This document shows, one piece after another, positions 1 to 64,000 of a stretch of 64,000 nucleotides of DNA. The notes under the pieces were generated by a model that was not told where the DNA came from, searched no databases, and was given only the letters and a program-made list of their open reading frames with translations. A program made the translations under genes and the position numbers. Every line of letters starts with the position of its first letter. The stretch's first letter is position 1. The stretch comes from Erigeron canadensis (taxonomy: Eukaryota; Streptophyta; Magnoliopsida; Asterales; Asteraceae). Where the stretch lies: the NCBI RefSeq assembly GCF_010389155.1, contig NC_057761.1, positions 16,990,501 to 17,054,500 on the forward strand, written 5' to 3'.

Positions 1-46
1 TGAAGATGAAACTGAAGAGACATGCATAGGTGCAGATGTTGGAGAG

Positions 47-490
47 ATGCTAGTGGTAAGAAGGGTAATGCAGACTGATGAAGTTGTAGCTGACACTGCC
101 CAAAGAGAAAATATTTTCCATTCCAGATGTACTGTTAAAAGCAAGGTGTGTAGTCTGATCATTGACGGTGGGAGTTGTGCTAATGTTGCTTCAACTTATA
201 TGGTGGAAAAACTGGAATTGCCTACAGTTAAGCATCCCCGTCCTTACAAGTTGCAATCGCTTAGTGAAGGATCTGAGGTAAAAGTTAATCGACAAGTTAC
301 TATTCCTTTTTCCATTGGGTCTATTTATCAATATAAAGTTGTTTGTGATATTGTTGGGTAAACCATGGTTGTTTGATAATTATGTGTTTCATAATGGTCG
401 CATGAATTCTTATTCATTATTTGTAAGTGGTAAGAAAATCACTTTGACTTCTCTGAAACCCAATGAGTTATTAAGAGTTAATAAGAAGGA
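47..490 (+). pseudogene. gypsy aspartic protease remnant (element G)
   Basis: The open stretch 47-361 contains LIIDGGSCANVAS, the catalytic Asp-Gly-Gly version of the retropepsin active site common in plant gypsy elements. A frame change near 350 moves the reading to the frame beginning at 315, where LLGKPWLFDN is the second conserved block of the protease. A few residues between the two blocks appear to be missing. In an active element this enzyme would cut the Gag-Pol polyprotein in the virus-like particle; this copy is inactive because of the frameshift. Confidence 0.8.
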
Positions 491-639
491 CCAGCCCAGT
501 AAGTCTTTATTTATGTCACAAACTGAAGTTGAAGAAGAACTCACTGGAGGTACTTCAGTCATGATGTTACCGGTGCTTGAGCGTACTGAAGACAAGGAGT
601 TCACTGGAGTCCCCAGTCTCCTGAAGTTTCTACTAAAAG

Positions 640-1960
640 AGTTCACTGATGTCTTTCCTGAAGACCTACCTGAAGGTTTACCGCCAATAAGAGGTATTGA
701 ACACCAGATTGACTTGGTTCCTGGTTTAGTTCTCCCAAATAAAGCTGCTTACAGATGTTCATCGACTGAAGCAAAGGAGTTGCAAAGGCAGGTGGATGAG
801 TTGGTTGTTAAAGGGTATGTGAGATCAAGTATGAGTCCTTGTTCAGTCCCAGCTCTTCTGGTTCCCAAGAAAGATGGTTCGATGAGAATGTGTGTTGATA
901 GCAAGGCCATAAATAATATAAGAATTAAGTATAGATATCCCATTCCCAGATTGGATGATATGCTTGATGAATTACATGGTTCCAGTGTATTTTCTAAAGT
1001 TGATCTCAGGAGTGGCTATCACCAGATTCAAATGAGAGATGGAGATGAATGGAAGACTGCTTTCAAAATCAAAGGAGGCCTTTATGAATGGTTAGTAATG
1101 CCTTTTGGTTTATCTAATGCTCCCAGTACTTTTATGAAGTTATAGAATGAAGTTCTCAGGCCACTTATTGGAAAATTTTTTGTTGTTTGTTTTGATGACA
1201 TTCTGGTATATTCAAAATCTGAAGATGAACATGTTGATCATTTAAGAAGTGTGTTTGAATTACTGAGAAAACACCAGTTGTATGGCAAATTAGAAAAAAT
1301 ATGATTTCATGGTGGAAAGTGTAATATTTCTTGGTTATGTGGTATCAAAAGAAGGTATTTCCATGGATCCTTCTAAAGTGGAAGCCATCAGATCATGGCC
1401 AGTTCCTACTACTATCACTGAAGTAAGAAGTTTTCATGGACTGGCATCATTTTATAGAAGGTTTATTAAGAATTTCTCTACAGCTGTGGCTCCTATTACT
1501 AATTGTCTGAAGAGAGGTATATTTGACTGGTCTAAGTCAGCCCAACTAGCATTCGAATCACTGAAGGAGAAGCTCAGTTCAGCTCCAGTTCTATCTTTTC
1601 CAGATTTTGATCAGTTATTCGAGTTAGAATGTGACGCTAGTGGAGTAGGTGTTGGTGCATTTTGGTGCAGGCAGGGCATCCATTTGCTTATTTTAGTGAA
1701 AAGCTTAATGGCTCCAAACTAAAATATAACACCTATGACAAATAGTTTTATGCAATTATTCGTGCTATCAATCACTGGTCACATTATCTGAAGCCAAAAC
1801 TATTTGTTTTATTTTCTGACCATGAAACACTAAAGTACATTAACGGTCAGCACAAGCTTAATGCTAGACATGCAAAATGGGTAGAATATTTGCAGTCTTA
1901 TTATTTTGTTTCTAAACACAAAGCTAGAGTAGCTAATGTTGTTGCTGATGCACTATCTAG
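640..1960 (+). pseudogene. gypsy reverse transcriptase and RNase H (element G)
   Basis: The RT begins with a polyprotein linker rich in P and E (FPEDLPEGLPPIRGIEHQID) and shows KKDGSMRMCVDSKAIN, VDLRSGYHQIQM, the FGLSNAPSTFM block and, after a TAG stop at 1143, the catalytic FDDILVYS (about 1192-1213). A second break near 1303 (AAATATGA) shifts the frame. RNase H follows with the palm-to-RH block [19 protein letters not shown] and the catalytic [14 protein letters not shown] near 1623-1660. The segment after 1700 is again broken before it reaches FVSKHKARVANVVADALSR (1903-1950), the end of RNase H. Confidence 0.88.
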
Positions 1961-1989
1961 AAGATATTCATTGTTGTCAATTTTGGAAG

Positions 1990-3141
1990 CAAGAGTTCTT
2001 GGATTTTCCTTCATAAAAGAATTATATGCTGCTGATCCAAACTTTTCTGATCGTCTCACTGAAGCTAACCAGAAAGTACCATTTCTTGTTCAAGATGGTT
2101 TCTTGTTTAAAAATGGAAAGTTGTGTATTCCAAAGGGTTCTATTAGAGATTTATTGATAAGGGAACATGGAGGAGGTTTAGCTGGTCATTTTGGCATTAA
2201 CAAAACTGGAGAGATTCTAACTGAACACTTTTACTGCCCAAGTTTGCTGAAGGATGTTCAAAAATATTATCGGTCGCTGCCCAACTTGTCATCAGGCAAA
2301 GGCTACTTTTCACAAAGGATTGTATACTCCTCTTCCAGTTCCATGTCAGACATGGGAAGATCTTAGTATGGATTTCATTGTTGCACTGCCCAGAACCCAA
2401 AGGGGAAAAGATTCTATAATGGTGGTTGTTGATCGATTTTTGAAAATGGCCCATTTTGTTCCTTGCAATACTACAAATGATGCTTCAGCGGTGGCAAACT
2501 TATTTTTCAAAGAAATTGTTCGTTTACATGGGATTCCAAAAACAATTGTTTCAGATAGAGATGTTAAGTTTTTGAGTTATTTCTGGAAGACACTATAGAG
2601 ACTGATGGGTACCAGATTGATGTTCAGTACGTCTCATCATCCTCAGACTGATGGACAAACTGAAGTTACTAACAGAACCATTGGTATGCTATTGAGAACA
2701 TTGGTGAAGAAAACTTTAAAAGATTGTGATCTGAAACTAGCTCATGCGGAATTTGCTTTCAACAGAGCTCTTAATTATTCTACTAAGAAATCACCATTCG
2801 AAATTTGTTATGGAGTCAATCCTTTAACTCCCATTGATCTGATCCCATTTTCAATTGAACCTAAGGCAAGTATTGAAGCTGAGGCCAGAGCGAATGAAAT
2901 TAAGAAAATTCATGAACAGGTGAAGGCTAAAATTGAAAAGACTAATGAAGAATACAAGGCAAGAGCAAACAAGTCCAGAAAACAGCCCAGTTTTGCTCCA
3001 GGTGATCTTGTTTGGGTGCATTTGAGAAAAGAAAGATTTCCATCAAGACGGAAAAACAAGTTAATGCCAAGAGCTGAAGGACCTTTCAAAATTTTAGAGA
3101 AATTTGGTGAAAACGCCAGCTTTAGTTTTTCTTTTCTTTAA
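1990..3141 (+). pseudogene. gypsy integrase (element G)
   Basis: The zinc-binding HHCC module is visible as EHGGGLAGHFGINKT and, after a frameshift near 2260, CPTCHQAKA. The catalytic D,D35E triad is present in order: the first Asp in [10 protein letters not shown] (about 2361-2390), the second in VSDRDVKF, and the Glu in GQTEVTNRTIG. A TAG at 2596 separates the second Asp from the third acidic residue. The C-terminal GDLVWVHLRKERFP...GPFKILEKF block runs to about 3112 and then the protein ends in an unrelated phenylalanine-rich tail, marking a junction. No chromodomain can be seen. Confidence 0.86.
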
Positions 3142-3147
3142 TTTGAA

Positions 3148-3558
3148 CTAAGACAAGGTGACTGTATCATCACTTGAAGAAGATTCAACATTAACTTCTT
3201 TAGGAGCTATGTCAGTTTTAGAAGACACAGCTTGCACAGGGGCAGCTTGGACAAACTTCCCTTTATCCACAACTTTTTCACCATCTTCTCCCTCAACAAC
3301 TTCTTTTTCAACATCAACAACATTTTCAACTCCAACATCCTCCCTTATATCTCCAATTTCACCAACAGTGGTCTCCCCCTCAACACCACTCTCCTTCATA
3401 GTCTCTTCATCAACAATTCTGACATTTACACCACCAGACTCAGATTCTGGCATTTTTATCTCCTCAGGTTCCACATTTGAATCAAACACAACCATCCTTC
3501 TATCATTAGCCTCCCTTTCTTTCCTAGCCTTTTGATTCATTTCATCCAACTTCTTCAA
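3148..3558 (-). CDS. unrecognised acidic ORF fragment
   Basis: This is an open frame of 136 codons reading away from element G. The product starts MKKLDEMNQKARKEREANDRR, a likely short coiled coil, and continues as a Val/Glu/Asp-rich low-complexity chain ending SSSSDDTVTLS. I do not recognise a family. Composition and position make it most like a stray piece of a retroelement accessory or gag protein rather than a host gene. The plus-strand shadow is almost all Ser/Thr/Pro, so codon use favours the minus strand. It begins exactly at the G junction, so it may belong to the DNA into which G was recombined. Confidence 0.35.
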   Translation of the reverse strand: MKKLDEMNQKARKEREANDRRMVVFDSNVEPEEIKMPESESGGVNVRIVDEETMKESGVEGETTVGEIGDIREDVGVENVVDVEKEVVEGEDGEKVVDKGKFVQAAPVQAVSSKTDIAPKEVNVESSSSDDTVTLS

Positions 3559-3607
3559 GTACTCAAATTTGTCTTTTTCTACCTGAATTCTTCAAGTACT
3601 CAAATTT
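3551..3607. repeat. 20-bp direct repeat, 37-bp period
   Basis: The word TTCTTCAAGTACTCAAATTT occurs at 3551-3570 and again at 3588-3607. It overlaps the start of the minus-strand ORF and looks like a small local tandem duplication. Confidence 0.85.
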
Positions 3608-3640
3608 CATCATTAGTCGGTTTATTCAACTTTGGACGTT

Positions 3641-3722
3641 TAGTCAACTTTAGTCGATTTAGTCAACTTAGTCAAACTCGTAATTTGGTCAACTTTGGTC
3701 AAACTCGTAAAATCTGGTCAAA
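3641..3722. repeat. GTCAA-rich degenerate array
   Basis: Six GTCAA words (TTGAC, the W-box core, on the other strand) begin at 3643, 3662, 3671, 3688, 3698 and 3717, separated by short AT-rich spacers such as TTTAGTCAAC and TTGGTCAAAC. This looks like a decayed minisatellite, possibly part of an LTR or UTR. A link to WRKY binding is only a formal match. Confidence 0.6.
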
Positions 3723-3731
3723 GTTAAACTA

Positions 3732-4020
3732 GTACACTTTTGGACAACTTGGTCGACACTTGGCGACATGTTATGAACACGTTTACCTATATTGAATGAA
3801 TACTTAATTGTGATAACTTGTAACAGATTGACTGTGTACCGGTTACTTGCTTTCTGATATCTTTTGTAGCTTGATCTTGTTGCTAGCAGTCAGGTGAGTT
3901 TCGTTGCCCCTCTTTTTATATGTTTTGGGTTGAAGGATACTCGTGCCTTTGTGTCTATCATCATTTATGGCTATTTGACTGTACTGTATGATGTGCACTG
4001 TGATACTTGACACTTGACAC
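3732..4020. other. noncoding stretch, probable LTR debris
   Basis: No convincing coding sequence is present on either strand. The block contains GTCAGGTGAGTTTCGTTGCCCC, which has a donor-like GGTGAGT and is reminiscent of gypsy LTR or leader sequence, but no terminal repeats, primer site or target duplication could be assigned. Confidence 0.4.
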
Positions 4021-4160
4021 TTGATACTTATGTTGGAGTTTGAGATGCTTGATACTTGATACTTATGGTGGAGTTGGAGGCACCAGATACTTGATACTTA
4101 TGTCGGAGTTTGAGATGCTTGATACTTGATACTTATGGTGAAGTTGGAGGCACCAGATAC
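4021..4160. repeat. tandem repeat, 2 x 70 bp
   Basis: Two consecutive 70-bp units at 4021-4090 and 4091-4160 differ at only two positions that I can see (GTTGGAG/GTCGGAG and GGTGGAG/GGTGAAG). A truncated third unit of TTGATACTTGATACTTG follows. Each unit is itself built from the word GATACTT. The array lies between the G-related debris and the truncated end of LINE1. Confidence 0.92.
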
Positions 4161-4257
4161 TTGATACTTGATACTTGCACCTTAGGCCTGGTATACCGTA
4201 AGTGCTGGTAGCATAGAGATACTTGATTCTTGCTATCATAAGTAAGTTGATAGCCAT

Positions 4258-7200
4258 ACCAATGATGTTGTTTGCTAATTTACTTCTTGCCAAGGGAATA
4301 AAGTGATCAGATATATCTTTTAATTTAGCAGGGATGTCATGCATATTTGCCATATCGCGAACCAGATTCCACACTTGAGTAGCAAAAGCGCATTTAAAGA
4401 AGAGATGGTCGTAGGAGTCTCTACCTGTTTTACAAAGAGAACAACAAACAAGATTAAGGTTAACAGCTCCCCCTACCTCCCACGGTTCGAGCCTGTCATG
4501 GATCTTTAGTTTCTTATTCATAACCATCCATAGGAGAAACGAGTGCCTAGGTATACAACTCGAAAACCACACCAACTCAACCCATAATACAGGATCTCTT
4601 TTATACCTCATCAGCTCCCAAACATTAGCAGCTGAATAATCCAATTCCACGCCCTCAAGAGTGCGCAGTATAAGCCTATCGTTTTTGTTGTTGTTAAGAG
4701 TCGGAACTGTACAATCTATTAACACAGGAAATAAATCATACCAAGCAACAGGCCACCTCCAAACACCGTTATCAATGAGGTCAGCAACTTTACCAGTCAA
4801 GGAGAAACCTGCCCAATAGATCTCTCGAGTAGATATACAATTGATTAAAGGACCAATATCACTCCAGTTATCGTACCACGTAGACGTGGATTTGCCATCA
4901 CCAATTTTATGTTTTAAGAGTGGTCGAATAGTATGTCTTTGTTGCAGAATCTTCCTCCATCCCCAGCTCATAGTACCCTTCGGTTGCACTTGCCAATAAT
5001 GAGCTCCTCTAAGCTTGTGTGTATGGATCCATTGAACCCATAAGGAATTACGCTTAGATAGGATGCTAACAATATGTTTTGTCATAAGCGATTTGTTGAC
5101 ATCAACCACCCTCCGTATTCCCAATCCACCTTCATATTTCGGTACACAAATAGCTTTCCAGGCTACTCTAGCTTTCCCTTTATGGATCGAATCATGACTC
5201 CACAGGAACTTTCTCATTTTTTGTTCTAGTTCCGCCATAAGACGTGTTGGAAGAACAAAAACAGAGGCCCAGTAGTTATATAACGATGAAAGGACAGAAA
5301 TAATTAACTGAAGCCTACCTGCAAATGATAACGACTTGTTTCTCCAATCATTTATTTTGTTCTCCATTCTTTCCAATAAGAGTTTTCAATCTTGGTATAG
5401 CAGCCGAGATGATATAAGGGGAACACCCAAGTACTTAATTGGTAAACTACCTTCTTCGAATGGCATAATATCAAGAATATCTTGTTTCACCTGATCCAAA
5501 ACGTTACAAAAAAATATGGTGCTTTTAGGAATGCTAGGAACCAGACCTGACATGTTCTTGAAATTGTTCATGGTTTCCATAATCATTCTAGCTGATATGA
5601 TATCACCAAGGGCAAATAGGAATAAATCATCCGCAAAGCAGACATTGATGATATGCTGTTCTTCACACTTTTTATGGAACCGAAACCCATTAGTGTCTTT
5701 GGCAGCCTGTTTTAGGAGGAGAGAGAGGACCTCCATAACTAGTGTAAATAGATATGGTGACATAGGATCCCCATGTCTGAGTCCTCTTTTCCCCTCAAAG
5801 AAACCATGTAAATTACCATTAACACTGATGGAATACGTAGGAGTAGTAACACAAGCCATGACCCATGCAACCATATTTGGATGAAATCCAAATTTGAGCA
5901 TAATGGTTCGCAAGAATTTCCAATCTACAGTGTCATAGGCTTTCTGAATATCAATTTTAAAAGCACACCTCGCAGCTCCTCTATTCAAATGGTAGTTGTG
6001 CATCAATTCCTATGTAAGAAGAATATTATCTGAGATGCTCCTACCTGGAACGAACGCAGATTGGGAGGTACTCACAATATCGTCTAAAACATCCTTCAAC
6101 CTGTTAGTAAGGATTTTACTGATACATTTATAAATAACATTGCAGCATGAAATCAGCCTGTAATCAGTAATAAGAGTTGGGGATGTTTTCTTTGGGATAA
6201 GAGCAATAGTGGTATGGTTAGTACCTTTTGGCAGTCTACCATTACGAAAGAAATCTTTAATTATAAGACAAACATCTTTTCCCACTAAATCCCAATCATT
6301 CTTGAAGAAAACTGAAGAGAAACCATCTGGACCTGGTGCTTTATTGTCTCCAATTGAAAACATAGCCAACTTGATTTCGTCATCTGTAACATGTCTGGTC
6401 ATGGCTAGAGCTTTCTGCTGGTCTATTTTGTTGGTGAAAATAATGTCGTTGGGACAAGTAGTAACGACCCCTTCACTGCCTAAGAAAAGATTATAATGAT
6501 TAACAATCACAGTTGGTACATCACTACTCTCAAAAACATGACCATTGGAGTCTTTAATCACATTAATACGACAATGGTGATTTTTACTTTTAACTGAATT
6601 GTGGAAATAAGCAGTGTTTGAATCACCCACTTTCAGCCATTCTATTTTCGCTTTTTGTTTAAAAAAAACCCTCCTCATCCAATATAGCAGTCTTGTAATC
6701 TTTTAAACAATCAGCCTCTTGCTCTCGTAAGCTACAGTTTGATGGATCTTTATCAATCGCTTGTTGAAGATCATCAAGTTGTTTCCTCAGATTAGTAACT
6801 CTGTCGTGCAGATTCCCTTGTTTGTGAAGAAAACTCCTTAAAGGATTCTTAAGGGCCTTTAGTTTTTGAGTTATTCGATACATATTGTGTCCCTCAACTT
6901 CAGATTTCCACACTCGATCAATGATCTCTCTATATTCAGGTTTGGAGACAAGGAAGTTTGCAAACTTAAACGGTTGAGGCCTATACCCCGAGACAGAACG
7001 GACGTTTAGAACACATGGGCTGTGATCCGAAACTCTATATGGCTGAAAAATAGCGTGGGACGAAGGGAAGTCAGCCATAAATTGAACATTACCCATAATT
7101 CTATCAATTTTCTTGAGAATTCCTGTTCCTTTCTTTGGTTTTTGATTCCATGTAAAATGGAGGCCTGAGCTATTGATATCCATAACTTCAATGTCAACGA

Positions 7201-7703
7201 CACATTCTTTAAATTCTCTCATTCCAATAGAAATCTTCGAAGAGCCCGCAAACTTATCATTCAAGTTGACTGACGAATTGAAGTCCCCAAGAATACATCA
7301 TGGTCTATTAGCTACGAACTGTTTATGCACACTCAAGTCACGCCACAAATCTCTTCTATCTTTATAATGATTATTAGCGTACACAAACGAACAAAACATA
7401 GCTTTATTACCAACTTTAAAGTGGATTTGCGTATGAATCACCTGATTAGTTTGAGATAAAACCATGAGGTCCACCATATCCGCATTCCATCCTAGAATAA
7501 TTCGAGTACCTTTAGAACAGAGATTGCCATTCGACATCCAGTCCCAAGAGCCACAAATTTTCTTACAAACATCAATTAGTTTTGTAACATCCATATGTGA
7601 TTCCATAATTGCACACACATGAAGGTGATTGTCCCTCACTACCTGTCGAACCTCCTTTTGTTTCAGGGGCCGGTTCAAGCCCCTAATATTCCATGAAGCT
7701 ATA
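4258..7703 (-). pseudogene. LINE1 ORF2: endonuclease, reverse transcriptase, zf-RVT
   Basis: Reading right to left, the endonuclease opens at the A junction with SWNIRGLNRPLKQKEVRQV, then CAIMESHMDV and SDHSPCVLN. The RT has [75 protein letters not shown] and the catalytic CFADDLFLFA. The C-terminal part has the zinc-binding CCSLCKTGRDSYDHLFFKC. Stops interrupt the chain near 7298, 6659, 6010 (TAG where LINE2 has a Gln codon) and 5386 (TGC to TGA). The protein would nick chromosomal DNA and copy the element RNA at the nick; this copy cannot. Confidence 0.92.
7699..7703 (+). other. target-site duplication of element A, left copy (CTATA)
   Basis: CTATA precedes the first base of the 5' LTR, and the same five bases follow the last base of the 3' LTR at 22470-22474. 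Removing 7704-22469 and one CTATA leaves a continuous LINE reading frame, which confirms the insertion boundary. Confidence 0.95.
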
Positions 7704-8024
7704 TGTAGATGCAGATTCGTTGTGACAATCGCAACATAGATTTGATTATCGTTTATGTTTTAGGAACTATGTTTGTAATCATTTAAATAAGAACTTGTGT
7801 TGATATTTAATGATTACGTTTGAACTTCAATATTATATCTGTTTATGTTTTGTATTGTGTTTGTGTGTTATATATTGTTTTGCAGGTACAAGAACATAGA
7901 ATCAAGGTTTATAAGTGTCATAGAATACTTAAACGATGATTGGATGTTATGTACGAGCCAAATGAAGCTAAACGAAGAGTCAAAGCTCGAACCTCGTGCT
8001 GACGTCATCAGCATGTAGGAACAA

Positions 8025-8048
8025 CCTCGTGCTGACGTCAGCACGAGG
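8025..8048. promoter_or_regulatory. 24-bp perfect palindrome centred on TGACGTCA
   Basis: The half-site CCTCGTGCTGAC is followed by its exact reverse complement. The centre TGACGTCA is the classical CRE/C-box core bound by plant TGA-type and other bZIP factors. It lies about 76 bp upstream of the TATA-like box, a position that suits an enhancer. The same palindrome is intact in the 3' LTR (22097-22120) and has a single C-to-T change in element B (60394-60417). Confidence 0.85.
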
Positions 8049-8123
8049 CAAGTCGATTGACTTATTGTTTCGGGCCTAATCTTCGATTAAGGCCTAAGCC
8101 CACACGATCCAATACATAACTAG

Positions 8124-8130
8124 TATAAAT
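8124..8130 (+). promoter_or_regulatory. TATA-like box of LTR A
   Basis: TATAAAT lies in ACTAGTATAAATAAAAG, with transcription expected about 30 bp downstream, near 8155. The same box is at 22196 in the 3' LTR. Confidence 0.7.
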
Positions 8131-8399
8131 AAAAGACCTGATCTACGAAATTAGGTGAATCTTCGTTAATTGTTTCTAATCACTTTAGATCATTTTGATT
8201 ATGCACGAATCAAGGTTATTTGTTCCTTCGTGTGACCTCGTACATGAACCACAAGCCTTGTGCATCTCCTTGGGTTGGTTAATTGCTCATTAATCAGCAA
8301 AAGGTAATAGCAATCTAGTTATCTCAAGAGGATTCCACACTCTTGACATAACGAATCACATCTTATTACGATCCACGCAACAATAGGACACCTTACAAG

Positions 8400-8412
8400 T
8401 GGTATCAGAGCC
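8400..8412 (+). other. primer binding site, initiator-Met tRNA type
   Basis: TGGTATCAGAGCC begins two bases after the 5' LTR. This is the standard plant Ty1/copia site complementary to the 3' end of initiator methionine tRNA. Confidence 0.95.
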
Positions 8413-8499
8413 CTAAGGTTGATTACCAGAAGGTTTAAGATCGTTTGATTCGCTATTGATTGCAAAATCAATTCGAAATTCGTGTTTTTAGTCAAGTTC

Positions 8500-8770
8500 G
8501 TGCTCTTCTTCGCATGACTTCGTGCTTACGTCAGCACGAGGTAGTGTATGCTAAGTGCTTCGTGTGACGTGCTACTCGTGTGACTTCGTGTCTGTCTTCG
8601 TGTCACGTGCTACTCGTGTGACTTCGTGTCACTTGCTACAAGTGTGACTTCGTGTCTGTCTTCGTGTTACATGCTACAAGTGTGACTTCGTGTCACATGT
8701 TACTCGTGTGACTTCGTGACGTACCTCGTGTCACGTGCACTTCGTGTGATCTCGTTTGACTTCGTGCCGA
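8500..8770 (+). repeat. leader minisatellite of element A (64-bp higher-order repeat)
   Basis: Between the primer site and gag lies an array of CTTCGTGTGAC-like words. The recurring block (G/A)TGCTAC(T/A)CGTGTGACTTCG starts at 8569, 8607, 8633, 8671 and 8697, so steps of 38 and 26 bp alternate and give a 64-bp superrepeat. The array includes G-box words CACGTG (near 8605 and 8732) and a TACGTCAGCACGAGG relative of the LTR palindrome at 8527. It lies in the transcribed leader, where packaging or dimerisation signals normally lie, so an RNA role is as likely as transcription-factor binding. Confidence 0.85.
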
Positions 8771-8817
8771 ACGAATTACTTGTTATTTCGATTGATTTGT
8801 TTACTGAAAGATTCGAA

Positions 8818-11531
8818 ATGACGACTATACCAGCTGCCGCAAACTCTCTTAATGCTCTACTTATCAGCCAGATGATCATACATGATCATGAGGTTGGTCG
8901 TGGAAACACACCTCCAAAATTGTTCCGTATGGAAAATTATTGGATGTGGAAGAAACAACTGACATGGAAATATGGCTTGTGATAACTCAAGGTTTTGATT
9001 GGCCTTCGTATGAGAAGAATGGAGTGATCGGTAGGTATACTTATGCTGATATGCCGATTGAAGAACGTAAAAGATACGCAATTGAGGGAAAGGCCTTGTC
9101 CACTCTTACTATGGCCTTCCCTCAAGATAGTGTACATTTGTTCAAAAAGTACACTACTTCAAAGAACTTATGGGACACTCTTGAAAGATATTGTGAGGGC
9201 GATGTAACCTTGAAGAATAATCGTATCAAACTCCTGAAGCGCCAGTATGAAGCCTTTAGTAGACTGAAAGGAGAATCTCTTGACGAGATTATTATTCGAT
9301 TCACTCATTTGACCACTGAGTTGTCGTATTTTGAGGTTGTTTATCTTCAAACTGAGCTAGTTGATAAGTTTTTGGACTCATTGCCTAAGACATGGACTGA
9401 TTATGTTCATCAACTTCAAGATGATCAGGAATACAGTACATGGGACTTTGAAAAGGTAGTTTCCAAGCTGAAGAACAGAGACATGAAAAGAAGAATTAAA
9501 GATACTCAGTTAGATTTTACACAAGATCCATCTTTATATCATGCTAAGTCTGTTCATTTAGCAAGCTCTAGCTCGGGAAACAATGCATTTCTAAGTGGTG
9601 CAGATGCTACACCAATAGTAGATGCTGAAGGTATTGCTGGATATGTTGCTTATGACAATGCACATACGAATGTTAAGAGCAATGTACAATCTTTCCACTC
9701 TATGCCAATGAGTATGAGTTCTGCAGAAGGTAGAATGAGTCTTTACTCAGCTTTTTGTAATGCTCATGAAGCATTTATCGGAGGGAAGATTACTGATCCT
9801 GCAATAATTGATGAGGATTACAATCAGATAGATCCTGATGATTTGGAAGAAATGGATCTACAATGGCAGCTAGCTATGCTCACTATTAAGGTCAGAAGAT
9901 TCACTCAGAGAACTGGGAGACCTATAGGTAATGGCACTAAAGGCTTTGACAAATCCAAGGTGAAATGTTATAACTGCGATGGATTTGGTCACTTTACAAG
10001 AGAGTGTCAACGACCTAAGAGGATTGATAATACCGTTGCTGGTCGTCAAAATTACAATCAAGGCGGTATTACTCCGAGTAATCATAAAACTCAAGCAATG
10101 ATTACATATCCTGCTACTCTACAACAGCCAGTTTCGTCACCATTTTCGGAGTCAAAGGCTGTTGTTGTTCAAAATCCAGATGGTACTTATCAATGGGATA
10201 CACAATCCGATGATACCTCGAATCATGCCTACATGATAGAATTATATGATGAGGTAGCTGCAACAATTGATTATGCTGTATACTCAAGTGAAGAAAGTGC
10301 ATCTGAGATAGCTCAGAAGAATGTATGTAATGTTGCTGAGACTGTAAGATCTGAGAGTGAACAAATGACAACAGTGAAAGCATCTGAAGAAAAGGAAGAG
10401 TCATCAAGTCCTGTTGATGACATTTCCATGAAGAGCATTGAAGAACAGATGAAGAACTTCATGAAAAGGACTTTAATTCTTAAGAAGGAAAGTAACGTGA
10501 CTAAAGATTCTGATTTACTTCTACAAAGAGACCAACAACAAGCTGAATTAGGTTTTAATCCAGATGAAGTAGTATACTACATGTTGAAAGACTGTGATAC
10601 TGTTTTCTATGATAAAGAAGTATCTATAAATAGGATTGAACCTAAATCAAAAATGGATAAAGTTTGGTGTGTGGAAAATAAAGAAGAATGGTTAGCTAAA
10701 CAAATTCCATATAAGGATAGACATTATGCTCCTTTTAAACCAGTAAAAACTATGGAAGAAGCAATACAGACGCTTGATACCATAAATGAAATGAAGGAGT
10801 ATGGTATACCAATCCCTGAAATAGAAAATGGTCAATCTAGAAAACAACAAGTAAAGAAGTGTTATACTTGTCGTGAGAAAGGCCATATAGCTATTGAATG
10901 CCCAAATAGGAAGGTCAAGAATCCTAAGAATGACAGTCAAGTCAAGTCAAAGGATGTTAGTGATATTCCTAATACTAAAGGGAAGGGTAAATTAGTTGAA
11001 CAAGTAGCTTCACCAAAATTTATGAGTGCATATAAAATGGATTATTATGAGTATGCAAAAAGACATCCTGATAATAAAAATGCACAGAATTATGTTAAGT
11101 TACTTAGAAATGTGTCATATGGAGAGTCTATGGTTACAGATCAAAGGATTAATTTCAATAGATCTAAGACTCCAAAACGACAGGGACCTTCACAGAATAC
11201 TACTTCTAGTAGTGTAAGTCCGAGTCATTCTCGTACACCTCAAAGGAGTAATTCACCTAGGAAGATGGCTTAGCAAAATCGATCTCCTCCTTCTAGAATC
11301 AATAGTTTGTCTAAATTCTATGATCAATTAGGGAGTCAACCTAGATTCGGTACTCACTCACCAAGGAATTCACCTCCTAAGACTCGTTTCACTTCACCTA
11401 AGAAACAGTCTGTGACACCATCTTCATCCAAGGCTCCTTTACAGAGCGATGGATGTTGGACCGAATTGATCATTAGAGATGAATTTGGAAAACCTAAACC
11501 TCAAAAGGTTTGGGTTCCATTCAGAAACTAA
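8818..11531 (+). pseudogene. gag of element A
   Basis: The first ATG in good frame is at 8818 (MTTIPAAANSLNALL), leading to PPKLFRMENYWMWKKQ, the N-terminal motif of plant copia Gag. A frameshift near 8945-8985 moves to the long frame 8940-11273. The UBN2-like capsid region shows KALSTLTMAFPQD, LWDTLERYCEGD and FTHLTTELSYF. Two CCHC zinc knuckles follow, CYNCDGFGHFTREC (about 9966) and CYTCREKGHIAIEC (about 10860), nearly 300 residues apart, which is unusual. The tail is Ser/Pro/Arg-rich. An in-frame TAG at 11271 and a frame change near 11525 separate it from pol. Confidence 0.9.
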
Positions 11532-12831
11532 CCATCTTATTGTCTGATGTGCAGGGAGAACCAAAGAAGCCTATAAGTCTTTGGTATGTTGACAATGGAT
11601 GCTTTCGACACATGACAGGGGACAAGAATGTTTTGTCCAATTATGAAGATGTAAATGGTTCGTATGTTAGTTTCGCAGGTCCCAAGGGCGGCTACATCTC
11701 GGGCCAAGCTGATGTTGTCAATGGGAAGATTACGCTGGAGAAAGTCAATTATGTGGAACAGTTAGCACATAATTTATTAAGTGTTTCTCAGATTTGTGAT
11801 AAGGGAAACAATGTCCATTCTACTGAGAAAGAAGCACTTATATTGAAACCAGGATATGTTATTCCTGAAGACTGGATCCTGCTGAAAGCTCCTAGGAAGA
11901 GAGACATCTATGGCCTTGTGTTAGGTGTTGATGATCCAAAGGAGTCTGTTTGCTTGTTATCGAAAGCAAACGAATCTGAATCTTTACTATGGCATAGAAG
12001 AATGGGACATATCAATTTCCGAAAAATGAATGACATTTTCAAACATGGTTTGGTTGACGGCGTTCCCATGAAATAGTTTGGAATGGAAGACAAATGTCTA
12101 CCTTGTCTGAAAGGTAAACAACAAAAGTCTGCACATAAACTGAAACAAGAAAATTCTATTGCCAATCCTTTCGAGTTACTTCACATGGATTTATTTGGTC
12201 CAGTGAATGTAAGAAGTATCGGTGGGATGTATTACTGTTTGGTGGTTACTGATGATTACTCGAGATTCTCATGGGTATTATTCTTAAATCGAAAGATGAA
12301 ACTCCGCAGATTTTGATAAATTTCTTTGTCAAAACTGAAAACATTTATGGAGTTCGTGTTAAGAGAATCAGGAGTGACAACGGAACTGAATTTAAGAATA
12401 ATGTGATGGATGTCTTTTGTTTGTCAAAGGGAATCCAACATCAATACAGTTCTCCGTATGAACCACAACAGAATGGAGTTGTTGAAAGAAAGAATAGGAC
12501 TCTAATCGAGACAGCCAGAACTATGCTTGCAGATTCAGGGCTTCCTAATATGTTTTGGGTGGAGGCAGTGAATACAGCTTGTCATATTTTAAATAGGGTT
12601 ACTGTAGTTAAGCGTCATAATAAGACATGTTATGAGCTTCTACATAAGAAGAAACCGTTACAGAATGTTGAACCATTTGGTGTACCGTGTACTTTCTTGA
12701 AGTATCTACCTCAGTCAAAGTTTGATTCAAAGGTTGAAGAGGGATTTTTCATGGGTTATAAACCGGGAACATCAATTCGACGGGTTTACAATAAACAGAC
12801 CGGCAAAGTTGATTTGGGAACAAATGTCTAG
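11532..12831 (+). pseudogene. protease and integrase of element A
   Basis: The protease active site reads LWYVDNGCFRHMTG, with Asp-Asn-Gly where Asp-Ser-Gly is usual. The GAG-pre-integrase zinc module LLWHRRMGHINFRKM...CLPCLKGKQ follows, interrupted by TAG at 12074. The integrase core has its acidic residues in LLHMDLFGPV, IRSDNGTEF and QQNGVVERKNRT. A frameshift near 12285 lies between the first two, and a TAG at 12829 ends the frame. The order protease then integrase, upstream of RT, defines Ty1/copia. Confidence 0.9.
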
Positions 12832-12890
12832 ATTGTCAGTCATAAGCCCGCTATTCATTCTGGAAGTGGCAAAAACTTCGATTACGATAT

Positions 12891-13322
12891 GTGTTTAGTT
12901 CGCTACATGGTCCTCATTCTTATTCAAATCCTAAGACAGTTGATGATGTGATTATTTTAAGAGATCACATGGATAATACTCCTACATTTCCGCCTACTCG
13001 AAATGTCGATACTACTTTAACCAAAGTTCAGTCTACTACTGATATTGATGAAAGTGGTAAGGACGCGAATAAGACACCAAATTCAGATAATAATGAACCC
13101 GAGAACACTACACCATTTACTCCATCGAAGGTTACACTGCCTGATGATGATCCTATTTCTGAAGAATCGGAAGATGATTTTAGCTCTCCTGAGTTTCAGA
13201 TTAGAACAAATTTAGGAGAAAGTCTAAATGTTGATTCGGTTCCTCAATATCGAATTAATAAGGATCATCCAGTTGAAAATATTCTTGGTAATGCTACAGA
13301 ACCTGTTCGAACTAGAAATTAG
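12891..13322 (+). pseudogene. integrase-RT linker of element A
   Basis: This is a low-complexity Ser/Thr/Asp-rich chain, as usual between copia integrase and RT. It ends in KDHPVENILGN and VRTRN, the conserved lead-in to copia RT, followed by a TAG where related elements have glutamine (N-Q-L). It is kept separate because stops isolate it from both neighbours. Confidence 0.7.
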
Positions 13323-13343
13323 TTAAATAAGGACCTGACTAGT

Positions 13344-14947
13344 TTGTTTTGTGAAGTGAAAGACAATGGATTGATAACTGAGTGTTTATATTCTGGTTTC
13401 ATTTCACAAGTAGAACCTAAGAATGTTAAGGCAGCACTTCAAGATCCATGTTGGGTTGAAGCTATGCAAGAAGAATTAGCTCAATTTGAAAAACTTGGAG
13501 TTTGGGAGTTAGTAGATGTGCCTAGAGGTAAAGAACCGATTGGAACTCGTTGGGTATATAAATGCAAACGAGATGACCAAGGGATCGTTACTAGAAATAA
13601 AGCACGTTTGGTTGTTCAGGGGTTTGTACAACGAGAAGGATATGACTATAACGAAACTTTTGCACCAGTTGCTAGGATTGAAACTATAAGGTTATTTTTA
13701 GCCTATGCAAGTTTCAAAGGTATAAAGGTGTATCAGTTAGACTTTAAGAGTGCCTTCTTATACGGTGAAGTTAAAGAAGAAGTATATGTTCACCAACCAC
13801 CGGGGTTTGAAGATCCGAATTATCCAAGAAGAGCACATCGACTTGATAAGGCTCTTTATGGATTACATCAAACACCCAGAGTGTGGTATGAAAAGTTCTC
13901 TACACATTTGTTGACAAATGGTTTTACAAGAGGATCGATAGACAGCACATTGTTTATCAAGTGGAAGAAGCGAGATTATCTGATTGTACAAGTTTACGTG
14001 GATGATATCATTTTTGGTTCATCTAATATAAAGATGTGCAAAGAGTTTGAAATGAGCATGAAAAATGTATTTGAAATGAGTGCTATGGGGGAATTACAAT
14101 TTTTCCTCGGACTACAAGTAGTTCAAAGGAAAGATGGATTCTTTATTCACCAGTCTAAGTATGTCGATGACATCTTGGAAAGGTTTCAAATGCTAGAGTC
14201 CAAGACATATGGTACTCCTATTCAGCAAAATCGTGGTTTAGGGGTTCTTGATCCGAAAGATGAACTTGTGGATGCAACTTATTATCATGCTATTATTGGC
14301 TCATTGATGTATCTGACTGCTTCGCGTCCAAATATTATGTTCGCTATTTGTCTTTGCGCTATATTTCAAGCTAGTCCGAAAGAGTCACATTTGACTGCAG
14401 CAAAACGTATTCTACGTTATCTTAAGGGAAACCAAGGGCTTGGTCTATGGTATCCGATGGGAGGAACGTTTGATTTTGTTGCATATATGATTCGGATTTT
14501 GGCGGTTGTAACAATGACAGAAAGTCTATGACTGGAGGTTGTCAGTTGTTAGGAGGAAGATTAGTATCGTGGCAGTGTAAGAAGCAGACATGTGTTGCTC
14601 AGTCTTCATGTGAGGCAGAGTATATGGCTGCTGGTAGTTGTTGTTCTCACGTATTATGGATTCAGCAACAACTTCGTGACTACGGTTTGGATGTTCTTGA
14701 TACTCCTATTAGAATAGACAATAAGTCAGCTATAGACATTACAAATAACCCTGTCATGCATAAGGTCACCAAGCATATTGATATTAGACATCATTTCTTG
14801 CGTGATTGTGCCCAAAAGAAGTTAATTCATTTGGAAAAGGTTATAACCGATGATAATTTAGCTGATCTATATACCAAAGCATTTGATAAGGCTCGATTTG
14901 AGAAGTTAATTCTTCTCAATGGGATGAAGAATGCTGATTCATATTAA
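13344..14947 (+). pseudogene. reverse transcriptase and RNase H of element A
   Basis: RT runs through [83 protein letters not shown] and the catalytic [12 protein letters not shown]. Some consensus residues have drifted, for example LHQTPRVW for LKQAPRAW. A frameshift at about 14490-14530 leads into RNase H, with SSCEAEYMAAGSCC, IRIDNKSAIDITNNPVMH, KHIDIRHHFLRD and the terminal DNLADLYTKAFDKARFEKL. It ends at 14947. This is the largest uninterrupted enzymatic stretch in element A. Confidence 0.93.
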
Positions 14948-16979
14948 ATCTCTCAAAGAACTAATTTTGTAAGTTTGTGTCCATAAATAGCTAGAGTCAT
15001 AAAAATACAAAAAGAGTTCTTAGTGTCATAAAAACCATAAAATGTGAAAATCTGAAAATGACAAAAATATGAAGAGATTTAAGTTAATGCTGTAAGACGA
15101 TTAGAAGTGAGGATACTTAGCTTTTAAGTCTGCTTAATCGTAATATAACTGCTTAGTTCAGTGATTACAATTTGGGATATATTGGTAGACACAAAGTAGC
15201 AAGGTTTTCTTAAATCTGAACTTAATGTATACAATGTTCTTGTGGGAAACATATTCAGATATATGGCTGAGAATGCTTGCTTTTCAGTAATGAATTGATC
15301 TAGTCCTTAAATTTTGTGAAAGATCTAGCATTACTATAAGATTTGTTCAAAATATAAGCAAAAACCTCTACAACTCATGAGCATGAAAGCTAAATGTGAT
15401 ATTGTTTATGCAAATGAAATGAATGTTAATTGAGGGGCTAATGCGGGGTGTCTTTGTATACCTAGCCCACCTAAAGCTTCCAACTTGGGATAGGTTGTTA
15501 GAAATTCGCTACATGGGTCTCATAGAAAATTACGGGTTCCTTATAAATAATGAAATGCAGAAGCAAATAAGTTAAATCACAAAGTAATTAAATTCTGTTA
15601 TCTAAAAAGTGTCTCATGATTTGTTTAAGGATGTTTTTGAATATATATTGAATATTTGTTATCTTAGTGCTTGTATCGATTACGGAAGTATATCTGAATG
15701 TGGGTCACATAAGTTCGCAAACTATTCAATGGCATATTAGGCTACTCGGGTTACATGGTGACTGTCCTTGGCCAGGGTATGTCGAAAGTGTCATAACTCA
15801 AAGGAAACTGGAAGTACCGAGTGTTTAAGAGGACAAATATACCGGTAATTGTGGTTGGGTCACTATTCATAACTAATAATAAGAGAATTATTTCTCACTT
15901 GCAGACTTATGTAAATGCTAATCTGATCTAATCTGCAAAAACTTAGAATTTCTTGTAAATAAATAAAGTAGTTTAGTTTTTTATTTTATTTTATTTTATT
16001 TTTATTTTTATTTTGTTTTGTTTTCGTTCTTATTTTTATTTTTATTTTTGTAATAAGTGTCAGTTTGTGTGTCAAACTAGTTCTTATTGCACGAGAGATT
16101 TGATAAGCATTAAAAGTTATAATTCTTAGTGAATTATATAAATCTTGTTCCTTACGGTATAAATGTTTAAAAGATGGATTTTCTAATTAATACATAAGTT
16201 GTTTAATGTAGAAAATGAAATGTTTTGAAAATTGAAAAGTCAAAATATTTTTGAATGTGTTTCAAGTAAATTTTTGAAATTTCAATTGTTTTTGGTTGAT
16301 AAGTATGCTTGACAAAGATTGGACTTGCCTTAGATCTTGTAATGATTGCTAGGTTAAGATTTTGGTTGTTTTGCATATTTATGATATTCTATTGTTTTTG
16401 GTGCATTGATGAAGTTTGTTAAATGTGTAGGTTACAGATAATAAACTCATTTTACAATGAAATTGGCATCAAAATTTCAGATTGTGATTGAAGGCAAAAT
16501 TGTTTTCGCTTGCTTATTAGAATTGCATTGCGACGGAAAATAAAAGATGCTCAGAAATTACAAGAACTGTGCTACAAGGATGGATTGCCTTGTATTTATT
16601 AACCTAATACTTAGTGTGATAGGTTACCATTGTATTATCAAGATCACAACCTAAGATGTAATGTGATAGGTTGTTGATATGATATTTTGATGTATTGTAA
16701 TGCATTATACATTAAATATGTTTTAATGTAAGTTTGATTTGTTGAGTTAAACATCAATGAAGAAATGATCGATTTTATGTCAAGATAATAATGTAAGATT
16801 TATTTGATACATTATTGTGATGACAAGTTAGTACGGATGATTTATGATTGTATATTCGAGTAGATACAGGTTTTTAGTAACGAGTATCTACAGGTTTATG
16901 TTTCTAGAATTTTCGTAATTTTTCCTTGTTTAGAATTCTGGAAAATTCACGAAATTTGGCTAAGGAATGAAGCCTGTGT
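14948..16979 (+). other. noncoding spacer between pol and accessory module (element A)
   Basis: About 2 kb without a credible ORF on either strand. It is AT-rich, contains a (TTTTA)n tract (15977-16050) and no recognised domain. An equivalent spacer precedes the accessory ORF in E, so this is part of the family's architecture rather than an inserted element. Confidence 0.7.
15977..16050 (+). repeat. TTTTA/TTTTTA microsatellite
   Basis: A pyrimidine-rich simple repeat of TTTTA and TTTTTA units, interrupted by TTTTGTTTTG. It lies in the spacer of element A. Confidence 0.9.
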
Positions 16980-17002
16980 GAATAAAATACTGAAAAATTC
17001 GA

Positions 17003-17100
17003 AGTCCTTCGTGCTGACTAACGCACGCCTCGCGCTGACGTCATCACGAAGCCCACGAACTGAGTGTTCGGCTCGGCCCATGAGGATTCGAATATAAATA
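17003..17100 (+). promoter_or_regulatory. internal promoter-like block upstream of accessory ORF
   Basis: The block contains TTCGTGCTGACTAACGCACG, CGCTGACGTCATCACGAAG (TGACGTCA at 17036-17043), CTCGGCCCATGAGG and TATAAATA at 17093-17100. The LTR promoter has the same order: CGTGCTGACGTCA..., a GGGCC/GGCC stretch, then TATAAAT. In the LTR the second TGACGTCA to TATA distance is 91 bp; here it is 57 bp. It probably drives a separate transcript for the accessory ORF. No transcript data are available. Confidence 0.55.
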
Positions 17101-17705
17101 TGGGTTATTACTATTCATTAATTACCATTAATCGAAAATTAACCCTAAGTAAATCACACGAACTTGCCTCCCTTGTGCGCACTATTCATTCGTATCTCTT
17201 TTCGATCGATTTCATCCTCGTTTCGTGTTTGTTACTTAGATTTGTTGGTACTTTCACGATCTATGATTGATTATTGATGTTTTGACTATAAGAACTAACG
17301 ATTTCATGTCGTTATAATGCCCAAATTTTGAATCCTCTTCACGTGAACAGTAACTAGGACGAACCAAGAATTTAATCTTCAATTTTTGATGATTTGGACT
17401 TAAAATTGGACTTAAAATTGGATCAATTGATGTTTGTACACGTTAAATCTATCATAAGTTCATGTTAACATACTTAAAATCAAGATTAATTGAAGATAGT
17501 ATGTTTCGGTCACTATTCACACGAAGAACATCAAGAACACGAACCACTTCGTGTTCATCGAATTTGTTTCGATTTTTTGGTTTTCTGGGCATTCACGAAT
17601 CATAAACAAGTCCACGATGATGTTTTAAAAGTGATTTTGATCAATTTTAACATCATATGGAGATGTTTTTACTTCGTGTTTCTGGGTTTCATTTGAAGCT
17701 CGTGC

Positions 17706-17745
17706 TGACGTCATGACAAAGAAGATCTTCTTCGTGATGACGTCA
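17706..17745. repeat. composite palindrome: two TGACGTCA sites flanking AAGAAGATCTTCTT
   Basis: TGACGTCA is present at 17706-17713 and 17738-17745. Between them lies the 14-bp perfect palindrome AAGAAGATCTTCTT (17719-17732). The structure lies about 75 bp before the accessory start codon, inside the likely leader or intron. Confidence 0.85.
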
Positions 17746-17804
17746 TCATGAAGCAGTCGAGCCAAAAACCCTAATTTTTTGTGTTTTCTTGTCGTTTTTG
17801 TCTG

Positions 17805-17817
17805 TTTTTGTGCAGGT
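17805..17817 (+). promoter_or_regulatory. splice-acceptor-like site before accessory ORF
   Basis: The pyrimidine-rich GTTTTTGTCTGTTTTTGTGCAG ends at 17815, two bases before the ATG at 17818. This is a good match to a plant 3' splice site and suggests that the accessory ORF is expressed from a spliced RNA. The donor could lie in the internal leader (17100-17500) or in the LTR. Confidence 0.6.
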
Positions 17818-20309
17818 ATGGCAGGACAAGGTACTAATTCTCGTGTGTTCGTCAAGGAGCACAATGCTGCACTCGATCTTAGCGTTACATAGACAGGGTG
17901 CACACCAGAGTTTCATGGTGTCCTACAGTTTCTTGCACGTTCTCGTGTACATTTTGCAGTGACAGAGAACCCTCCGTTGGTGATAAGTCTCATTCGGGAG
18001 TTTTGGAACTCAGCCCGTTCAGTGTAGATGGGTGATCATATGTACATTCGCACTACTGTTGGAGGACGTTCATTCTCGTTCTCGGCTGGAGACTTACGGA
18101 CGATATTACACTTGGGTGATGTCGAGATAGAGCAAGGTCCGACTGACTTTTCAGAGGAATTTTGTGACGGTGCTCTACGTCGTATGGGTTATACCGGTGC
18201 TATTTCTCACCCATACTTCAGGAATCATCTTCGTGGCAAATAGAAGCTGCTTGCTTATTATTTGTTGAGGTCCATTAGTCATCGGAGTACAGGCTATGAC
18301 CAGATGAATATACAAAACGCTTCTCAGATGGTTGCTTTGGTGCTGAATAAGCCGTATAGCTTTTCTCAGTACATTTTTGATAATTTGGAGAAGCAGTTGA
18401 GGTCATTTGGTACAGACAAGAAATTCTTTCTGTTTCCAAGATTTGTGTTGATTATCATTCGTCACTTTGCAGCTGAATTGCCATTTGATGGTCCTACGTT
18501 CAATTTAGGTCGTCCTACTCATAAGGCATTTGTGGAAAGCATGAAGCATTTGTCGGGAAGAAATGTTCCGGTTGATGTTAATAATCCACCATTGTTCGGA
18601 CATTTGATCAATCCTAACTATGTTGCTCCTCGACAAGGTTGGGAAGATGAAGAACCCGTTGCTGCTGCTGCTGGTGGTGATGATCAGGCTCAAGAAAATC
18701 CTGAAGAAGAGCGAGCTGATTAGTTTGAAGGACTCAATGATGTTCCTTTATATGCTGGAGATCTGGAGCATGATTCAGATATGGATGCTCTTTTGGAGGA
18801 TATTGATGATCCTGCAAATCTTGTTCCACCAACTACTGGAGTTTCTACTTTTACCTCTGCTCCAGTTGGTGTTGATGTTGGACCTTCTGAATTGCCTGTT
18901 AATGTTGTTGAGAATTCAGAAGATGAAGAAGAGGAAGAGAGATTGCCGAAGCGAAGAAGAAGACAAGGAAGATCTCAAGCTGAAGTTGATAGAGATTTTG
19001 TTGTATATCAAGCTGCTATGGAGAGGTCTCATGCACCTAATGTTGGTGATACTTCATTGGTTGCTGCTTTAAGAGCTTCTGACTCTGAGATTCCTGTTTC
19101 TGTGTCTGCTACTTCTCTTGCTGGTGTTGCTGTTGGGGAGAGAAGGTCGAGACCAAAGTTTATCATAAGAGGAATTGGTTCTCGTGCACAAGTTGTTACT
19201 AAGGCTACAACAGTTACGATTCCTACTGCTCCAGAGTCTACAGTTCGTCTAGAGCCAGCGCCAACACTTGTTTCTCCTAGGCCATCGTCTGCTCCTATTC
19301 AGGCGACAGTTCCTGTTTCTACAATCATGGGACGTCTGTTGGCTCCTCTGCAAAGACCTCAGATGCCTCCCACAGGAACTTTTAGTGCTCGTATGCTTTT
19401 TTTGAAGCTACGATGCCACCTCATGCCTCTACATCTGATGTTGCTTCTACGTCACGTCCAGTTGCTCCTGTTCAAGTGCAGCTGAGTCATTTGTTTTCTG
19501 AGAAGACGATGTTAGAGATGAGAGTCACAGCTTTGGAGAATCAGCTAAAGCTCCAAGCTGCTAAGCATCAAGAAGAGATGGCGTAATGACAACTCTTGTT
19601 CATTCTCTTGGTTCTAGACTTGACTAATTCTTGGCTCAAGGGGGAGATAAAAGTGGTTGTAACGATGATGAGCTTGCAAGGATGATGATCATAAAGATCA
19701 AGATCGAGCTCAAGATCCAAATCAATGACAACAAACAGATGGTGAGCCAGAGAATCAGAGTCAAGGTCAAGATGCTGGTGATGATGCTAGGGATACAGAG
19801 ACTGCAGATATTCAGGGGGAGTCATCAAGACAAACTGAGTCAGAGATTGCTGGTACAGCTGGTGCTAGTACTTCTAGGACTCAAGATAAAGGCAAAGCTG
19901 TGATGGCCGCTCCAGATGCAGATCCTGATGATCCTAATAATGATGATGAGGAAGATTCCAATTCAGGTAACTCCGATTATAATTCTGATAGAATAGAAAG
20001 GGAGATTCGAGAAAAGCTAGTGAATGATCCTCATAATCATATAGAAAAAGAAAATCTTAGCAAAGAAAAATCTACTCAGGATAGTGAGTTAACTAAAACT
20101 GATTCTACTTAGTAATTGTGCATAGACTAGAAAAGAGATTGGGTTATGATCCACAAGCTCATATGAGAGCTAGAGCAGAGATTATGGATTATGATGATTA
20201 TTATGATCCAGGATCACTTAGGGATTAAATGAAAGAACAGTCAGGGTTAACTCATACATCTTCAGAGTCAGAGTCAGATTCGGATTCAGATTCAGATTAT
20301 GAACCTTAG
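17818..20309 (+). pseudogene. accessory ORF 1 of element A
   Basis: The product starts MAGQGTNSRVFVKEHNAA. The N-terminal half is a helical domain: FLARSRVHFAVTENP, EFWNSARSV, FSFSAGDLRTILHLGD, LLAYYLLRSISHRSTGYDQ, FDNLEKQLRSF and FLFPRFVLIIIRHFA. An acidic chain, a basic LPKRRRRQGRSQ patch (possible nuclear signal), a Pro/Ser/Thr-rich stretch, a coiled coil (EKTMLEMRVTALENQLKLQ) and an Asp/Ser tail ending DSDYEP follow. The N-terminal domain resembles plant-transposon accessory proteins often mis-named as synaptobrevin/longin-like. No signal peptide or membrane segment is seen. Stops lie at 17890, 18025, 18241, 18721, 19625 and 20226, plus frameshifts near 19390 and 19580-19680. Confidence 0.75.
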
Positions 20310-20577
20310 TGCTAATGATTTTTGTTTTTGTAATGATTATAAGATAGATATGAATGTATTTGTTACATTATATTTATGATATAATATTATTGTTGTAAGT
20401 TAAAATAAATAAAGATTATAAGATAAATATTAATGTAATTGTTGTATCATATTTATGATATAGTATTATTTATTTTAATTTATTTTATGTATTTATACTA
20501 TTTTATTATGTCTTGACTTATGATTTATGTTCTTTACCTTTGTATATGTAAATCGTTTGAATTGCAGATAAGCTTCA
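20310..20577 (+). other. intron-like AT-rich interval with 79-bp duplication
   Basis: The interval is very AT-rich, has a tandem pair (GATTATAAGATA at 20335 and 20414, period 79) and ends in TCGTTTGAATTGCAG at 20577, a strong plant 3' splice site. Both the interval and the splice site are conserved in element B (about 61951-62203). It separates accessory ORFs 1 and 2. The matching donor was not identified with confidence. Confidence 0.6.
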
Positions 20578-21735
20578 AAGGATAGGTGCGTTGGACGATC
20601 TTGATGCTGAAGAAGACTTAGACAGTATCAATGATGGAGATTTGGAAGAAGGAGAGTTAATTACTTCAGAAGTTGATAGGAAAAGGTTGCTTGATATACC
20701 TTATGACTTTGATCATGTCTTTAATGAAGATGAAGTCTTTCAAGTTGAACCGATAGCTGAAGTAGAACATCTCAATCTTAATCCAATCAGAGACAGTCCA
20801 GATGAACCTAGGAATGCAGCAAGTTTGAGGTTTGCTGTATATGCAAATATAGTTGATGAAGGACATGATAATATTTTTGATCTATGCTGGAATATAGATG
20901 CTACGCGAGAGGTTGATCTTGGAAGATTTAATATACCTTCGGTGCAACAAGATCATGAGTTTATTATTAATAGACTGATTCCAGGTTATAGAGGACATAC
21001 TGGTTTGGTAATACGTGATACGTATAAGCCGTCGATGTTTTGGGAGTTTGTCTCAGACAAGAATGCACCCAAGTACTTCTCAGTGATACAAAGTTGGATC
21101 TATGATCACAGAATCAAATTGTTTATTATCAAGAGAAAAGAAGGATGCCAGTACATGTCGATGAGTCAAAGACATTTCCACTTTCTCAGTGATTCCGACA
21201 TGATAGATTTGGGAAAACGATGGTTTGTTAATCTTCAGAGTAATGGACTTGCAGATTTCTACTGGAATAGATTCAGAGATGAAAGAATTAGAAATTTCAG
21301 TGATAGAGGTCTGAAGCCAGAAGAAAGGTTGATTAAGCCAACACCTATGAAGAAGATTAAGAATCCAGATGGCACATTTCGGTTTGTCTAGAGAAGGATT
21401 AAATGTGTTAAGAAGGTTCCCGCTATCAGATGGGATCAAGATATGCTGACAGAGATGACATTTTGGCAAATAGATATCAAGTCAGGCGAAGCACAGATGT
21501 TCGTTGATGATTCATAAGAACAAATGTTGCTACGAAAGTGTGATCCAATGTAGGTTGTCAACTTGTCAAGAGGTGATAAGAGAAGACTTTTGAACACATC
21601 TTGCTCAGCAGTGGATTTTTGGAGAGTTGAAGAAAGGCGCTATCGCAACATTCTCGCACATTGCTTACAAGAGAGAATTCATGCGAATAGCACAAGACTT
21701 TTGTTTAATGGATAGCTTTGAAGTTAAAGTTTGAA
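20578..21735 (+). pseudogene. accessory ORF 2 of element A
   Basis: After the acceptor the frame opens as KLQRIGALDDLDAEEDLD and runs to 21391. It contains ASLRFAVYANIVDEGHDNIF, EFIINRLIPGYRGHTGLVI, PKYFSVIQSWIYDHRIKLF and FLSDSDMIDLGKRWFVNLQ. The remainder continues past TAG (21389), TAA (21515) and TAG (21551) to about 21735, covering MLTEMTFWQIDIKSGEAQMF. Each of those three stops faces a Gln codon in element B. I do not recognise an enzyme family. The part around HFHFLSDSDMIDL aligns in layout with HFKLLPVDDIIFL in element E, so it is a conserved C-terminal domain of this accessory module. Confidence 0.7.
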
Positions 21736-21763
21736 GACTTTATAGAGATCTAGTTGCAATCGT

Positions 21764-21775
21764 CAAGGGGGAGTC
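21764..21775 (+). other. polypurine tract of element A
   Basis: CAAGGGGGAGTC lies directly before the 3' LTR. This is the plus-strand primer site; element B has the same tract on the minus strand (60739-60750). Confidence 0.9.
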
Positions 21776-22469
21776 TGTAGATGCAGATTCATTGTGACAA
21801 TCGCAACATAGATTTGATTATCGTTTATGTTTTAGGAACTATGTTTGTAATCATTTAAATAAGAACTTGTGTTGATATTTAATGATTACGTTTGAACTTC
21901 AATATTATATCTGTTTATGTTTTGTATTGTGTTTGTGTGTTATATATTGTTTTACCGGTACAAGAACATAGAATCAAGGTTTATAAGTGTCATAGAATAC
22001 TTAAACGATGATTGGATGTTATGTATGAGCCAAATGAAGCTAAACAAAGAGTCCAAGGTCGAACCTCGTGCTGACATCATAAGCATGTAGGAACAACCTC
22101 GTGCTGACGTCAGCACGAGGCAAGTCGATTGACTTATTGTTTCGGGCCTAATCTTCGATTAAGGCCTAAGCCCACACGATCCAATACATAAATAGTATAA
22201 ATACAAGACCTAATCTATGAAATTAGGTGAATCTTTGTTAATTGTTTCTAATCATTTTAGATCATTTTGATTATACACGAATCAAGGTTATTTGCTCCTT
22301 CGTGTGACCTCCTACACGAACCACAAGCCTTGTGCATCACCTTGGGTTGGTTAATTGGTCATTAATCAGCAAAAGGCAATAGCAATCTAGTTATCTCAAG
22401 AGGATTCCGCACTCTTGACATAACGAATCACATCTTATTACGATCCATGCAACAATAGGGCACCTTACA
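21776..22469 (+). repeat. 3' LTR of element A
   Basis: It starts TGTAGATGCAG and ends CACCTTACA, and is exactly as long as the 5' LTR. Differences from it are mostly C/T and G/A changes. The first TGACGTCA is altered to TGACATCA, while the 24-bp palindrome (22097-22120) and TATAAATA (22196) remain. Confidence 0.95.
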
Positions 22470-22474
22470 CTATA
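22470..22474 (+). other. target-site duplication of element A, right copy (CTATA)
   Basis: Exact copy of 7699-7703, directly after the last base of the 3' LTR. Confidence 0.95.
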
Positions 22475-24104
22475 CTACCCATTGGACACCGATTCTACGG
22501 GAGTGCTTGCCCCCTCCGACACCGGTGGAACCATACCTTGTGACATGAATTTTTCAGTTTCAGTAATATCTATTCCATCATCCATTACTTCCTCAAAAGG
22601 GTCACTTAAGGTAGAATTTGCCATCGGTTTTTTTTAATTTGATCTCATCTGTTTTTCATGTACCAGGCTCGGAAATTTGCTCACTATTATCATCAAGAAC
22701 GCCAAAGGAATTACTAACTATAACATTGGAAGTGCTAGAAGAAGTCGTCCCCTCCTTATTCTTAGACACCGGTCTATATTCCACTTTGGATTTTGGCTTC
22801 GAAACATGAATCCCTTTCCTGTTATTAGCTTTCTTCTTTCCATTTACCATAGTAAAACCTTCCTCATCCATGAAATTATTCTGTTTTGGTTTCCGAACCT
22901 GCTTGGGGCAGTTGTCATTGGAATGAGCAAAAACACAGCAACAAGAACATCTTGGAGGGTTCCATTCATATTCCAGTTTAATATTTGAAGTAGATAAACC
23001 ATCACCTTCCAAATTAGGTATCGCCACAGATAACTTTCCTTTAATCTCTTTTTCCGCATCTAATTAATTCAATCAAAGTTCGTGCAAAACTACTTCGACC
23101 CCAAGAATCAAGGCACATTGCACTAGTGTAACTATCTAACAGTTTTGGGTTACCCAATTTCGAGGCCAGCAAACTTAATCCATCATCGGTATAGGCTGCT
23201 AATGGAACATCATGAAGTTTAGCCCACACCGGCACCTTTTTAATGTCTTCCTTTTTAAGTGTCACATTGGGAGACCATTTATTTAGAAAAATAGGTGCAT
23301 TACGAATTATCTAAGGACCATCAGCAAGTACCTTTTCTAGATCTCTTTAGTCGAGAACTTGAAAAAGAAAAAGTCCTTGACATTCATCATGATTTTTGTT
23401 AATCCATATTTCGCCCACAAATTCTTTGTAAAGTACTCAACAACAGGGTAAGCTAGTCGATCACCCAAGAAGTAACCATAGAGAACATTTTCATATCGAC
23501 TTTGAATGTGTTTCACCGACTCCCTTGGGATAACCACATCAACATTATCAAGTACCTCATCAGATTCAAGCAATCTAAAGTTAACCTTTCTTTTATCAGA
23601 GATGGCATTCACCTTAGCTGCATATGAAGGGGGATGGGGATTTACTGGACTAGAAGTGCTTCCCAGGCCCGACGTATCTTCATTGACAACTTCCTTAACA
23701 GGTTCATCCACTGGTTCAGGAGCCGGTGGCATAGGTGGCATGTCAAAGCTTGGGTATCCATATTTTTCATACTCCTTTGGTTCAGTTATCTTCTTATTCA
23801 CTTCATGCACATAATCTGATCCCTTAGTTGGACTTTGTCGACCTCCAGGACTAGAATGTGGAGCCTCCACATTCCTTTCAAGACCAGCACTCGAATTCGC
23901 AGGTGCTTTACTAGTGGAATCAATGCCACTAACTCTTGCTTCTGAATTATTTGAAGATTTTTTAGCTAGAGAATCAGCAATATTATCTTTCGAAACCCTA
24001 TTGGGGTTTTTCAGAATAGATCGAGTCGGCTTAATCTTGCCATCAATATTTTTGATCTTTGATGCAAGACCAGAGGCGACCCCTTTAGTATCAACTCTCT
24101 CCAT
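22475..24104 (-). pseudogene. LINE1 ORF1 (DUF4283-like RNA-binding protein)
   Basis: The product starts MERVDTKGVASGLASKIKN at 24104. A Pro/Glu-rich stretch (DMPPMPPAPEPVDEPVKEV) leads to PSYAAKVNAISDKRKVNFR and the DUF4283-like block (VLYGYFLGDRLAYPVVEYF, KDFFFFKFSTKE). After frame breaks near 23337 and 23270 it continues with VPVWAKLHDVPLAAYTDDG and LLASKLGNPKLLDSYTSAM, then a CCHC knuckle in PPRCSCCCVFAHSNDNCPK (about 22960). ORF1 proteins of plant L1 elements bind element RNA. ORF1 and ORF2 seem to form one long frame across the A insertion. Confidence 0.85.
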
Positions 24105-24430
24105 AACTTAAAAATCCATGCAGCACAAGAACAGGAAATCAAAAAACCAGGAAAAGCAGAAAACCCTAAAACCCTAGAAACCCTAATAGAATCTCAATCG
24201 CCTTAATCAATTAATAGGCTCAAGCGATCTAGCTAAACTACACTAGGTAGTCGCGACCATGAATCTGGTAATCAATCAGGGGAAAGAAGAAAACCAATTA
24301 GGGCTTATGGCGAAAAAAGAAAAAAGGACAAAAATCTAAACCGTAATATCTAACCAAAAATCAGTTAGATAGAACAGATTAGAGGATCGAAAGGAAGAGC
24401 AGGATGATCGCCATGGGTTGAGAGAGATTC

Positions 24431-24555
24431 ATTTGGGATAACTCTATACGCACATACTCACTTTGCCTAGTTAGTACTTGCATTTTAGACTTACAAACAT
24501 ATATAGATAGAAGTCTAAAAATGCATGTTATATTTCAGAACAAATAGGAGGAATT
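24431..24555. other. short spacer between LINE1 and isolated LTR
   Basis: No gene is seen. It includes TATATAGATAGAAG and a near-palindromic ACTTACAAACATATATAG stretch. It may include the 5' target site of LINE1. Confidence 0.4.
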
Positions 24556-25461
24556 TGTTAGGTCAGAAATCGACCAAGTGTAATTTGTTCAAAAATATTT
24601 GAAGTTCAGAGAAGATACTTGTACAGAAATTCTGAGGACTCTCTCAGAATTAGTTCTCTGAAGCTTCACTTCAGATCAAGATCAGCCCAACTGAAGCCAT
24701 TCATTCTGAAGTCGAAGACTGAAGACTTTAGAAGAGAATCAACTAAGAAGCAGAGCTCTGAGGAGATTCTATCTGATTGAAGATCTAAAGCTGCTCAGTG
24801 TAAAGTACTTACACCACTTTGCACTGATGACGAAGAAGCCTTTTTTACTTTACCATGTTTTATCAGACAATAACCTTGTCTTTGGAAAGCTTTTTGGTTA
24901 AGTCAAATGGTTGGGAATAAAGTGTGAAATGTCACATCAAATGACTTTTACACTTAACCTTAAAATACACAAATTAAGGAATCTTATTGATTTCCTTAAA
25001 TGTGTCCCAACAAAGTACTGTACGGCCTAGTCGACGTCATCATGGAGTTTTCCTATAGATACAAGGCTTCTCACACTTTGCAAACTGCTTGAAACTTTGG
25101 CATTGCAACTTGTGGGATATACTCTAAGTAATTCTTACAGAGTATTTCCTAGTTGATAGATCATTTGTAGTTCAAGGTTGTTTAGATATTTTCACAAGTG
25201 TGATTATCTTTGTTCCACAACAACCTTTGTATTTTGTTTATATCAATGAATAAAATACATTGAAAAGTACATCATGACTCTTTGCCTAATACTTGATCAT
25301 ACATATTATTTATATAGTTTCAAGCACTTGTTTCTCATATTTACTTCGTGTTCATATCCATATCTGGATCATAATTCTGAACTAGTCTTTATCTAGATCA
25401 GATATACTTGCTAGTCGGGTTACTTGTTACACTTGTATTATCTTGTTATATTCGACTAACA
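24556..25461 (+). repeat. isolated (solo-like) copia LTR, 906 bp
   Basis: It runs from TGTTAGGTCAG to TTCGACTAACA, with perfect 6-bp inverted ends TGTTAG/CTAACA. The body aligns with the LTR of element C (shared GACGAAGAAGCCTTTTT, TTTCCTTAAATG, TAGATCATTTGTA, CAACAACCTTTGTATTTT). No primer site, polypurine tract or internal region adjoins it. The flanking bases GAATT and TCTTG do not match, so a clean solo LTR with target duplication cannot be claimed. Confidence 0.75.
24630..24675. repeat. palindromic words in isolated LTR
   Basis: Two hairpin-forming repeats are close together: TTCTGAG-GACTCT-CTCAGAA at 24630-24649 and TCTGAAG-CTTCA-CTTCAGA at 24657-24675. Further CTGAAG words follow to about 24725. 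In element C the corresponding part of the LTR carries ACTGGAG/CTCCAGT words instead. Confidence 0.85.
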
Positions 25462-25475
25462 TCTTGTGTAGGGAC

Positions 25476-26820
25476 TCACAAGAAGTGTCCATTCTCAATT
25501 TCTCCCCGTCCTGCTGTGGAAGATGAAACTGCTCCTGTACTAGAAAGTGTACGTGAAAAGGAGTTTGTGTCTCATACATCGATGCCACCACAACCAAGAA
25601 GTTATACTGCCAGACATAATGATTTTTGTGCTAATGAGTTTGAGAAAAATGGTTATCGCAGTGGTCCTGCTTCATCAACACCTTTCCCATCAGATTCGCT
25701 GAATGGAAAAGAGTCAGAGGGATTTGCTGAACAAAAAGGTGGTGTTTCGACACCACAAACTTCGTCACAACCTCCTGGTAATCGACCATCATATGCGGCT
25801 AAACTTAAGAGTGGATCAATTAAGAGGGTTGTCAATTTCAGGAAACTTGAAGTACTGATGAATAAGAAAGGGGTAGATATTGTTTTACCTAAGGAATTTG
25901 TCCGTATTGTTCAAGATAGATTTGCAAATACGCTATTTGGCTATTTTTTGGAGATAGGCTTGATTTTCAGGTTGTCGAGTACTATGTTAAAAACAACTGG
26001 ACAAAATTTGGTTTACAGAAGCTTAGGATGAATGCTGAGGGTTTCTTCTTCTTTAAGTTTGCAAAGAAGAAAGAGATGTGTGATGTGTTGGAGGGTGGTC
26101 CATGGCTTATTCGTAGTATACCAATTTTTCTTAACAGTTGGTCCCCAAAGGTTAAACTAAAAAAGGATGAAATTAAGGAAATTGCAGTATGGGTCAAAAT
26201 TCATAACGTGCCAATGTTGCGTATATGGATGATGGGTTAAGCCTCCTTGCTTCTAAACTGGGTACTCCAAAACTTCTTGATTCTTACACCAGTACTATGT
26301 GTGTGGAGTCTTGGGAAAAAAGTAATTATGCTAGGGCATTGATCGAGATTTCAACATCTGATGTATTTATGGATGAATTAACGATCGCTATTCCCACTAT
26401 GGATAGTGATCAATATATTAAAGAAACTATGCAAGTTGAATATGAGTGGAAACCCCCAAGATTTACTACTTGCTAGACATCAGTCTAATGCATGTCCGAA
26501 AGCAGTACGACCTGAACCAAAAAAAGCTACTAAGGTTGATGATGATGGGTTTACTGAGGTAAAGGGTAGAAAGAAAGGGCCTAATCGATCAGGGTTTCCT
26601 GTTAATAAGCAAAAACAAAGGTTTGAATATCGTCTCGTGGTTGCGTAGAAAACCCCCAAGGATATGCAAAGTACTTCAGGTTTGAAGGCTAGTATTTCAC
26701 AAGGAAATGTTTCAATATATGATTCGTTTGGAGTATTAGCTGAGGAAACTTCTCAGAAGGAGAATGGTGCTGGGAATATAGGTACTAAAACAAAAAATGT
26801 TGAGAATTCTTTTTAAAGCA
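25476..26820 (+). pseudogene. LINE2 ORF1 remnant
   Basis: The readable chain includes NRPSYAAKLKSGSIKRVVNF, VDIVLPKEFVRIVQDRFAN, LFGYFLEIG, then after a frameshift near 26020 GFFFFKFAKKKEMCDVLEGG, WLIRSIPIFLNSWSPKVKL and VWVKIHNVPM, the DUF4283-like core. A further shift near 26230 gives LLASKLGTPKLLDSYTSTM. The zinc knuckle is destroyed: its first Cys is followed by a stop near 26476 and only NACPK of the second half remains. The C-terminal part reads DGFTEVKGRKKGPNRSGF. Confidence 0.82.
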
Positions 26821-26892
26821 ACAGTTGCATCAGATCGGGAATAAGGGGAAGGTCATGAACCAACAGGTAAACGAAAGGCTCCCTGGGATGAT

Positions 26893-29800
26893 ATGTCTGA
26901 TGATGAGGGGGTGGAGGATGTGCATAATGAAACTATAAACTCAATGTCGGAAACAATTAATCCTAAAGGCGCTTCTGAGGGGGTAAGCACTCCCGGTTTT
27001 GGGGGTCTGATGGGTAGTCTGGCTACATGGAATATAAGAGAGTTGAACCACCCTCTCAAACAAAAGGAGGTTCGCCAGATGGTGTATGATAACCATTTGA
27101 ATTTATGTGCTATCTTAGAATCACATATGGATGTATCTTGGCTGTATGATGTGTGTAAGAAAATATGTAGAACTTGGGATTGGACTTCGAATGGAATTCA
27201 TTATGTAAAGGGTTCTAGAATTATCATTGGATGGGATACTGAAGTTGTTGATGCAATGGTGCTATCCCAATCAAGTCAAGTAATACATATGCGAGTTATT
27301 TTTAAAGTTGATCGAAAGGTTGTGTTTTGCTCTTTTGTATATGCCAATAACTATTATAAGAATCGGAGAGAGTTATGGGCTAATCTCTGTCAACACAAGA
27401 CATTTGTAAGAGACAAACCTTGGGTAATTCTTAGAGACTTTAATTCATCGCTATACTTAGAAGATAATCTTTTGGTTCTTCGACAATTAGCATTGGGATG
27501 AGAGATTTCAAGGAGTGTGTGCAAGAGTTGGAAGTTTTTGATATAAATAGCTCCGGTATGCATTATACTTGGAACCAAAACCAGAGAAAGGAAGTAGGCA
27601 TATGTAAGAAGATTGATTGAGTTTTGAGGAATATCCATATCATAGATGAGTTTCCTGCCTCATGTGCTATATTCCAACCTTATAGAATATCGGACCATTC
27701 TCCATGTGTTCTCAAGCTGCCATCTGAGGCTAGACCTCGTCCAAGACCTTTTAAGTTCGCAAATTTCCTGACTAATAAACAGGGATTCCGTGAGGCTGTT
27801 TTGACCGCATGGGACCAGGATTTTCAAGGCCACCATATGTTCCGTGTAGTCAAAAAGTTGCATTTTCTTAAGGTTCCCTCGCGCAAGCTATTATATAACC
27901 AAGGTAATCTTCACTTGAAGGTCACGAATGCAAGGAAGGAACTAGATGAAATTCAAGTTCAAATAGATAGTGATCCAGATAATATGACACTTCGGGAAAT
28001 TGAAGTACAACATCTTAACTCTTTTAATGAAGCCGCTCTAGATGAAGAAAGATTCATTAAACAGAAGAGCAAAGTGTTTTGGCTTCAAGCTAGTGACTCC
28101 AATACGACATTTTTTCATAACTCAGTTAAATATAAAAATCATCGTAGTAGAATTGAGGTTATAAGGGATGCTGGTGGAATACTTCATGAGGCTCTGGTTC
28201 AGCATTATGAAAACTTTCTTGGCATTGAAGGCTGCTTATCTCAATTACCATTACTAGAACTTTATTCTAAGGTTTTGAATGAACAAAAGGCTGCCCATAT
28301 GGTTCGAAATGTTTCTAATGATGACATTAAAGCTTCCATGTTCTCGATTGGGGATGATAAAGCCCCGGACCCTGATGGATTTACTTTAGCTTTCTTCAAG
28401 AGTGTGTGGGATATAGTGGGAAAGGATATTTGCCTTGTTGTTCATGAATTCTTTCGAAATGGAAAATTGTTGCAGGAGGTAAATCATACAATTATCGCCT
28501 TAATTCCAAAAGTTACAACCCCTTCCTTTGTTAATGATTATCGGCCTATCTCTTGTTGCAATACATTGTATAAATGCATCAGCAAAATAATCACTAATAG
28601 GATTAAAGAATGGTTAAAGGAGGTGGTTAGTATAAACCAATCAGCTTTTGTTCCAGGTAGACGTATTGCAGACAATATTATGCTTACTCAAGAACTAATG
28701 CATAATTACCACCGAAAAGTGGGTCCCTCGAGATGTGCCTTCAAAAAGATATTCAAAAGGCTTACGACACGGTTGACTGGCAATTTTTGGAGGCTACTCC
28801 TAGAGGATTCGGCTTTCACCGAAAAATGGTGAAATGGATTATGGTGTGTGTTTCTTCCACTTCTTTCTCGTTATGTATCAATGGGAGCGTGCATGGATAT
28901 TTTAAGGGCAAGAGGGGACTTCGTCAAGGCGACCCTATGTCACCATATTTTTTTACTAAGGTTATGGAAGTACTAACATTAATTTTGCAAAAATCTATCT
29001 CTATTTCCTCTAATTTCAGGTTCCATAGTAATTGTGAGAAGCAAAAGCTAATCAACTTGTGCTTTGCCGATGATTTATTCTTATTCGCAAGGGGTGAAAC
29101 TCAATCAGCAAAACTTATTATGGAGTCATTGGATACATTTAAGGAAATGTCGGGGTTAGTTCCTAGCATGCCTAAAAATACTGCCTTCTTTTGCAACGTT
29201 CCTGATCATACGAGACATGCTATTCTTTCTATAATGCCGTTTGAAGAAGGTAGACTACCGGTAAGATATCTTGGAGTTCCTCTTATTGCGTCTAGATTGT
29301 TGTATAAAGATTCTAAGGTGTTGATCGAGAAGATGGAGCAAAGGATCTCTAATTGGAGAAACAGGTTCCTCTCATTTGCGGGCAGGTTACAACTAATCTG
29401 GTCTGTTTTATATTCTTTTCAAATTTATTGGGCATCGGTATTTATCCTACCAATTCGGGTGATTAAAGAGCTCGAGAAAAAGATGCGAGACTTTTTGTGG
29501 TGTCAAGGACCAATGTTAAAAGGAAAAGCCAAAGTAGCATGGAAGTCAGTTTGTATTCCCAAATCAGAGGATGGTCTTGGTATTAAAAACATTGTTGAGG
29601 TTAATAAGGCCTTAATGGTGTCACATATTTAGAGCCTTCTCAATCATAGAGAGTCTTTATGGGTTCAATGGATACATCTATTTAAGCTAAAATAAAGAAG
29701 CTTTTGGGATGTTCTGGTCCAAAATGGATCTAGTTGGGGGTGGCGGAAGATACTCCATTTGAGAAATGAAATACAGCCTTTTATTTGGTCTAAAATAGGT

Positions 29801-30150
29801 GATGGTAGGAATACATCCGTTTGGTTTGACAAGTGGAATGTGTTGTGTCCGATTCGAGCTCTTGTAACACCAAGACAAATTTTTCAAGCTGGATACTCTC
29901 TTCAATCTTGCATTGCAGATATTTATTGAGATATTTCCTCTACGGTTCGACTTAGATTGTTGATGATATTTCGACTTAGATAACACCAACAATATGCTCT
30001 TCACCGGACCAGATTGCTGATGATATTTCCTCTACGGTTCGACTTAGATTGGCCACACTACGATTCAAAGATACTAATCAGGTGGCAAGGCTACTAAATG
30101 CTTGGAAACTACCCCGCAACTTCCTTGTCTATGATGTAAATCGGCAATGA
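26893..30150 (+). pseudogene. LINE2 ORF2: endonuclease and reverse transcriptase
   Basis: A linker leads into the endonuclease (ATWNIRELNHPLKQKEVRQM, CAILESHMDV, VFCSFVYANNYYKNRRELW, SDHSPCVLKL). The RT has IGDDKAPDPDGFTLAFFK (Asp for the usual Gly-Pro-Gly), [69 protein letters not shown] and the catalytic CFADDLFLFARG. Frameshifts occur near 27490, 28750 and 29632. After WGWRKILH the chain decays, and a 92-bp duplication sits where the zf-RVT domain should begin, so that domain is not recognisable. Confidence 0.9.
29930..30053. repeat. 92-bp-period duplication in LINE2 tail
   Basis: GATATTTCCTCTACGGTTCG followed by ACTTAGATTG occurs at 29930 and again at 30022. A shorter echo (GATGATATTTCGACTTAGAT) lies between them. 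The duplication interrupts the C-terminal part of ORF2. Confidence 0.85.
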
Positions 30151-30398
30151 AGTCGGTAGGTTGGTGGGATGATCCTTGCACGTTGTTTGCTGCTACGTTA
30201 CATCACAACTTGCATGAATTACTTATAGTGTCGCGAGACTTTTACTTATTTTATTTGGCTTAATTTGTATGCTCCTTCTTGAGCTTGGTTAACACTCATA
30301 TGGCATGTCATATGTGTGAACTAGTGTGACATTCAGTCACATTACTTGTATTTATTTGTTTTGGGTGTTGCTATAATATTCATCATTTACCCCAAAAA

Positions 30399-31030
30399 AA
30401 CTGTGTATAGTTTTTCATTAGCTCTCAACTCTCAAGTAATATGTGAAATAATGTCACAAATTGTCATGTTTTTAAATTGCAAACTCTACAAGTTTTTTTG
30501 GTAAAAGACCGTGACCCTTGGTTCATATATTAAAATAAGTAAAATGAAGTTCTGACGCTCTATCTAAATGATAGAATGAAATAATACAACGACCTTGCAA
30601 CATGCGACTCCGATGCTTACTGGAGATAGACTCCTATGCTAAGTTAAGTGTCTTTGTTTGGTTTTATTTGTTATGTTGTGTTTAGTTGTTTGGCTGGTCT
30701 ATGTGTGTGTAAGCTTCCTATTGGATGTACTCCCATGTAACGAAATGCTTGTAGTGTTGGAATGAAAAAAAATCTGCTTTGTTCTAGTTCATTCTCTTTC
30801 CCTGTTTTGTGCAGAAAACAATACATAAATACTCCTAGTTCCCACCTAGACGTATAAAAATTACAAAAAAATACATAGGATATATATACAATACTTTTGA
30901 GCTCTAATGAGTAAAAAGTTAGAAGTTTACCATGTTTTGACTTTGTTCCTATGGATAGTATTTAAGAAGATTATTCTTGTTGTTCAAATCAAAGGATTTT
31001 TCATACTTTTCCATGAAGTCAAGTTGAATT
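30399..31030. other. noncoding stretch after LINE2
   Basis: No ORF is supported. AAGTTTTTTTGGTAAAAG at 30490 reads on the minus strand like a LINE 3' end (CTTTTACCAAAAAAACTT), so a short minus-strand LINE tail is possible. The rest may be the spacer of copia element E, comparable to the 2-kb spacer of element A. Confidence 0.35.
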
Positions 31031-31034
31031 AGCT

Positions 31035-31250
31035 TATTTGTCGAAGTAATTGCTCGACATTCATTAGACTTCATACATTTTGCAAAACTGATGGTTTAAC
31101 CTTACATTTCTTCTATTTGTTGAGGTTTAAGCTCGACAAATATAACAAGATCTCAATTTGTTGCCAAAATCAATTTTTCCATAAAGTACTTTTCTGGGCA
31201 ACATGTTTCTCCAAAACATGTTGTTTGCCGAGATTTTAGCTCGGCAAACA
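31035..31250. repeat. cluster of inverted repeats with TTTGYCGAG/CTCGRCAAA word
   Basis: The best hairpin is TGTTTGCCGAG (31222-31232), a 7-base loop, and CTCGGCAAACA (31240-31250), an 11-bp perfect stem. A second, TATTTGTTGAG (31114-31124), 7-base loop, CTCGACAAATA (31132-31142), has one mismatch. A third, degenerate copy lies at 31037-31060. ACATGTTT/AAACATGT at 31201-31221 forms another stem. All three main copies keep the 7-base loop. Confidence 0.85.
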
Positions 31251-31374
31251 CATGAAATCAAACATTTACTTTGTGTTTTCTTATGTCTTTCTTTACTTAG
31301 TATGTGTCAACTGTATTTCGCATAAGTACTTGTATATATGTGTTATATGTGTGTCTATTTATAGTTTTCATGAG

Positions 31375-31525
31375 TATTAGGGTAAGAAGCAAGGTATTGA
31401 ATGCCTTTGTGTACTACCTTTGTTGTCTTATTTTTAATACTTATGAGATACTATAAATTGTCATGTTTCTTATATATATTAGGGTGAGAAGCAAGGTATT
31501 GAATGCCTTTGTGTACTACCTTTTT
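31375..31525. repeat. tandem duplication, 102-bp period, upstream of accessory ORF E
   Basis: TATTAGGGTAAGAAGCAAGG plus about 35 further bases (to CTTTGTGTACTACC) at 31375 recurs at 31477 with few changes. Each copy is preceded by a TATA-like word (CTATTTATAG near 31355, ACTATAAATT near 31450), so two promoter-like units may stand in tandem. Confidence 0.8.
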
Positions 31526-31685
31526 TGTCTCATACTTAATATGTGTATGAAACATAGTTTTTGTGAAAATAATGTGTCTAAGTTGTTCTAATGGTATATT
31601 TCTTTGTGCGGTATCTAAAGTTGTTTTTCTGGTCAAATGTTGGTCAATTTGTTTTTCTTTCAGGTTTTCTTATATTTATAAAAAG

Positions 31686-32432
31686 ATGACAATATTTGAA
31701 GAAGGTGCCTCAATGAAGATGCAAGCTAATCAAGCTTTACATATTCCATTTGCATCTAAATTCCCGATCATAACCGAGATCCTTAATAATCATCCGTTGA
31801 ATATAGCTCTCACTAATGGTGCTATAGTTCCAGAAAAGTATGTCTTCGATTTATGGGAATCCATTGAATATACAAAAGCTGATAAGAAAAAGAAATCTAA
31901 AGACTACTTTCAATACACCTTAGAATCAGAAGGAAAGTATTATCTGTGCAAGTTTAACTTGGAACAGTTCAGATCCATCTTGGGATTCCCTGAACGAGAA
32001 GAATATGAAGAACTGCCATCTGTAGAAGATATGTTGGCTGCAGTTCAAACCTTGGGCTATGAGTGAGAATTGGCATCTTTGAGAGATTTCAAGAGAATGA
32101 ATGTGGCTACTTTATGGCATACAATGTATAATGTTTTGAGTACATGCTTGATGCCTTCTCAGAAAGGAATAGATGCTATGGCAAAACATTCTTTGTCATT
32201 ATATTATGCAGTCACTTACAATATGGAGTGTGACTATGCTAAGATTGTCTGGGAGAAGATGGCTCAAGTTGTTAAAGCCAAAGACAAACAAGATAAGAAA
32301 TACATCCCTTACATCAGATTCTTCACGTTGCTGATTGAAGATGTTCTTGATTTCACGGATGTAATTCACGGACGACAGCTTCAAATGTGTCATTGTCATG
32401 TACAAGTCAAACATCCGAGGCATAGGCAGTGA
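31686..32432 (+). pseudogene. accessory ORF of element E, N-terminal domain
   Basis: A splice-acceptor-like TTTGTTTTTCTTTCAG ends at 31663, 22 bases before the ATG at 31686 (MTIFEEGASMKMQANQALH). The chain includes YYLCKFNLEQFRSILGFPE, VEDMLAAVQTLGYE, a TGA stop at 32064, then LRDFKRMNVATLWHTMYNVL, STCLMPSQKGIDAMAKHSL and KKYIPYIRFFTLLIEDVL. The order of helices and the phrases (LRTILHLGD vs FRSILGFPE; SHRSTGYDQ vs MPSQKGIDA; FPRFVLIIIRHF vs IPYIRFFTLLIED) match the accessory N-terminal domain of element A. Function is unknown. Confidence 0.7.
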
Positions 32433-32504
32433 GATTGCTAAACCCTTTCCTATCCCACCATTTTTGTTGAACTTGGTACCAACCAATAGTCCCCACCTTA
32501 GGAC

Positions 32505-33774
32505 TTATAGATAGTGGATAGACACAGTAATGGAGTCTGAAAGCCGACAGACTCCTACCCAAACTGTGCATAGGTCACCAAGTGAGGGCCTAGGAATATT
32601 AAAAGAAAAAGAGGGGTTAGCGGAGAGGGACTATTGAACCAAAGAGAAGGAAGCCTAAACGAGTATCTTTTGAAGACGAACATGTTCATGAATCTCCCAT
32701 CACACCTATTATTCCATCTTCTCAAACAACACCACCACCATCTCAATCAACATCATCAATTCCATCAACACCTTCTACACCACTTCCATCTATTTCTTCT
32801 CCAATTCCACCAATTCTTTCTCCACCTCAATCATCAGCAATTCTTGCTACAACATCAAATATTCCTACTCCAATTCCTGGCAGAAGATTAAAAATGCGAG
32901 CTAGAAAGATCAAATCTAAACCTGGTTTGTTGAAGATCACAAAGAAGAAGCACAAAAAGAAACATTCTGCTTCTTCTAGCTTGCAAAGAGAGGAGTCGAG
33001 TATAGTTGATATTGATGAAACTTTTGGTACCTCGACGGATTTTGATGATGAACATATCACACAAACCATTGAAAGTGTGATATCTGACATTAATATTGAG
33101 GATCAGGGCATTGGAGATGCTGTTATGCCGGAGGAACAAGGAGGGAATGAGGGAGGAGTTGAAATTACCAGAGAGGTTGAGAGGTCCGGGCTAGGACAAG
33201 GGCAAAAAGAAAACGTTAGCCCTCCGATAGATGAAACTAATGAGTCTAGTCGGGATGACAACCCTAGGGTAGAAGTCGAGAGCTCCCCGCTCTTGCATGC
33301 ACATAACTCTCCTAACCATTCTGACTCCTCATTTGGAGGATGAGAGTGTTAAAATAAGAGAGGACCAACCCTACCTCTCGCCTTCAGTTCGTGCACTTGA
33401 GTCTAGATCTCCTCGGGACACAAACCTGCAAGCTCAGTTGCGTACTGATGCCAGAACAAGCGAAGAGGGACCCACTTTGTGTGACCCTCTAGGACAGCTT
33501 AGAAGTCCTGCCTTAGCTAACATTATGCCAGCTCCGCAGGCAACAGTCCTCAAACAGAGACTGAGAGACAATATGAACGCCAAGGTGACACTACTGTTTC
33601 TCAGGATCAACCTGAGACTGTATTAACAGGCATTCTTAGTGACCCCGTTGTTTTTAGTGGTGTTGCCCAACAACAAGTCCCGGATAGTGATTTATCACAG
33701 TCTAGGACACAACCCGATTCTGGTTGCGAAGCCAATGAATCTGAAACTGCTGGTGAGGGTCTAACCCGAGGATC
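32505..33774 (+). repeat. tandem duplication inside accessory ORF E, unit 1
   Basis: TTATAG at 32505 begins a segment that is repeated from 33775, a period of 1,270 bp. The unit contains VSFEDEHVHESPITPIIPSS-type coding, a Pro/Ser/Thr-rich stretch (RPSPSIPSTPSTPLPS-like), RARKIKSKPGLLKITKKKHKKKH (a lysine-rich patch) and an acidic region. A deletion of about 57 bp relative to unit 2 lies near 33333, between two CTCCTCA words. Reading frames are broken in both units. Confidence 0.85.
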
Positions 33775-34669
33775 TTATAGAGAGTGGTTAGACACGGTTA
33801 CGGGGTCTGAAAGCCGACAGACTCCTACCCAAACTGTGCATAGGTCGCCAAGTGAGGGTCCTAGGAGTTCAAAAAGAAAAAGAGGGGATAGTGGAGAGGG
33901 GACCGTTGTGCCACAGAGCAGGAAATCAAAAAGAGTATCTTTTGAATCTCCCATCACACCTATTATTCCATCTTCTCAAACACCACCACCACCATCACAA
34001 TCAACACCATCAATTCCATCAACACCTTCTACACCACTTCCATCTATTTCTTCTCCAGTTCCACCAATTTTGAATCATCAACAATTGTTGCTACAACATC
34101 AAATATTCCTACTCCAATTTCTGGGAGAAGATTAAAAATGCGAGCTAGAAGGATTAAATCTAAATCTGGTTTGTTGAAGATCACAAAGAAGAAGCACAAA
34201 AAGAAACATTCTGCTTCATCTTCTAGCGTGCAGAAAGAGAAGTCAGGTACAATTGATATTGATCAAACTTTTGGTACCTCGATGGATTTTGATGATGAAC
34301 ATATCACACAAACCATTGAAAGTGTGATATCTGATGTTAATATTGAGGAACAGGGCACTGGAGATGATGTGGTGCCGGAGGAACAAGGAGGGAATGAGGG
34401 AGGAGTCGAAAATACCAGAGAGGTTGAGAGGTCCGGGCTAGGACAAGGGCATAAAGAAAACGTTAGCCCTCCAATAGTTGAAACACATGAGTCTAGCCGG
34501 GTTGACAACCCTAGGGTAGAAGTCGAGAGCTCCCCACTCTTGCATGCACATAACTCTCTTAACCATTCTGACTCCTCACAATAGGAGTTAGTCTCACAAA
34601 TGCACGGGGAACAACCACGTTCACCACACTCTCCTCATTTGGAGGATGAGAGTGTTGAAATCAGAGAGG
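33775..34669 (+). repeat. tandem duplication inside accessory ORF E, unit 2 (left part)
   Basis: Second copy of the 32505-33774 segment. It reads QSRKSKRVSFESPITPIIPS and, from 34138, RARRIKSKSGLLKITKKKHK. It is cut at AGAGG (34665-34669) by insertion of element F and resumes at 43000. Confidence 0.88.
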
Positions 34670-36237
34670 TGATGAGCGTCCAAATTGTGATAAAAACCCC
34701 TATTGAAAGGCTTCATTTCTATGTCTAAATGAGTTAATATTCAGGAACTTTTGGTACTTAATGAATTGCATGTTTATATAGGTTCACGGAAGATGCGAGA
34801 GAGGGTAAATGGCATCAAGTAACTCAGGAGGGAAGCCTATGATGATTACAAGACACAAGGAAGCAATTCGGAGCTGAACGAAGATGCGGGAGGTGCAGCA
34901 GGAGCCACCAGCGCCGCTGGCAACAACTAGCGTCACTGGCCAGTCATCTACTAGCGCCGCTGGAGAAATCCAGCGTCGCTCCCTCAAGCATCCCAGTGCC
35001 GCTGGTCCATCAGACCCACTCACCAGCGCCGCTGGTGAGCCCAGTTCAGGAGACCAACTCTGCTTCCTATTTAAGTCAAACTAACCCTCAAAAACCTAAG
35101 GAGAGAGCCGAAACAGCAGCCCTAGCCGCCCAGCAACACCCCTAGGTCGATTTTGCAGATTCCAAGAAGGTTTTGGAGCTTCTAACGCCTTTCGATCTTC
35201 ATCCTCGGTCTGGATCTAGTTTTCTATTTATCTTTTATTTGTTTGAACTATGTCTTTCATATTTTCAGACTTTGTTATTCCATTAATAATGCTAGGCTAA
35301 GGGCTGGATACTTGTTTGGAATTGATGTGATCATGTAGACGTTTACTGTTTTATTGTGTTTGTTAGTTTACTGTTGGATTGTGATTTTTACTGTTCATCG
35401 TAGATTCATGTTTATTAGTAGGTCATGTTAATATTGGTTTTATATCTGAATATGTTAGTTTAATTCTAATGGTTGTCTATAATCATACACTAGGACTAAC
35501 ATGCTAGGACAGAAAACGACTAGTCGGTCTTTAACTAGAAGTAAAAAGTGATTCACTTGTAACCGAGGGATCCAGAACCATAATAACTAGATTGAATTGA
35601 ACATGATGCTTAACAATGTCAGACAACATCCTTTGACTTGGAAACGAGCACTGTGGTCACCGGAGGGAATTATATCTGGTCATGGCTTAAGAGCCGGGTA
35701 ACTAAAAGATGAACTAGTAACACATACTTTAGGTCGTTTAATGCTTAAACAATGAATCTAACGAGAATTTGTCTATAGAGTAGTGTGAGTCTAGCGACAG
35801 CACTAGTAACTTAGGTAAGGTGAATCTAATGAGAATCCGAGCCCTGACGAAGTTTCCAACAGTCTAACAAACCAGTAGAACTAGTATTTGGTCGTACCAT
35901 GAGATCTGAGATGTCCAAACAATTATTTTAATTTAATTACTGTTATTTGCTTTTTCAATTCTATTTTCAGGTTAAGCCCCTCACTACTATTGTGTGGCTT
36001 AGAGTTAATTTTCTGCAATTAATTACTTAAAATAGGAAATCGTGACAAACCCCCAACCTTTAGGATTACACTTAGGTATAGATTTAAACAGTGCAACGCG
36101 TCCCTGCGAACGATCCTGTATCTTACCACTAGCCTATACTACATCAACCGGGTTCGCTGCCCGTAAGTGTGGTTTTGTTTAGTTTAGTTACTTGTACAAC
36201 ATATAAATTTAAAGACCCGTAAAACAAACGCACATCA
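34670..36237 (+). repeat. 5' LTR of element F
   Basis: It begins TGATGAGCGTCCAAATTGTG and ends AAACGCACATCA. Near its 5' end (34908-35035) it carries six copies of the CCAGCGCCGCTGG word. It contains about 100 bp (around 35309-35408) that are absent from the 3' LTR. Confidence 0.93.
34908..35035. repeat. CCAGCGCCGCTGG palindrome cluster, 5' LTR of F
   Basis: Copies or near copies start at 34908, 34927 (CTAGCGTCACTGG), 34951, 34970 (degenerate), 34993 and 35023. The word has 6-bp inverted arms CCAGCG/CGCTGG around a central C, and is dense in CG and CHG sites. Spacing is about 19-30 bp. The cluster is GC-rich against an AT-rich background. Confidence 0.93.
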
Positions 36238-36245
36238 CAGTCTTT

Positions 36246-36263
36246 TGGCACCGCTGCCGGGGA
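36246..36263 (+). other. primer binding site of element F
   Basis: TGGCACCGCTGCCGGGGA starts nine bases after the LTR. It closely resembles the TGGCGCCGTTGCCGGGGA site, complementary to an Asp tRNA, used by Athila-type elements. Confidence 0.8.
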
Positions 36264-36396
36264 CGCGACGCATTGTTTTATTTAGTTTAAGAGATCAGCA
36301 TCATCACCCGGCATTAACCTAGGAAACCTATTCGACTTAGAAGCCTCTTTAGGATCAACCAGCCTTAGATCAGAACCACCATCACCAGAACCGGAG

Positions 36397-37716
36397 ATGA
36401 ACGAATTCGATCGACCCATGATGGAAAGGACAAGAGCCGTTGCTCCAACACCGGGCTCGGCTATTGTCCTACCTAACCTTGGAGACTCGTTTTCGGTCAA
36501 AGGTCACCACCTGAAGCTCATTCAGGACCCACACAAGCATGTAAGCTGGTTCACCAGTTTGTGCAAAATGTTCAAATATGGAGATGTCACCGAAGACAAC
36601 GTGAAGCTTAGCTTACTTCCGTAGTCTCTCACCGGAGAGGCACGTGCTTGGTTCGATGAGCTTGATGAAGGTACCATCACTACATGGAATCAACTTCGCG
36701 AGGAGTTTGTTTCGCGATTCTTTCCTCCGAGTTTGGCTAGGAAAATGCTTAGAGACATCAAAGCTTTCAAGCAAGACGAAGGAGAATCACTAGTTGATGC
36801 ATGGAAAAGGCTTAGGGAGATTGTCAGGAACTATCACGGGAACGGGCTACCGAAGGACGAGATCATGGAAATCTTTTTCTATGGTCTAACCAAGACTTCC
36901 CAAAAGGACTTAGATCTAGCCGGCGGTGGTAACTTTTTGTACAAGACTACTAATGACGCGTACAAAATGATGGAGGATATGGTGCAAGCTAGCTTAGCCC
37001 GGGAGATGGACGACAAGGAACGAGATAGGAGACCAAGAAGGACCGTGGCTAGCATTGAGAGCAGCTCCGACAATGAGGTAATTCATGAACTTAAAGCTTT
37101 ATCTAACCGATTTTCTAATTTTGAAGGTAGGTTGGAAGTTATGGACAAGGACCTCAAGGTGATTGCACACGGGTGCACCAAATGCGGAGGACTGCACTAT
37201 ACCAAAGATTGTGAAGACGAGGCTACTGAGCAAGTCAATTTTGTTCAATACCGAGGAGGAAGCTTTCAACGAGGACTATTTGCAAGAAACCCCGGTAATT
37301 CTAACTTTAATTCTAGTTATCCTAGAACTAACAATGGTTCTTTTCAAAATAGGTGGCAAAGGAGCAATGATCAACCGGAGAAGCCAAAGGTAGAAGGTGA
37401 AGCCAAGGAGGACCCCATTGCCAAGCTAACCCACATGATGGAGAGGTATATGGACATGAATGACAAGAGGCACGACTCTTTGGCAAGCTACACCAAGACC
37501 TTGAATGAGAAAATTAGCAATCTCAATCAAAAGGTCGATGAAGGATCAAGAAACCAACAAGCCGCATTTAAAGAGCTGGAGAGGAGGATTGATAGGTTCA
37601 TAGAGCAAAATTCAAGGAAAAAAAGCAGCCCCTCTCTGAGGCAAGTAACTCAAGGCGGTTCAAGCTCAAACCCTAGTTCGAGTCAAAAGTACCAACCACC
37701 AATCGGGAGAAACTAG
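36397..37716 (+). pseudogene. gag of element F
   Basis: The product starts MNEFDRPMMERTRAVAPTPG. The retrotransposon-gag domain has HHLKLIQDPHKHVSWF, a TAG at 36622 (where a Gln or Phe residue is usual before SLTGEARAWFD), TTWNQLREEFVSRFFPPSLA, LVDAWKRLREIVRNYHGNGL and DEIMEIFFYGL. One Cys-rich knuckle follows (CTKCGGLHYTKDC, about 37172), then an Asn/Arg-rich chain and a coiled coil (HDSLASYTKTLNEKISNLNQ). The frame stops at 37714 (TAG) but remains open beyond it to 37938. Gag would form the particle shell. Confidence 0.88.
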
Positions 37717-37863
37717 AGTGTGAACGCCGTGTTCACAGAAGGTAATGACTCAAATATGGTTTCTAATGATTCTTGTGAAGTGTCCAATCAGGTACAGGTC
37801 AAAGGGACGCAAAATGAAGACGAAATGGACAAAAACGCAATTCTGCATGCTGAACAGCAGGCA

Positions 37864-37968
37864 CCAGCGTCGCTGGAACCTACCAGCGCCGCTGGTGACC
37901 CCCCAGGTAGCAACCAGTGCCGCTGGCTGCACAGGTAAGCGCCGCTGGGACCATCCCAGCGCTGCTGG
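37864..37968. repeat. CCAGCGCCGCTGG cluster within the F gag-protease ORF
   Basis: Five copies start at 37864 (CGTCG variant), 37883 (exact), 37914 (CAGTGCC variant), 37936 (TAAGCGCCGCTGG) and 37956 (GCTGC variant). In the translations they read as SAAG, QRRW or APLV depending on frame. Confidence 0.92.
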
Positions 37969-39265
37969 CGAGCCCGGCAGAGATGATTCGCGCAATATTT
38001 CGTTCAGAGAAAGAGAACTGGACATCCAGCTCGCATCCAAATGCATAATAGAAGATGGAGGAGATCCGGACAGAAAGGAAGAAGTTGAAGATCCCGACAG
38101 ACCGGATGACGAGAAGCCGGGAATGCAAGCATCTATATATCCAGGAAGTTTTCTAATCCCTTGCACTATTAATAATGAATATTTCTCGAGTGCATTAGCT
38201 GATTTAGGGTCAAGTATTAATGTTATGCCTACTGTGATTTTTGAGAAACTTACCCTTTGTTTGCTAAAACCCGCCAACATGAGTAGTCGGTTAGCCGATC
38301 AGACTTATCGACAACCCAAGGGGATTGTTGAACGAGTCCATGTTAGGGTTAAGGACTTGGAATTTTGGACTGAGTTTGTTGTGCTTGATTCGGTTAGTGA
38401 GTTAGTGACACCCCTAATCTTAGGACGACCATTTCTGCATGATGCAAATGCTACCATTGACGTGCTTAAGCGAGAGATATCATTGTCTTTTAATGGTTAC
38501 AGGATTAAAGTGTCCAACTTAAAAAATGAGAAAACACCTCACCGAATTGAAGCCGAGAACGATGCCCTAAGTGAATTGAGGAATCTGGTAGAAATTAGGA
38601 CAGATGCTTGGAATGATGGAGAGATAATCGAGTCAGAAGAAAAATTCGACAAGTGTAGTATGAATAGCTCTGTTGTATTTGACTTTGAACAAATTGAAGA
38701 TGAAACCATTGGGGAAGCTTGGGATCGTATAATGGACTTGGCCAATTGTTTTCCGCAAGGAACGTTTTGGGATGAAGATATAATCAACTCATTTTATTAC
38801 GGTCTAGGAGATGTAGAGAAGGGCACGTTAGATAAAGTAGCAAAAGCAAATTTTCTAAGCATCTTAATGACGGAGCAATTTCGCATTCTAGAAGAAGAAG
38901 ATTATGAGAAGTTGAATTTGAAGGAATTGGTGGAACTTACAAGAAACCTAAAGTCAAATTTCAAGGTAAAGAGGTTCAAGCAAAAGGAAGAAGAAGATGT
39001 CATAGAAGCATGGAAACGAATGGGAGATTTATTAAGAGACTGCCCGGAGGGGACATTTGATGAAGAAGAAATTCTAGAAATCTTCCATTCCGGACTTAAG
39101 GAAGAAAGTAGGAATTGTTTCTATAAAAGCAAGCTTGAACCACACTTCTGTCCATCAAAAGGTATAGCAGCAATATTTAAGTTGACTCTGGAAGAAGAAA
39201 CTGCTCAAAAGAAGGAAGAAGTCGAATTGTGCAAGAATCAGAGAACTGCACCTGCTGTGGAGCAA

Positions 39266-39329
39266 CCAACACTGCTGGTACCATGCCTGGAGGAAACCAG
39301 CGCTGTTGGACCACCACCAGGGCCGCTGG
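39266..39329. repeat. degenerate CCAGCGCCGCTGG cluster near the end of the F ORF
   Basis: Copies start at 39266 (CCAACACTGCTGG), 39297 (CCAGCGCTGTTGG) and 39317 (CCAGGGCCGCTGG). The plausible coding frame differs before and after this cluster. Confidence 0.8.
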
Positions 39330-39600
39330 TACCCCCTGCAGCCCAGTTTTTCGCGAATCTGAACCCATTTCCGTCCAATCCAGCCCTAAAAGTCAAACAC
39401 CGATCGACGTGGAGATGGTTGAAGCTACTGGAGCACAAAGTAACTCAGAAGAAGTGGAGGAGAAGCAAGGAACGAACGTCAAGGAAGCCGTAAGCAACTT
39501 TGAGCGTTACTCCACGGGTGCCGGCCCTAGGCGTAACCCACATTCCTCACCTTAGTTCCTTGGCCGAGTCCGACTGAAGACTCGTTAAACTTAGCGCTTA

Positions 39601-39616
39601 TTGGGAGGCAACCCAA
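39601..39616 (+). other. conserved gypsy hairpin TTGGGAGGCAACCCAA
   Basis: TTGGG and CCCAA flank AGGCAA. From memory, this short hairpin commonly follows gag-pol in Athila/Tat/Ogre-type elements. Here it directly follows the truncated ORF, so the missing pol was lost upstream of it. Confidence 0.65.
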
Positions 39617-39986
39617 GCTGTATTTTCATTTTTATTTTTATTTTTAGCTTTTTAGGAAACGATGTGACTAATTGCCATTAAGGAATTGTTTTAAATTTTA
39701 TAATTTGTGATATTTTATGAGTTTGTTTTGAGTATCACAGATTCAAGCTTCAAGGATCAAAGAAACAAGTAACTTATATCAATCGTCATTTGGTCTTCAT
39801 TTTTAGTTTTCATTTTTATTTTGTTTTAGCTCGTACTTTTCCATTTTGATATTTTGATTGAAGTGTGTAGGAGTATTTTGCTTTGTAGTCTGAAGGAAAC
39901 CATGCATTTAACAAAAAGCTAAGTGTGCGGGAGTTCGAGCATCAAATCACTGAAGAAATCAGACTCTGGAACACGTACAGGAACTA

Positions 39987-40090
39987 CAAGCGCCGCTGGA
40001 GAGCATCAGCGATGCTGGTAGTGCAACCTGGGCACCACCAGCGCCGCTACACACACACTAGTGCCGCTACCCACCTTTCAGCGCCGCTCA
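39987..40090. repeat. CCAGCGCCGCTGG cluster in the F 3' UTR
   Basis: Copies start at 39987 (CAAGCGCCGCTGG), 40006 (TCAGCGATGCTGG), 40038 (CCAGCGCCGCTAC), 40058 (CTAGTGCCGCTAC) and 40078 (TCAGCGCCGCTCA). The outer bases are less conserved than in the LTR clusters. Confidence 0.88.
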
Positions 40091-40409
40091 AGGCCCCGTC
40101 CCGCACACCAGATCGCCAAAAAATCCAAAAAAAATCAGAAAAACCCAAAAATCTAAAAAAATTAAAAAATCTAGAAAAGACCAAAAAGAAAAGGAGGTGG
40201 AAACGCATCAATGGATCGCCATTAAACGGAGAAACTCAAAGCATTTGAAGATTCAAGATCATTCAAGTATCTCCACAATTGCCACCTTCAACAAATTCAT
40301 GCAACTTTAGACCCGGGAAGTTTCGTTAATCCTATTTATCTTTCATTTTTACGTGTTTTTCCTATTACCCTTATTATTCATTGTCTAGTACAACAAGGGC
40401 GTTGTACAA

Positions 40410-40424
40410 CTTAAGTGTGGGGGG
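40410..40424 (+). other. second polypurine-like tract in element F
   Basis: CTTAAGTGTGGGGGG occurs here 1.1 kb before the true tract and shares CTTAAGTGTGGGGG with it. It follows a 10-bp palindrome, GTTGTACAAC (40401-40410). It may act as an extra plus-strand priming site or be a relic of an earlier 3' end. Confidence 0.6.
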
Positions 40425-40987
40425 ATGGAATAGGAAAAACCCTTGGTCTAAATGTTGATTCATTTTAAGTTTTCTACTAATTTCATGCAATTTCAAGTTT
40501 TTATGTGTCTGAAAACTGTTTTTGAGAGCATAAGCTTTGCAAGTAGACAAAAGATGATGATAATTAAGCAACATTAGCTTTGGTAGGATGAACGGTTAGT
40601 TAGGATTATTAGTTTAACTATAGATTTGTGGCTGTTCATGCTTCCAACTGAATTAGAGCTTAGACTGAAACTGTATGCGATTATGTTTGCCATAGCACAC
40701 TTAACCGGACTTTAATATGCCTAGCAATTAGAGCTTTCTAGTCATTAGTATAGGTATGTTAATTGGACTTAATATACGTGCTTATGTAGGAACTAGTTTA
40801 GACGTATGGTTCGCCTTAATTCTTACACTATTTAATGTAAACTAGTTGCATGCGGAGTAAGAATATGAGTCATCTGGGATCTCTGATAAATGTCTATGCA
40901 TGAATAATGTAGTATCTTAAAGAAAAGGCAATCAGTAGATTAATTAAAGTTCAAAGAACTATTAATGAGTAAAATCAATATACATCA

Positions 40988-41105
40988 AGTTATGTCGCTT
41001 TGCGCGTGGGGAACCACCGACCTGTCACCGCTGTCTTGATGTGAACTTTTAGTTGAGTTATGTCGCTCTGCGAGTGAGGAATCACCGACCTGTCACCGCT
41101 GTCTC
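40988..41105. repeat. tandem duplication, 68-bp period, in F 3' UTR
   Basis: AGTTATGTCGCTTTGCGCGT and the following ACCGACCTGTCACCGCTGTCT at 40988 recur at 41056 with a few changes. Nothing coding is seen around it. Confidence 0.85.
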
Positions 41106-41530
41106 AACTATTAAAGATGATAATATCATGTAATTGCTTTTGTATCTAGCTAGTTAGCATGACTGTAGTGTAGGAGTATGTCTAAGTAGTGACTCACAAG
41201 TACACAAACCTTGAAATGTGAAATGCCTTGCTAGTAGCTAGTAGTTCTGATTGCTATACAAACCTTAATTAAGTGCTTAACTAGTCAGCAGAAAGTAGTA
41301 AGATTAAGCTGTAAGACATGTGGATGTATGAACTGTTTTAGAGGTATTAACACAAGTACAAAGTTAGTTTTTAGTTCTAATTGACCAATTATCTCGCCTC
41401 TAGCTATAGCTTACTGATTTTGTCTAAAGCTTTCTCAAAACACTTTGCATGACCATTCTTTCAAATGAATTCAATATAGTAGATTACTTTTTACTTCTTA
41501 TGGGACTATTTGCTTGGGGACAAGCAAAGA

Positions 41531-41545
41531 CTTAAGTGTGGGGGT
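41531..41545 (+). other. polypurine tract of element F
   Basis: CTTAAGTGTGGGGGT stands three bases before the 3' LTR (TGATGAGCGTCC at 41549), the expected position for plus-strand priming. Confidence 0.85.
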
Positions 41546-41548
41546 ATA

Positions 41549-42999
41549 TGATGAGCGTCCAAATTGTGATAAAAACCCCTATTGAAAGGCTTCATTTCTA
41601 TGTCTAAATGAGTTAATATTCCGGAACTCTTGGTACTTAATGAATTGCATGTTTATATAGGTTCACGGAAGATGCGAGAGAGGTTAAATGGCATCAAGTA
41701 ACTCAGGAGGGAAGCCTATGATGATTACAAGACACAAAGAAGCGATTCGGAGCTGAACAAAGATGCGGGAGGTGCAGCAGGAACCACCAGCGCCGCTGGC
41801 CAGTCATCTACTAGCGCCGCTGGAGAAATCCAGCGCTGCTCCCTCAAGCATCCCAGCGCCGCTGGTCCATCAGGCCCACTCACCAGTGCCGCTGGTAAGC
41901 CCACCAGCGCCGCTGGTGAGCCCAGTTCAAGAGACCGACTCTGCTTCCTATTTAAGTCAAACTAACCCTCAAAACCCTAAAAAGAGAGCCGAAACAGCAG
42001 CCCTAACCGCCCAACAACACCCCTAGGTCGATTTTGCAGATTCCAAGAAGGTTTTGGAGCTTCTAACGCCTTCCGATCTTCATCCTCGGTCTAGATCTAG
42101 TTTTCTATTTATCTTTTATTCGTTTGAACTATGTCTTTCATATTTTCAGACTTTGTTATTCCATTAATAATGCTAGGCTAGGGCTGGATCCATGTTTATT
42201 AGTAGGTCATGTTATTATTGGTTTAATTCTGATGGTTGTCTATGATCATACACTAGGACTAACATGCTAGGACAGAAAACGACTAGTCGGTCTTTAACTA
42301 GAAGTAAAAAGTGATTCACTTGTAACCGAGGGATCCAGAACCATAATAACTAGATTGAATTGAACATGATGCTTAACAATGTCAGACAAGATCCTTTGAC
42401 TTGGAAACAAGCACTGTGGTCACTGGAGGGAATTATATCTGGTCATGGCTTAAGAGCCGGGTAACTAAAAGATGAACTTGTAACACAAACTTTAGGCCGT
42501 TTAATGCTTAGACAATGAATCTAACGAGAATTTGTCTATAGAGTAGTGTGAGTCTAGCGACAACACTAGTAACTTAGGTAAGGTGAATCTAACGAGAATC
42601 TGAGCCCTGACGAAGTTTCCAATAGTATAACAAACCAGTAGAACTAGTATTTGGTCGTACCATGAGATCTGAGATGTCCAAACAAGTATTTTAATTTAAT
42701 TACTGTTATTTGTTTTTTCAATTCTATTTTCAGGTTAAGCCCCTCACTACTAGTATGTGGCTTAGAGTTTATTTTCTGCAATTAATTACTTAAAATAGGA
42801 AATCGTGACAAACCCCCAACCTTTAGGATTACACTTAGGTATAGATTAAACAGTGCAACGCGTCCCTGCGAACGATCCTGTAGCTTACCACTAGTCTATA
42901 CTACATCAACCGGGTTCGCTGCCCGTAAGTGTGGTTTTGTTTAGTTTAGTTACTTGTACAACATATAAATTTAAAGACCCGTAAAACAAACGCATATCA
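41549..42999 (+). repeat. 3' LTR of element F
   Basis: It is homologous over its length to 34670-36237, apart from a deletion of about 100 bp and small indels. Its palindrome cluster is 41787-41916, with copies at 41787, 41811, 41830 (degenerate), 41853, 41883 and 41904. Compared with the 5' LTR it lacks the second unit and has an extra unit near the end. AGAGG follows at 43000-43004. Confidence 0.93.
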
Positions 43000-43425
43000 A
43001 GAGGACCAGCCCCACCTCTCGCCTTCAGTTCGTGCACTTGAGTCTAGATCTCCTAGGGACACGAACTTGGAAGCTCAGTTAAGTACTTATGCCAGAACAA
43101 GCGGAGAGGGACCCACTTTGTATGACCTTCTAGGACAGCTTGGAAGTCCTGCCTTAGCTAACATCATGCCAGCTTTAGCCGCAGGCAATAGTCCTTAAAC
43201 AGAGACTGAGAGATAGTATGAACGCTAAGGTAACACTGTTGTTTCTCAGGATCAACCTGAGACTGTATTAACGGGCATTCTTAGTGACCCCGATGTTGTT
43301 AGTGGTGTTGCCCTACAACAACTTCCGGACAGTGATTTATCACAGTCTAGGACACAACTCGATTCTGGTTGTGAAGCCAATGAATCTGAAACTGCTGGTG
43401 ACGGTCTATCCCGAGGATCTGCAGG
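43000..43425 (+). repeat. tandem duplication inside accessory ORF E, unit 2 (right part)
   Basis: The sequence resumes AGAGGACCAGCCCCACCTCT and matches 33352-33770 of unit 1 up to CTATCCCGAGGATCT. This shows that element F inserted after the 1.27-kb duplication had formed. Confidence 0.87.
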
Positions 43426-43429
43426 AAAT

Positions 43430-45606
43430 CCTAAAACAGCTTCAGCTGGTTTAGTTCACACCACAAGTGTGCCTACAACCTCCGGGTTGGTTTCACCATC
43501 TTCTCAAACACCAACACCAATTCAAACAACACAAACACTCCAACAAACTTCATCCACTTCCCACCAACAACAAAAAGACAACACTTGCAATCATCTATTA
43601 CAAATCTTGAGGTCTAAAGGTGATATGATTAACATGATTGACAGGGGAGTGTTGAATGCCTTGGAGTTAAGAGGTAGAGAACTTGATCATGCGCATCAAG
43701 TCAAAGCTTTGAAAGAGCAAGTACAAAGTCAGAAGGCTGAATATGATGCTAAACTTGCTGCTTTTGAGCTGAGGTTGATTGCTCTAGAGTCTTGCCGACC
43801 GGCCTCGGTTTCTATAAGACGGGATGATCCTTATTCTGATGATCACCCCGAGGGGGAGAACCAAGGAGATGGTCAAGCCAATGATGTTAATACTTCGGCA
43901 AGAGTTGAAGGTATTAGTGGTGATGTAGAAATGGGGGAAAGAAATGAAGGTGCAAATCAAGAAGTGATTGAAGATCAAGCAGAACTGGATAGATTAGCTT
44001 AATGTAGAGCTAAGTCTGATGAAATGTGGATAGAGCTTCGTTTAAATGTTAAAAAGGTTGAAAATGTTGAAAGCAGGGCTGAAATAAGAAGAAGATTAGA
44101 AGAAGTGTTTGGTATGGGAGAGATAGAAGGAGAAGAAGAAGAAGAAGAAGAGATATTTGATGAAGATATTGTGGATGAGGCGTTAGAAGGAGAGGCAGAC
44201 GCAGAAGCAATTAAAGACAACATTGTGTTGAGTGTTCCGGAATTTGTAGAGACTCGAAGACCTACTGAAGAACCAGTGTTTGAAGAATTTGATGATCTTG
44301 ATTATTTTACAACTGGTCCTTCATGTAGAAATGAAGCCAAAGAGTCAACAAATCCGTCTGTGTCAACTCCAAAGCAATATTCCTTCAATAATTTTGAAGG
44401 GTTTGATAAGTTGAGAAAAACTCCTAAAGCCGTTTCTCAAGATTTCAAGAAGTCTACTTTCAAGCAAGTGTTAAGAGAAGCAATCATTTCTGAAGAAGAA
44501 CCACTTCCTGACTACTTCCCTATAGAACTGACTGAAGAACAATGGAACTTCGTGAATAGAGGGTACTTCCTAAGAGATCAAACAAGAATGGTTGCACTTG
44601 GTATTAAGCCAAAGCAAGCTGCAATCAAGTTAAGATTTTTGGAAGAAAGAGCATTTCCGATCTTCTGCGGAGCTACTAAGGTTGTCAAAGTAGAAAGACC
44701 AGAATTTGCTGCTATGTATAAGTTTAAGGATCCAAAGCAAGTTGAAGAATACAGATCTCTCCTTAAACTTACAGATAGCTACAATCCAAATATTCTTGAT
44801 ATCAAAGGAAGTTCAGGATCGTGGTGCTTATCAGAGTGATTTTGATAAGGAAAACTCACATCTCTATACCTTGTTTTCATGTAAAGAGAGAAAATGGCTT
44901 GATCTACAAATTCAATGAAGCTCACTTCAAACTTTTGCCTGTTGATGACATAATTTTTCTCTACAACCACTACGTCAATGCCATTCAAAGGTATCATGAG
45001 GATCTTATTGCTTTTGATGCAGTGAAGAGATACATGTCCAGTGTTGTTCAACATGCATCATTAAAAGATTTTCAGATCAGATTTGAATTGGTTAAAAGGA
45101 AGATTAATGTTCCGTACCCAGATCAAAGTCTTTATACAGAAGATATAGAAAAGCTTAATATTGGTCATGTTCTGGAGAAACCAACACTTGGAGTTTTTTT
45201 TCTTAACAACAGAAAGAAGAAGATATTTGTTAAAATGAGTGACCTTGCTTCTTACTCTGATGGAACCTTAGAATTTTGCAAGAATGTACTGTTATGCTTA
45301 TATGAAGATGAAGAATTTGATTAAAAGAAAGCACTACTTGATAGGGTAATCAACAAGATTGATAAGAGACTGGGTTTCAGAGAAAGTATCAGAATGATAA
45401 GGGAAGCAAAGAATGTTAAGAAGTCCAAGTATGTTGAGAGAAGAAAGGGAAGATGTTGGATCAAGTATGAACCTAGTAATGTTTTGGGACCACATAATCT
45501 TCCTCCAAAAGACTATGAAGCAAACATGGTGGTCCCCGACGATAAACCAGAAGGTGACAACTGGTTCTGGCATACAAACAAGAACATACCAAATACTCGA
45601 GCTTAA
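43430..45606 (+). pseudogene. accessory ORF of element E, coiled-coil and C-terminal domain
   Basis: A Ser/Thr/Gln-rich stretch leads to a coiled coil (LELRGRELDHAHQVKALKEQ, AEYDAKLAAFELRLIALES). The coiled coil is comparable to TALESQLKLQ in families A/B. After a TAA at 44000 the same frame continues through a Glu-rich run, FVETRRPTEEPVFEEFDD, LPDYFPIELTEEQWNFVNRG and FKDPKQVEEYRSLLKL to 44839. A frameshift leads to HFKLLPVDDIIFLYNHYVNA, LKDFQIRFELVKRKINVPYP, a TAA at 45322, then ARNVKKSKYVERRKGRCWIK-like sequence and a final stop at 45604. Unlike A, there is no intron-like interval between middle and C-terminal domains. Function unknown. Confidence 0.7.
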
Positions 45607-45645
45607 AGACTGTTGATTCTCGGATACATTTTGGCAAATCACTAC

Positions 45646-45657
45646 TAAGGGGGAGAT
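45646..45657 (+). other. polypurine tract of element E
   Basis: CTAAGGGGGAGAT precedes TGTTAG at 45658. AAGGGGGAGATTGTTAG is the classic junction of a plant copia 3' LTR. Confidence 0.9.
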
Positions 45658-45990
45658 TGTTAGAAATATTATTTCTAGTAGTTGATTTGTATTTGATCAT
45701 ATTTTGTACTTGTTTGTAATTTTCATAAGTATGGAAGGGGGTCTAATGTAAATTGTATAGAGGTATATAAAACCCCCTCCATAGCTTAGTATTGTAACCT
45801 TTAACATCAAGCAATCCAGTCTTTCAACACACACTCTTTCTCTCTCGGCACCTACACACACTTACACACACACAACCTCCATTAACACACACTAAAACAC
45901 ATACTTAAGCTCAATTATCATCATTACACGTTCTTTTGTAAGTCAACATCTTCACTCAGGAATGCCTTTGTGCTTCCTTCTGGGGAACTT
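45658..45990 (+). repeat. 3' LTR of element E (right end uncertain)
   Basis: It starts TGTTAGAAATATTATTTC, with a small palindrome TAGAAAT-ATT-ATTTCTA at 45661-45677. A TATA-like TATATAAA lies at 45764-45771, followed by a long pyrimidine/CA-rich leader. No terminal CTAACA or primer site is found before the sequence changes at 45991, so the LTR is probably truncated. Confidence 0.75.
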
Positions 45991-46070
45991 TGTCACACCC
46001 CAACTAAGGCGGAAAACACAGGATGCGACGCATAGTACACGCGTCATGGATATTACGTAGAGTAGCTACA
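45991..46070 (+). repeat. probable gypsy LTR 5'-end fragment
   Basis: TGTCACACCCCAACTAAGGC is the kind of terminus that begins many plant Ty3/gypsy LTRs. Only about 80 bp remain before LINE3 starts. Confidence 0.4.
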
Positions 46071-48530
46071 TGGAGACAATAAAGCACCAGGTCCAGATGG
46101 TTTCTCTTCAGTTTTCTTCAAGAATGATTGGGATTTAGTGGGAAAAGATGTTTGTCCTGCAATTAAAGATTTCTTTCGTAATGGTAGACTGCCAAAAGGT
46201 ACTAACCATACTAGTATTGCTCTTATCCCAAAGAAAACATCCCCAACTCTTATTACTGATTACAGGCCAATTTCATGCTGCAATTTTATTTATAAATGTA
46301 TCAGTAAAATCCTTACTAACAGGTTGAAGGATGTTTTAGACGATATTGTGAGTACCTCCCAATCTGCGTTTGTTCCAGGTAGGAGCATCTCAGATAATAT
46401 TCTTCTTACATAGAAATTGATGCACAACTACCATTTGAATAGAGGAGCTGCGAGGTGTGCTTTTAAAATTGATATTCAGAAAGCCTATGACACTGTAGAT
46501 TGGAAATTCTTGCGAAATATTATGCTCAAATTTGGATTTCATCCAAAGATGGTTGCATGGGTCATGGCTTGTGTTACTACTCCTACGTATTCCATCAGTG
46601 TTAATGGTAATTTACATGGTTTCTTTGAGGGGAAAAGAGGACTCAGGCAGGGGGATTCTATGTCACCATATCTATTTACACTAGTTATGGAGGTCCTCTC
46701 TCTCCTCCTAAAACAGGCTGCCAAAGACACTAATGGGTTTCGGTTCCATAAAAAGTGTGAAGAACAGCATATCATCAATGTCTGCTTTGCGGATGATTTA
46801 TTCCTATTTGCCCATGGTGATATCATATCAGCTAGAATGATTATGGAAACCATGAACAATTTCAAGAACATGTCAGGTCTGGTTCCTAGCATTCCTAAAA
46901 GCACCATATTTTTTTTTTTGTAACGTTTCGGATCAGGTGAAACAAGATATTCTTGATATTATGCCATTCGAAGAAGGTAGTTTACCAATTAAGTATTTGG
47001 GTGTTCCCCATATATCATCTCGGCTGCTATACCAAGATTGCAAAGTCTTATTGGAAAGAATGGAGAACAAAATAAATGATTGGAGAAACAAGTCGTTATC
47101 ATTTGCAGGTAGGCTTCAATTAATTATTTCTATCCTTTCATCGTTATATAACTACTGGGCCTCTGTTTTTGTTCTTCCAACACGTCTTATGGCGGAACTA
47201 GAACAAAAAATGAGAAAGTTCCTGTGGAGTCATGATTCGATCCATAAAGGGAAAGCTAGAGTAGCCTGGAAAGCTATTTGTGTACCGAAATATGAAGGTA
47301 GATTGGGAATACGGAGGGTGGCTGATGTCAACAAATCACTTATGACAAAACACATTGTTAGCATCCTATCTAAGCATAATTCCTTATGGGTTCAATGGAT
47401 CCATACACACAAGCTTAGAGGAGCTCATTATTGGCAAGTGCAACCGAAGGGTACTATGAGCTGGGGATGGAGGAAGATTCTGCAACAAAGACATACTATT
47501 CGACCACTCTTAAAACATAAAATTGGTGATGGCAGATCCACGTCTATGTGGTACGATAACTAGAGTGATATTGGTCCTTTAATCAATTGTATATCTACAC
47601 GAGAGATCTATAGGGCAGGTTTCTCCTTGACTGATAAAGTTGCTGACCTCATTGATAACGGTGTTTGGAGGTGGCCTATTGCTTGGTATGATTTATTTCC
47701 TGTGTTAATAGATTGTACAGTTCCGACTCTTAACAACAACAAAAACGATAGGCTTATACTGCGCACTCTTGAGGGCGTGGAATTGGATTATTCAGCTGCT
47801 AATGTTTGGGAGCTGATGAGGTATAAAAGAGATCCTGTATTATGGGTTGAGTTGGTGTGGTTTTCGAGTTGTATACCTAGGCACTCGTTACTCCTATGGA
47901 TGGTTATGAATAAGAAACTAAAGACCCATGACAGGCTCAAACCGTGGGAGGTAGGGGGAGCTGTTAACCTTAATCTTGTTTGTTGTTCTATTTGTAAAAC
48001 AGGTAGAGACTCCCACGGCCATCTCTTCTTTGAATGCGCTTTTGCTACTCAAGTGTGGAATCTGGTTCGCGATATGGCAAATATGCATGACATCCCTGCT
48101 AAATTAAAAGATATATCTGATCACTTGATTCCCCTGGCAAGAAGTAAATCAGCAAACAGCATCATTGGTAAGCTGATCTTTGCAGCTACCACTTATTTTG
48201 TATGGCAAGAGCGGAATAATCGGATGTTTATAAATGATACTCGCTCTCCTGCTCAGTTGAAGAATACTATTCTTGATACGGTTCGCTATAAGATAGCGAG
48301 TATCCATGTGTTAGAGAAATGGAATTTGGCAAGTCAAGATAGATGAGCTTAAGAAATCCATGTGTAACCTATTAGTGCTTTTACGTGTAGTAATAGGCTG
48401 ATAACTTTGTAGTTGTTTTGTTTCTTTTCGTTAAACCAAGATGTGGCATGTCACGTCTTGGATTTAATTTGGCATTCAGCCATATTACTTGTTATATTTG
48501 TTTGATGATGATATAAAAGTTGAAACGGGG
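46071..48530 (+). mobile_element. LINE3, 5'-truncated copy nearly identical to LINE1
   Basis: The copy starts in the RT (GGAGACAATAAAGCACCAGG) and extends through the full ORF2 C-terminus and a 3' UTR to about 48530. 5' truncation is normal for LINEs. Over the shared part the protein differs from LINE1 at only a few residues. It has what LINE1 lacks: the end of ORF2 and the 3' UTR. No target duplication or clear poly-A was found. Confidence 0.9.
46074..48345 (+). pseudogene. LINE3 ORF2: reverse transcriptase and zf-RVT
   Basis: RT motifs are [61 protein letters not shown] (Ser for the usual Pro) and CFADDLFLFAHG. The zf-RVT region has PRHSLLLWMVMNKKLKTHDR and CCSICKTGRDSHGHLFFEC, and the tail ends FVWQERNNRMF...NLASQDR at 48345. 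Breaks: TAG at 46411 (also in LINE1), an expanded T run near 46910-46920 that shifts the frame, and TAG at 47561. Confidence 0.9.
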
Positions 48531-49191
48531 TAACCCTTTACCCATAATAAGCAGAGAGAAAAGAGTAATTGTTGATGATTGGAATTAAATGAAGGAATGT
48601 GAAATGAAAGTGAATAAGTGAAAGTAAATACAGGGTATTTATAAGCTGGATTCACAATCCCAAAGAATAAACAAGAATATTTTATTATCAAAAATCAAAA
48701 CTTTTAGATATTTTGTAAAAAATGAGTTTGAATTTTGATCCAAAACATTCAATTCCTAATGTCAGCATTAAATGCTACGACGGCTTATATATCCACTCGC
48801 CCACTAACTTTTCACAATCCCAATAAAAGTGCATCTTTTTACAACATGGTAATGACACGTCATGTGACAGTTGTGAGTGGGTTAAAACACTCGAGTATTA
48901 TCATGTGTCACACAATTGACCAAGTATTCTTACCGTTATGAAAATCTGGTTAACCTCTAGTTTGAAGATGAGACAAAACATTTACACTGGAGGAACAGTC
49001 CAGTGCCAGTTTCAACTGGAGAACTCTCCAGTTGCAAAAGCAATTTTTTTGTTAGAAAAATGTTTTGAGTCTTTTCCCCCTAAACACGAGATCCATTTGA
49101 TCAAGGACTGGTTTTTGAGTACATCAAGGCGTTCAATCTCCAACCAATCAAGGATCACCTGAACCATCCTCAACTGGAGGGTCTCACCAGT
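48531..49191. other. noncoding region between LINE3 and copia C
   Basis: The part nearest C is the 3' UTR of that minus-strand element (aligned purine tract TAGGGGGAAAAG on the minus strand near 49080). The rest has no ORF. No 3' LTR of C is recognisable by comparison with its 5' LTR, so C has probably lost it. Confidence 0.5.
48985..49034. repeat. palindromes with CACTGGA/CAACTGGAGA arms
   Basis: CACTGGA (48985-48991), 7-base loop, TCCAGTG (48999-49005), then CAACTGGAGA (49013-49022), 2-base loop, TCTCCAGTTG (49025-49034). Both stems are perfect. They lie in the 3' noncoding part of element C and share the element's ACTGG/CCAGT word. Confidence 0.9.
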
Positions 49192-49893
49192 TTAATGAGG
49201 ATTTAACATGCCCAGTTCGCTGATGAGATGTTTAAAAGTTTTCTCATCAAGAGGTTTTGTAAAAACATCAGCTAACTGTTTGTCAGTGGGAATGAAGTGT
49301 ATTTCAATATCTCCTTTCATAACATGGTCACGAATGAAATGATACCTGATGTCAATGTGTTTTGTTCTGGAGTGCATCACTGGGTTGTGAGATATAGCAA
49401 TTGCACTGGTGTTGTCACAAAAAATTGGGGTTCTTGAGTATTTCATACCATAATCAAGTAACTGGTTTTTGATCCAAAGAATCTAGGCACAACAACTGGC
49501 TGCAAAAATGTACTCTGCCTCAACAGTTGACATTGAGACTGAAGTCTGCTTCTTACTGGTCCAACTCACCAGTTTTCCCCCTAGGAAGTGACATCCACCA
49601 GTTGTTGACTTTCTATCAATCTTACACCCTGCATGATCTGACTTTGAATAACCCATTAGATCTAACCCTAAGCCTTTGGGATACCAAAGACCAAGGCTAG
49701 GGCACCCTTTCAGGTACCTGAAAATGCGCTTAACAGCATGCAAATGTGATTCTTTTGGGTTAGCCTGAAATCTGGCACATAAACATGTTGCAAACATTAT
49801 ATCTGGTCGACTTGCAGTTAAATACATCAGTGAACCAACCATTCCACGATATTCTTTTTGGTCCACTGGTTTTCCATTTGGGTCAGAATCCAA
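49192..49893 (-). pseudogene. RNase H of element C
   Basis: The chain reads [35 protein letters not shown], then after a TAG near 49482 IFCDNTSAIAISHNPVMHSR, TKHIDIRYHFIRDHVMKGDI and DKQLADVFTKPLDEKTFKHL, ending LGMLNPH. These are the conserved RNase H blocks of copia pol. Confidence 0.9.
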
Positions 49894-49895
49894 AT

Positions 49896-50700
49896 TTAAA
49901 GGAGCTGCAATGGGTATGGTTTTTGATGGGATTGAATCAAATTTGTATTTTCTAACAAATTTCTGACATATTTTTCTTGGTTAATAAAGATACCATCCAT
50001 GGTTTGTTTAATTTGCAGACCTAAGAAAAACGTTAATTCTCCCATTAAACTCATTTCATATTCAGTAGACATGATTTTTGAAAACTTTTCACACATTGCA
50101 TCATCAGTTGACCCAAATATAATGTCGTCAACATAAATTTGTACCAGTAAGATATTACCTTTTTCTTTCAAGATAAACAAGGTATTATCTATTGCACCTC
50201 TTAGAAAACCATGTTTAAGAAGATGTTTGGTTAAAGTGTCATACCAGGCTCTGGGAGCTTGTCTAAGACCATACAATGCTTTGTTCAGTCTATATACCCA
50301 GTGAGGATGCTTCTCATTAATGAAGCCTGGAGTCTGTTTAACATACACTTCTTCTTCCAATGTTCCATTGAGGAACGCACTTTTGACATCCATCTGGTAG
50401 ACTTTGAATTGTAGATGGGCTGCATAAGCCAAAAAAATTCGTATGGCTTCAAGTCTAACTGGAGCAAAAGTCTCATCAAAATCAACACCTTCTGCTTGAC
50501 AGTAACCCTTGGCAACCAATTTGGCTTTGTTTCTTACCACATTACCATCTTCATCCATCTTGTTTCTGTAAACCCATCTAGTTCCAATAGGTTCCTTCTT
50601 CAACCCTGGTGGACAAGGAACAAGTTCCCATACATTGTTCCTTTCAAACTGGATAAGCTCTTCTTGCATTGCTTCTACCCAGCTTGGGTCTTCTAAAGCC
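49896..50700 (-). pseudogene. reverse transcriptase of element C
   Basis: Motifs in order: [94 protein letters not shown], the catalytic [13 protein letters not shown] and [20 protein letters not shown]. The usual FAPVARLEAIR has lost one residue. The catalytic site is intact; the frame breaks only at the ends. Confidence 0.92.
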
Positions 50701-50708
50701 TCGTCAAT

Positions 50709-52604
50709 CTACTTTGGTTTAATTACAGATAAGAAGGTGACGTTCAAGCATTGTTCACTTGTGGCTCTTCTAGTCTGAACCCCACTACTTGGATCTCCAA
50801 TTATCTGCTCAATTGGATGCGCTTGTGTCCATTTAGTGTATTGACTAGGCTGATGTACAACAATATCAGTGCAAGTAACCTGAGGAACCTCCACAGTTGT
50901 TGAAACTGGAGGAGGATCAGTCCAAACTTCTTCAACATCATCATCAGAGTCAATGAGATCACGATTTGCATCGTGGAATTCTTCAGTTGAAGGCACATCT
51001 TGAACAACTGGAGAACTTAGAGTCTGAACTGGTTCTGATATTGGAGTGGCACGAACATCAGATCCAATCACCAGTTTTTGTGGTAAATTAAAACTGATGG
51101 AGGGATAGAATGAAGTGTCACTAGAGCTTTTCTTCTGTGCAACTGGTTCCAAGTCTTGGTGACTGGAAACATCTTCTGGTGTAGAAACTGATTGATGAAC
51201 TTGATCAGATACACCAAAATCAACTGGAATAACTGGAGATAAATCAAGGCTTGGTCGTTTATTGATTGCTTTATTTGATTCATCAAATGTGACATGAATT
51301 GTCTCATGCACCTTTTGGAGTCTATAATTATAAACTCTATAGGCCTTTCTGATATCTGAATAACCCACAAAGACACCTTCGTCAGCCTTTGCATCAAACT
51401 TACCCAACTGACTAGAATCGTTAAGAATATAAACTGGACAACCAAATACATGGAAATAACCAATATTTGGTTTACGATTCCATAGGACTTCATAGGCAGT
51501 CTTCCTATGTCTCTTGACATAAAGTGACCGATTCTGGGTATGGCAAGCAGTTGCTACAGCTTCAGCCCAAAAACTGGTTGGAAGACCTGATTCAGATAAC
51601 AAACTTCTTGCAGATTCAATCAATGTGCGATTCTTTCTTTCAACCACACCATTTTGCTCTGGAGAACGAGCTGAAGAGAAGTTTTGGGAAATGCTAGTGT
51701 CATTGCAAAATGATTCCAATTCTTTATTTATAAATTATGTACCATTATCACTTCGCAATTGACGCACTTTCTTGGTATACTTGAGCTCAATTCTTTTGAT
51801 GAGAGAGATGATTTCACCAGGTGCATCACTTTTTGATCTGATGAACACCACCCAACAGTATCTGGTGTATTCATCAACCACGACTAAAGTGTATCTCTTA
51901 CCAGCTTTAGTTTGAACATTCACTGGACCAAAGAGATCCATATGTAACATGTGAAGAGGTTCAGTGATGCTGAAGTTTTGCCTGGTTTTGAAACTGGCCC
52001 TTTTCTTCTTGCCCATCTCACATCCTGGACATGGCCTCTCCTTTTTAAAAGAGATTAAAGGTTTCCCATCCACCAGTTGCTTTCTCGATAATTTATTAAT
52101 GTTTTTGAAATTTAGGTAGGATAACCTCTTATGCCATAGCCAGTTGGTGTCCTCATCAGCTTTTGCATAGAAACAATGCTCTTTTGGAGCTGGTTCCTTG
52201 TCCATTATGTACACATTTCCCTTTCTTGGAGCAATCATTACCACTTGCCAATCCTTGTTAAAAATGGTGCCTTGTGCAACATCGAACAAAACTCTGAAGC
52301 CATCATCACATAGTTGACTTACACTGATCAGGTTATATATCAAACCATTTACAAATGCAACTTTAGTGAATTTGACTTGTCCATTGTTAAGCACACCATA
52401 TCCTTCAGTTTTTCCACTACCATCATTACCAAAAGTCATTGTCGGTCCATCTTGGACAATGAACTCTTCCAGCAGGGGCTTACATCCTGTCATAGTCCGT
52501 CCAGCTGAGCTGTTCAGATACCAGATATGCTTCTTTCGATCGCCCTGCACACCCACAAAATTCTTAGTTGTTTTTGTGAACCCATCTTTTCTTGATGGGT
52601 TCAC
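50709..52604 (-). pseudogene. protease and integrase of element C, protease Asp replaced
   Basis: The protease site reads HIWYLNSSAGRTMTG. The family pattern is WYLDSG, so the catalytic Asp codon is replaced by AAC (Asn) and Ser-Gly-Cys by Ser-Ser-Ala. The zinc module LWHKRLSYLNFKNINKLSRK has Ser for the usual Gly before the second His region, followed by CPGCEMGKKKR. Integrase has LHMLHMDLFGPVNVQTKAGK, LRSDNGT, a TAA near 51734, and QNGVVERKNRTLIESARSL. The C-terminal part (FHVFGCPVYILNDSSQLGKF, EGVFVGYSDIRKAYRVYN) is complete, and the chain continues into the linker ending IEQIIGDPSSGVQTRR. Confidence 0.9.
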
Positions 52605-54985
52605 TGGACTTCACTTGAGAAGTCACAGTTGATTGTTGAGGGGTGGAACTAGAGGCTGAATCTGTAGCTTGTTCAATTGCTTCAGATCCATGAGTAACAA
52701 CAATTGGTATTTGGTATTTGCTTCCCTTTCCTTTTTCAGTTTTGGTTCTAGATGGAGCCTTTTGTTTTTGTTTAGACTTAGAAAGGGTTTTGACATTCAG
52801 TTTTTCAACTGAAGGAGAAGAGGCTCCTTCCAGATTTTTGATTCTGGCAGTACAACTCTAAACCTGCCTAGACAAAAGTTGGAGTTGACTGTCCAGTTTC
52901 AGTAAAATGTCATTTTCTCCAGACACCTGACCCTTGGACTTAGGTTCAGTTTGATTCTTGGTCTTAGGATTCTTGGGCTCCTTTGACTTTTGAGGTAAAG
53001 GCTTTTCACAATCAACCTTTTTAACTGGAGCTTTAGCCTGATTGGCTCCAGTTTTAACCTCAACAGAGGTGATTTTAATAGATTCAGTTTTGAAATTCTT
53101 AGGTTGATCATAAGGTGTTTCAACCTGAAGAGATGAAGGCAATGCATGGAGATCTAGTATGGCAGCTGCCATTTGAAGATCTCCAGATTTCCATGCATTC
53201 TTTCGGGCATCAATTATTCTTGAAAAGACATCATAATTTTTCTCAGATGCATTAACCCAGGACTTGATAATCTTTTTCTCTTTCTCAAGATCAGATTTTA
53301 AACTTTGATTTTCAAGTTTTAAAGCTTCAATCTTCAAAATCGATTCTTTTAAAGCCAATTGGACACTCTGCAAGTCATTCAACTGGGGTTTCACATTGTT
53401 TAATTCAGTTAAGATTGTTTCCAGATATCTTTCACTGTCAGTTCTTACAATTTCAACAAACAATAAATCACCATTGAGTGATTCAACAATGTCCAGTTTC
53501 AATTCAGGGTCATTTGGCTTATCATAATCACATACCTTTTTCAGAATGATGTCCACCCATCTTCAAGTGCCATAAAACACATATCCCTAATCTCTTCTTC
53601 ATCATCAGATGAATCATCAGAGAGTTCCCACTTCCCTTCAGGGTTTGCCATCATGCATTTATTCTTTTCTTTTTCTTTTTCAAGGGACAAGAGGGCAATT
53701 TGTGCCTTAAGCTTCTTATATTTAGCTTTATATTTATCATCAGGCACATCATAAGTTGGGATAAGGGGACCAGATTGATTGTTCATTTGACTAGACCTGC
53801 AATCCTTCAAAAGTGACCTTTCTTACCACACTTATAGCAGGTAAGATTGGCCTTGTCCAGAGAGTTGGTGCTGGAAGCATTGTTGGTACCATTAAATCGA
53901 TTAGATTTGTGCTTAAACCTATTATAGGTTTTGGCAATCATGGCTACCAGATCATCATCGTCAGTTTCATCACAACCAACACTGGTCTCAGTGGTTAACC
54001 CAGGGTTCAGTATGTTGCTTAACATCTCCTTCATAGAATGTAACTGGACATTCTCAGTAGAAGTTAAGGTAGCACAAGGTTGTCCAGTGAAACTGGTTCC
54101 CTTGGAACTTTGAGCATGGTTTATGGCATCCTGTTCAGCCACAAGTCTTGCAGCATTGTTATCCTGTGAATCTAAAAGCTCCATAGAGAGATGCAAGAGT
54201 GTGACTGTACACGGTTTTACCTTGTCTTAGGACAAGAATCATGTTTTCCCATTCGGATGGAAGAACATCACAAAATTTCTCAAGAAGAATGTCCTTGTCT
54301 TTTTCAACACCCAACCCTCTTAACTGATTAATAAGACTAGTAAATATGGTATAAGTACCAGTTAGACTTTCATTGGGTAGAGCAAAGAAAGATTCATACT
54401 TCTTATTTACAGCAACCTTTCTAGTTACAATGGTGTCCTCACCTCCTTCAAACTGAATGACCAATTCATCCCACATAGCCTTGGCACTTGGAAACAACAC
54501 AAATGTTGGAATTAAGTCTTCAGGGACAGCAGCAAGGATCATGTTTTTCAGTCTGGTATCCAAGTCTACCAGTCTGCGATCCTCATCTGACCAGTGGTCT
54601 TCTGGTTTTTCTCTAAACCCTCTTCTTCCAGTTGGATCAAGAAGAAGACTTACCCCGAGAGACATGGGTATATAGGGTCCATCCTTAAGGATTTTTAACA
54701 TATACCTTTCTATCCCACCAAAATGCAGCAGCATTCTGGCCTTCCATGTCCCAAATGTTTCACCATTCCCATCAAATTTGGGAACAAGAGTATTTGAATA
54801 ATGGACATCTAGTATTGTTATTAGCAGGAGGTGGAGGAGGATTGTTATTAGCAGTTTGGGGCATTAGGAGGAGGTGGAGGAGGATTGTTATTAGCAGTTT
54901 GATTAACATTTTGATTAGGTATAGTATTGTTAACATTAGTGTTTTCATCATTACCAGGACCATTCTCACCTTCAGTAGTAGACAT
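52605..54985 (-). pseudogene. gag of element C
   Basis: The start codon at 54985 gives MSTTEGENGPGNDENTNVNN. A duplicated ACTGCTAATAACAATCC segment (54820-54900) breaks the frame. The capsid region reads AYMLKILKDGPYIPM-like sequence, DLDTRLKNMILAAVPEDLIP, SAKAMWDELVIQFEGGE and LLEKFCDVLPSEWENMILVL. A CCHC knuckle (CYKCGKKGHF) ends near 53810. A long coiled coil follows (LKESILKIEALKLENQSLKS...KIIKSWVNASE) and a Lys-rich chain to 52858. Confidence 0.85.
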
Positions 54986-55018
54986 CTTAGCAGATCTAGG
55001 CAATTATGTTAGCCTTCT

Positions 55019-55030
55019 GCTCTGATACCA
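55019..55030 (-). other. primer binding site of element C
   Basis: GCTCTGATACCA is the complement of TGGTATCAGAGC, placed just inside the LTR on the minus strand. Confidence 0.92.
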
Positions 55031-55032
55031 CT

Positions 55033-55955
55033 TATAAGTCCCAACTCAAGAGATGGTACTAACTAAAGACATCTCTATGTCAATGGTGAGAGTTCTTTGC
55101 AATATAAACGCTGACCTGGAGACTACCAATTACAGTGATTGTATACCAAGTCCTTGAATAGATTACTTAGCAGGTGACTAAAGGAAAGACAATGCAATAA
55201 GTAAATATAACAAAGTAAAATGGTGAGACCAAGTTGTAATTTTCAAATGTATTTTATTTATTGATGCTAAATAAAATACAAGGTTGTTGCGGAACCAAGA
55301 TAATACATAAGTGTAAATATCCTAACAACCTATGAAATACAAATGATCTATACTCGAAAATTCTCTTTAACAATCGAAACACTTAAAGTTGTGAAGTGTT
55401 CCCTTTTATGATTGAGAGAATATTGCACAAGTACACCAAGAATATTGCAAAAGTCTGAATATGCAAAGTTATATTCTTGTTGTGCAAAGACCTCTATTTA
55501 TAGACAAAGTTGGCATTGGGAATCTAACTTTGTCGTATAGATATGGTTGACAGCATTTAAGGAAACTAAGTGAGTTCCTTTGAAATGCTTGATAAGGTAA
55601 GTCAAGACATTACTTTATCTAACCTCCTTTATGCACTTTTGTACTTTAATCATAGACAAATGATATTGTCTTGTATAAAGCTGCATAAAGCAAAAAGGTC
55701 TTCTTCGTAAACAGTGTAAAGCATTGTAAAGGCTTTAAACTGATATTCTCCTGTTTTAATCTGTGTAGAATGCCAACTGGGCTTCGCTGCCATTGTCATT
55801 CTCTATCTTCCATTTGTTGTCTTCGACGTCAATTGGAATGTCTTCAGTTACATTAACTGTACGTTGCAACTGGACTTCAATATATTTTTGGACAAATCTT
55901 CTGGTCTCCAGATGCAACTGGAGACTGGCCAGTTTGGACGAAACTGGTTCTAATA
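55033..55955 (-). repeat. 5' LTR of element C
   Basis: On the minus strand it runs from TATTAGAACCAG to a poorly defined end near GGGACTTATA. It shares its body with the isolated LTR at 24556-25461. The outermost 100 bp (55860-55955) contain CAACTGGAC, GATGCAACTGGAGACTGGCC and AAACTGGTTC, the family word. A TATA-like CTATAAATAG (minus strand) lies near 55496-55505. Confidence 0.8.
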
Positions 55956-56757
55956 GGCTTTACCAAAGGCACAATTGACCCTCCGTTGTTCATTCGCAAA
56001 CAAGGTAAGCATGTTCTACTTGTCCAAATATATGTTGATGGCATTATCTTTGGGTCGACCAGTCAAACTTTTTGCCGAAACTTTTCATCCCTTATGGTTA
56101 TTTATTTTGAAATGAGCATGATTGGTTCCATAAACTACTTTTTGGGTCTTCAAATCAAACAATCACCAAATGGTATTTTATATCAAAAGGTAAATACATA
56201 CATGACATGTTGAAAAAGTTCGATATAACTTCATGTTCTTCAATTTCTACCCCAATGGCTGCTCGAACAAACATAAATGCTGATATAAATGGGAAACCAT
56301 TTGACCAAAAGAGATATCGAAGTATGATTGGTTCATTGTTGTATCTAACAGCATCTCGCCCAGATATAATGTTTGCAACATGTATGTGTCCTAGATTCAA
56401 GCTGCTCCAACTGATTTACATTATCAAGCTGTGAAACTAATCTTTCGTTATCTGAAGGGTTCACCCAATTTAGATTTCTGGTATCCTAGGGATTCAGATT
56501 CAATCTAACTCCTAATTCAGATGCAGATCATGCAGGCTGTAAGCTTGATCGCAAGAGCACTTCCGGTACTTTACAATATTTAGGTGATAAAATTGTGAGT
56601 TGGTCTTCCAAGAAATAGAATTGTGTGTCACTATCAACGGCCGAAGCTGAATATGTGGCTGCGGCTAGTTGTTGTGCTCAAGTTTTATGGATGAAGACAC
56701 AACTAACTGATTATGGTCTGAAATATGATCATATCCCTATCTATTGTGATTTTCAGA
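55956..56757 (+). pseudogene. D': inverted copy of copia D RT-RNase H segment
   Basis: The plus strand encodes [36 protein letters not shown] (catalytic Asp-Asp changed to Asp-Gly), [35 protein letters not shown] and STAEAEYVAAASCCAQVLW. It has stops and frame changes. It aligns base by base, inverted, with 57412-58216. Its left end coincides with the LTR end of element C. Confidence 0.9.
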
Positions 56758-56880
56758 GTTTGTGATTTCAAAAACTTCCAAAAACTTCCAAAACTTCAAA
56801 TGTATTTTAAACTTCCAAAACTTCAATATGCTCAAGTTTGTGATTTCAAAAACTTCCAAAACTTCAAATGTATTTTAAAT
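56758..56880. repeat. tandem repeat in inverted-repeat spacer, 78-bp period
   Basis: GTTTGTGATTTCAAAAACTT at 56758 recurs at 56836. Each is followed by CCAAAACTTCAAATG and TATTTTAAA. The rest of the spacer to 57190 is AT-rich with no ORF and includes the 3' UTR of D. Confidence 0.85.
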
Positions 56881-57193
56881 ATTTTCATACACACGTTTGA
56901 TGATTTTCCAATGATTTTCAATCAATTGAAGTTCGGTGATTAGTTTGCACATGAGCGATTAATTCACTCCATGAACTTCATTATCGCCGATGAGTTTTAA
57001 CCCCGGAGTATTCACTTCTTTCATTAGATAGTGAGGGTATTTTGTGTGATGATGTTTTCGTGCAAACACTTTTGAAGAAAAAAATAAAGAAGATCTTTTT
57101 GTTATTTTTCAAAATTTTATATTTTTGTATTTGATTTTGTCTTTTCAAATTTTGTATTTTTGTTTTTCAAGAATTTATTAAGTACAAAATAAG

Positions 57194-58999
57194 TTAAGGT
57201 TCAAGATTTAACATGCCAAGCTTGGAGATAAGAAAGTTAAACCTCTTTTCGTCCAATGGTTTGGTGAACAAATCTGCAAGCTGATAGTCAGTGCCCACAA
57301 AGTAGAGCTCGATGTCACCTTTCTCAATATGATCTTTGAGAAAATGATATCTAACATCAATATGCTTTGATCGAGAGTGGTTTACAGAGTTGACAGCAAT
57401 AGCAATGGCATTCTGAGAATCACAATAGATAGAGATATGATCATATTTCAAACGATAATCAGTTAGTTGCGTTTTCATTCATAACACTTGAGCACAACAA
57501 CTAGCCGTAGCCACATATTCAGCTTCAGCTGTTGATAGTGACATACAATTCTGTTTCTTGGAAGACCAACTCACAATTTTATCACATAAATATTGTAAAG
57601 TACCGGAAGTGCTCTTGCGATCAAGTTTACAACCTGCATGATCTGCATCTGAATAGGCAGTTAGATTGAATCCAGTATCCCTTGGATACTAGAGACCTAA
57701 ATTGGGTGTACCCTTCAGATAACGAAATATTCGTTTCAGGGCTTGAAAATGTAAATCAGTTGGAGCAGCTTAATACCTAGCACACATACATGTTGCAAAC
57801 ATTATATCTGGGCGAGATGCTGTGAGATACAACAATGAACCAATCATACTTCGATATCTCTTTTGGTCAAATGGTTTCCCATTTTTATCAGCATTTATAT
57901 TTGTTCGAGCAGCCATTGGGGTAGAATTTGAAGAACATGAAGTCATATCAAACTTTTTCAACATATCATTTATGTATTTACCTTGTGATATAAAAATACC
58001 ATTTGGTAATTGTTTGATTTGAAGACCCAAAAAGTAGTTCATTTCCCTAATCATACTCATTTCAAAATGATTAACCATCAGAGATGAAAAGTTTCGACAA
58101 AATGTTTGACTGGTTGACCCAAAGATAATGTCATCAACATATATTTGGACAAGAAGAACATGCTTACCTTGTTTGCGAATGAACAGGGTAGGGTCAATTG
58201 TGCCTTTGGTAAAGCCACCTCTTAATAAGAAAGTAGTTAAGGAATCATACCATGCGCGGGGTGCTTGCTTAAGACCGTAGAGAGCCTTGTCTAACCTGTA
58301 GACATGGTTTGGCCTTTTAGGATCAACAAAACCTTCTGGTTGTTCAACGTAAACTTCTTCTTTGAGGTCACCATTCAAGAAAGCTGTCTTCACATCCATT
58401 TGAAACACAGTGAAGTTTCGGAATGCGGAATAAGCTAAGAAAATCCGAATGGCTTCCATTCTTGCAACTAGAGCAAAAGTTTCGTCGAAGTTAACACCAA
58501 GTTGTTGGCAATAACCCTTTGCAACAAGTCGAGCTTTGTTCCTTACTACCACTCCATTTTCATCCTTTTTGTTCTTGAAAATCCACTTTGTTCCGATTGG
58601 TTCATCTTTTCTCGGATTTGGAACTAATCTCCATACTTTCAGTCTTTCAAACTGAGCGAGTTCTTCTTGCATCGCTTTCACCCATTCTGGATCACGAAGA
58701 GCTTCAGAGACAGTTTTGGGTTCGATGTTGCTGAGAGAAAGTGCAACAAGACACTCGTTTACTGAAGTACGAGTAGTTACTCCGGCTTGTGGATCTCCAA
58801 TAATTTGATCAATAGGATGATTTTTCAGCATACGTGACCATTTGCGATCATGAGGAATAGGATCTTGTTGTTGAACATCAACATCATCATCATTAAAACC
58901 TGAGTTTTGTTGAGAGATGGATTCATAGCTTGGTAGAACAGCTTCCTCATAGGATGGATGATCGAAGTCAAGTGGCACATACACATTTGGAGTGTTCAT
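57194..58999 (-). pseudogene. reverse transcriptase and RNase H of element D
   Basis: The best-preserved RT in the window: [54 protein letters not shown] (Leu for Pro), [53 protein letters not shown] and [15 protein letters not shown] run without a break to a TAA near 57770. RNase H then has two or three stops (CTA/TAG near 57690 and 57479) but keeps STAEAEYVATASCC, YCDSQNAIAIAVNSVNHSRS, SKHIDVRYHFLKDHIEKGDI and QLADLFTKPLDEKRFNFL. Confidence 0.92.
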
Positions 59000-60055
59000 C
59001 GGGTTTGTTGTCTGAGTAAATTGGGTAGGTTGTTCTTGAATATTTACTTGAGAAGAATTATCAGGAGAGGGTGGTGAAGAAGAATCATTAGAAGAGGATG
59101 AAGAACTACTACTAGAAGATGTAGCACCTTGCTCAGAAGAACTTGATGATGATTCATGATTGTTGTCAGGAACTGGATTATTTGTCTAAATTGGTTCAAT
59201 GATGACTCGAGGTTCTTCATCATGAATCGGTTTGGAATTGTAGAATTCTTCAAAAAGAATATCTAATTCATCACTTGTTGGAGTTGGAAACTTCTTGAAT
59301 TTGGATGCTAAAGTAGAAGTCCTTGATGAAGTACTTGAAGCACTTGGATCATTACTTGTTGGTAGCAAACTTTCTTGTTCAAATATCATGCCCGACATCT
59401 CATCAAACCAAACATTCATTGTTTCTTGAATTGTATTTATTCGGCGATTGTAGATTCGGTAGGCAATCAATGTCTTGGAATAACCAACAAAGTAACCTTC
59501 ATCACCTTTCTTCTCGAACTTTCCAATATTCTCCCGATCATTCAAAGTATAACAAACACACCCAAAGATATGAAAATAGTTGATGTTGGGTTTGCGTTTG
59601 TTAACAACCTCATAAGGAGTCTTCTCGAAATGCTGATTGACAATGGACCGATTCTGAGTGTGACAAGCAGTGTCAACAGCTTCAGCCCACATATTGGAAG
59701 ACAACTTGGAATAAGCAAGCATTGTTCTTGCAGCTTCCACTAGCGTTCGATTTCTCCTTTCAACGACACCGTTTTGTTGTGGGGTACGAACTGCAGAGAA
59801 TTGGTGAGTAATACCCTTGGATTTACAAAACTCATCAAAAACGGCATTTTTGAACTCAGTTCCGTTATCCAAACGGATGTAACGAACTGGAAGTTGAAGA
59901 TTTACTTGAGTAGAGGTGATGAAATCAATCAAAATCTGTGTTGTTTCATCTTTGGATGCGAGAAACTTGACCCAAGTATATCTTGAATAATCATCAACAA
60001 AAACCAAGATGTATTTCTTCCCATTTCGCCTTTGTACTTTCATTGGCCCACAAAG
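59000..60055 (-). pseudogene. integrase and linker of element D
   Basis: The open frame 60043-59186 begins inside the integrase core at LCGPMKVQRRNGKKYILVFV (the first Asp lies just beyond the B insertion), followed by LDNGTEFKNAVFDEF and QQNGVVERRNRTLVEAARTM. The region FHIFGCVCYTLNDRENIGKF and EGYFVGYSKTLIAYRIYNRR completes the C-terminus. A TAG at 59186 lies in a Ser-rich linker that continues to 59000. Confidence 0.9.
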
Positions 60056-60738
60056 TGTAAGGTGCCCTATTGTTGCGTGGATCGTAATAAGACGCGATTC
60101 GTTATGTCAAGAGTGCAGAATCCTCTTGAGATAACTAGATTGCTATTGCCTTTTGTTGATTAATAAGTAATTAACCAACCCAAGGAGATGCACAAGGCTT
60201 GTGGTTCGTGTAGGAGATCACACGAAGAAACAAATAACCTTGACTCGTAAATTCGTGAATAATTCGAAAACAATTAACAAGGATTAACCTAATTCCGTAG
60301 ATTAGGTCTTGTATTTATACTAGTTAAGTATTGGATCGTGTGGGCTTAGGCCTTAATTGAAGATTAGACCCGAAACAATAAGTCAATCGACTGCCTCGTG
60401 CTGATGTCAGCACGAGGTTGTTCCTACATGCTGATGATGTCAGCACGAGGGACGACCTTTGACTCTTTGTTTAGCTTTGTTTGGCTCGTACATAACATCC
60501 AATCATCGTTTAAGTGTTCTACGACACTTATCAACTTTGATTCTATGTTCTTGTACCTGCAAAACAATATATAACACACAAACACAATATAAAACATAAA
60601 CAGATATAATATTGAAGTTCAAACGTAATCATTAAATATCAACATTAGTTCTTATTTAAATGATTACAAACAAGTTCCTAAAAACATAAACGATAATCAA
60701 ATCTATGTTGCGATTGTCACAACGAATCTGCATCTACA
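60056..60738 (-). repeat. 3' LTR of element B
   Basis: The plus-strand text starts TGTAAGGTGCC and ends CATCTACA, the complement of the A LTR ends. It is 683 bp against 694 in A. It keeps the 24-bp palindrome at 60394-60417 with one CG-to-TG change in TGACGTCA. Confidence 0.93.
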
Positions 60739-60750
60739 GACTCCCCCTTG
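60739..60750 (-). other. polypurine tract of element B
   Basis: GACTCCCCCTTG is the complement of CAAGGGGGAGTC in element A and adjoins the LTR. Confidence 0.9.
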
Positions 60751-60769
60751 ACGATTGCAACTAGATATC

Positions 60770-61952
60770 TTTAAAGTCTTCGAACTTGAACTTCAAAGCT
60801 ATCCATTAAACAAAAGTCTGGTGCTATTCGCATGAATTCTCTCTTGTAAACAATGAGCGAGAATGTTGCGATAGTGCCTTTCCTCCACTCTCTAAAAATC
60901 CACTGCTGAGCAAGGTATATCCAAAAGTCTTCTTTGATCAACTCTTGACAAGTTGACAACCTGCATCGGATCATACATGCGTAGCAACATCTGTTTCTGT
61001 GAATCATCAACAAACATCTGTGCTTCGCCTGACTTGATATCTATCTGCCAAAATGTCATTTCTGTCAGCATATCTTGATCCCATCTGATAGCAAGAACCT
61101 TTTTAACACATTTAATCCTTCGTTGTTTAAAACGAAATGTGCCGTCTAGATTCTTAATCTTCTTCAAGGGTGTTGGCTTTATCAACCTTTCTTCTTCAAG
61201 GGTGTTGGCTTTATCACTGAAATACTTAATTCTTTCATCTCTGAATCTATTCTAGTAGAAATCTGCAAGTCCATTGCTCTGAAGATTAACGAACCAGCGT
61301 CTTCCCAAATCTATCATGTCAGAATCACTGAGAGAGTGGAAGTGTCTTTGACTTTTGACATGTACTGGCATCCCTCCTTTCTCTTGATAATAAACAATTT
61401 GATTCTGTGATCATAGAACCAACTTTGTATCACTGAGAAATATTTGGGTGCATCCTTGTCTGAGATATACTCTCAAAACATTGATGGTTTATACGTATTA
61501 CGTATCATCAAACCAGTATGTCCTCTATAACCTGGAATTAGTCTATTAATAATAAACTCAAGATCTTGCTGCACCGAAGGTATATTAAATCTTCCAAGAT
61601 CAACCTCTCGCGTAGCATCTATTTTCCAGTATAGATCAAAAATATTGTCATGTCCTTCATCAACTATATTTGCATATACAGCAAATCTCATACTTGCAGC
61701 ATTCTTAGGTTCATCTGGACTATCTCTGATTGGATTGAGATTGAGATGTTCCACTTTAGCTATTGGTTCAACTTGAATGACTTCATCTTCATTAAAGACA
61801 CGATCAAAGTCATAAGGTGTCTCAAGCAACCTTTTTCAATCAGCTTGTGAAGTAATGAACTCTCCTTCTTCCAAATCTTCATCATTGATACTTTCTAAAT
61901 CTTCTTCAGCATCAAGATCGTCCAATGCACCTATCCTTTGAAGCTTATCTGC
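60770..61952 (-). pseudogene. accessory ORF 2 of element B
   Basis: It follows the conserved acceptor TTTGAATTGCAG (complement at 61951-61962). The chain includes VEHLNLNPIRDSPDEPKNAA, MRFAVYANIVDEGHDNIF, EFIINRLIPGYRGHTGLMIR and, after a stop near 61473, KYFSVIQSWFYDHRIK-like sequence, MLTEMTFWQIDIKSGEAQMF and DPMQVVNLSRVDQRRLLDIP. A 32-bp tandem duplication (CTTCTTCAAGGGTGTTGGCT at 61159 and 61191) breaks the frame in the middle. Confidence 0.72.
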
Positions 61953-62203
61953 AATTCAAACAATTCGCATATACAAAGATAAAGAACATGAATTCATAAG
62001 TCAAGACATAATAAAATAGTATAAATACATAAAATAAATAATACTATATCATAAATATAATGCAACAAGTACATTAATATTTATCTTATAATCTTTATTT
62101 ATTTTAACTTACAACAATAATATTATATCATAAATATAATGTAACAAATACATTCATATTTATCTTATAATCATTACAAAAACAAAAATAAAAATCATTA
62201 GCA
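61953..62203 (-). other. intron-like AT-rich interval of element B
   Basis: This is the counterpart of 20310-20577 in A: the same AT-rich 79-bp-type duplication and the same acceptor. Its retention in two diverged copies argues that it has a function, most simply as an intron. Confidence 0.6.
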
Positions 62204-64000
62204 CTAAGGTTCATAATCCGAATCTAAATCCGAATCTGACTCTGACTCTGAAGATGTATGAGTTAACCCTAACTGTTCTTTCATTTGATCCCTAAGTGAT
62301 CCTCGATCATAATAATCATCATAATCCATAATCTATGCTCTAGCTCCCATATGAGCTTGTGGATCATATCCCAATCTCTTTTTTAGTCTATGCACAATTA
62401 AAGGGTACAAATCTGACTCTGTAGAGGCATTGGTAGTAGAATCAGTCTTAGTTGACTCACTATCCTGAGTAGATTTTCCTTTGCTAAGATTTTCTTTTTC
62501 TATATGATTATGAGGATCATTCACTATCTTTTCTCGAATCTCCCTTTCTATTCTATCAGAATTAGAATCAGAGTTACCTGAATTGGAATCTTCCTCATCA
62601 TCATTGTTAGGATCATCAGGATCTGCATCTGGAGCGGTCATCACATCTTTTCCTTTATCTTGAGTCCTAGAAGTACTAGTTGTACCAGCAATCTCTAACT
62701 CTCTTTGTCTTGATGACTCCCCCTGAACATCTGCAGTCTGTGTATCCATAGCATCATCATCAGCATCTTGACCTTGAACTTGATCTCTATTCTCTGGCTC
62801 ACCAACAGATGGTTGTGCTTGATTTGGACCTTGAGCTGGATCTTGATCTTCATGATCATCATCTCTTGACTTCCTTGCTAGCTCATCATCCTTACAACCA
62901 CTCTTATCTCCCCCATGAACCAAGAATTGGTCAAGTCTAGAACCAAGAGAATGAACAAGAGCTGTCATTATGTCCATCTCTTCTTGACGGTTAGCAGTTT
63001 GGAGCTTTAGCTGACTCTCCAAAGCTGTGACCCTCATCTCCAACATCTTCTTCTCTGAAAACAAATGACTCAGTTGCACTTGAACTGGAGCAACTAGACG
63101 TGACGTAGAAGCAACATCAGATGTAGAGGCCTGAGGTGGCATCGTAGCTTCAAATGAAGGCATACGAGCACTAAAAGTCCCTGTGGGAGGCATCTGTAGT
63201 CTTTGAAGAGGAGCCAACAGACGTCCCATGATTGTAGAAACAGGAACTGTAGCCTGAATAGGAGCAGACGAAGGCCTAGGAGCAACAAGAGTCGGCTCTG
63301 GCTCTTGACGAACTGTAGACTCCGGAGCAGTAGGAATCGTAACAGTTGTAGCCTCAGTGACAACTTGTGCGCGAGAACCAATTCCTCTTATTATAAACTT
63401 TGGTCTCGACCTTCTCTCCCCAACAACAACACCAGCAGCAGAAGGAGCAGACACGAAAACAGGAATCTTAGAGATAGAAGCTCTTAAAGCAGCAACCAAT
63501 GGAGTATCACCAACAGTAGGTGCATGAGACCTCTCCATGACTTCATTATAAGCAGCGAATTCTCTATCAACTTCAGCTTGAGATCTTGCATGTCTTCTTC
63601 TTCGCTTCGGCAGTCTTTCTTCCTCTTCTTCATCTTCCGAATCCTCAACATTAACCGGGACTTCAGAAGGACCAACATCAACATCAACTAGAGTAGAGGT
63701 AGAAGCAGAAACTCCAGTAGATGATGGTACAAGATTTGTAGGATCATCAATATCCTTCATGAGAGCATCCATATCTGAATCATGCTCTAGATCTCCAGCA
63801 TACAGAGGAACATCATTTAGTCCCTCAAACTGATCAGCTCGCTCTTCTTGAGGATCTTCTTGAGCCTGATCATCAGCAGCAGCAGCAACAGGTGTTTCAT
63901 CTTCCCAACCTTGTCGAGGAGCAAAATAGTCAGGATTTATGAGATGTCCGAACAATGGTGGATTGGCAACATTATTAGGAACACCATGACCAGCAAAGCG
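62204..64000 (-). CDS. accessory ORF 1 of element B (partial, nearly open)
   Basis: The frame is open from the right edge to a TAG at 62333 and then continues in frame to the family stop after DSDYEP (62204). It covers the end of the helical domain (GVPNNVANPPLFGHLINPDY), an acidic stretch, LPKRRRRHARSQAEVDREFA, RSRPKFIIRGIGSRAQVVTE, a Pro/Ser/Thr-rich chain, a coiled coil (EKKMLEMRVTALESQLKLQT), a second helix (ALVHSLGSRLDQFL) and an Asp/Ser/Asn-rich tail. The single stop (GAG to TAG) makes this the best copy of the module in the window. No catalytic motif, signal peptide or membrane segment is visible. Confidence 0.75.

Follow-up and report, generated by a model that had tools for sequence, protein, structure and literature searches.

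Family-specific repeated words in LTR retrotransposons of an Erigeron canadensis locus as putative protein recognition sites

Introduction

The closest described counterparts of the sequences considered here are the repeated motifs (RMs) of Sireviruses. In the section on RMs in Bousios et al. 2010 (PMC2829016) the boxes are characterized as palindromic, high-copy, element-specific sequences that precede the TATA box within the LTR and also ENV, together with CpG islands; 13 Sireviruses are listed with a palindromic motif of their own, two of these motifs having one sequence in common, and the motifs are termed Sirevirus-specific, with the CGG-CCG core absent in Tnd-1. Palindromes of maize Sirevirus LTRs are published as small-RNA hotspots (Bousios 2016, as cited in passages of PMC5311732 and PMC10760457), just as an earlier note on this locus had mentioned, and according to the same passages of PMC10760457 Ty3 elements generally have no obvious peak of palindromic structures.

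As far as the cited sections of Hosaka et al. 2017 (PMC5735166) and Sasaki et al. 2023 (PMC10398659) go, the VANC motifs of VANDAL elements lie in non-coding DNA, have a known binder, and differ among related elements. The words described below resemble them in being short, present in many copies, and different between related elements; however, VANDALs are DNA transposons, while here retrotransposons with a putative binder are concerned. For Retand the relevant part of PMC11963269 indicates family-specific tandem repeats and antisense TRP28 ORFs, with an ORF proposed as DNA-binding. The common feature is that plant gypsy elements carry repeats specific to their family, whereas the Retand repeats are long tandem units between pol and the 3' LTR and those found here are short U3 dyads.

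Word Enrichment across the Window

For the window, that is, the whole 64,000-nucleotide stretch of DNA analysed, the earlier note had proposed at least five LTR-element families, each with its own repeated palindromic word. The top 6-mer of each region, counted on both strands and with no word chosen beforehand, was set against the highest 6-mer counts reached in 300 dinucleotide-shuffled sequences (family-wise scan). None of the 300 shuffles matched the top word in element A (CACGAA), element C (AACTGG), element F (CCAGCG), and the Ty3/gypsy piece gyp0 (CTGAAG). The scan gave no word at this 0/300 level in LINE1 (best 4/300), LINE2, and LINE3, in E (5/300) and a further E piece at 43001-46070 (1/300), in the isolated LTR and C's LTR taken alone (20/300), in D (3/300), or in the in-window part of B (9/300). 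According to these counts the proposal holds for A, C, and F and is weak for the isolated LTR, and the E word, present once per strand in the window, turned out to be strongly repeated in another copy of E. The words also recur in other copies, namely, in the A/B LTRs, in F2 (a relative of F), and in the second E copy. The term "palindromic" applies to the dyads found in U3 of A and F, as well as to a few hairpins in C and E, and not to the leader words of A and B.

Sirevirus-Like Copia Elements A and B

Element A (plus strand) encodes a copia reverse transcriptase (RVT_2) and has a 793-aa ORF that matches Retrotran_gag_2 and contains two zf-CCHC stretches. CACGAA/TTCGTG occurs in it 33 times versus 5.5 in shuffles, and TTCGTG 30 times in B once this element is completed from the flank. 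The 5' LTR of A (7704-8397; LTR pair 96.4%) contains dyads at about 7992-8015 and at 8025-8048, upstream of a putative TATA box TATAAATA at 8124, and the 3' LTR (21776-22469) contains one at 22097-22120, so that the perfect 24-bp dyad CCTCGTGCTGACGTCAGCACGAGG stands in both LTRs (8025-8048 and 22097-22120). With 0 or 1 mismatch this dyad was found in 6 of 6 A/B-family LTRs of the window and right flank, including the 3' LTR of B on the minus strand (60056-60738), where the copy at 60394-60417 has one central change; the central CpG of the dyad is lost in B's LTRs. The pre-env region of A (16940-17820) comprises 12 TTCGTG/CACGAA, 3 TGACGTCA, dyads resembling those of the LTR, and TATAAATA at 17093, the B counterpart of which reads TATATATA. 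Within CpG-rich stretches, the A/B dyads precede the TATA box of the LTR and, internally, the env-like ORF. The leader of A (8398-8840; CpG o/e 1.53) holds an array of 13 TTCGTG copies, all in the sense direction (13/13; 14/14 in B).

Comparison of A with B, in which the alignment may be anchored on the words themselves, revealed 7 of 13 leader words intact versus 0.1 expected. Under the same limit TTCGTG persistence was near chance in the pre-env region (4/12 versus 3.3) and the 5' LTR (1/2 versus 0.9), and that of the shorter TCGTG was better (9/15 versus 5.0 and 5/6 versus 2.9, respectively).

In palindromes, copy number, element-specific boxes that stand in U3 ahead of TATA and before ENV, and CpG islands A and B are like the Sirevirus elements of the RM section in PMC2829016, and their words are close to the published repeated motif. 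The Sirevirus PBS core TATCAGAGC is present behind the 5' LTR of A at 8403, and PPT octamers AGGGGGAG are found ahead of the 3' LTR at 19639, 19814, and 21766, the last just before it. The large gag with its CCHC knuckle and the copia reverse transcriptase are further Sirevirus traits present in A. Two Sirevirus traits are absent in A: the CGG-CCG core, in place of which A has TGACGTCA, and the AT/TG attachment site after the terminal PPT, which reads AGGGGGAG-TC-TG at 21766-21777; E has AGGGGGAG-AT-TG at 45648.

Tnt1, with its subfamilies, likewise has boxes that are repeated ahead of TATA in U3, a region varying more than R-U5; these boxes are not known to be dispersed over the element body. 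The elements of this locus are like Tnt1 in such repeats and, as regards C and the isolated LTR, in the variable U3 (compare PMC3601003).

Probable Ty3/Gypsy Elements F and F2

In element F (plus strand) CCAGCG/CGCTGG was counted 27 times versus 1.6, and 24 dyads were detected at up to 3 mismatches, where mononucleotide shuffles gave 0.24 on average. In the 5' LTR (34670-36238) 6 CCAGCGCCGCTGG-type dyads (34908-35035) are followed by TATTTAAG at 35068, and the 3' LTR (41550-43000) has 6 at 41787-41916; further clusters lie in the ORF with the protease match (37724-39493), at 37864-37968 (5 dyads) and 39266-39329 (3 dyads), and behind it at 39987-40090 (4 dyads). The coding excess of the word was 9 versus 2.1 (0/800) under a null that keeps codons and dinucleotides. 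The dyad spacing is roughly helical (R 0.66 at 10.5 bp, P 0.001 versus uniform distances), as estimated from 15 of 19 distances after exclusion of four 3'-LTR distances repeating those of the 5' LTR. Dyads of the F arrays have been gained and lost in units of about 20 bp. The U3 of F is no CpG island (o/e 0.65).

The relative F2, whose proteins are 42-44% identical to those of F, possesses the same dyad at 11 sites (up to 3 mismatches) beside gag and protease; its dyad distances reflect a tandem unit, and its best period is 9.4 bp. Profile matches in F were Retrotrans_gag (5e-19) and Asp_protease_2 (0.0022, under its cut-off), and no reverse transcriptase was found among the F ORFs scanned; therefore F is probably non-autonomous. 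With a gypsy gag, a tentative protease, and no reverse transcriptase in the scanned ORFs, F is not a Sirevirus, the copia class that hosts the RM boxes. With F and F2 the design of palindromic boxes would reach beyond Sireviruses into Ty3/gypsy, with a box kept while protein identity dropped to about 42%. Palindrome clusters in LTR cis-regions are common to the present elements and the maize Sireviruses; the U3 dyads of F contrast with the statement on Ty3 elements in the cited passage of PMC10760457.

Copia Element C and Its Relatives

Element C (minus strand, 48850-55990, one copy, with its 3' LTR not seen) contains 38 AACTGG/CCAGTT versus 5.0 in shuffles, spread over U3, coding, and post-pol DNA. 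Five of these words form a U3 cluster at 55775-55947, upstream of CTATAAATA near 55503, and a hairpin is located at 49013-49034. The coding words number 24 versus 11.7 (0/800) under the null keeping codons and dinucleotides. The hexamer is used in both orientations, as are the words of the relatives X2, X4, and X7, and the facing arrangement that would make the words of C palindromic, as claimed for them, was no more frequent than chance. The relatives of C bear other hexamers, the words differing among C, X2, and X4. Since the words of X2 and X7 are strongly frame-biased (15 of 18 in one frame in X7), they are partly protein-driven.

The coding words of C could be aligned to D at 4 of 24 sites, with the word present at none, and to A at 9 of 24, with the word at one; these sites are too few, so the codon comparison gives no direct sign of synonymous gain. 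Among the C ORFs scanned, the 3' end lying outside the view, no candidate motif-binding protein was found. Between C and the isolated LTR, U3 is more variable than R-U5.

That words enter coding DNA, as proposed earlier, is thus confirmed for C and F, and not for A, where coding TTCGTG amounts to 2 versus 2.2 under a synonymous null. The same proposal had set family-specific words apart from the Sirevirus precedent; however, they are part of it according to the RM section of PMC2829016, and it is the coding entry beyond codon expectation (a hexamer inside coding DNA in C) and the probable Ty3/gypsy case, F, that go beyond this section.

Isolated LTR, Gyp0, and E

The isolated LTR (24526-25505, plus strand) is homologous to the LTR of C and has CTGAAG words at 24658-24724, with weak statistics: 5 versus 0.65, yet outside the six top words listed by the scan, and hairpins 3 versus 0.5 (2/200). 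Gyp0, a Ty3/gypsy pol piece (1-3140, plus strand) overlooked in the earlier note, shows CTGAAG in one sense in 16 of 18 cases (1-3300), and together with its left extension it has 29 CTGAAG versus 5.1 and 22 AACTGG versus 4.0 (both 0/300). These are the words of the isolated LTR and of copia C, respectively, so the view that the words of the families differ completely is too strong. The claim for gyp0 is limited to the element-wide excess, the coding excess being nominally 0/2000, not family-wise significant, and 53/800 under the strict null.

Hairpins of E lie upstream of its env-like ORF (31111-31250, plus strand): a degenerate one at 31111-31145, one of other sequence at 31199-31223, and TTTGCCGAG/CTCGGCAAA at 31222-31250. 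TTTGCCGAG and CTCGGCAAA each occur once in the window and are outside the six top words listed for E. In the second copy (E2), about 25 kb to the left, TCGGCA (8 versus 0.1) and CTCGGC (7 versus 0.1) reach 0/300 as top words, and pre-env boxes are present, in which E2 is like the Sireviruses of the RM section in PMC2829016.

Putative Function of the Words

The enrichment of the words, their positions, orientation behaviour, pattern over the elements, and retention in further copies (A/B, F-type, and E) suggest, with about an even chance, that they are recognition sites for sequence-specific double-strand-DNA-binding proteins kept as cis-regulatory boxes. Of the earlier proposal of binding sites for an element-encoded protein, the binding-site part is favoured by the dyads upstream of TATA (A, B, and F, with U3 words so placed in C), the spacing in F, and the orientation-free use in C, and the binder may rather be a host protein, since gyp0 and copia C have words in common. 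Candidate binders would be MYB proteins for AACTG and bZIP proteins for TGACGTCA. Two layouts may be considered. Dyad arrays (A/B, F, F2, part of C, and E2) would offer closely spaced palindromic sites ahead of TATA in U3, with internal clusters before the env-like ORF (A/B) or around the protease (F, F2), most likely bound by dimeric transcription factors driving the element. Dispersed half-sites (C and, more weakly, X2, X4, and X7) place one hexamer in either orientation in LTR, coding, and post-pol DNA, and here the bound protein would presumably cover the integrated copy, for example, keeping it open against silencing.

An origin by mutation, duplication, or composition, with the words as by-products of array slippage or of biased amino-acid and codon use, is unlikely: units are gained and lost in the arrays of F and A/B, the words of X2 and X7 fall mostly in one frame, and the coding excess of gyp0 is gone under the strict null, but C and F pass this null. 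Tandem duplication was rejected for C, as it has no self-repeat and the sequence flanking its word is nearly uninformative. Decay of CpG in an older AACCGG, also rejected, should yield AACTGG and AACCAG equally, against 38 and 12 observed, with 0 AACCGG. Least likely of all is a role of complementary words in folding of the genomic RNA or in its marking for Gag, as the earlier note had considered for packaging. Compared with shuffles that keep codons and dinucleotides, the coding RNA is stabler in C (z -4.65) and in A (z -7.5), the A and B leader arrays are transcribed and one-directional, and, as a weak point, replacement of the C word codons costs 28.4 kcal/mol versus 11.6 (sd 12.8) when matched codons are replaced. 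However, the excess stability of C is unchanged when the words are fixed and the rest is shuffled (z -4.9), the summed probability of word-word pairing in coding RNA (2.49) does not exceed that in word-keeping shuffles (2.98), facing pairs are not preferred, A is structured in its coding part though it lacks the word there, and the U3 copies, being upstream of the putative TATA, stand outside the 5' leader. RNA pairing was therefore rejected as the main cause of the C words.

Two further readings refer to silencing, and each has a low probability, hardly above that of the compositional origin. By analogy with the maize Sirevirus palindromes, the hairpins might be by-products read by the host via small RNAs; the hotspots mentioned in the passages of PMC5311732 and PMC10760457 and the surplus of hairpins seen in A, C, and E as well as in the isolated LTR agree with this, but a target has no reason for being gained and the lone hexamers of C form no hairpins. 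Alternatively, and with the same low probability, the protein of each family would bind its own word and remove methylation, as in the VANC system. The words differ among C, X2, and X4 as VANC motifs do among VANDALs in the cited sections, and extra ORFs follow pol in A/B, E, X2, and X4. Against this, VANC motifs are described there as non-coding, whereas 24 words of C lie in coding ORFs, the scanned extra ORFs of A and E gave no DNA-binding family (best hint Bromodomain, 0.057), and gyp0 shares words with C.

On the binding-site explanation the words would be a pointer to factors switching the elements on or keeping them open; being short and known, they can be counted in any plant genome, so this is simple to test. 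The coding words of C would put retrotransposon coding DNA under selection as a binding platform and, if selected, bias codon-based dating and selection tests. A wider generalization is doubtful: many plant LTR retrotransposons, both copia and gypsy, might write one word over their full length, coding DNA included at synonymous sites, for a host or element-encoded DNA-binding factor marking the entire integrated copy; the word (AACTGG, AAGCTG, TCAGCA, CTGAAG) would change between related families and sometimes be common to unrelated ones, giving each genome a vocabulary of self-marks under turnover.

Wider Scans

A literature search over titles and abstract openings, mostly of non-subscription papers, gave no report of a dispersed word in retrotransposon coding DNA, and scans of viral and genome contigs for relatives confirmed none. 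In a 274-kb scan the threshold was reached in 69 of 136 scanning windows, which is not a count of word-bearing elements because these windows overlap and many hold A-, C-, TA-, or other simple repeats. The D-family words (CAACAA) are simple and borderline, with 28 versus 20.2 (4/400) in D2.

Elements of the Window and Enrichment of Their Words

Self-comparison of the window together with Pfam matches placed gyp0 (Ty3/gypsy pol) at 1–3140, LINE stretches with RVT_1 or zf-RVT at about 4060–7700, 25510–29990, and 46071–48550, the copia element A at 7704–22469, an isolated LTR at about 24526–25505, and element E at 29990–46070, interrupted by the insertion of F (34670–43000; gypsy-type gag, weak protease match, and 5-bp TSD AGAGG, by eye). 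Further to the right are the minus-strand copia element C (48850–55990), the copia fragment D (57205–60055), and, from 60056 on the minus strand, B, the second copy of the A family, which is complete once the right flank is included. Two LINE stretches (4257–6352 and 46071–48170) are in opposite orientation with 97.6% identity over 2.1 kb and are thus recent copies, and the right flank contains an 11.3 kb direct repeat of 98% identity, nearly head to tail (continued coordinates 236632–259217).

The most over-represented 6-mer of each region, on both strands, was compared with the maxima of 300 dinucleotide shuffles. The value was reached in 0/300 shuffles for CACGAA in A (33 versus 5.5 expected), AACTGG in C (38 versus 5.0), CCAGCG in F (27 versus 1.6), and CTGAAG in gyp0 (18 versus 2.8). 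No 6-mer passed this level in the isolated LTR, LINE2, or LINE3, and the best ones fell short of it in E (5/300) and another piece of E (1/300), LINE1 (4/300), D (3/300), the in-window part of B (9/300), and the LTR of C by itself (20/300). Of the repeated words proposed in the earlier note, those of A, C, and F were upheld against dinucleotide shuffles, but not those of the isolated LTR, E in the window, or the in-window part of B. Perfect hairpins (stem at least 8, loop at most 20) were in excess in A (21 versus 6.7), C (15 versus 3.2), and E (8 versus 2.0; 0/40 shuffles each), and the isolated LTR had 3 versus 0.5 (2/200), while no clear excess was seen in F (6 versus 3.3, 5/40), D, gyp0, or the LINEs.

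The full word of E, supposed to be repeated, occurs once in the window and was not found in the part of the 3′ LTR that was read (45658–46070); repetition is seen in a second E copy left of the window, whose env part is 91–94% identical to E and which contains TCGGCA (8 versus 0.1) and CTCGGC (7 versus 0.1; 0/300), with three E-type hairpins in or adjoining the matching stretch. Because its 3′ end reads AGGGGGAG-AT-TG, E looks like a Sirevirus relative too.

The A/B Family

In most features A and B follow the layout described for Sireviruses by Bousios et al. 2010 (PMC2829016): A has the PBS core, three PPT octamers, dyads (palindromic word pairs) in the LTR upstream of TATAAATA, and pre-env dyads before an env-like ORF. 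Unlike the published design, A has neither the CGG-CCG core nor the AT/TG attachment site. CpG observed/expected is 1.10 in the LTR, 1.53 in the leader, and 1.46 in the pre-env region, versus 0.52–0.65 in the remaining parts of A. The TATAAATA at 17093 comes after the pre-env dyads and is a candidate internal promoter of the env-like ORF, B having TATATATA at the matching place; a further TATAAATA at 15542 is without dyads. An internal ENV promoter was discussed, without conclusive identification, in the same study (PMC2829016). Downstream of pol and ahead of the 3′ LTR, A and E have additional ORFs (17820–21391, 31551–34665, and 43001–45640); those scanned with Pfam gave no clear family, the best being a Bromodomain hint (0.057).

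A 24-bp dyad is present, with one mismatch or none, in 6/6 A/B-family LTRs seen. Identity of A and B is 72–73% in the leader, 93.7% in a 1.6-kb gag piece, 94.5% in pol, 79.5–83.4% in the pre-env region, and 75.6% over the initial 0.8 kb of the region encoding env. The leaders contain TTCGTG 13 times in A and 14 times in B, all in one sense, and 7/13 are intact at the aligned place versus 0.1 expected had they drifted as the remaining sequence did, a count that word-anchored alignment may inflate. Excess persistence of TTCGTG is absent from the pre-env region and the 5′ LTR, since the intact counts (4/12 and 1/2) are near expectation (3.3 and 0.9).

Words in Coding DNA of C and F

That the words enter coding DNA was confirmed under the strict null of synonymous swaps keeping every dinucleotide, both for C (24 versus 11.7) and for F (9 versus 2.1; 0/800 each). 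Synonymous permutation of C's six coding ORFs (1512 codons) gave about 6 words (family-wise 0/500). All frames are used, 10/8/6 in C and 3/4/2 for CCAGCG in F. Of the 38 AACTGG/CCAGTT in C, five are in U3, none in R-U5, seven after pol, and the remainder in coding and leader/gag DNA; density peaks at 8.8/kb in the weakly conserved integrase-RT linker and is lower in RT (2.75/kb). Since information falls steeply beyond the hexamer and facing opposite neighbours are not above chance at 5–30, 30–100, or 100–300 bp, C's unit, a few hairpins aside, is a lone, orientation-free hexamer.

F contains 24 dyads with at most three mismatches from CCAGCGCCGCTGG: six in each U3, five between gag and protease, and three plus four after protease. 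Distances between neighbouring dyads approximate 2, 3, or 4 helical turns; over the 15/19 distances used, periodicity at 10.5 bp has an R of 0.66, with P 0.001 versus uniform distances. Besides other changes, a 19-bp and a 21-bp dyad unit have been lost or gained between the 5′ and 3′ LTRs. Its scanned ORFs, with gag and protease matches, contain no RT, so F is probably a non-autonomous gypsy element. The relative F2, about 4.7–7.2 kb left of the window, has 42% (gag) and 44% (protease) protein identity to F and 11 F-type dyads adjoining gag and after protease, a twelfth, weak match at window 849 being outside F2 and left out. Five of six nucleotide matches between them (36–88 bp, E 1e-3) cover dyads. 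F2 dyad distances of 20, 21, and 30 arise from a tandem unit (R 0.92 at 10.5 bp, yet the best period is 9.4).

Specificity of the Words and Their Putative Binders

C's LTR and the isolated LTR are 83% identical over a 144-bp R-U5 stretch, with weaker U3 alignment, and despite this homology their U3 words differ (AACTGG and CTGAAG). In the 210 kb right flank TCAGCA occurs 45 times in 9.0 kb of X2 and 21 times in 5.0 kb of X7, and AAGCTG 30 times in 8.3 kb of X4, these elements having approximate limits drawn from homology and ORFs. Among 18 regions tabulated, AACTGG has 5.3/kb in C (highest elsewhere 2.1, gyp0), TCAGCA 5.0 in X2 and 4.2 in X7 (elsewhere 1.6, A and B), and AAGCTG 3.6 in X4 (elsewhere 2.5, D). 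Under the strict null coding words number 22 versus 12.2 in X4 and 38 versus 21.9 in X2 (0/400 each), and 18 versus 12.3 in X7 (4/400), with strong frame bias in X2 and X7. The tree of eight local RTs sets C, X2, X4, A, and B apart from D, D2, and X6 (support 100/99); X7 has no RT match and hence is absent from it. The gypsy-like X3 (LTRs about 3 kb; continued coordinates 151341–162200 of the right flank) is rich in AAGTAC and AAGATC, and its palindromes include AAGTACTT and AAGATCTT.

Family specificity of the words holds only in part: C, X2, and X4 differ, but F2 has F's dyad and gyp0 with its left extension, treated by inference as a single element, is enriched for both CTGAAG (29 versus 5.1) and AACTGG (22 versus 4.0; 0/300 both). 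The places where the words lie, their dyad form and spacing, their use in either orientation, and their persistence are consistent with sites for putative double-strand-DNA-binding proteins. Words common to two superfamilies lean towards host factors as putative binders, and words changing among close relatives lean towards a co-evolving partner.

Stability of Coding RNA

Compared with swaps that preserve codons and dinucleotides, sense coding RNA showed extra stability in A (8892–14947, z −7.5), B (−7.6), C (49483–54863, −4.65), X2 (−5.3), X4 (−2.9), X7 (−8.1), and D2 (−4.1), and a marginal excess in the env ORFs of A (−1.8) and in X6 (−2.0). No excess was found in D (−0.3), F (−1.3), gyp0 (+2.4), X3 (−0.4), or two LINE sets (0.1 and 0.3), a third having z −2.9; extra-stable coding RNA is thus seen in most copia elements tested and not in the gypsy pieces tested. 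In C this stability is a property separate from the words, because z is −4.9 with the words held fixed.
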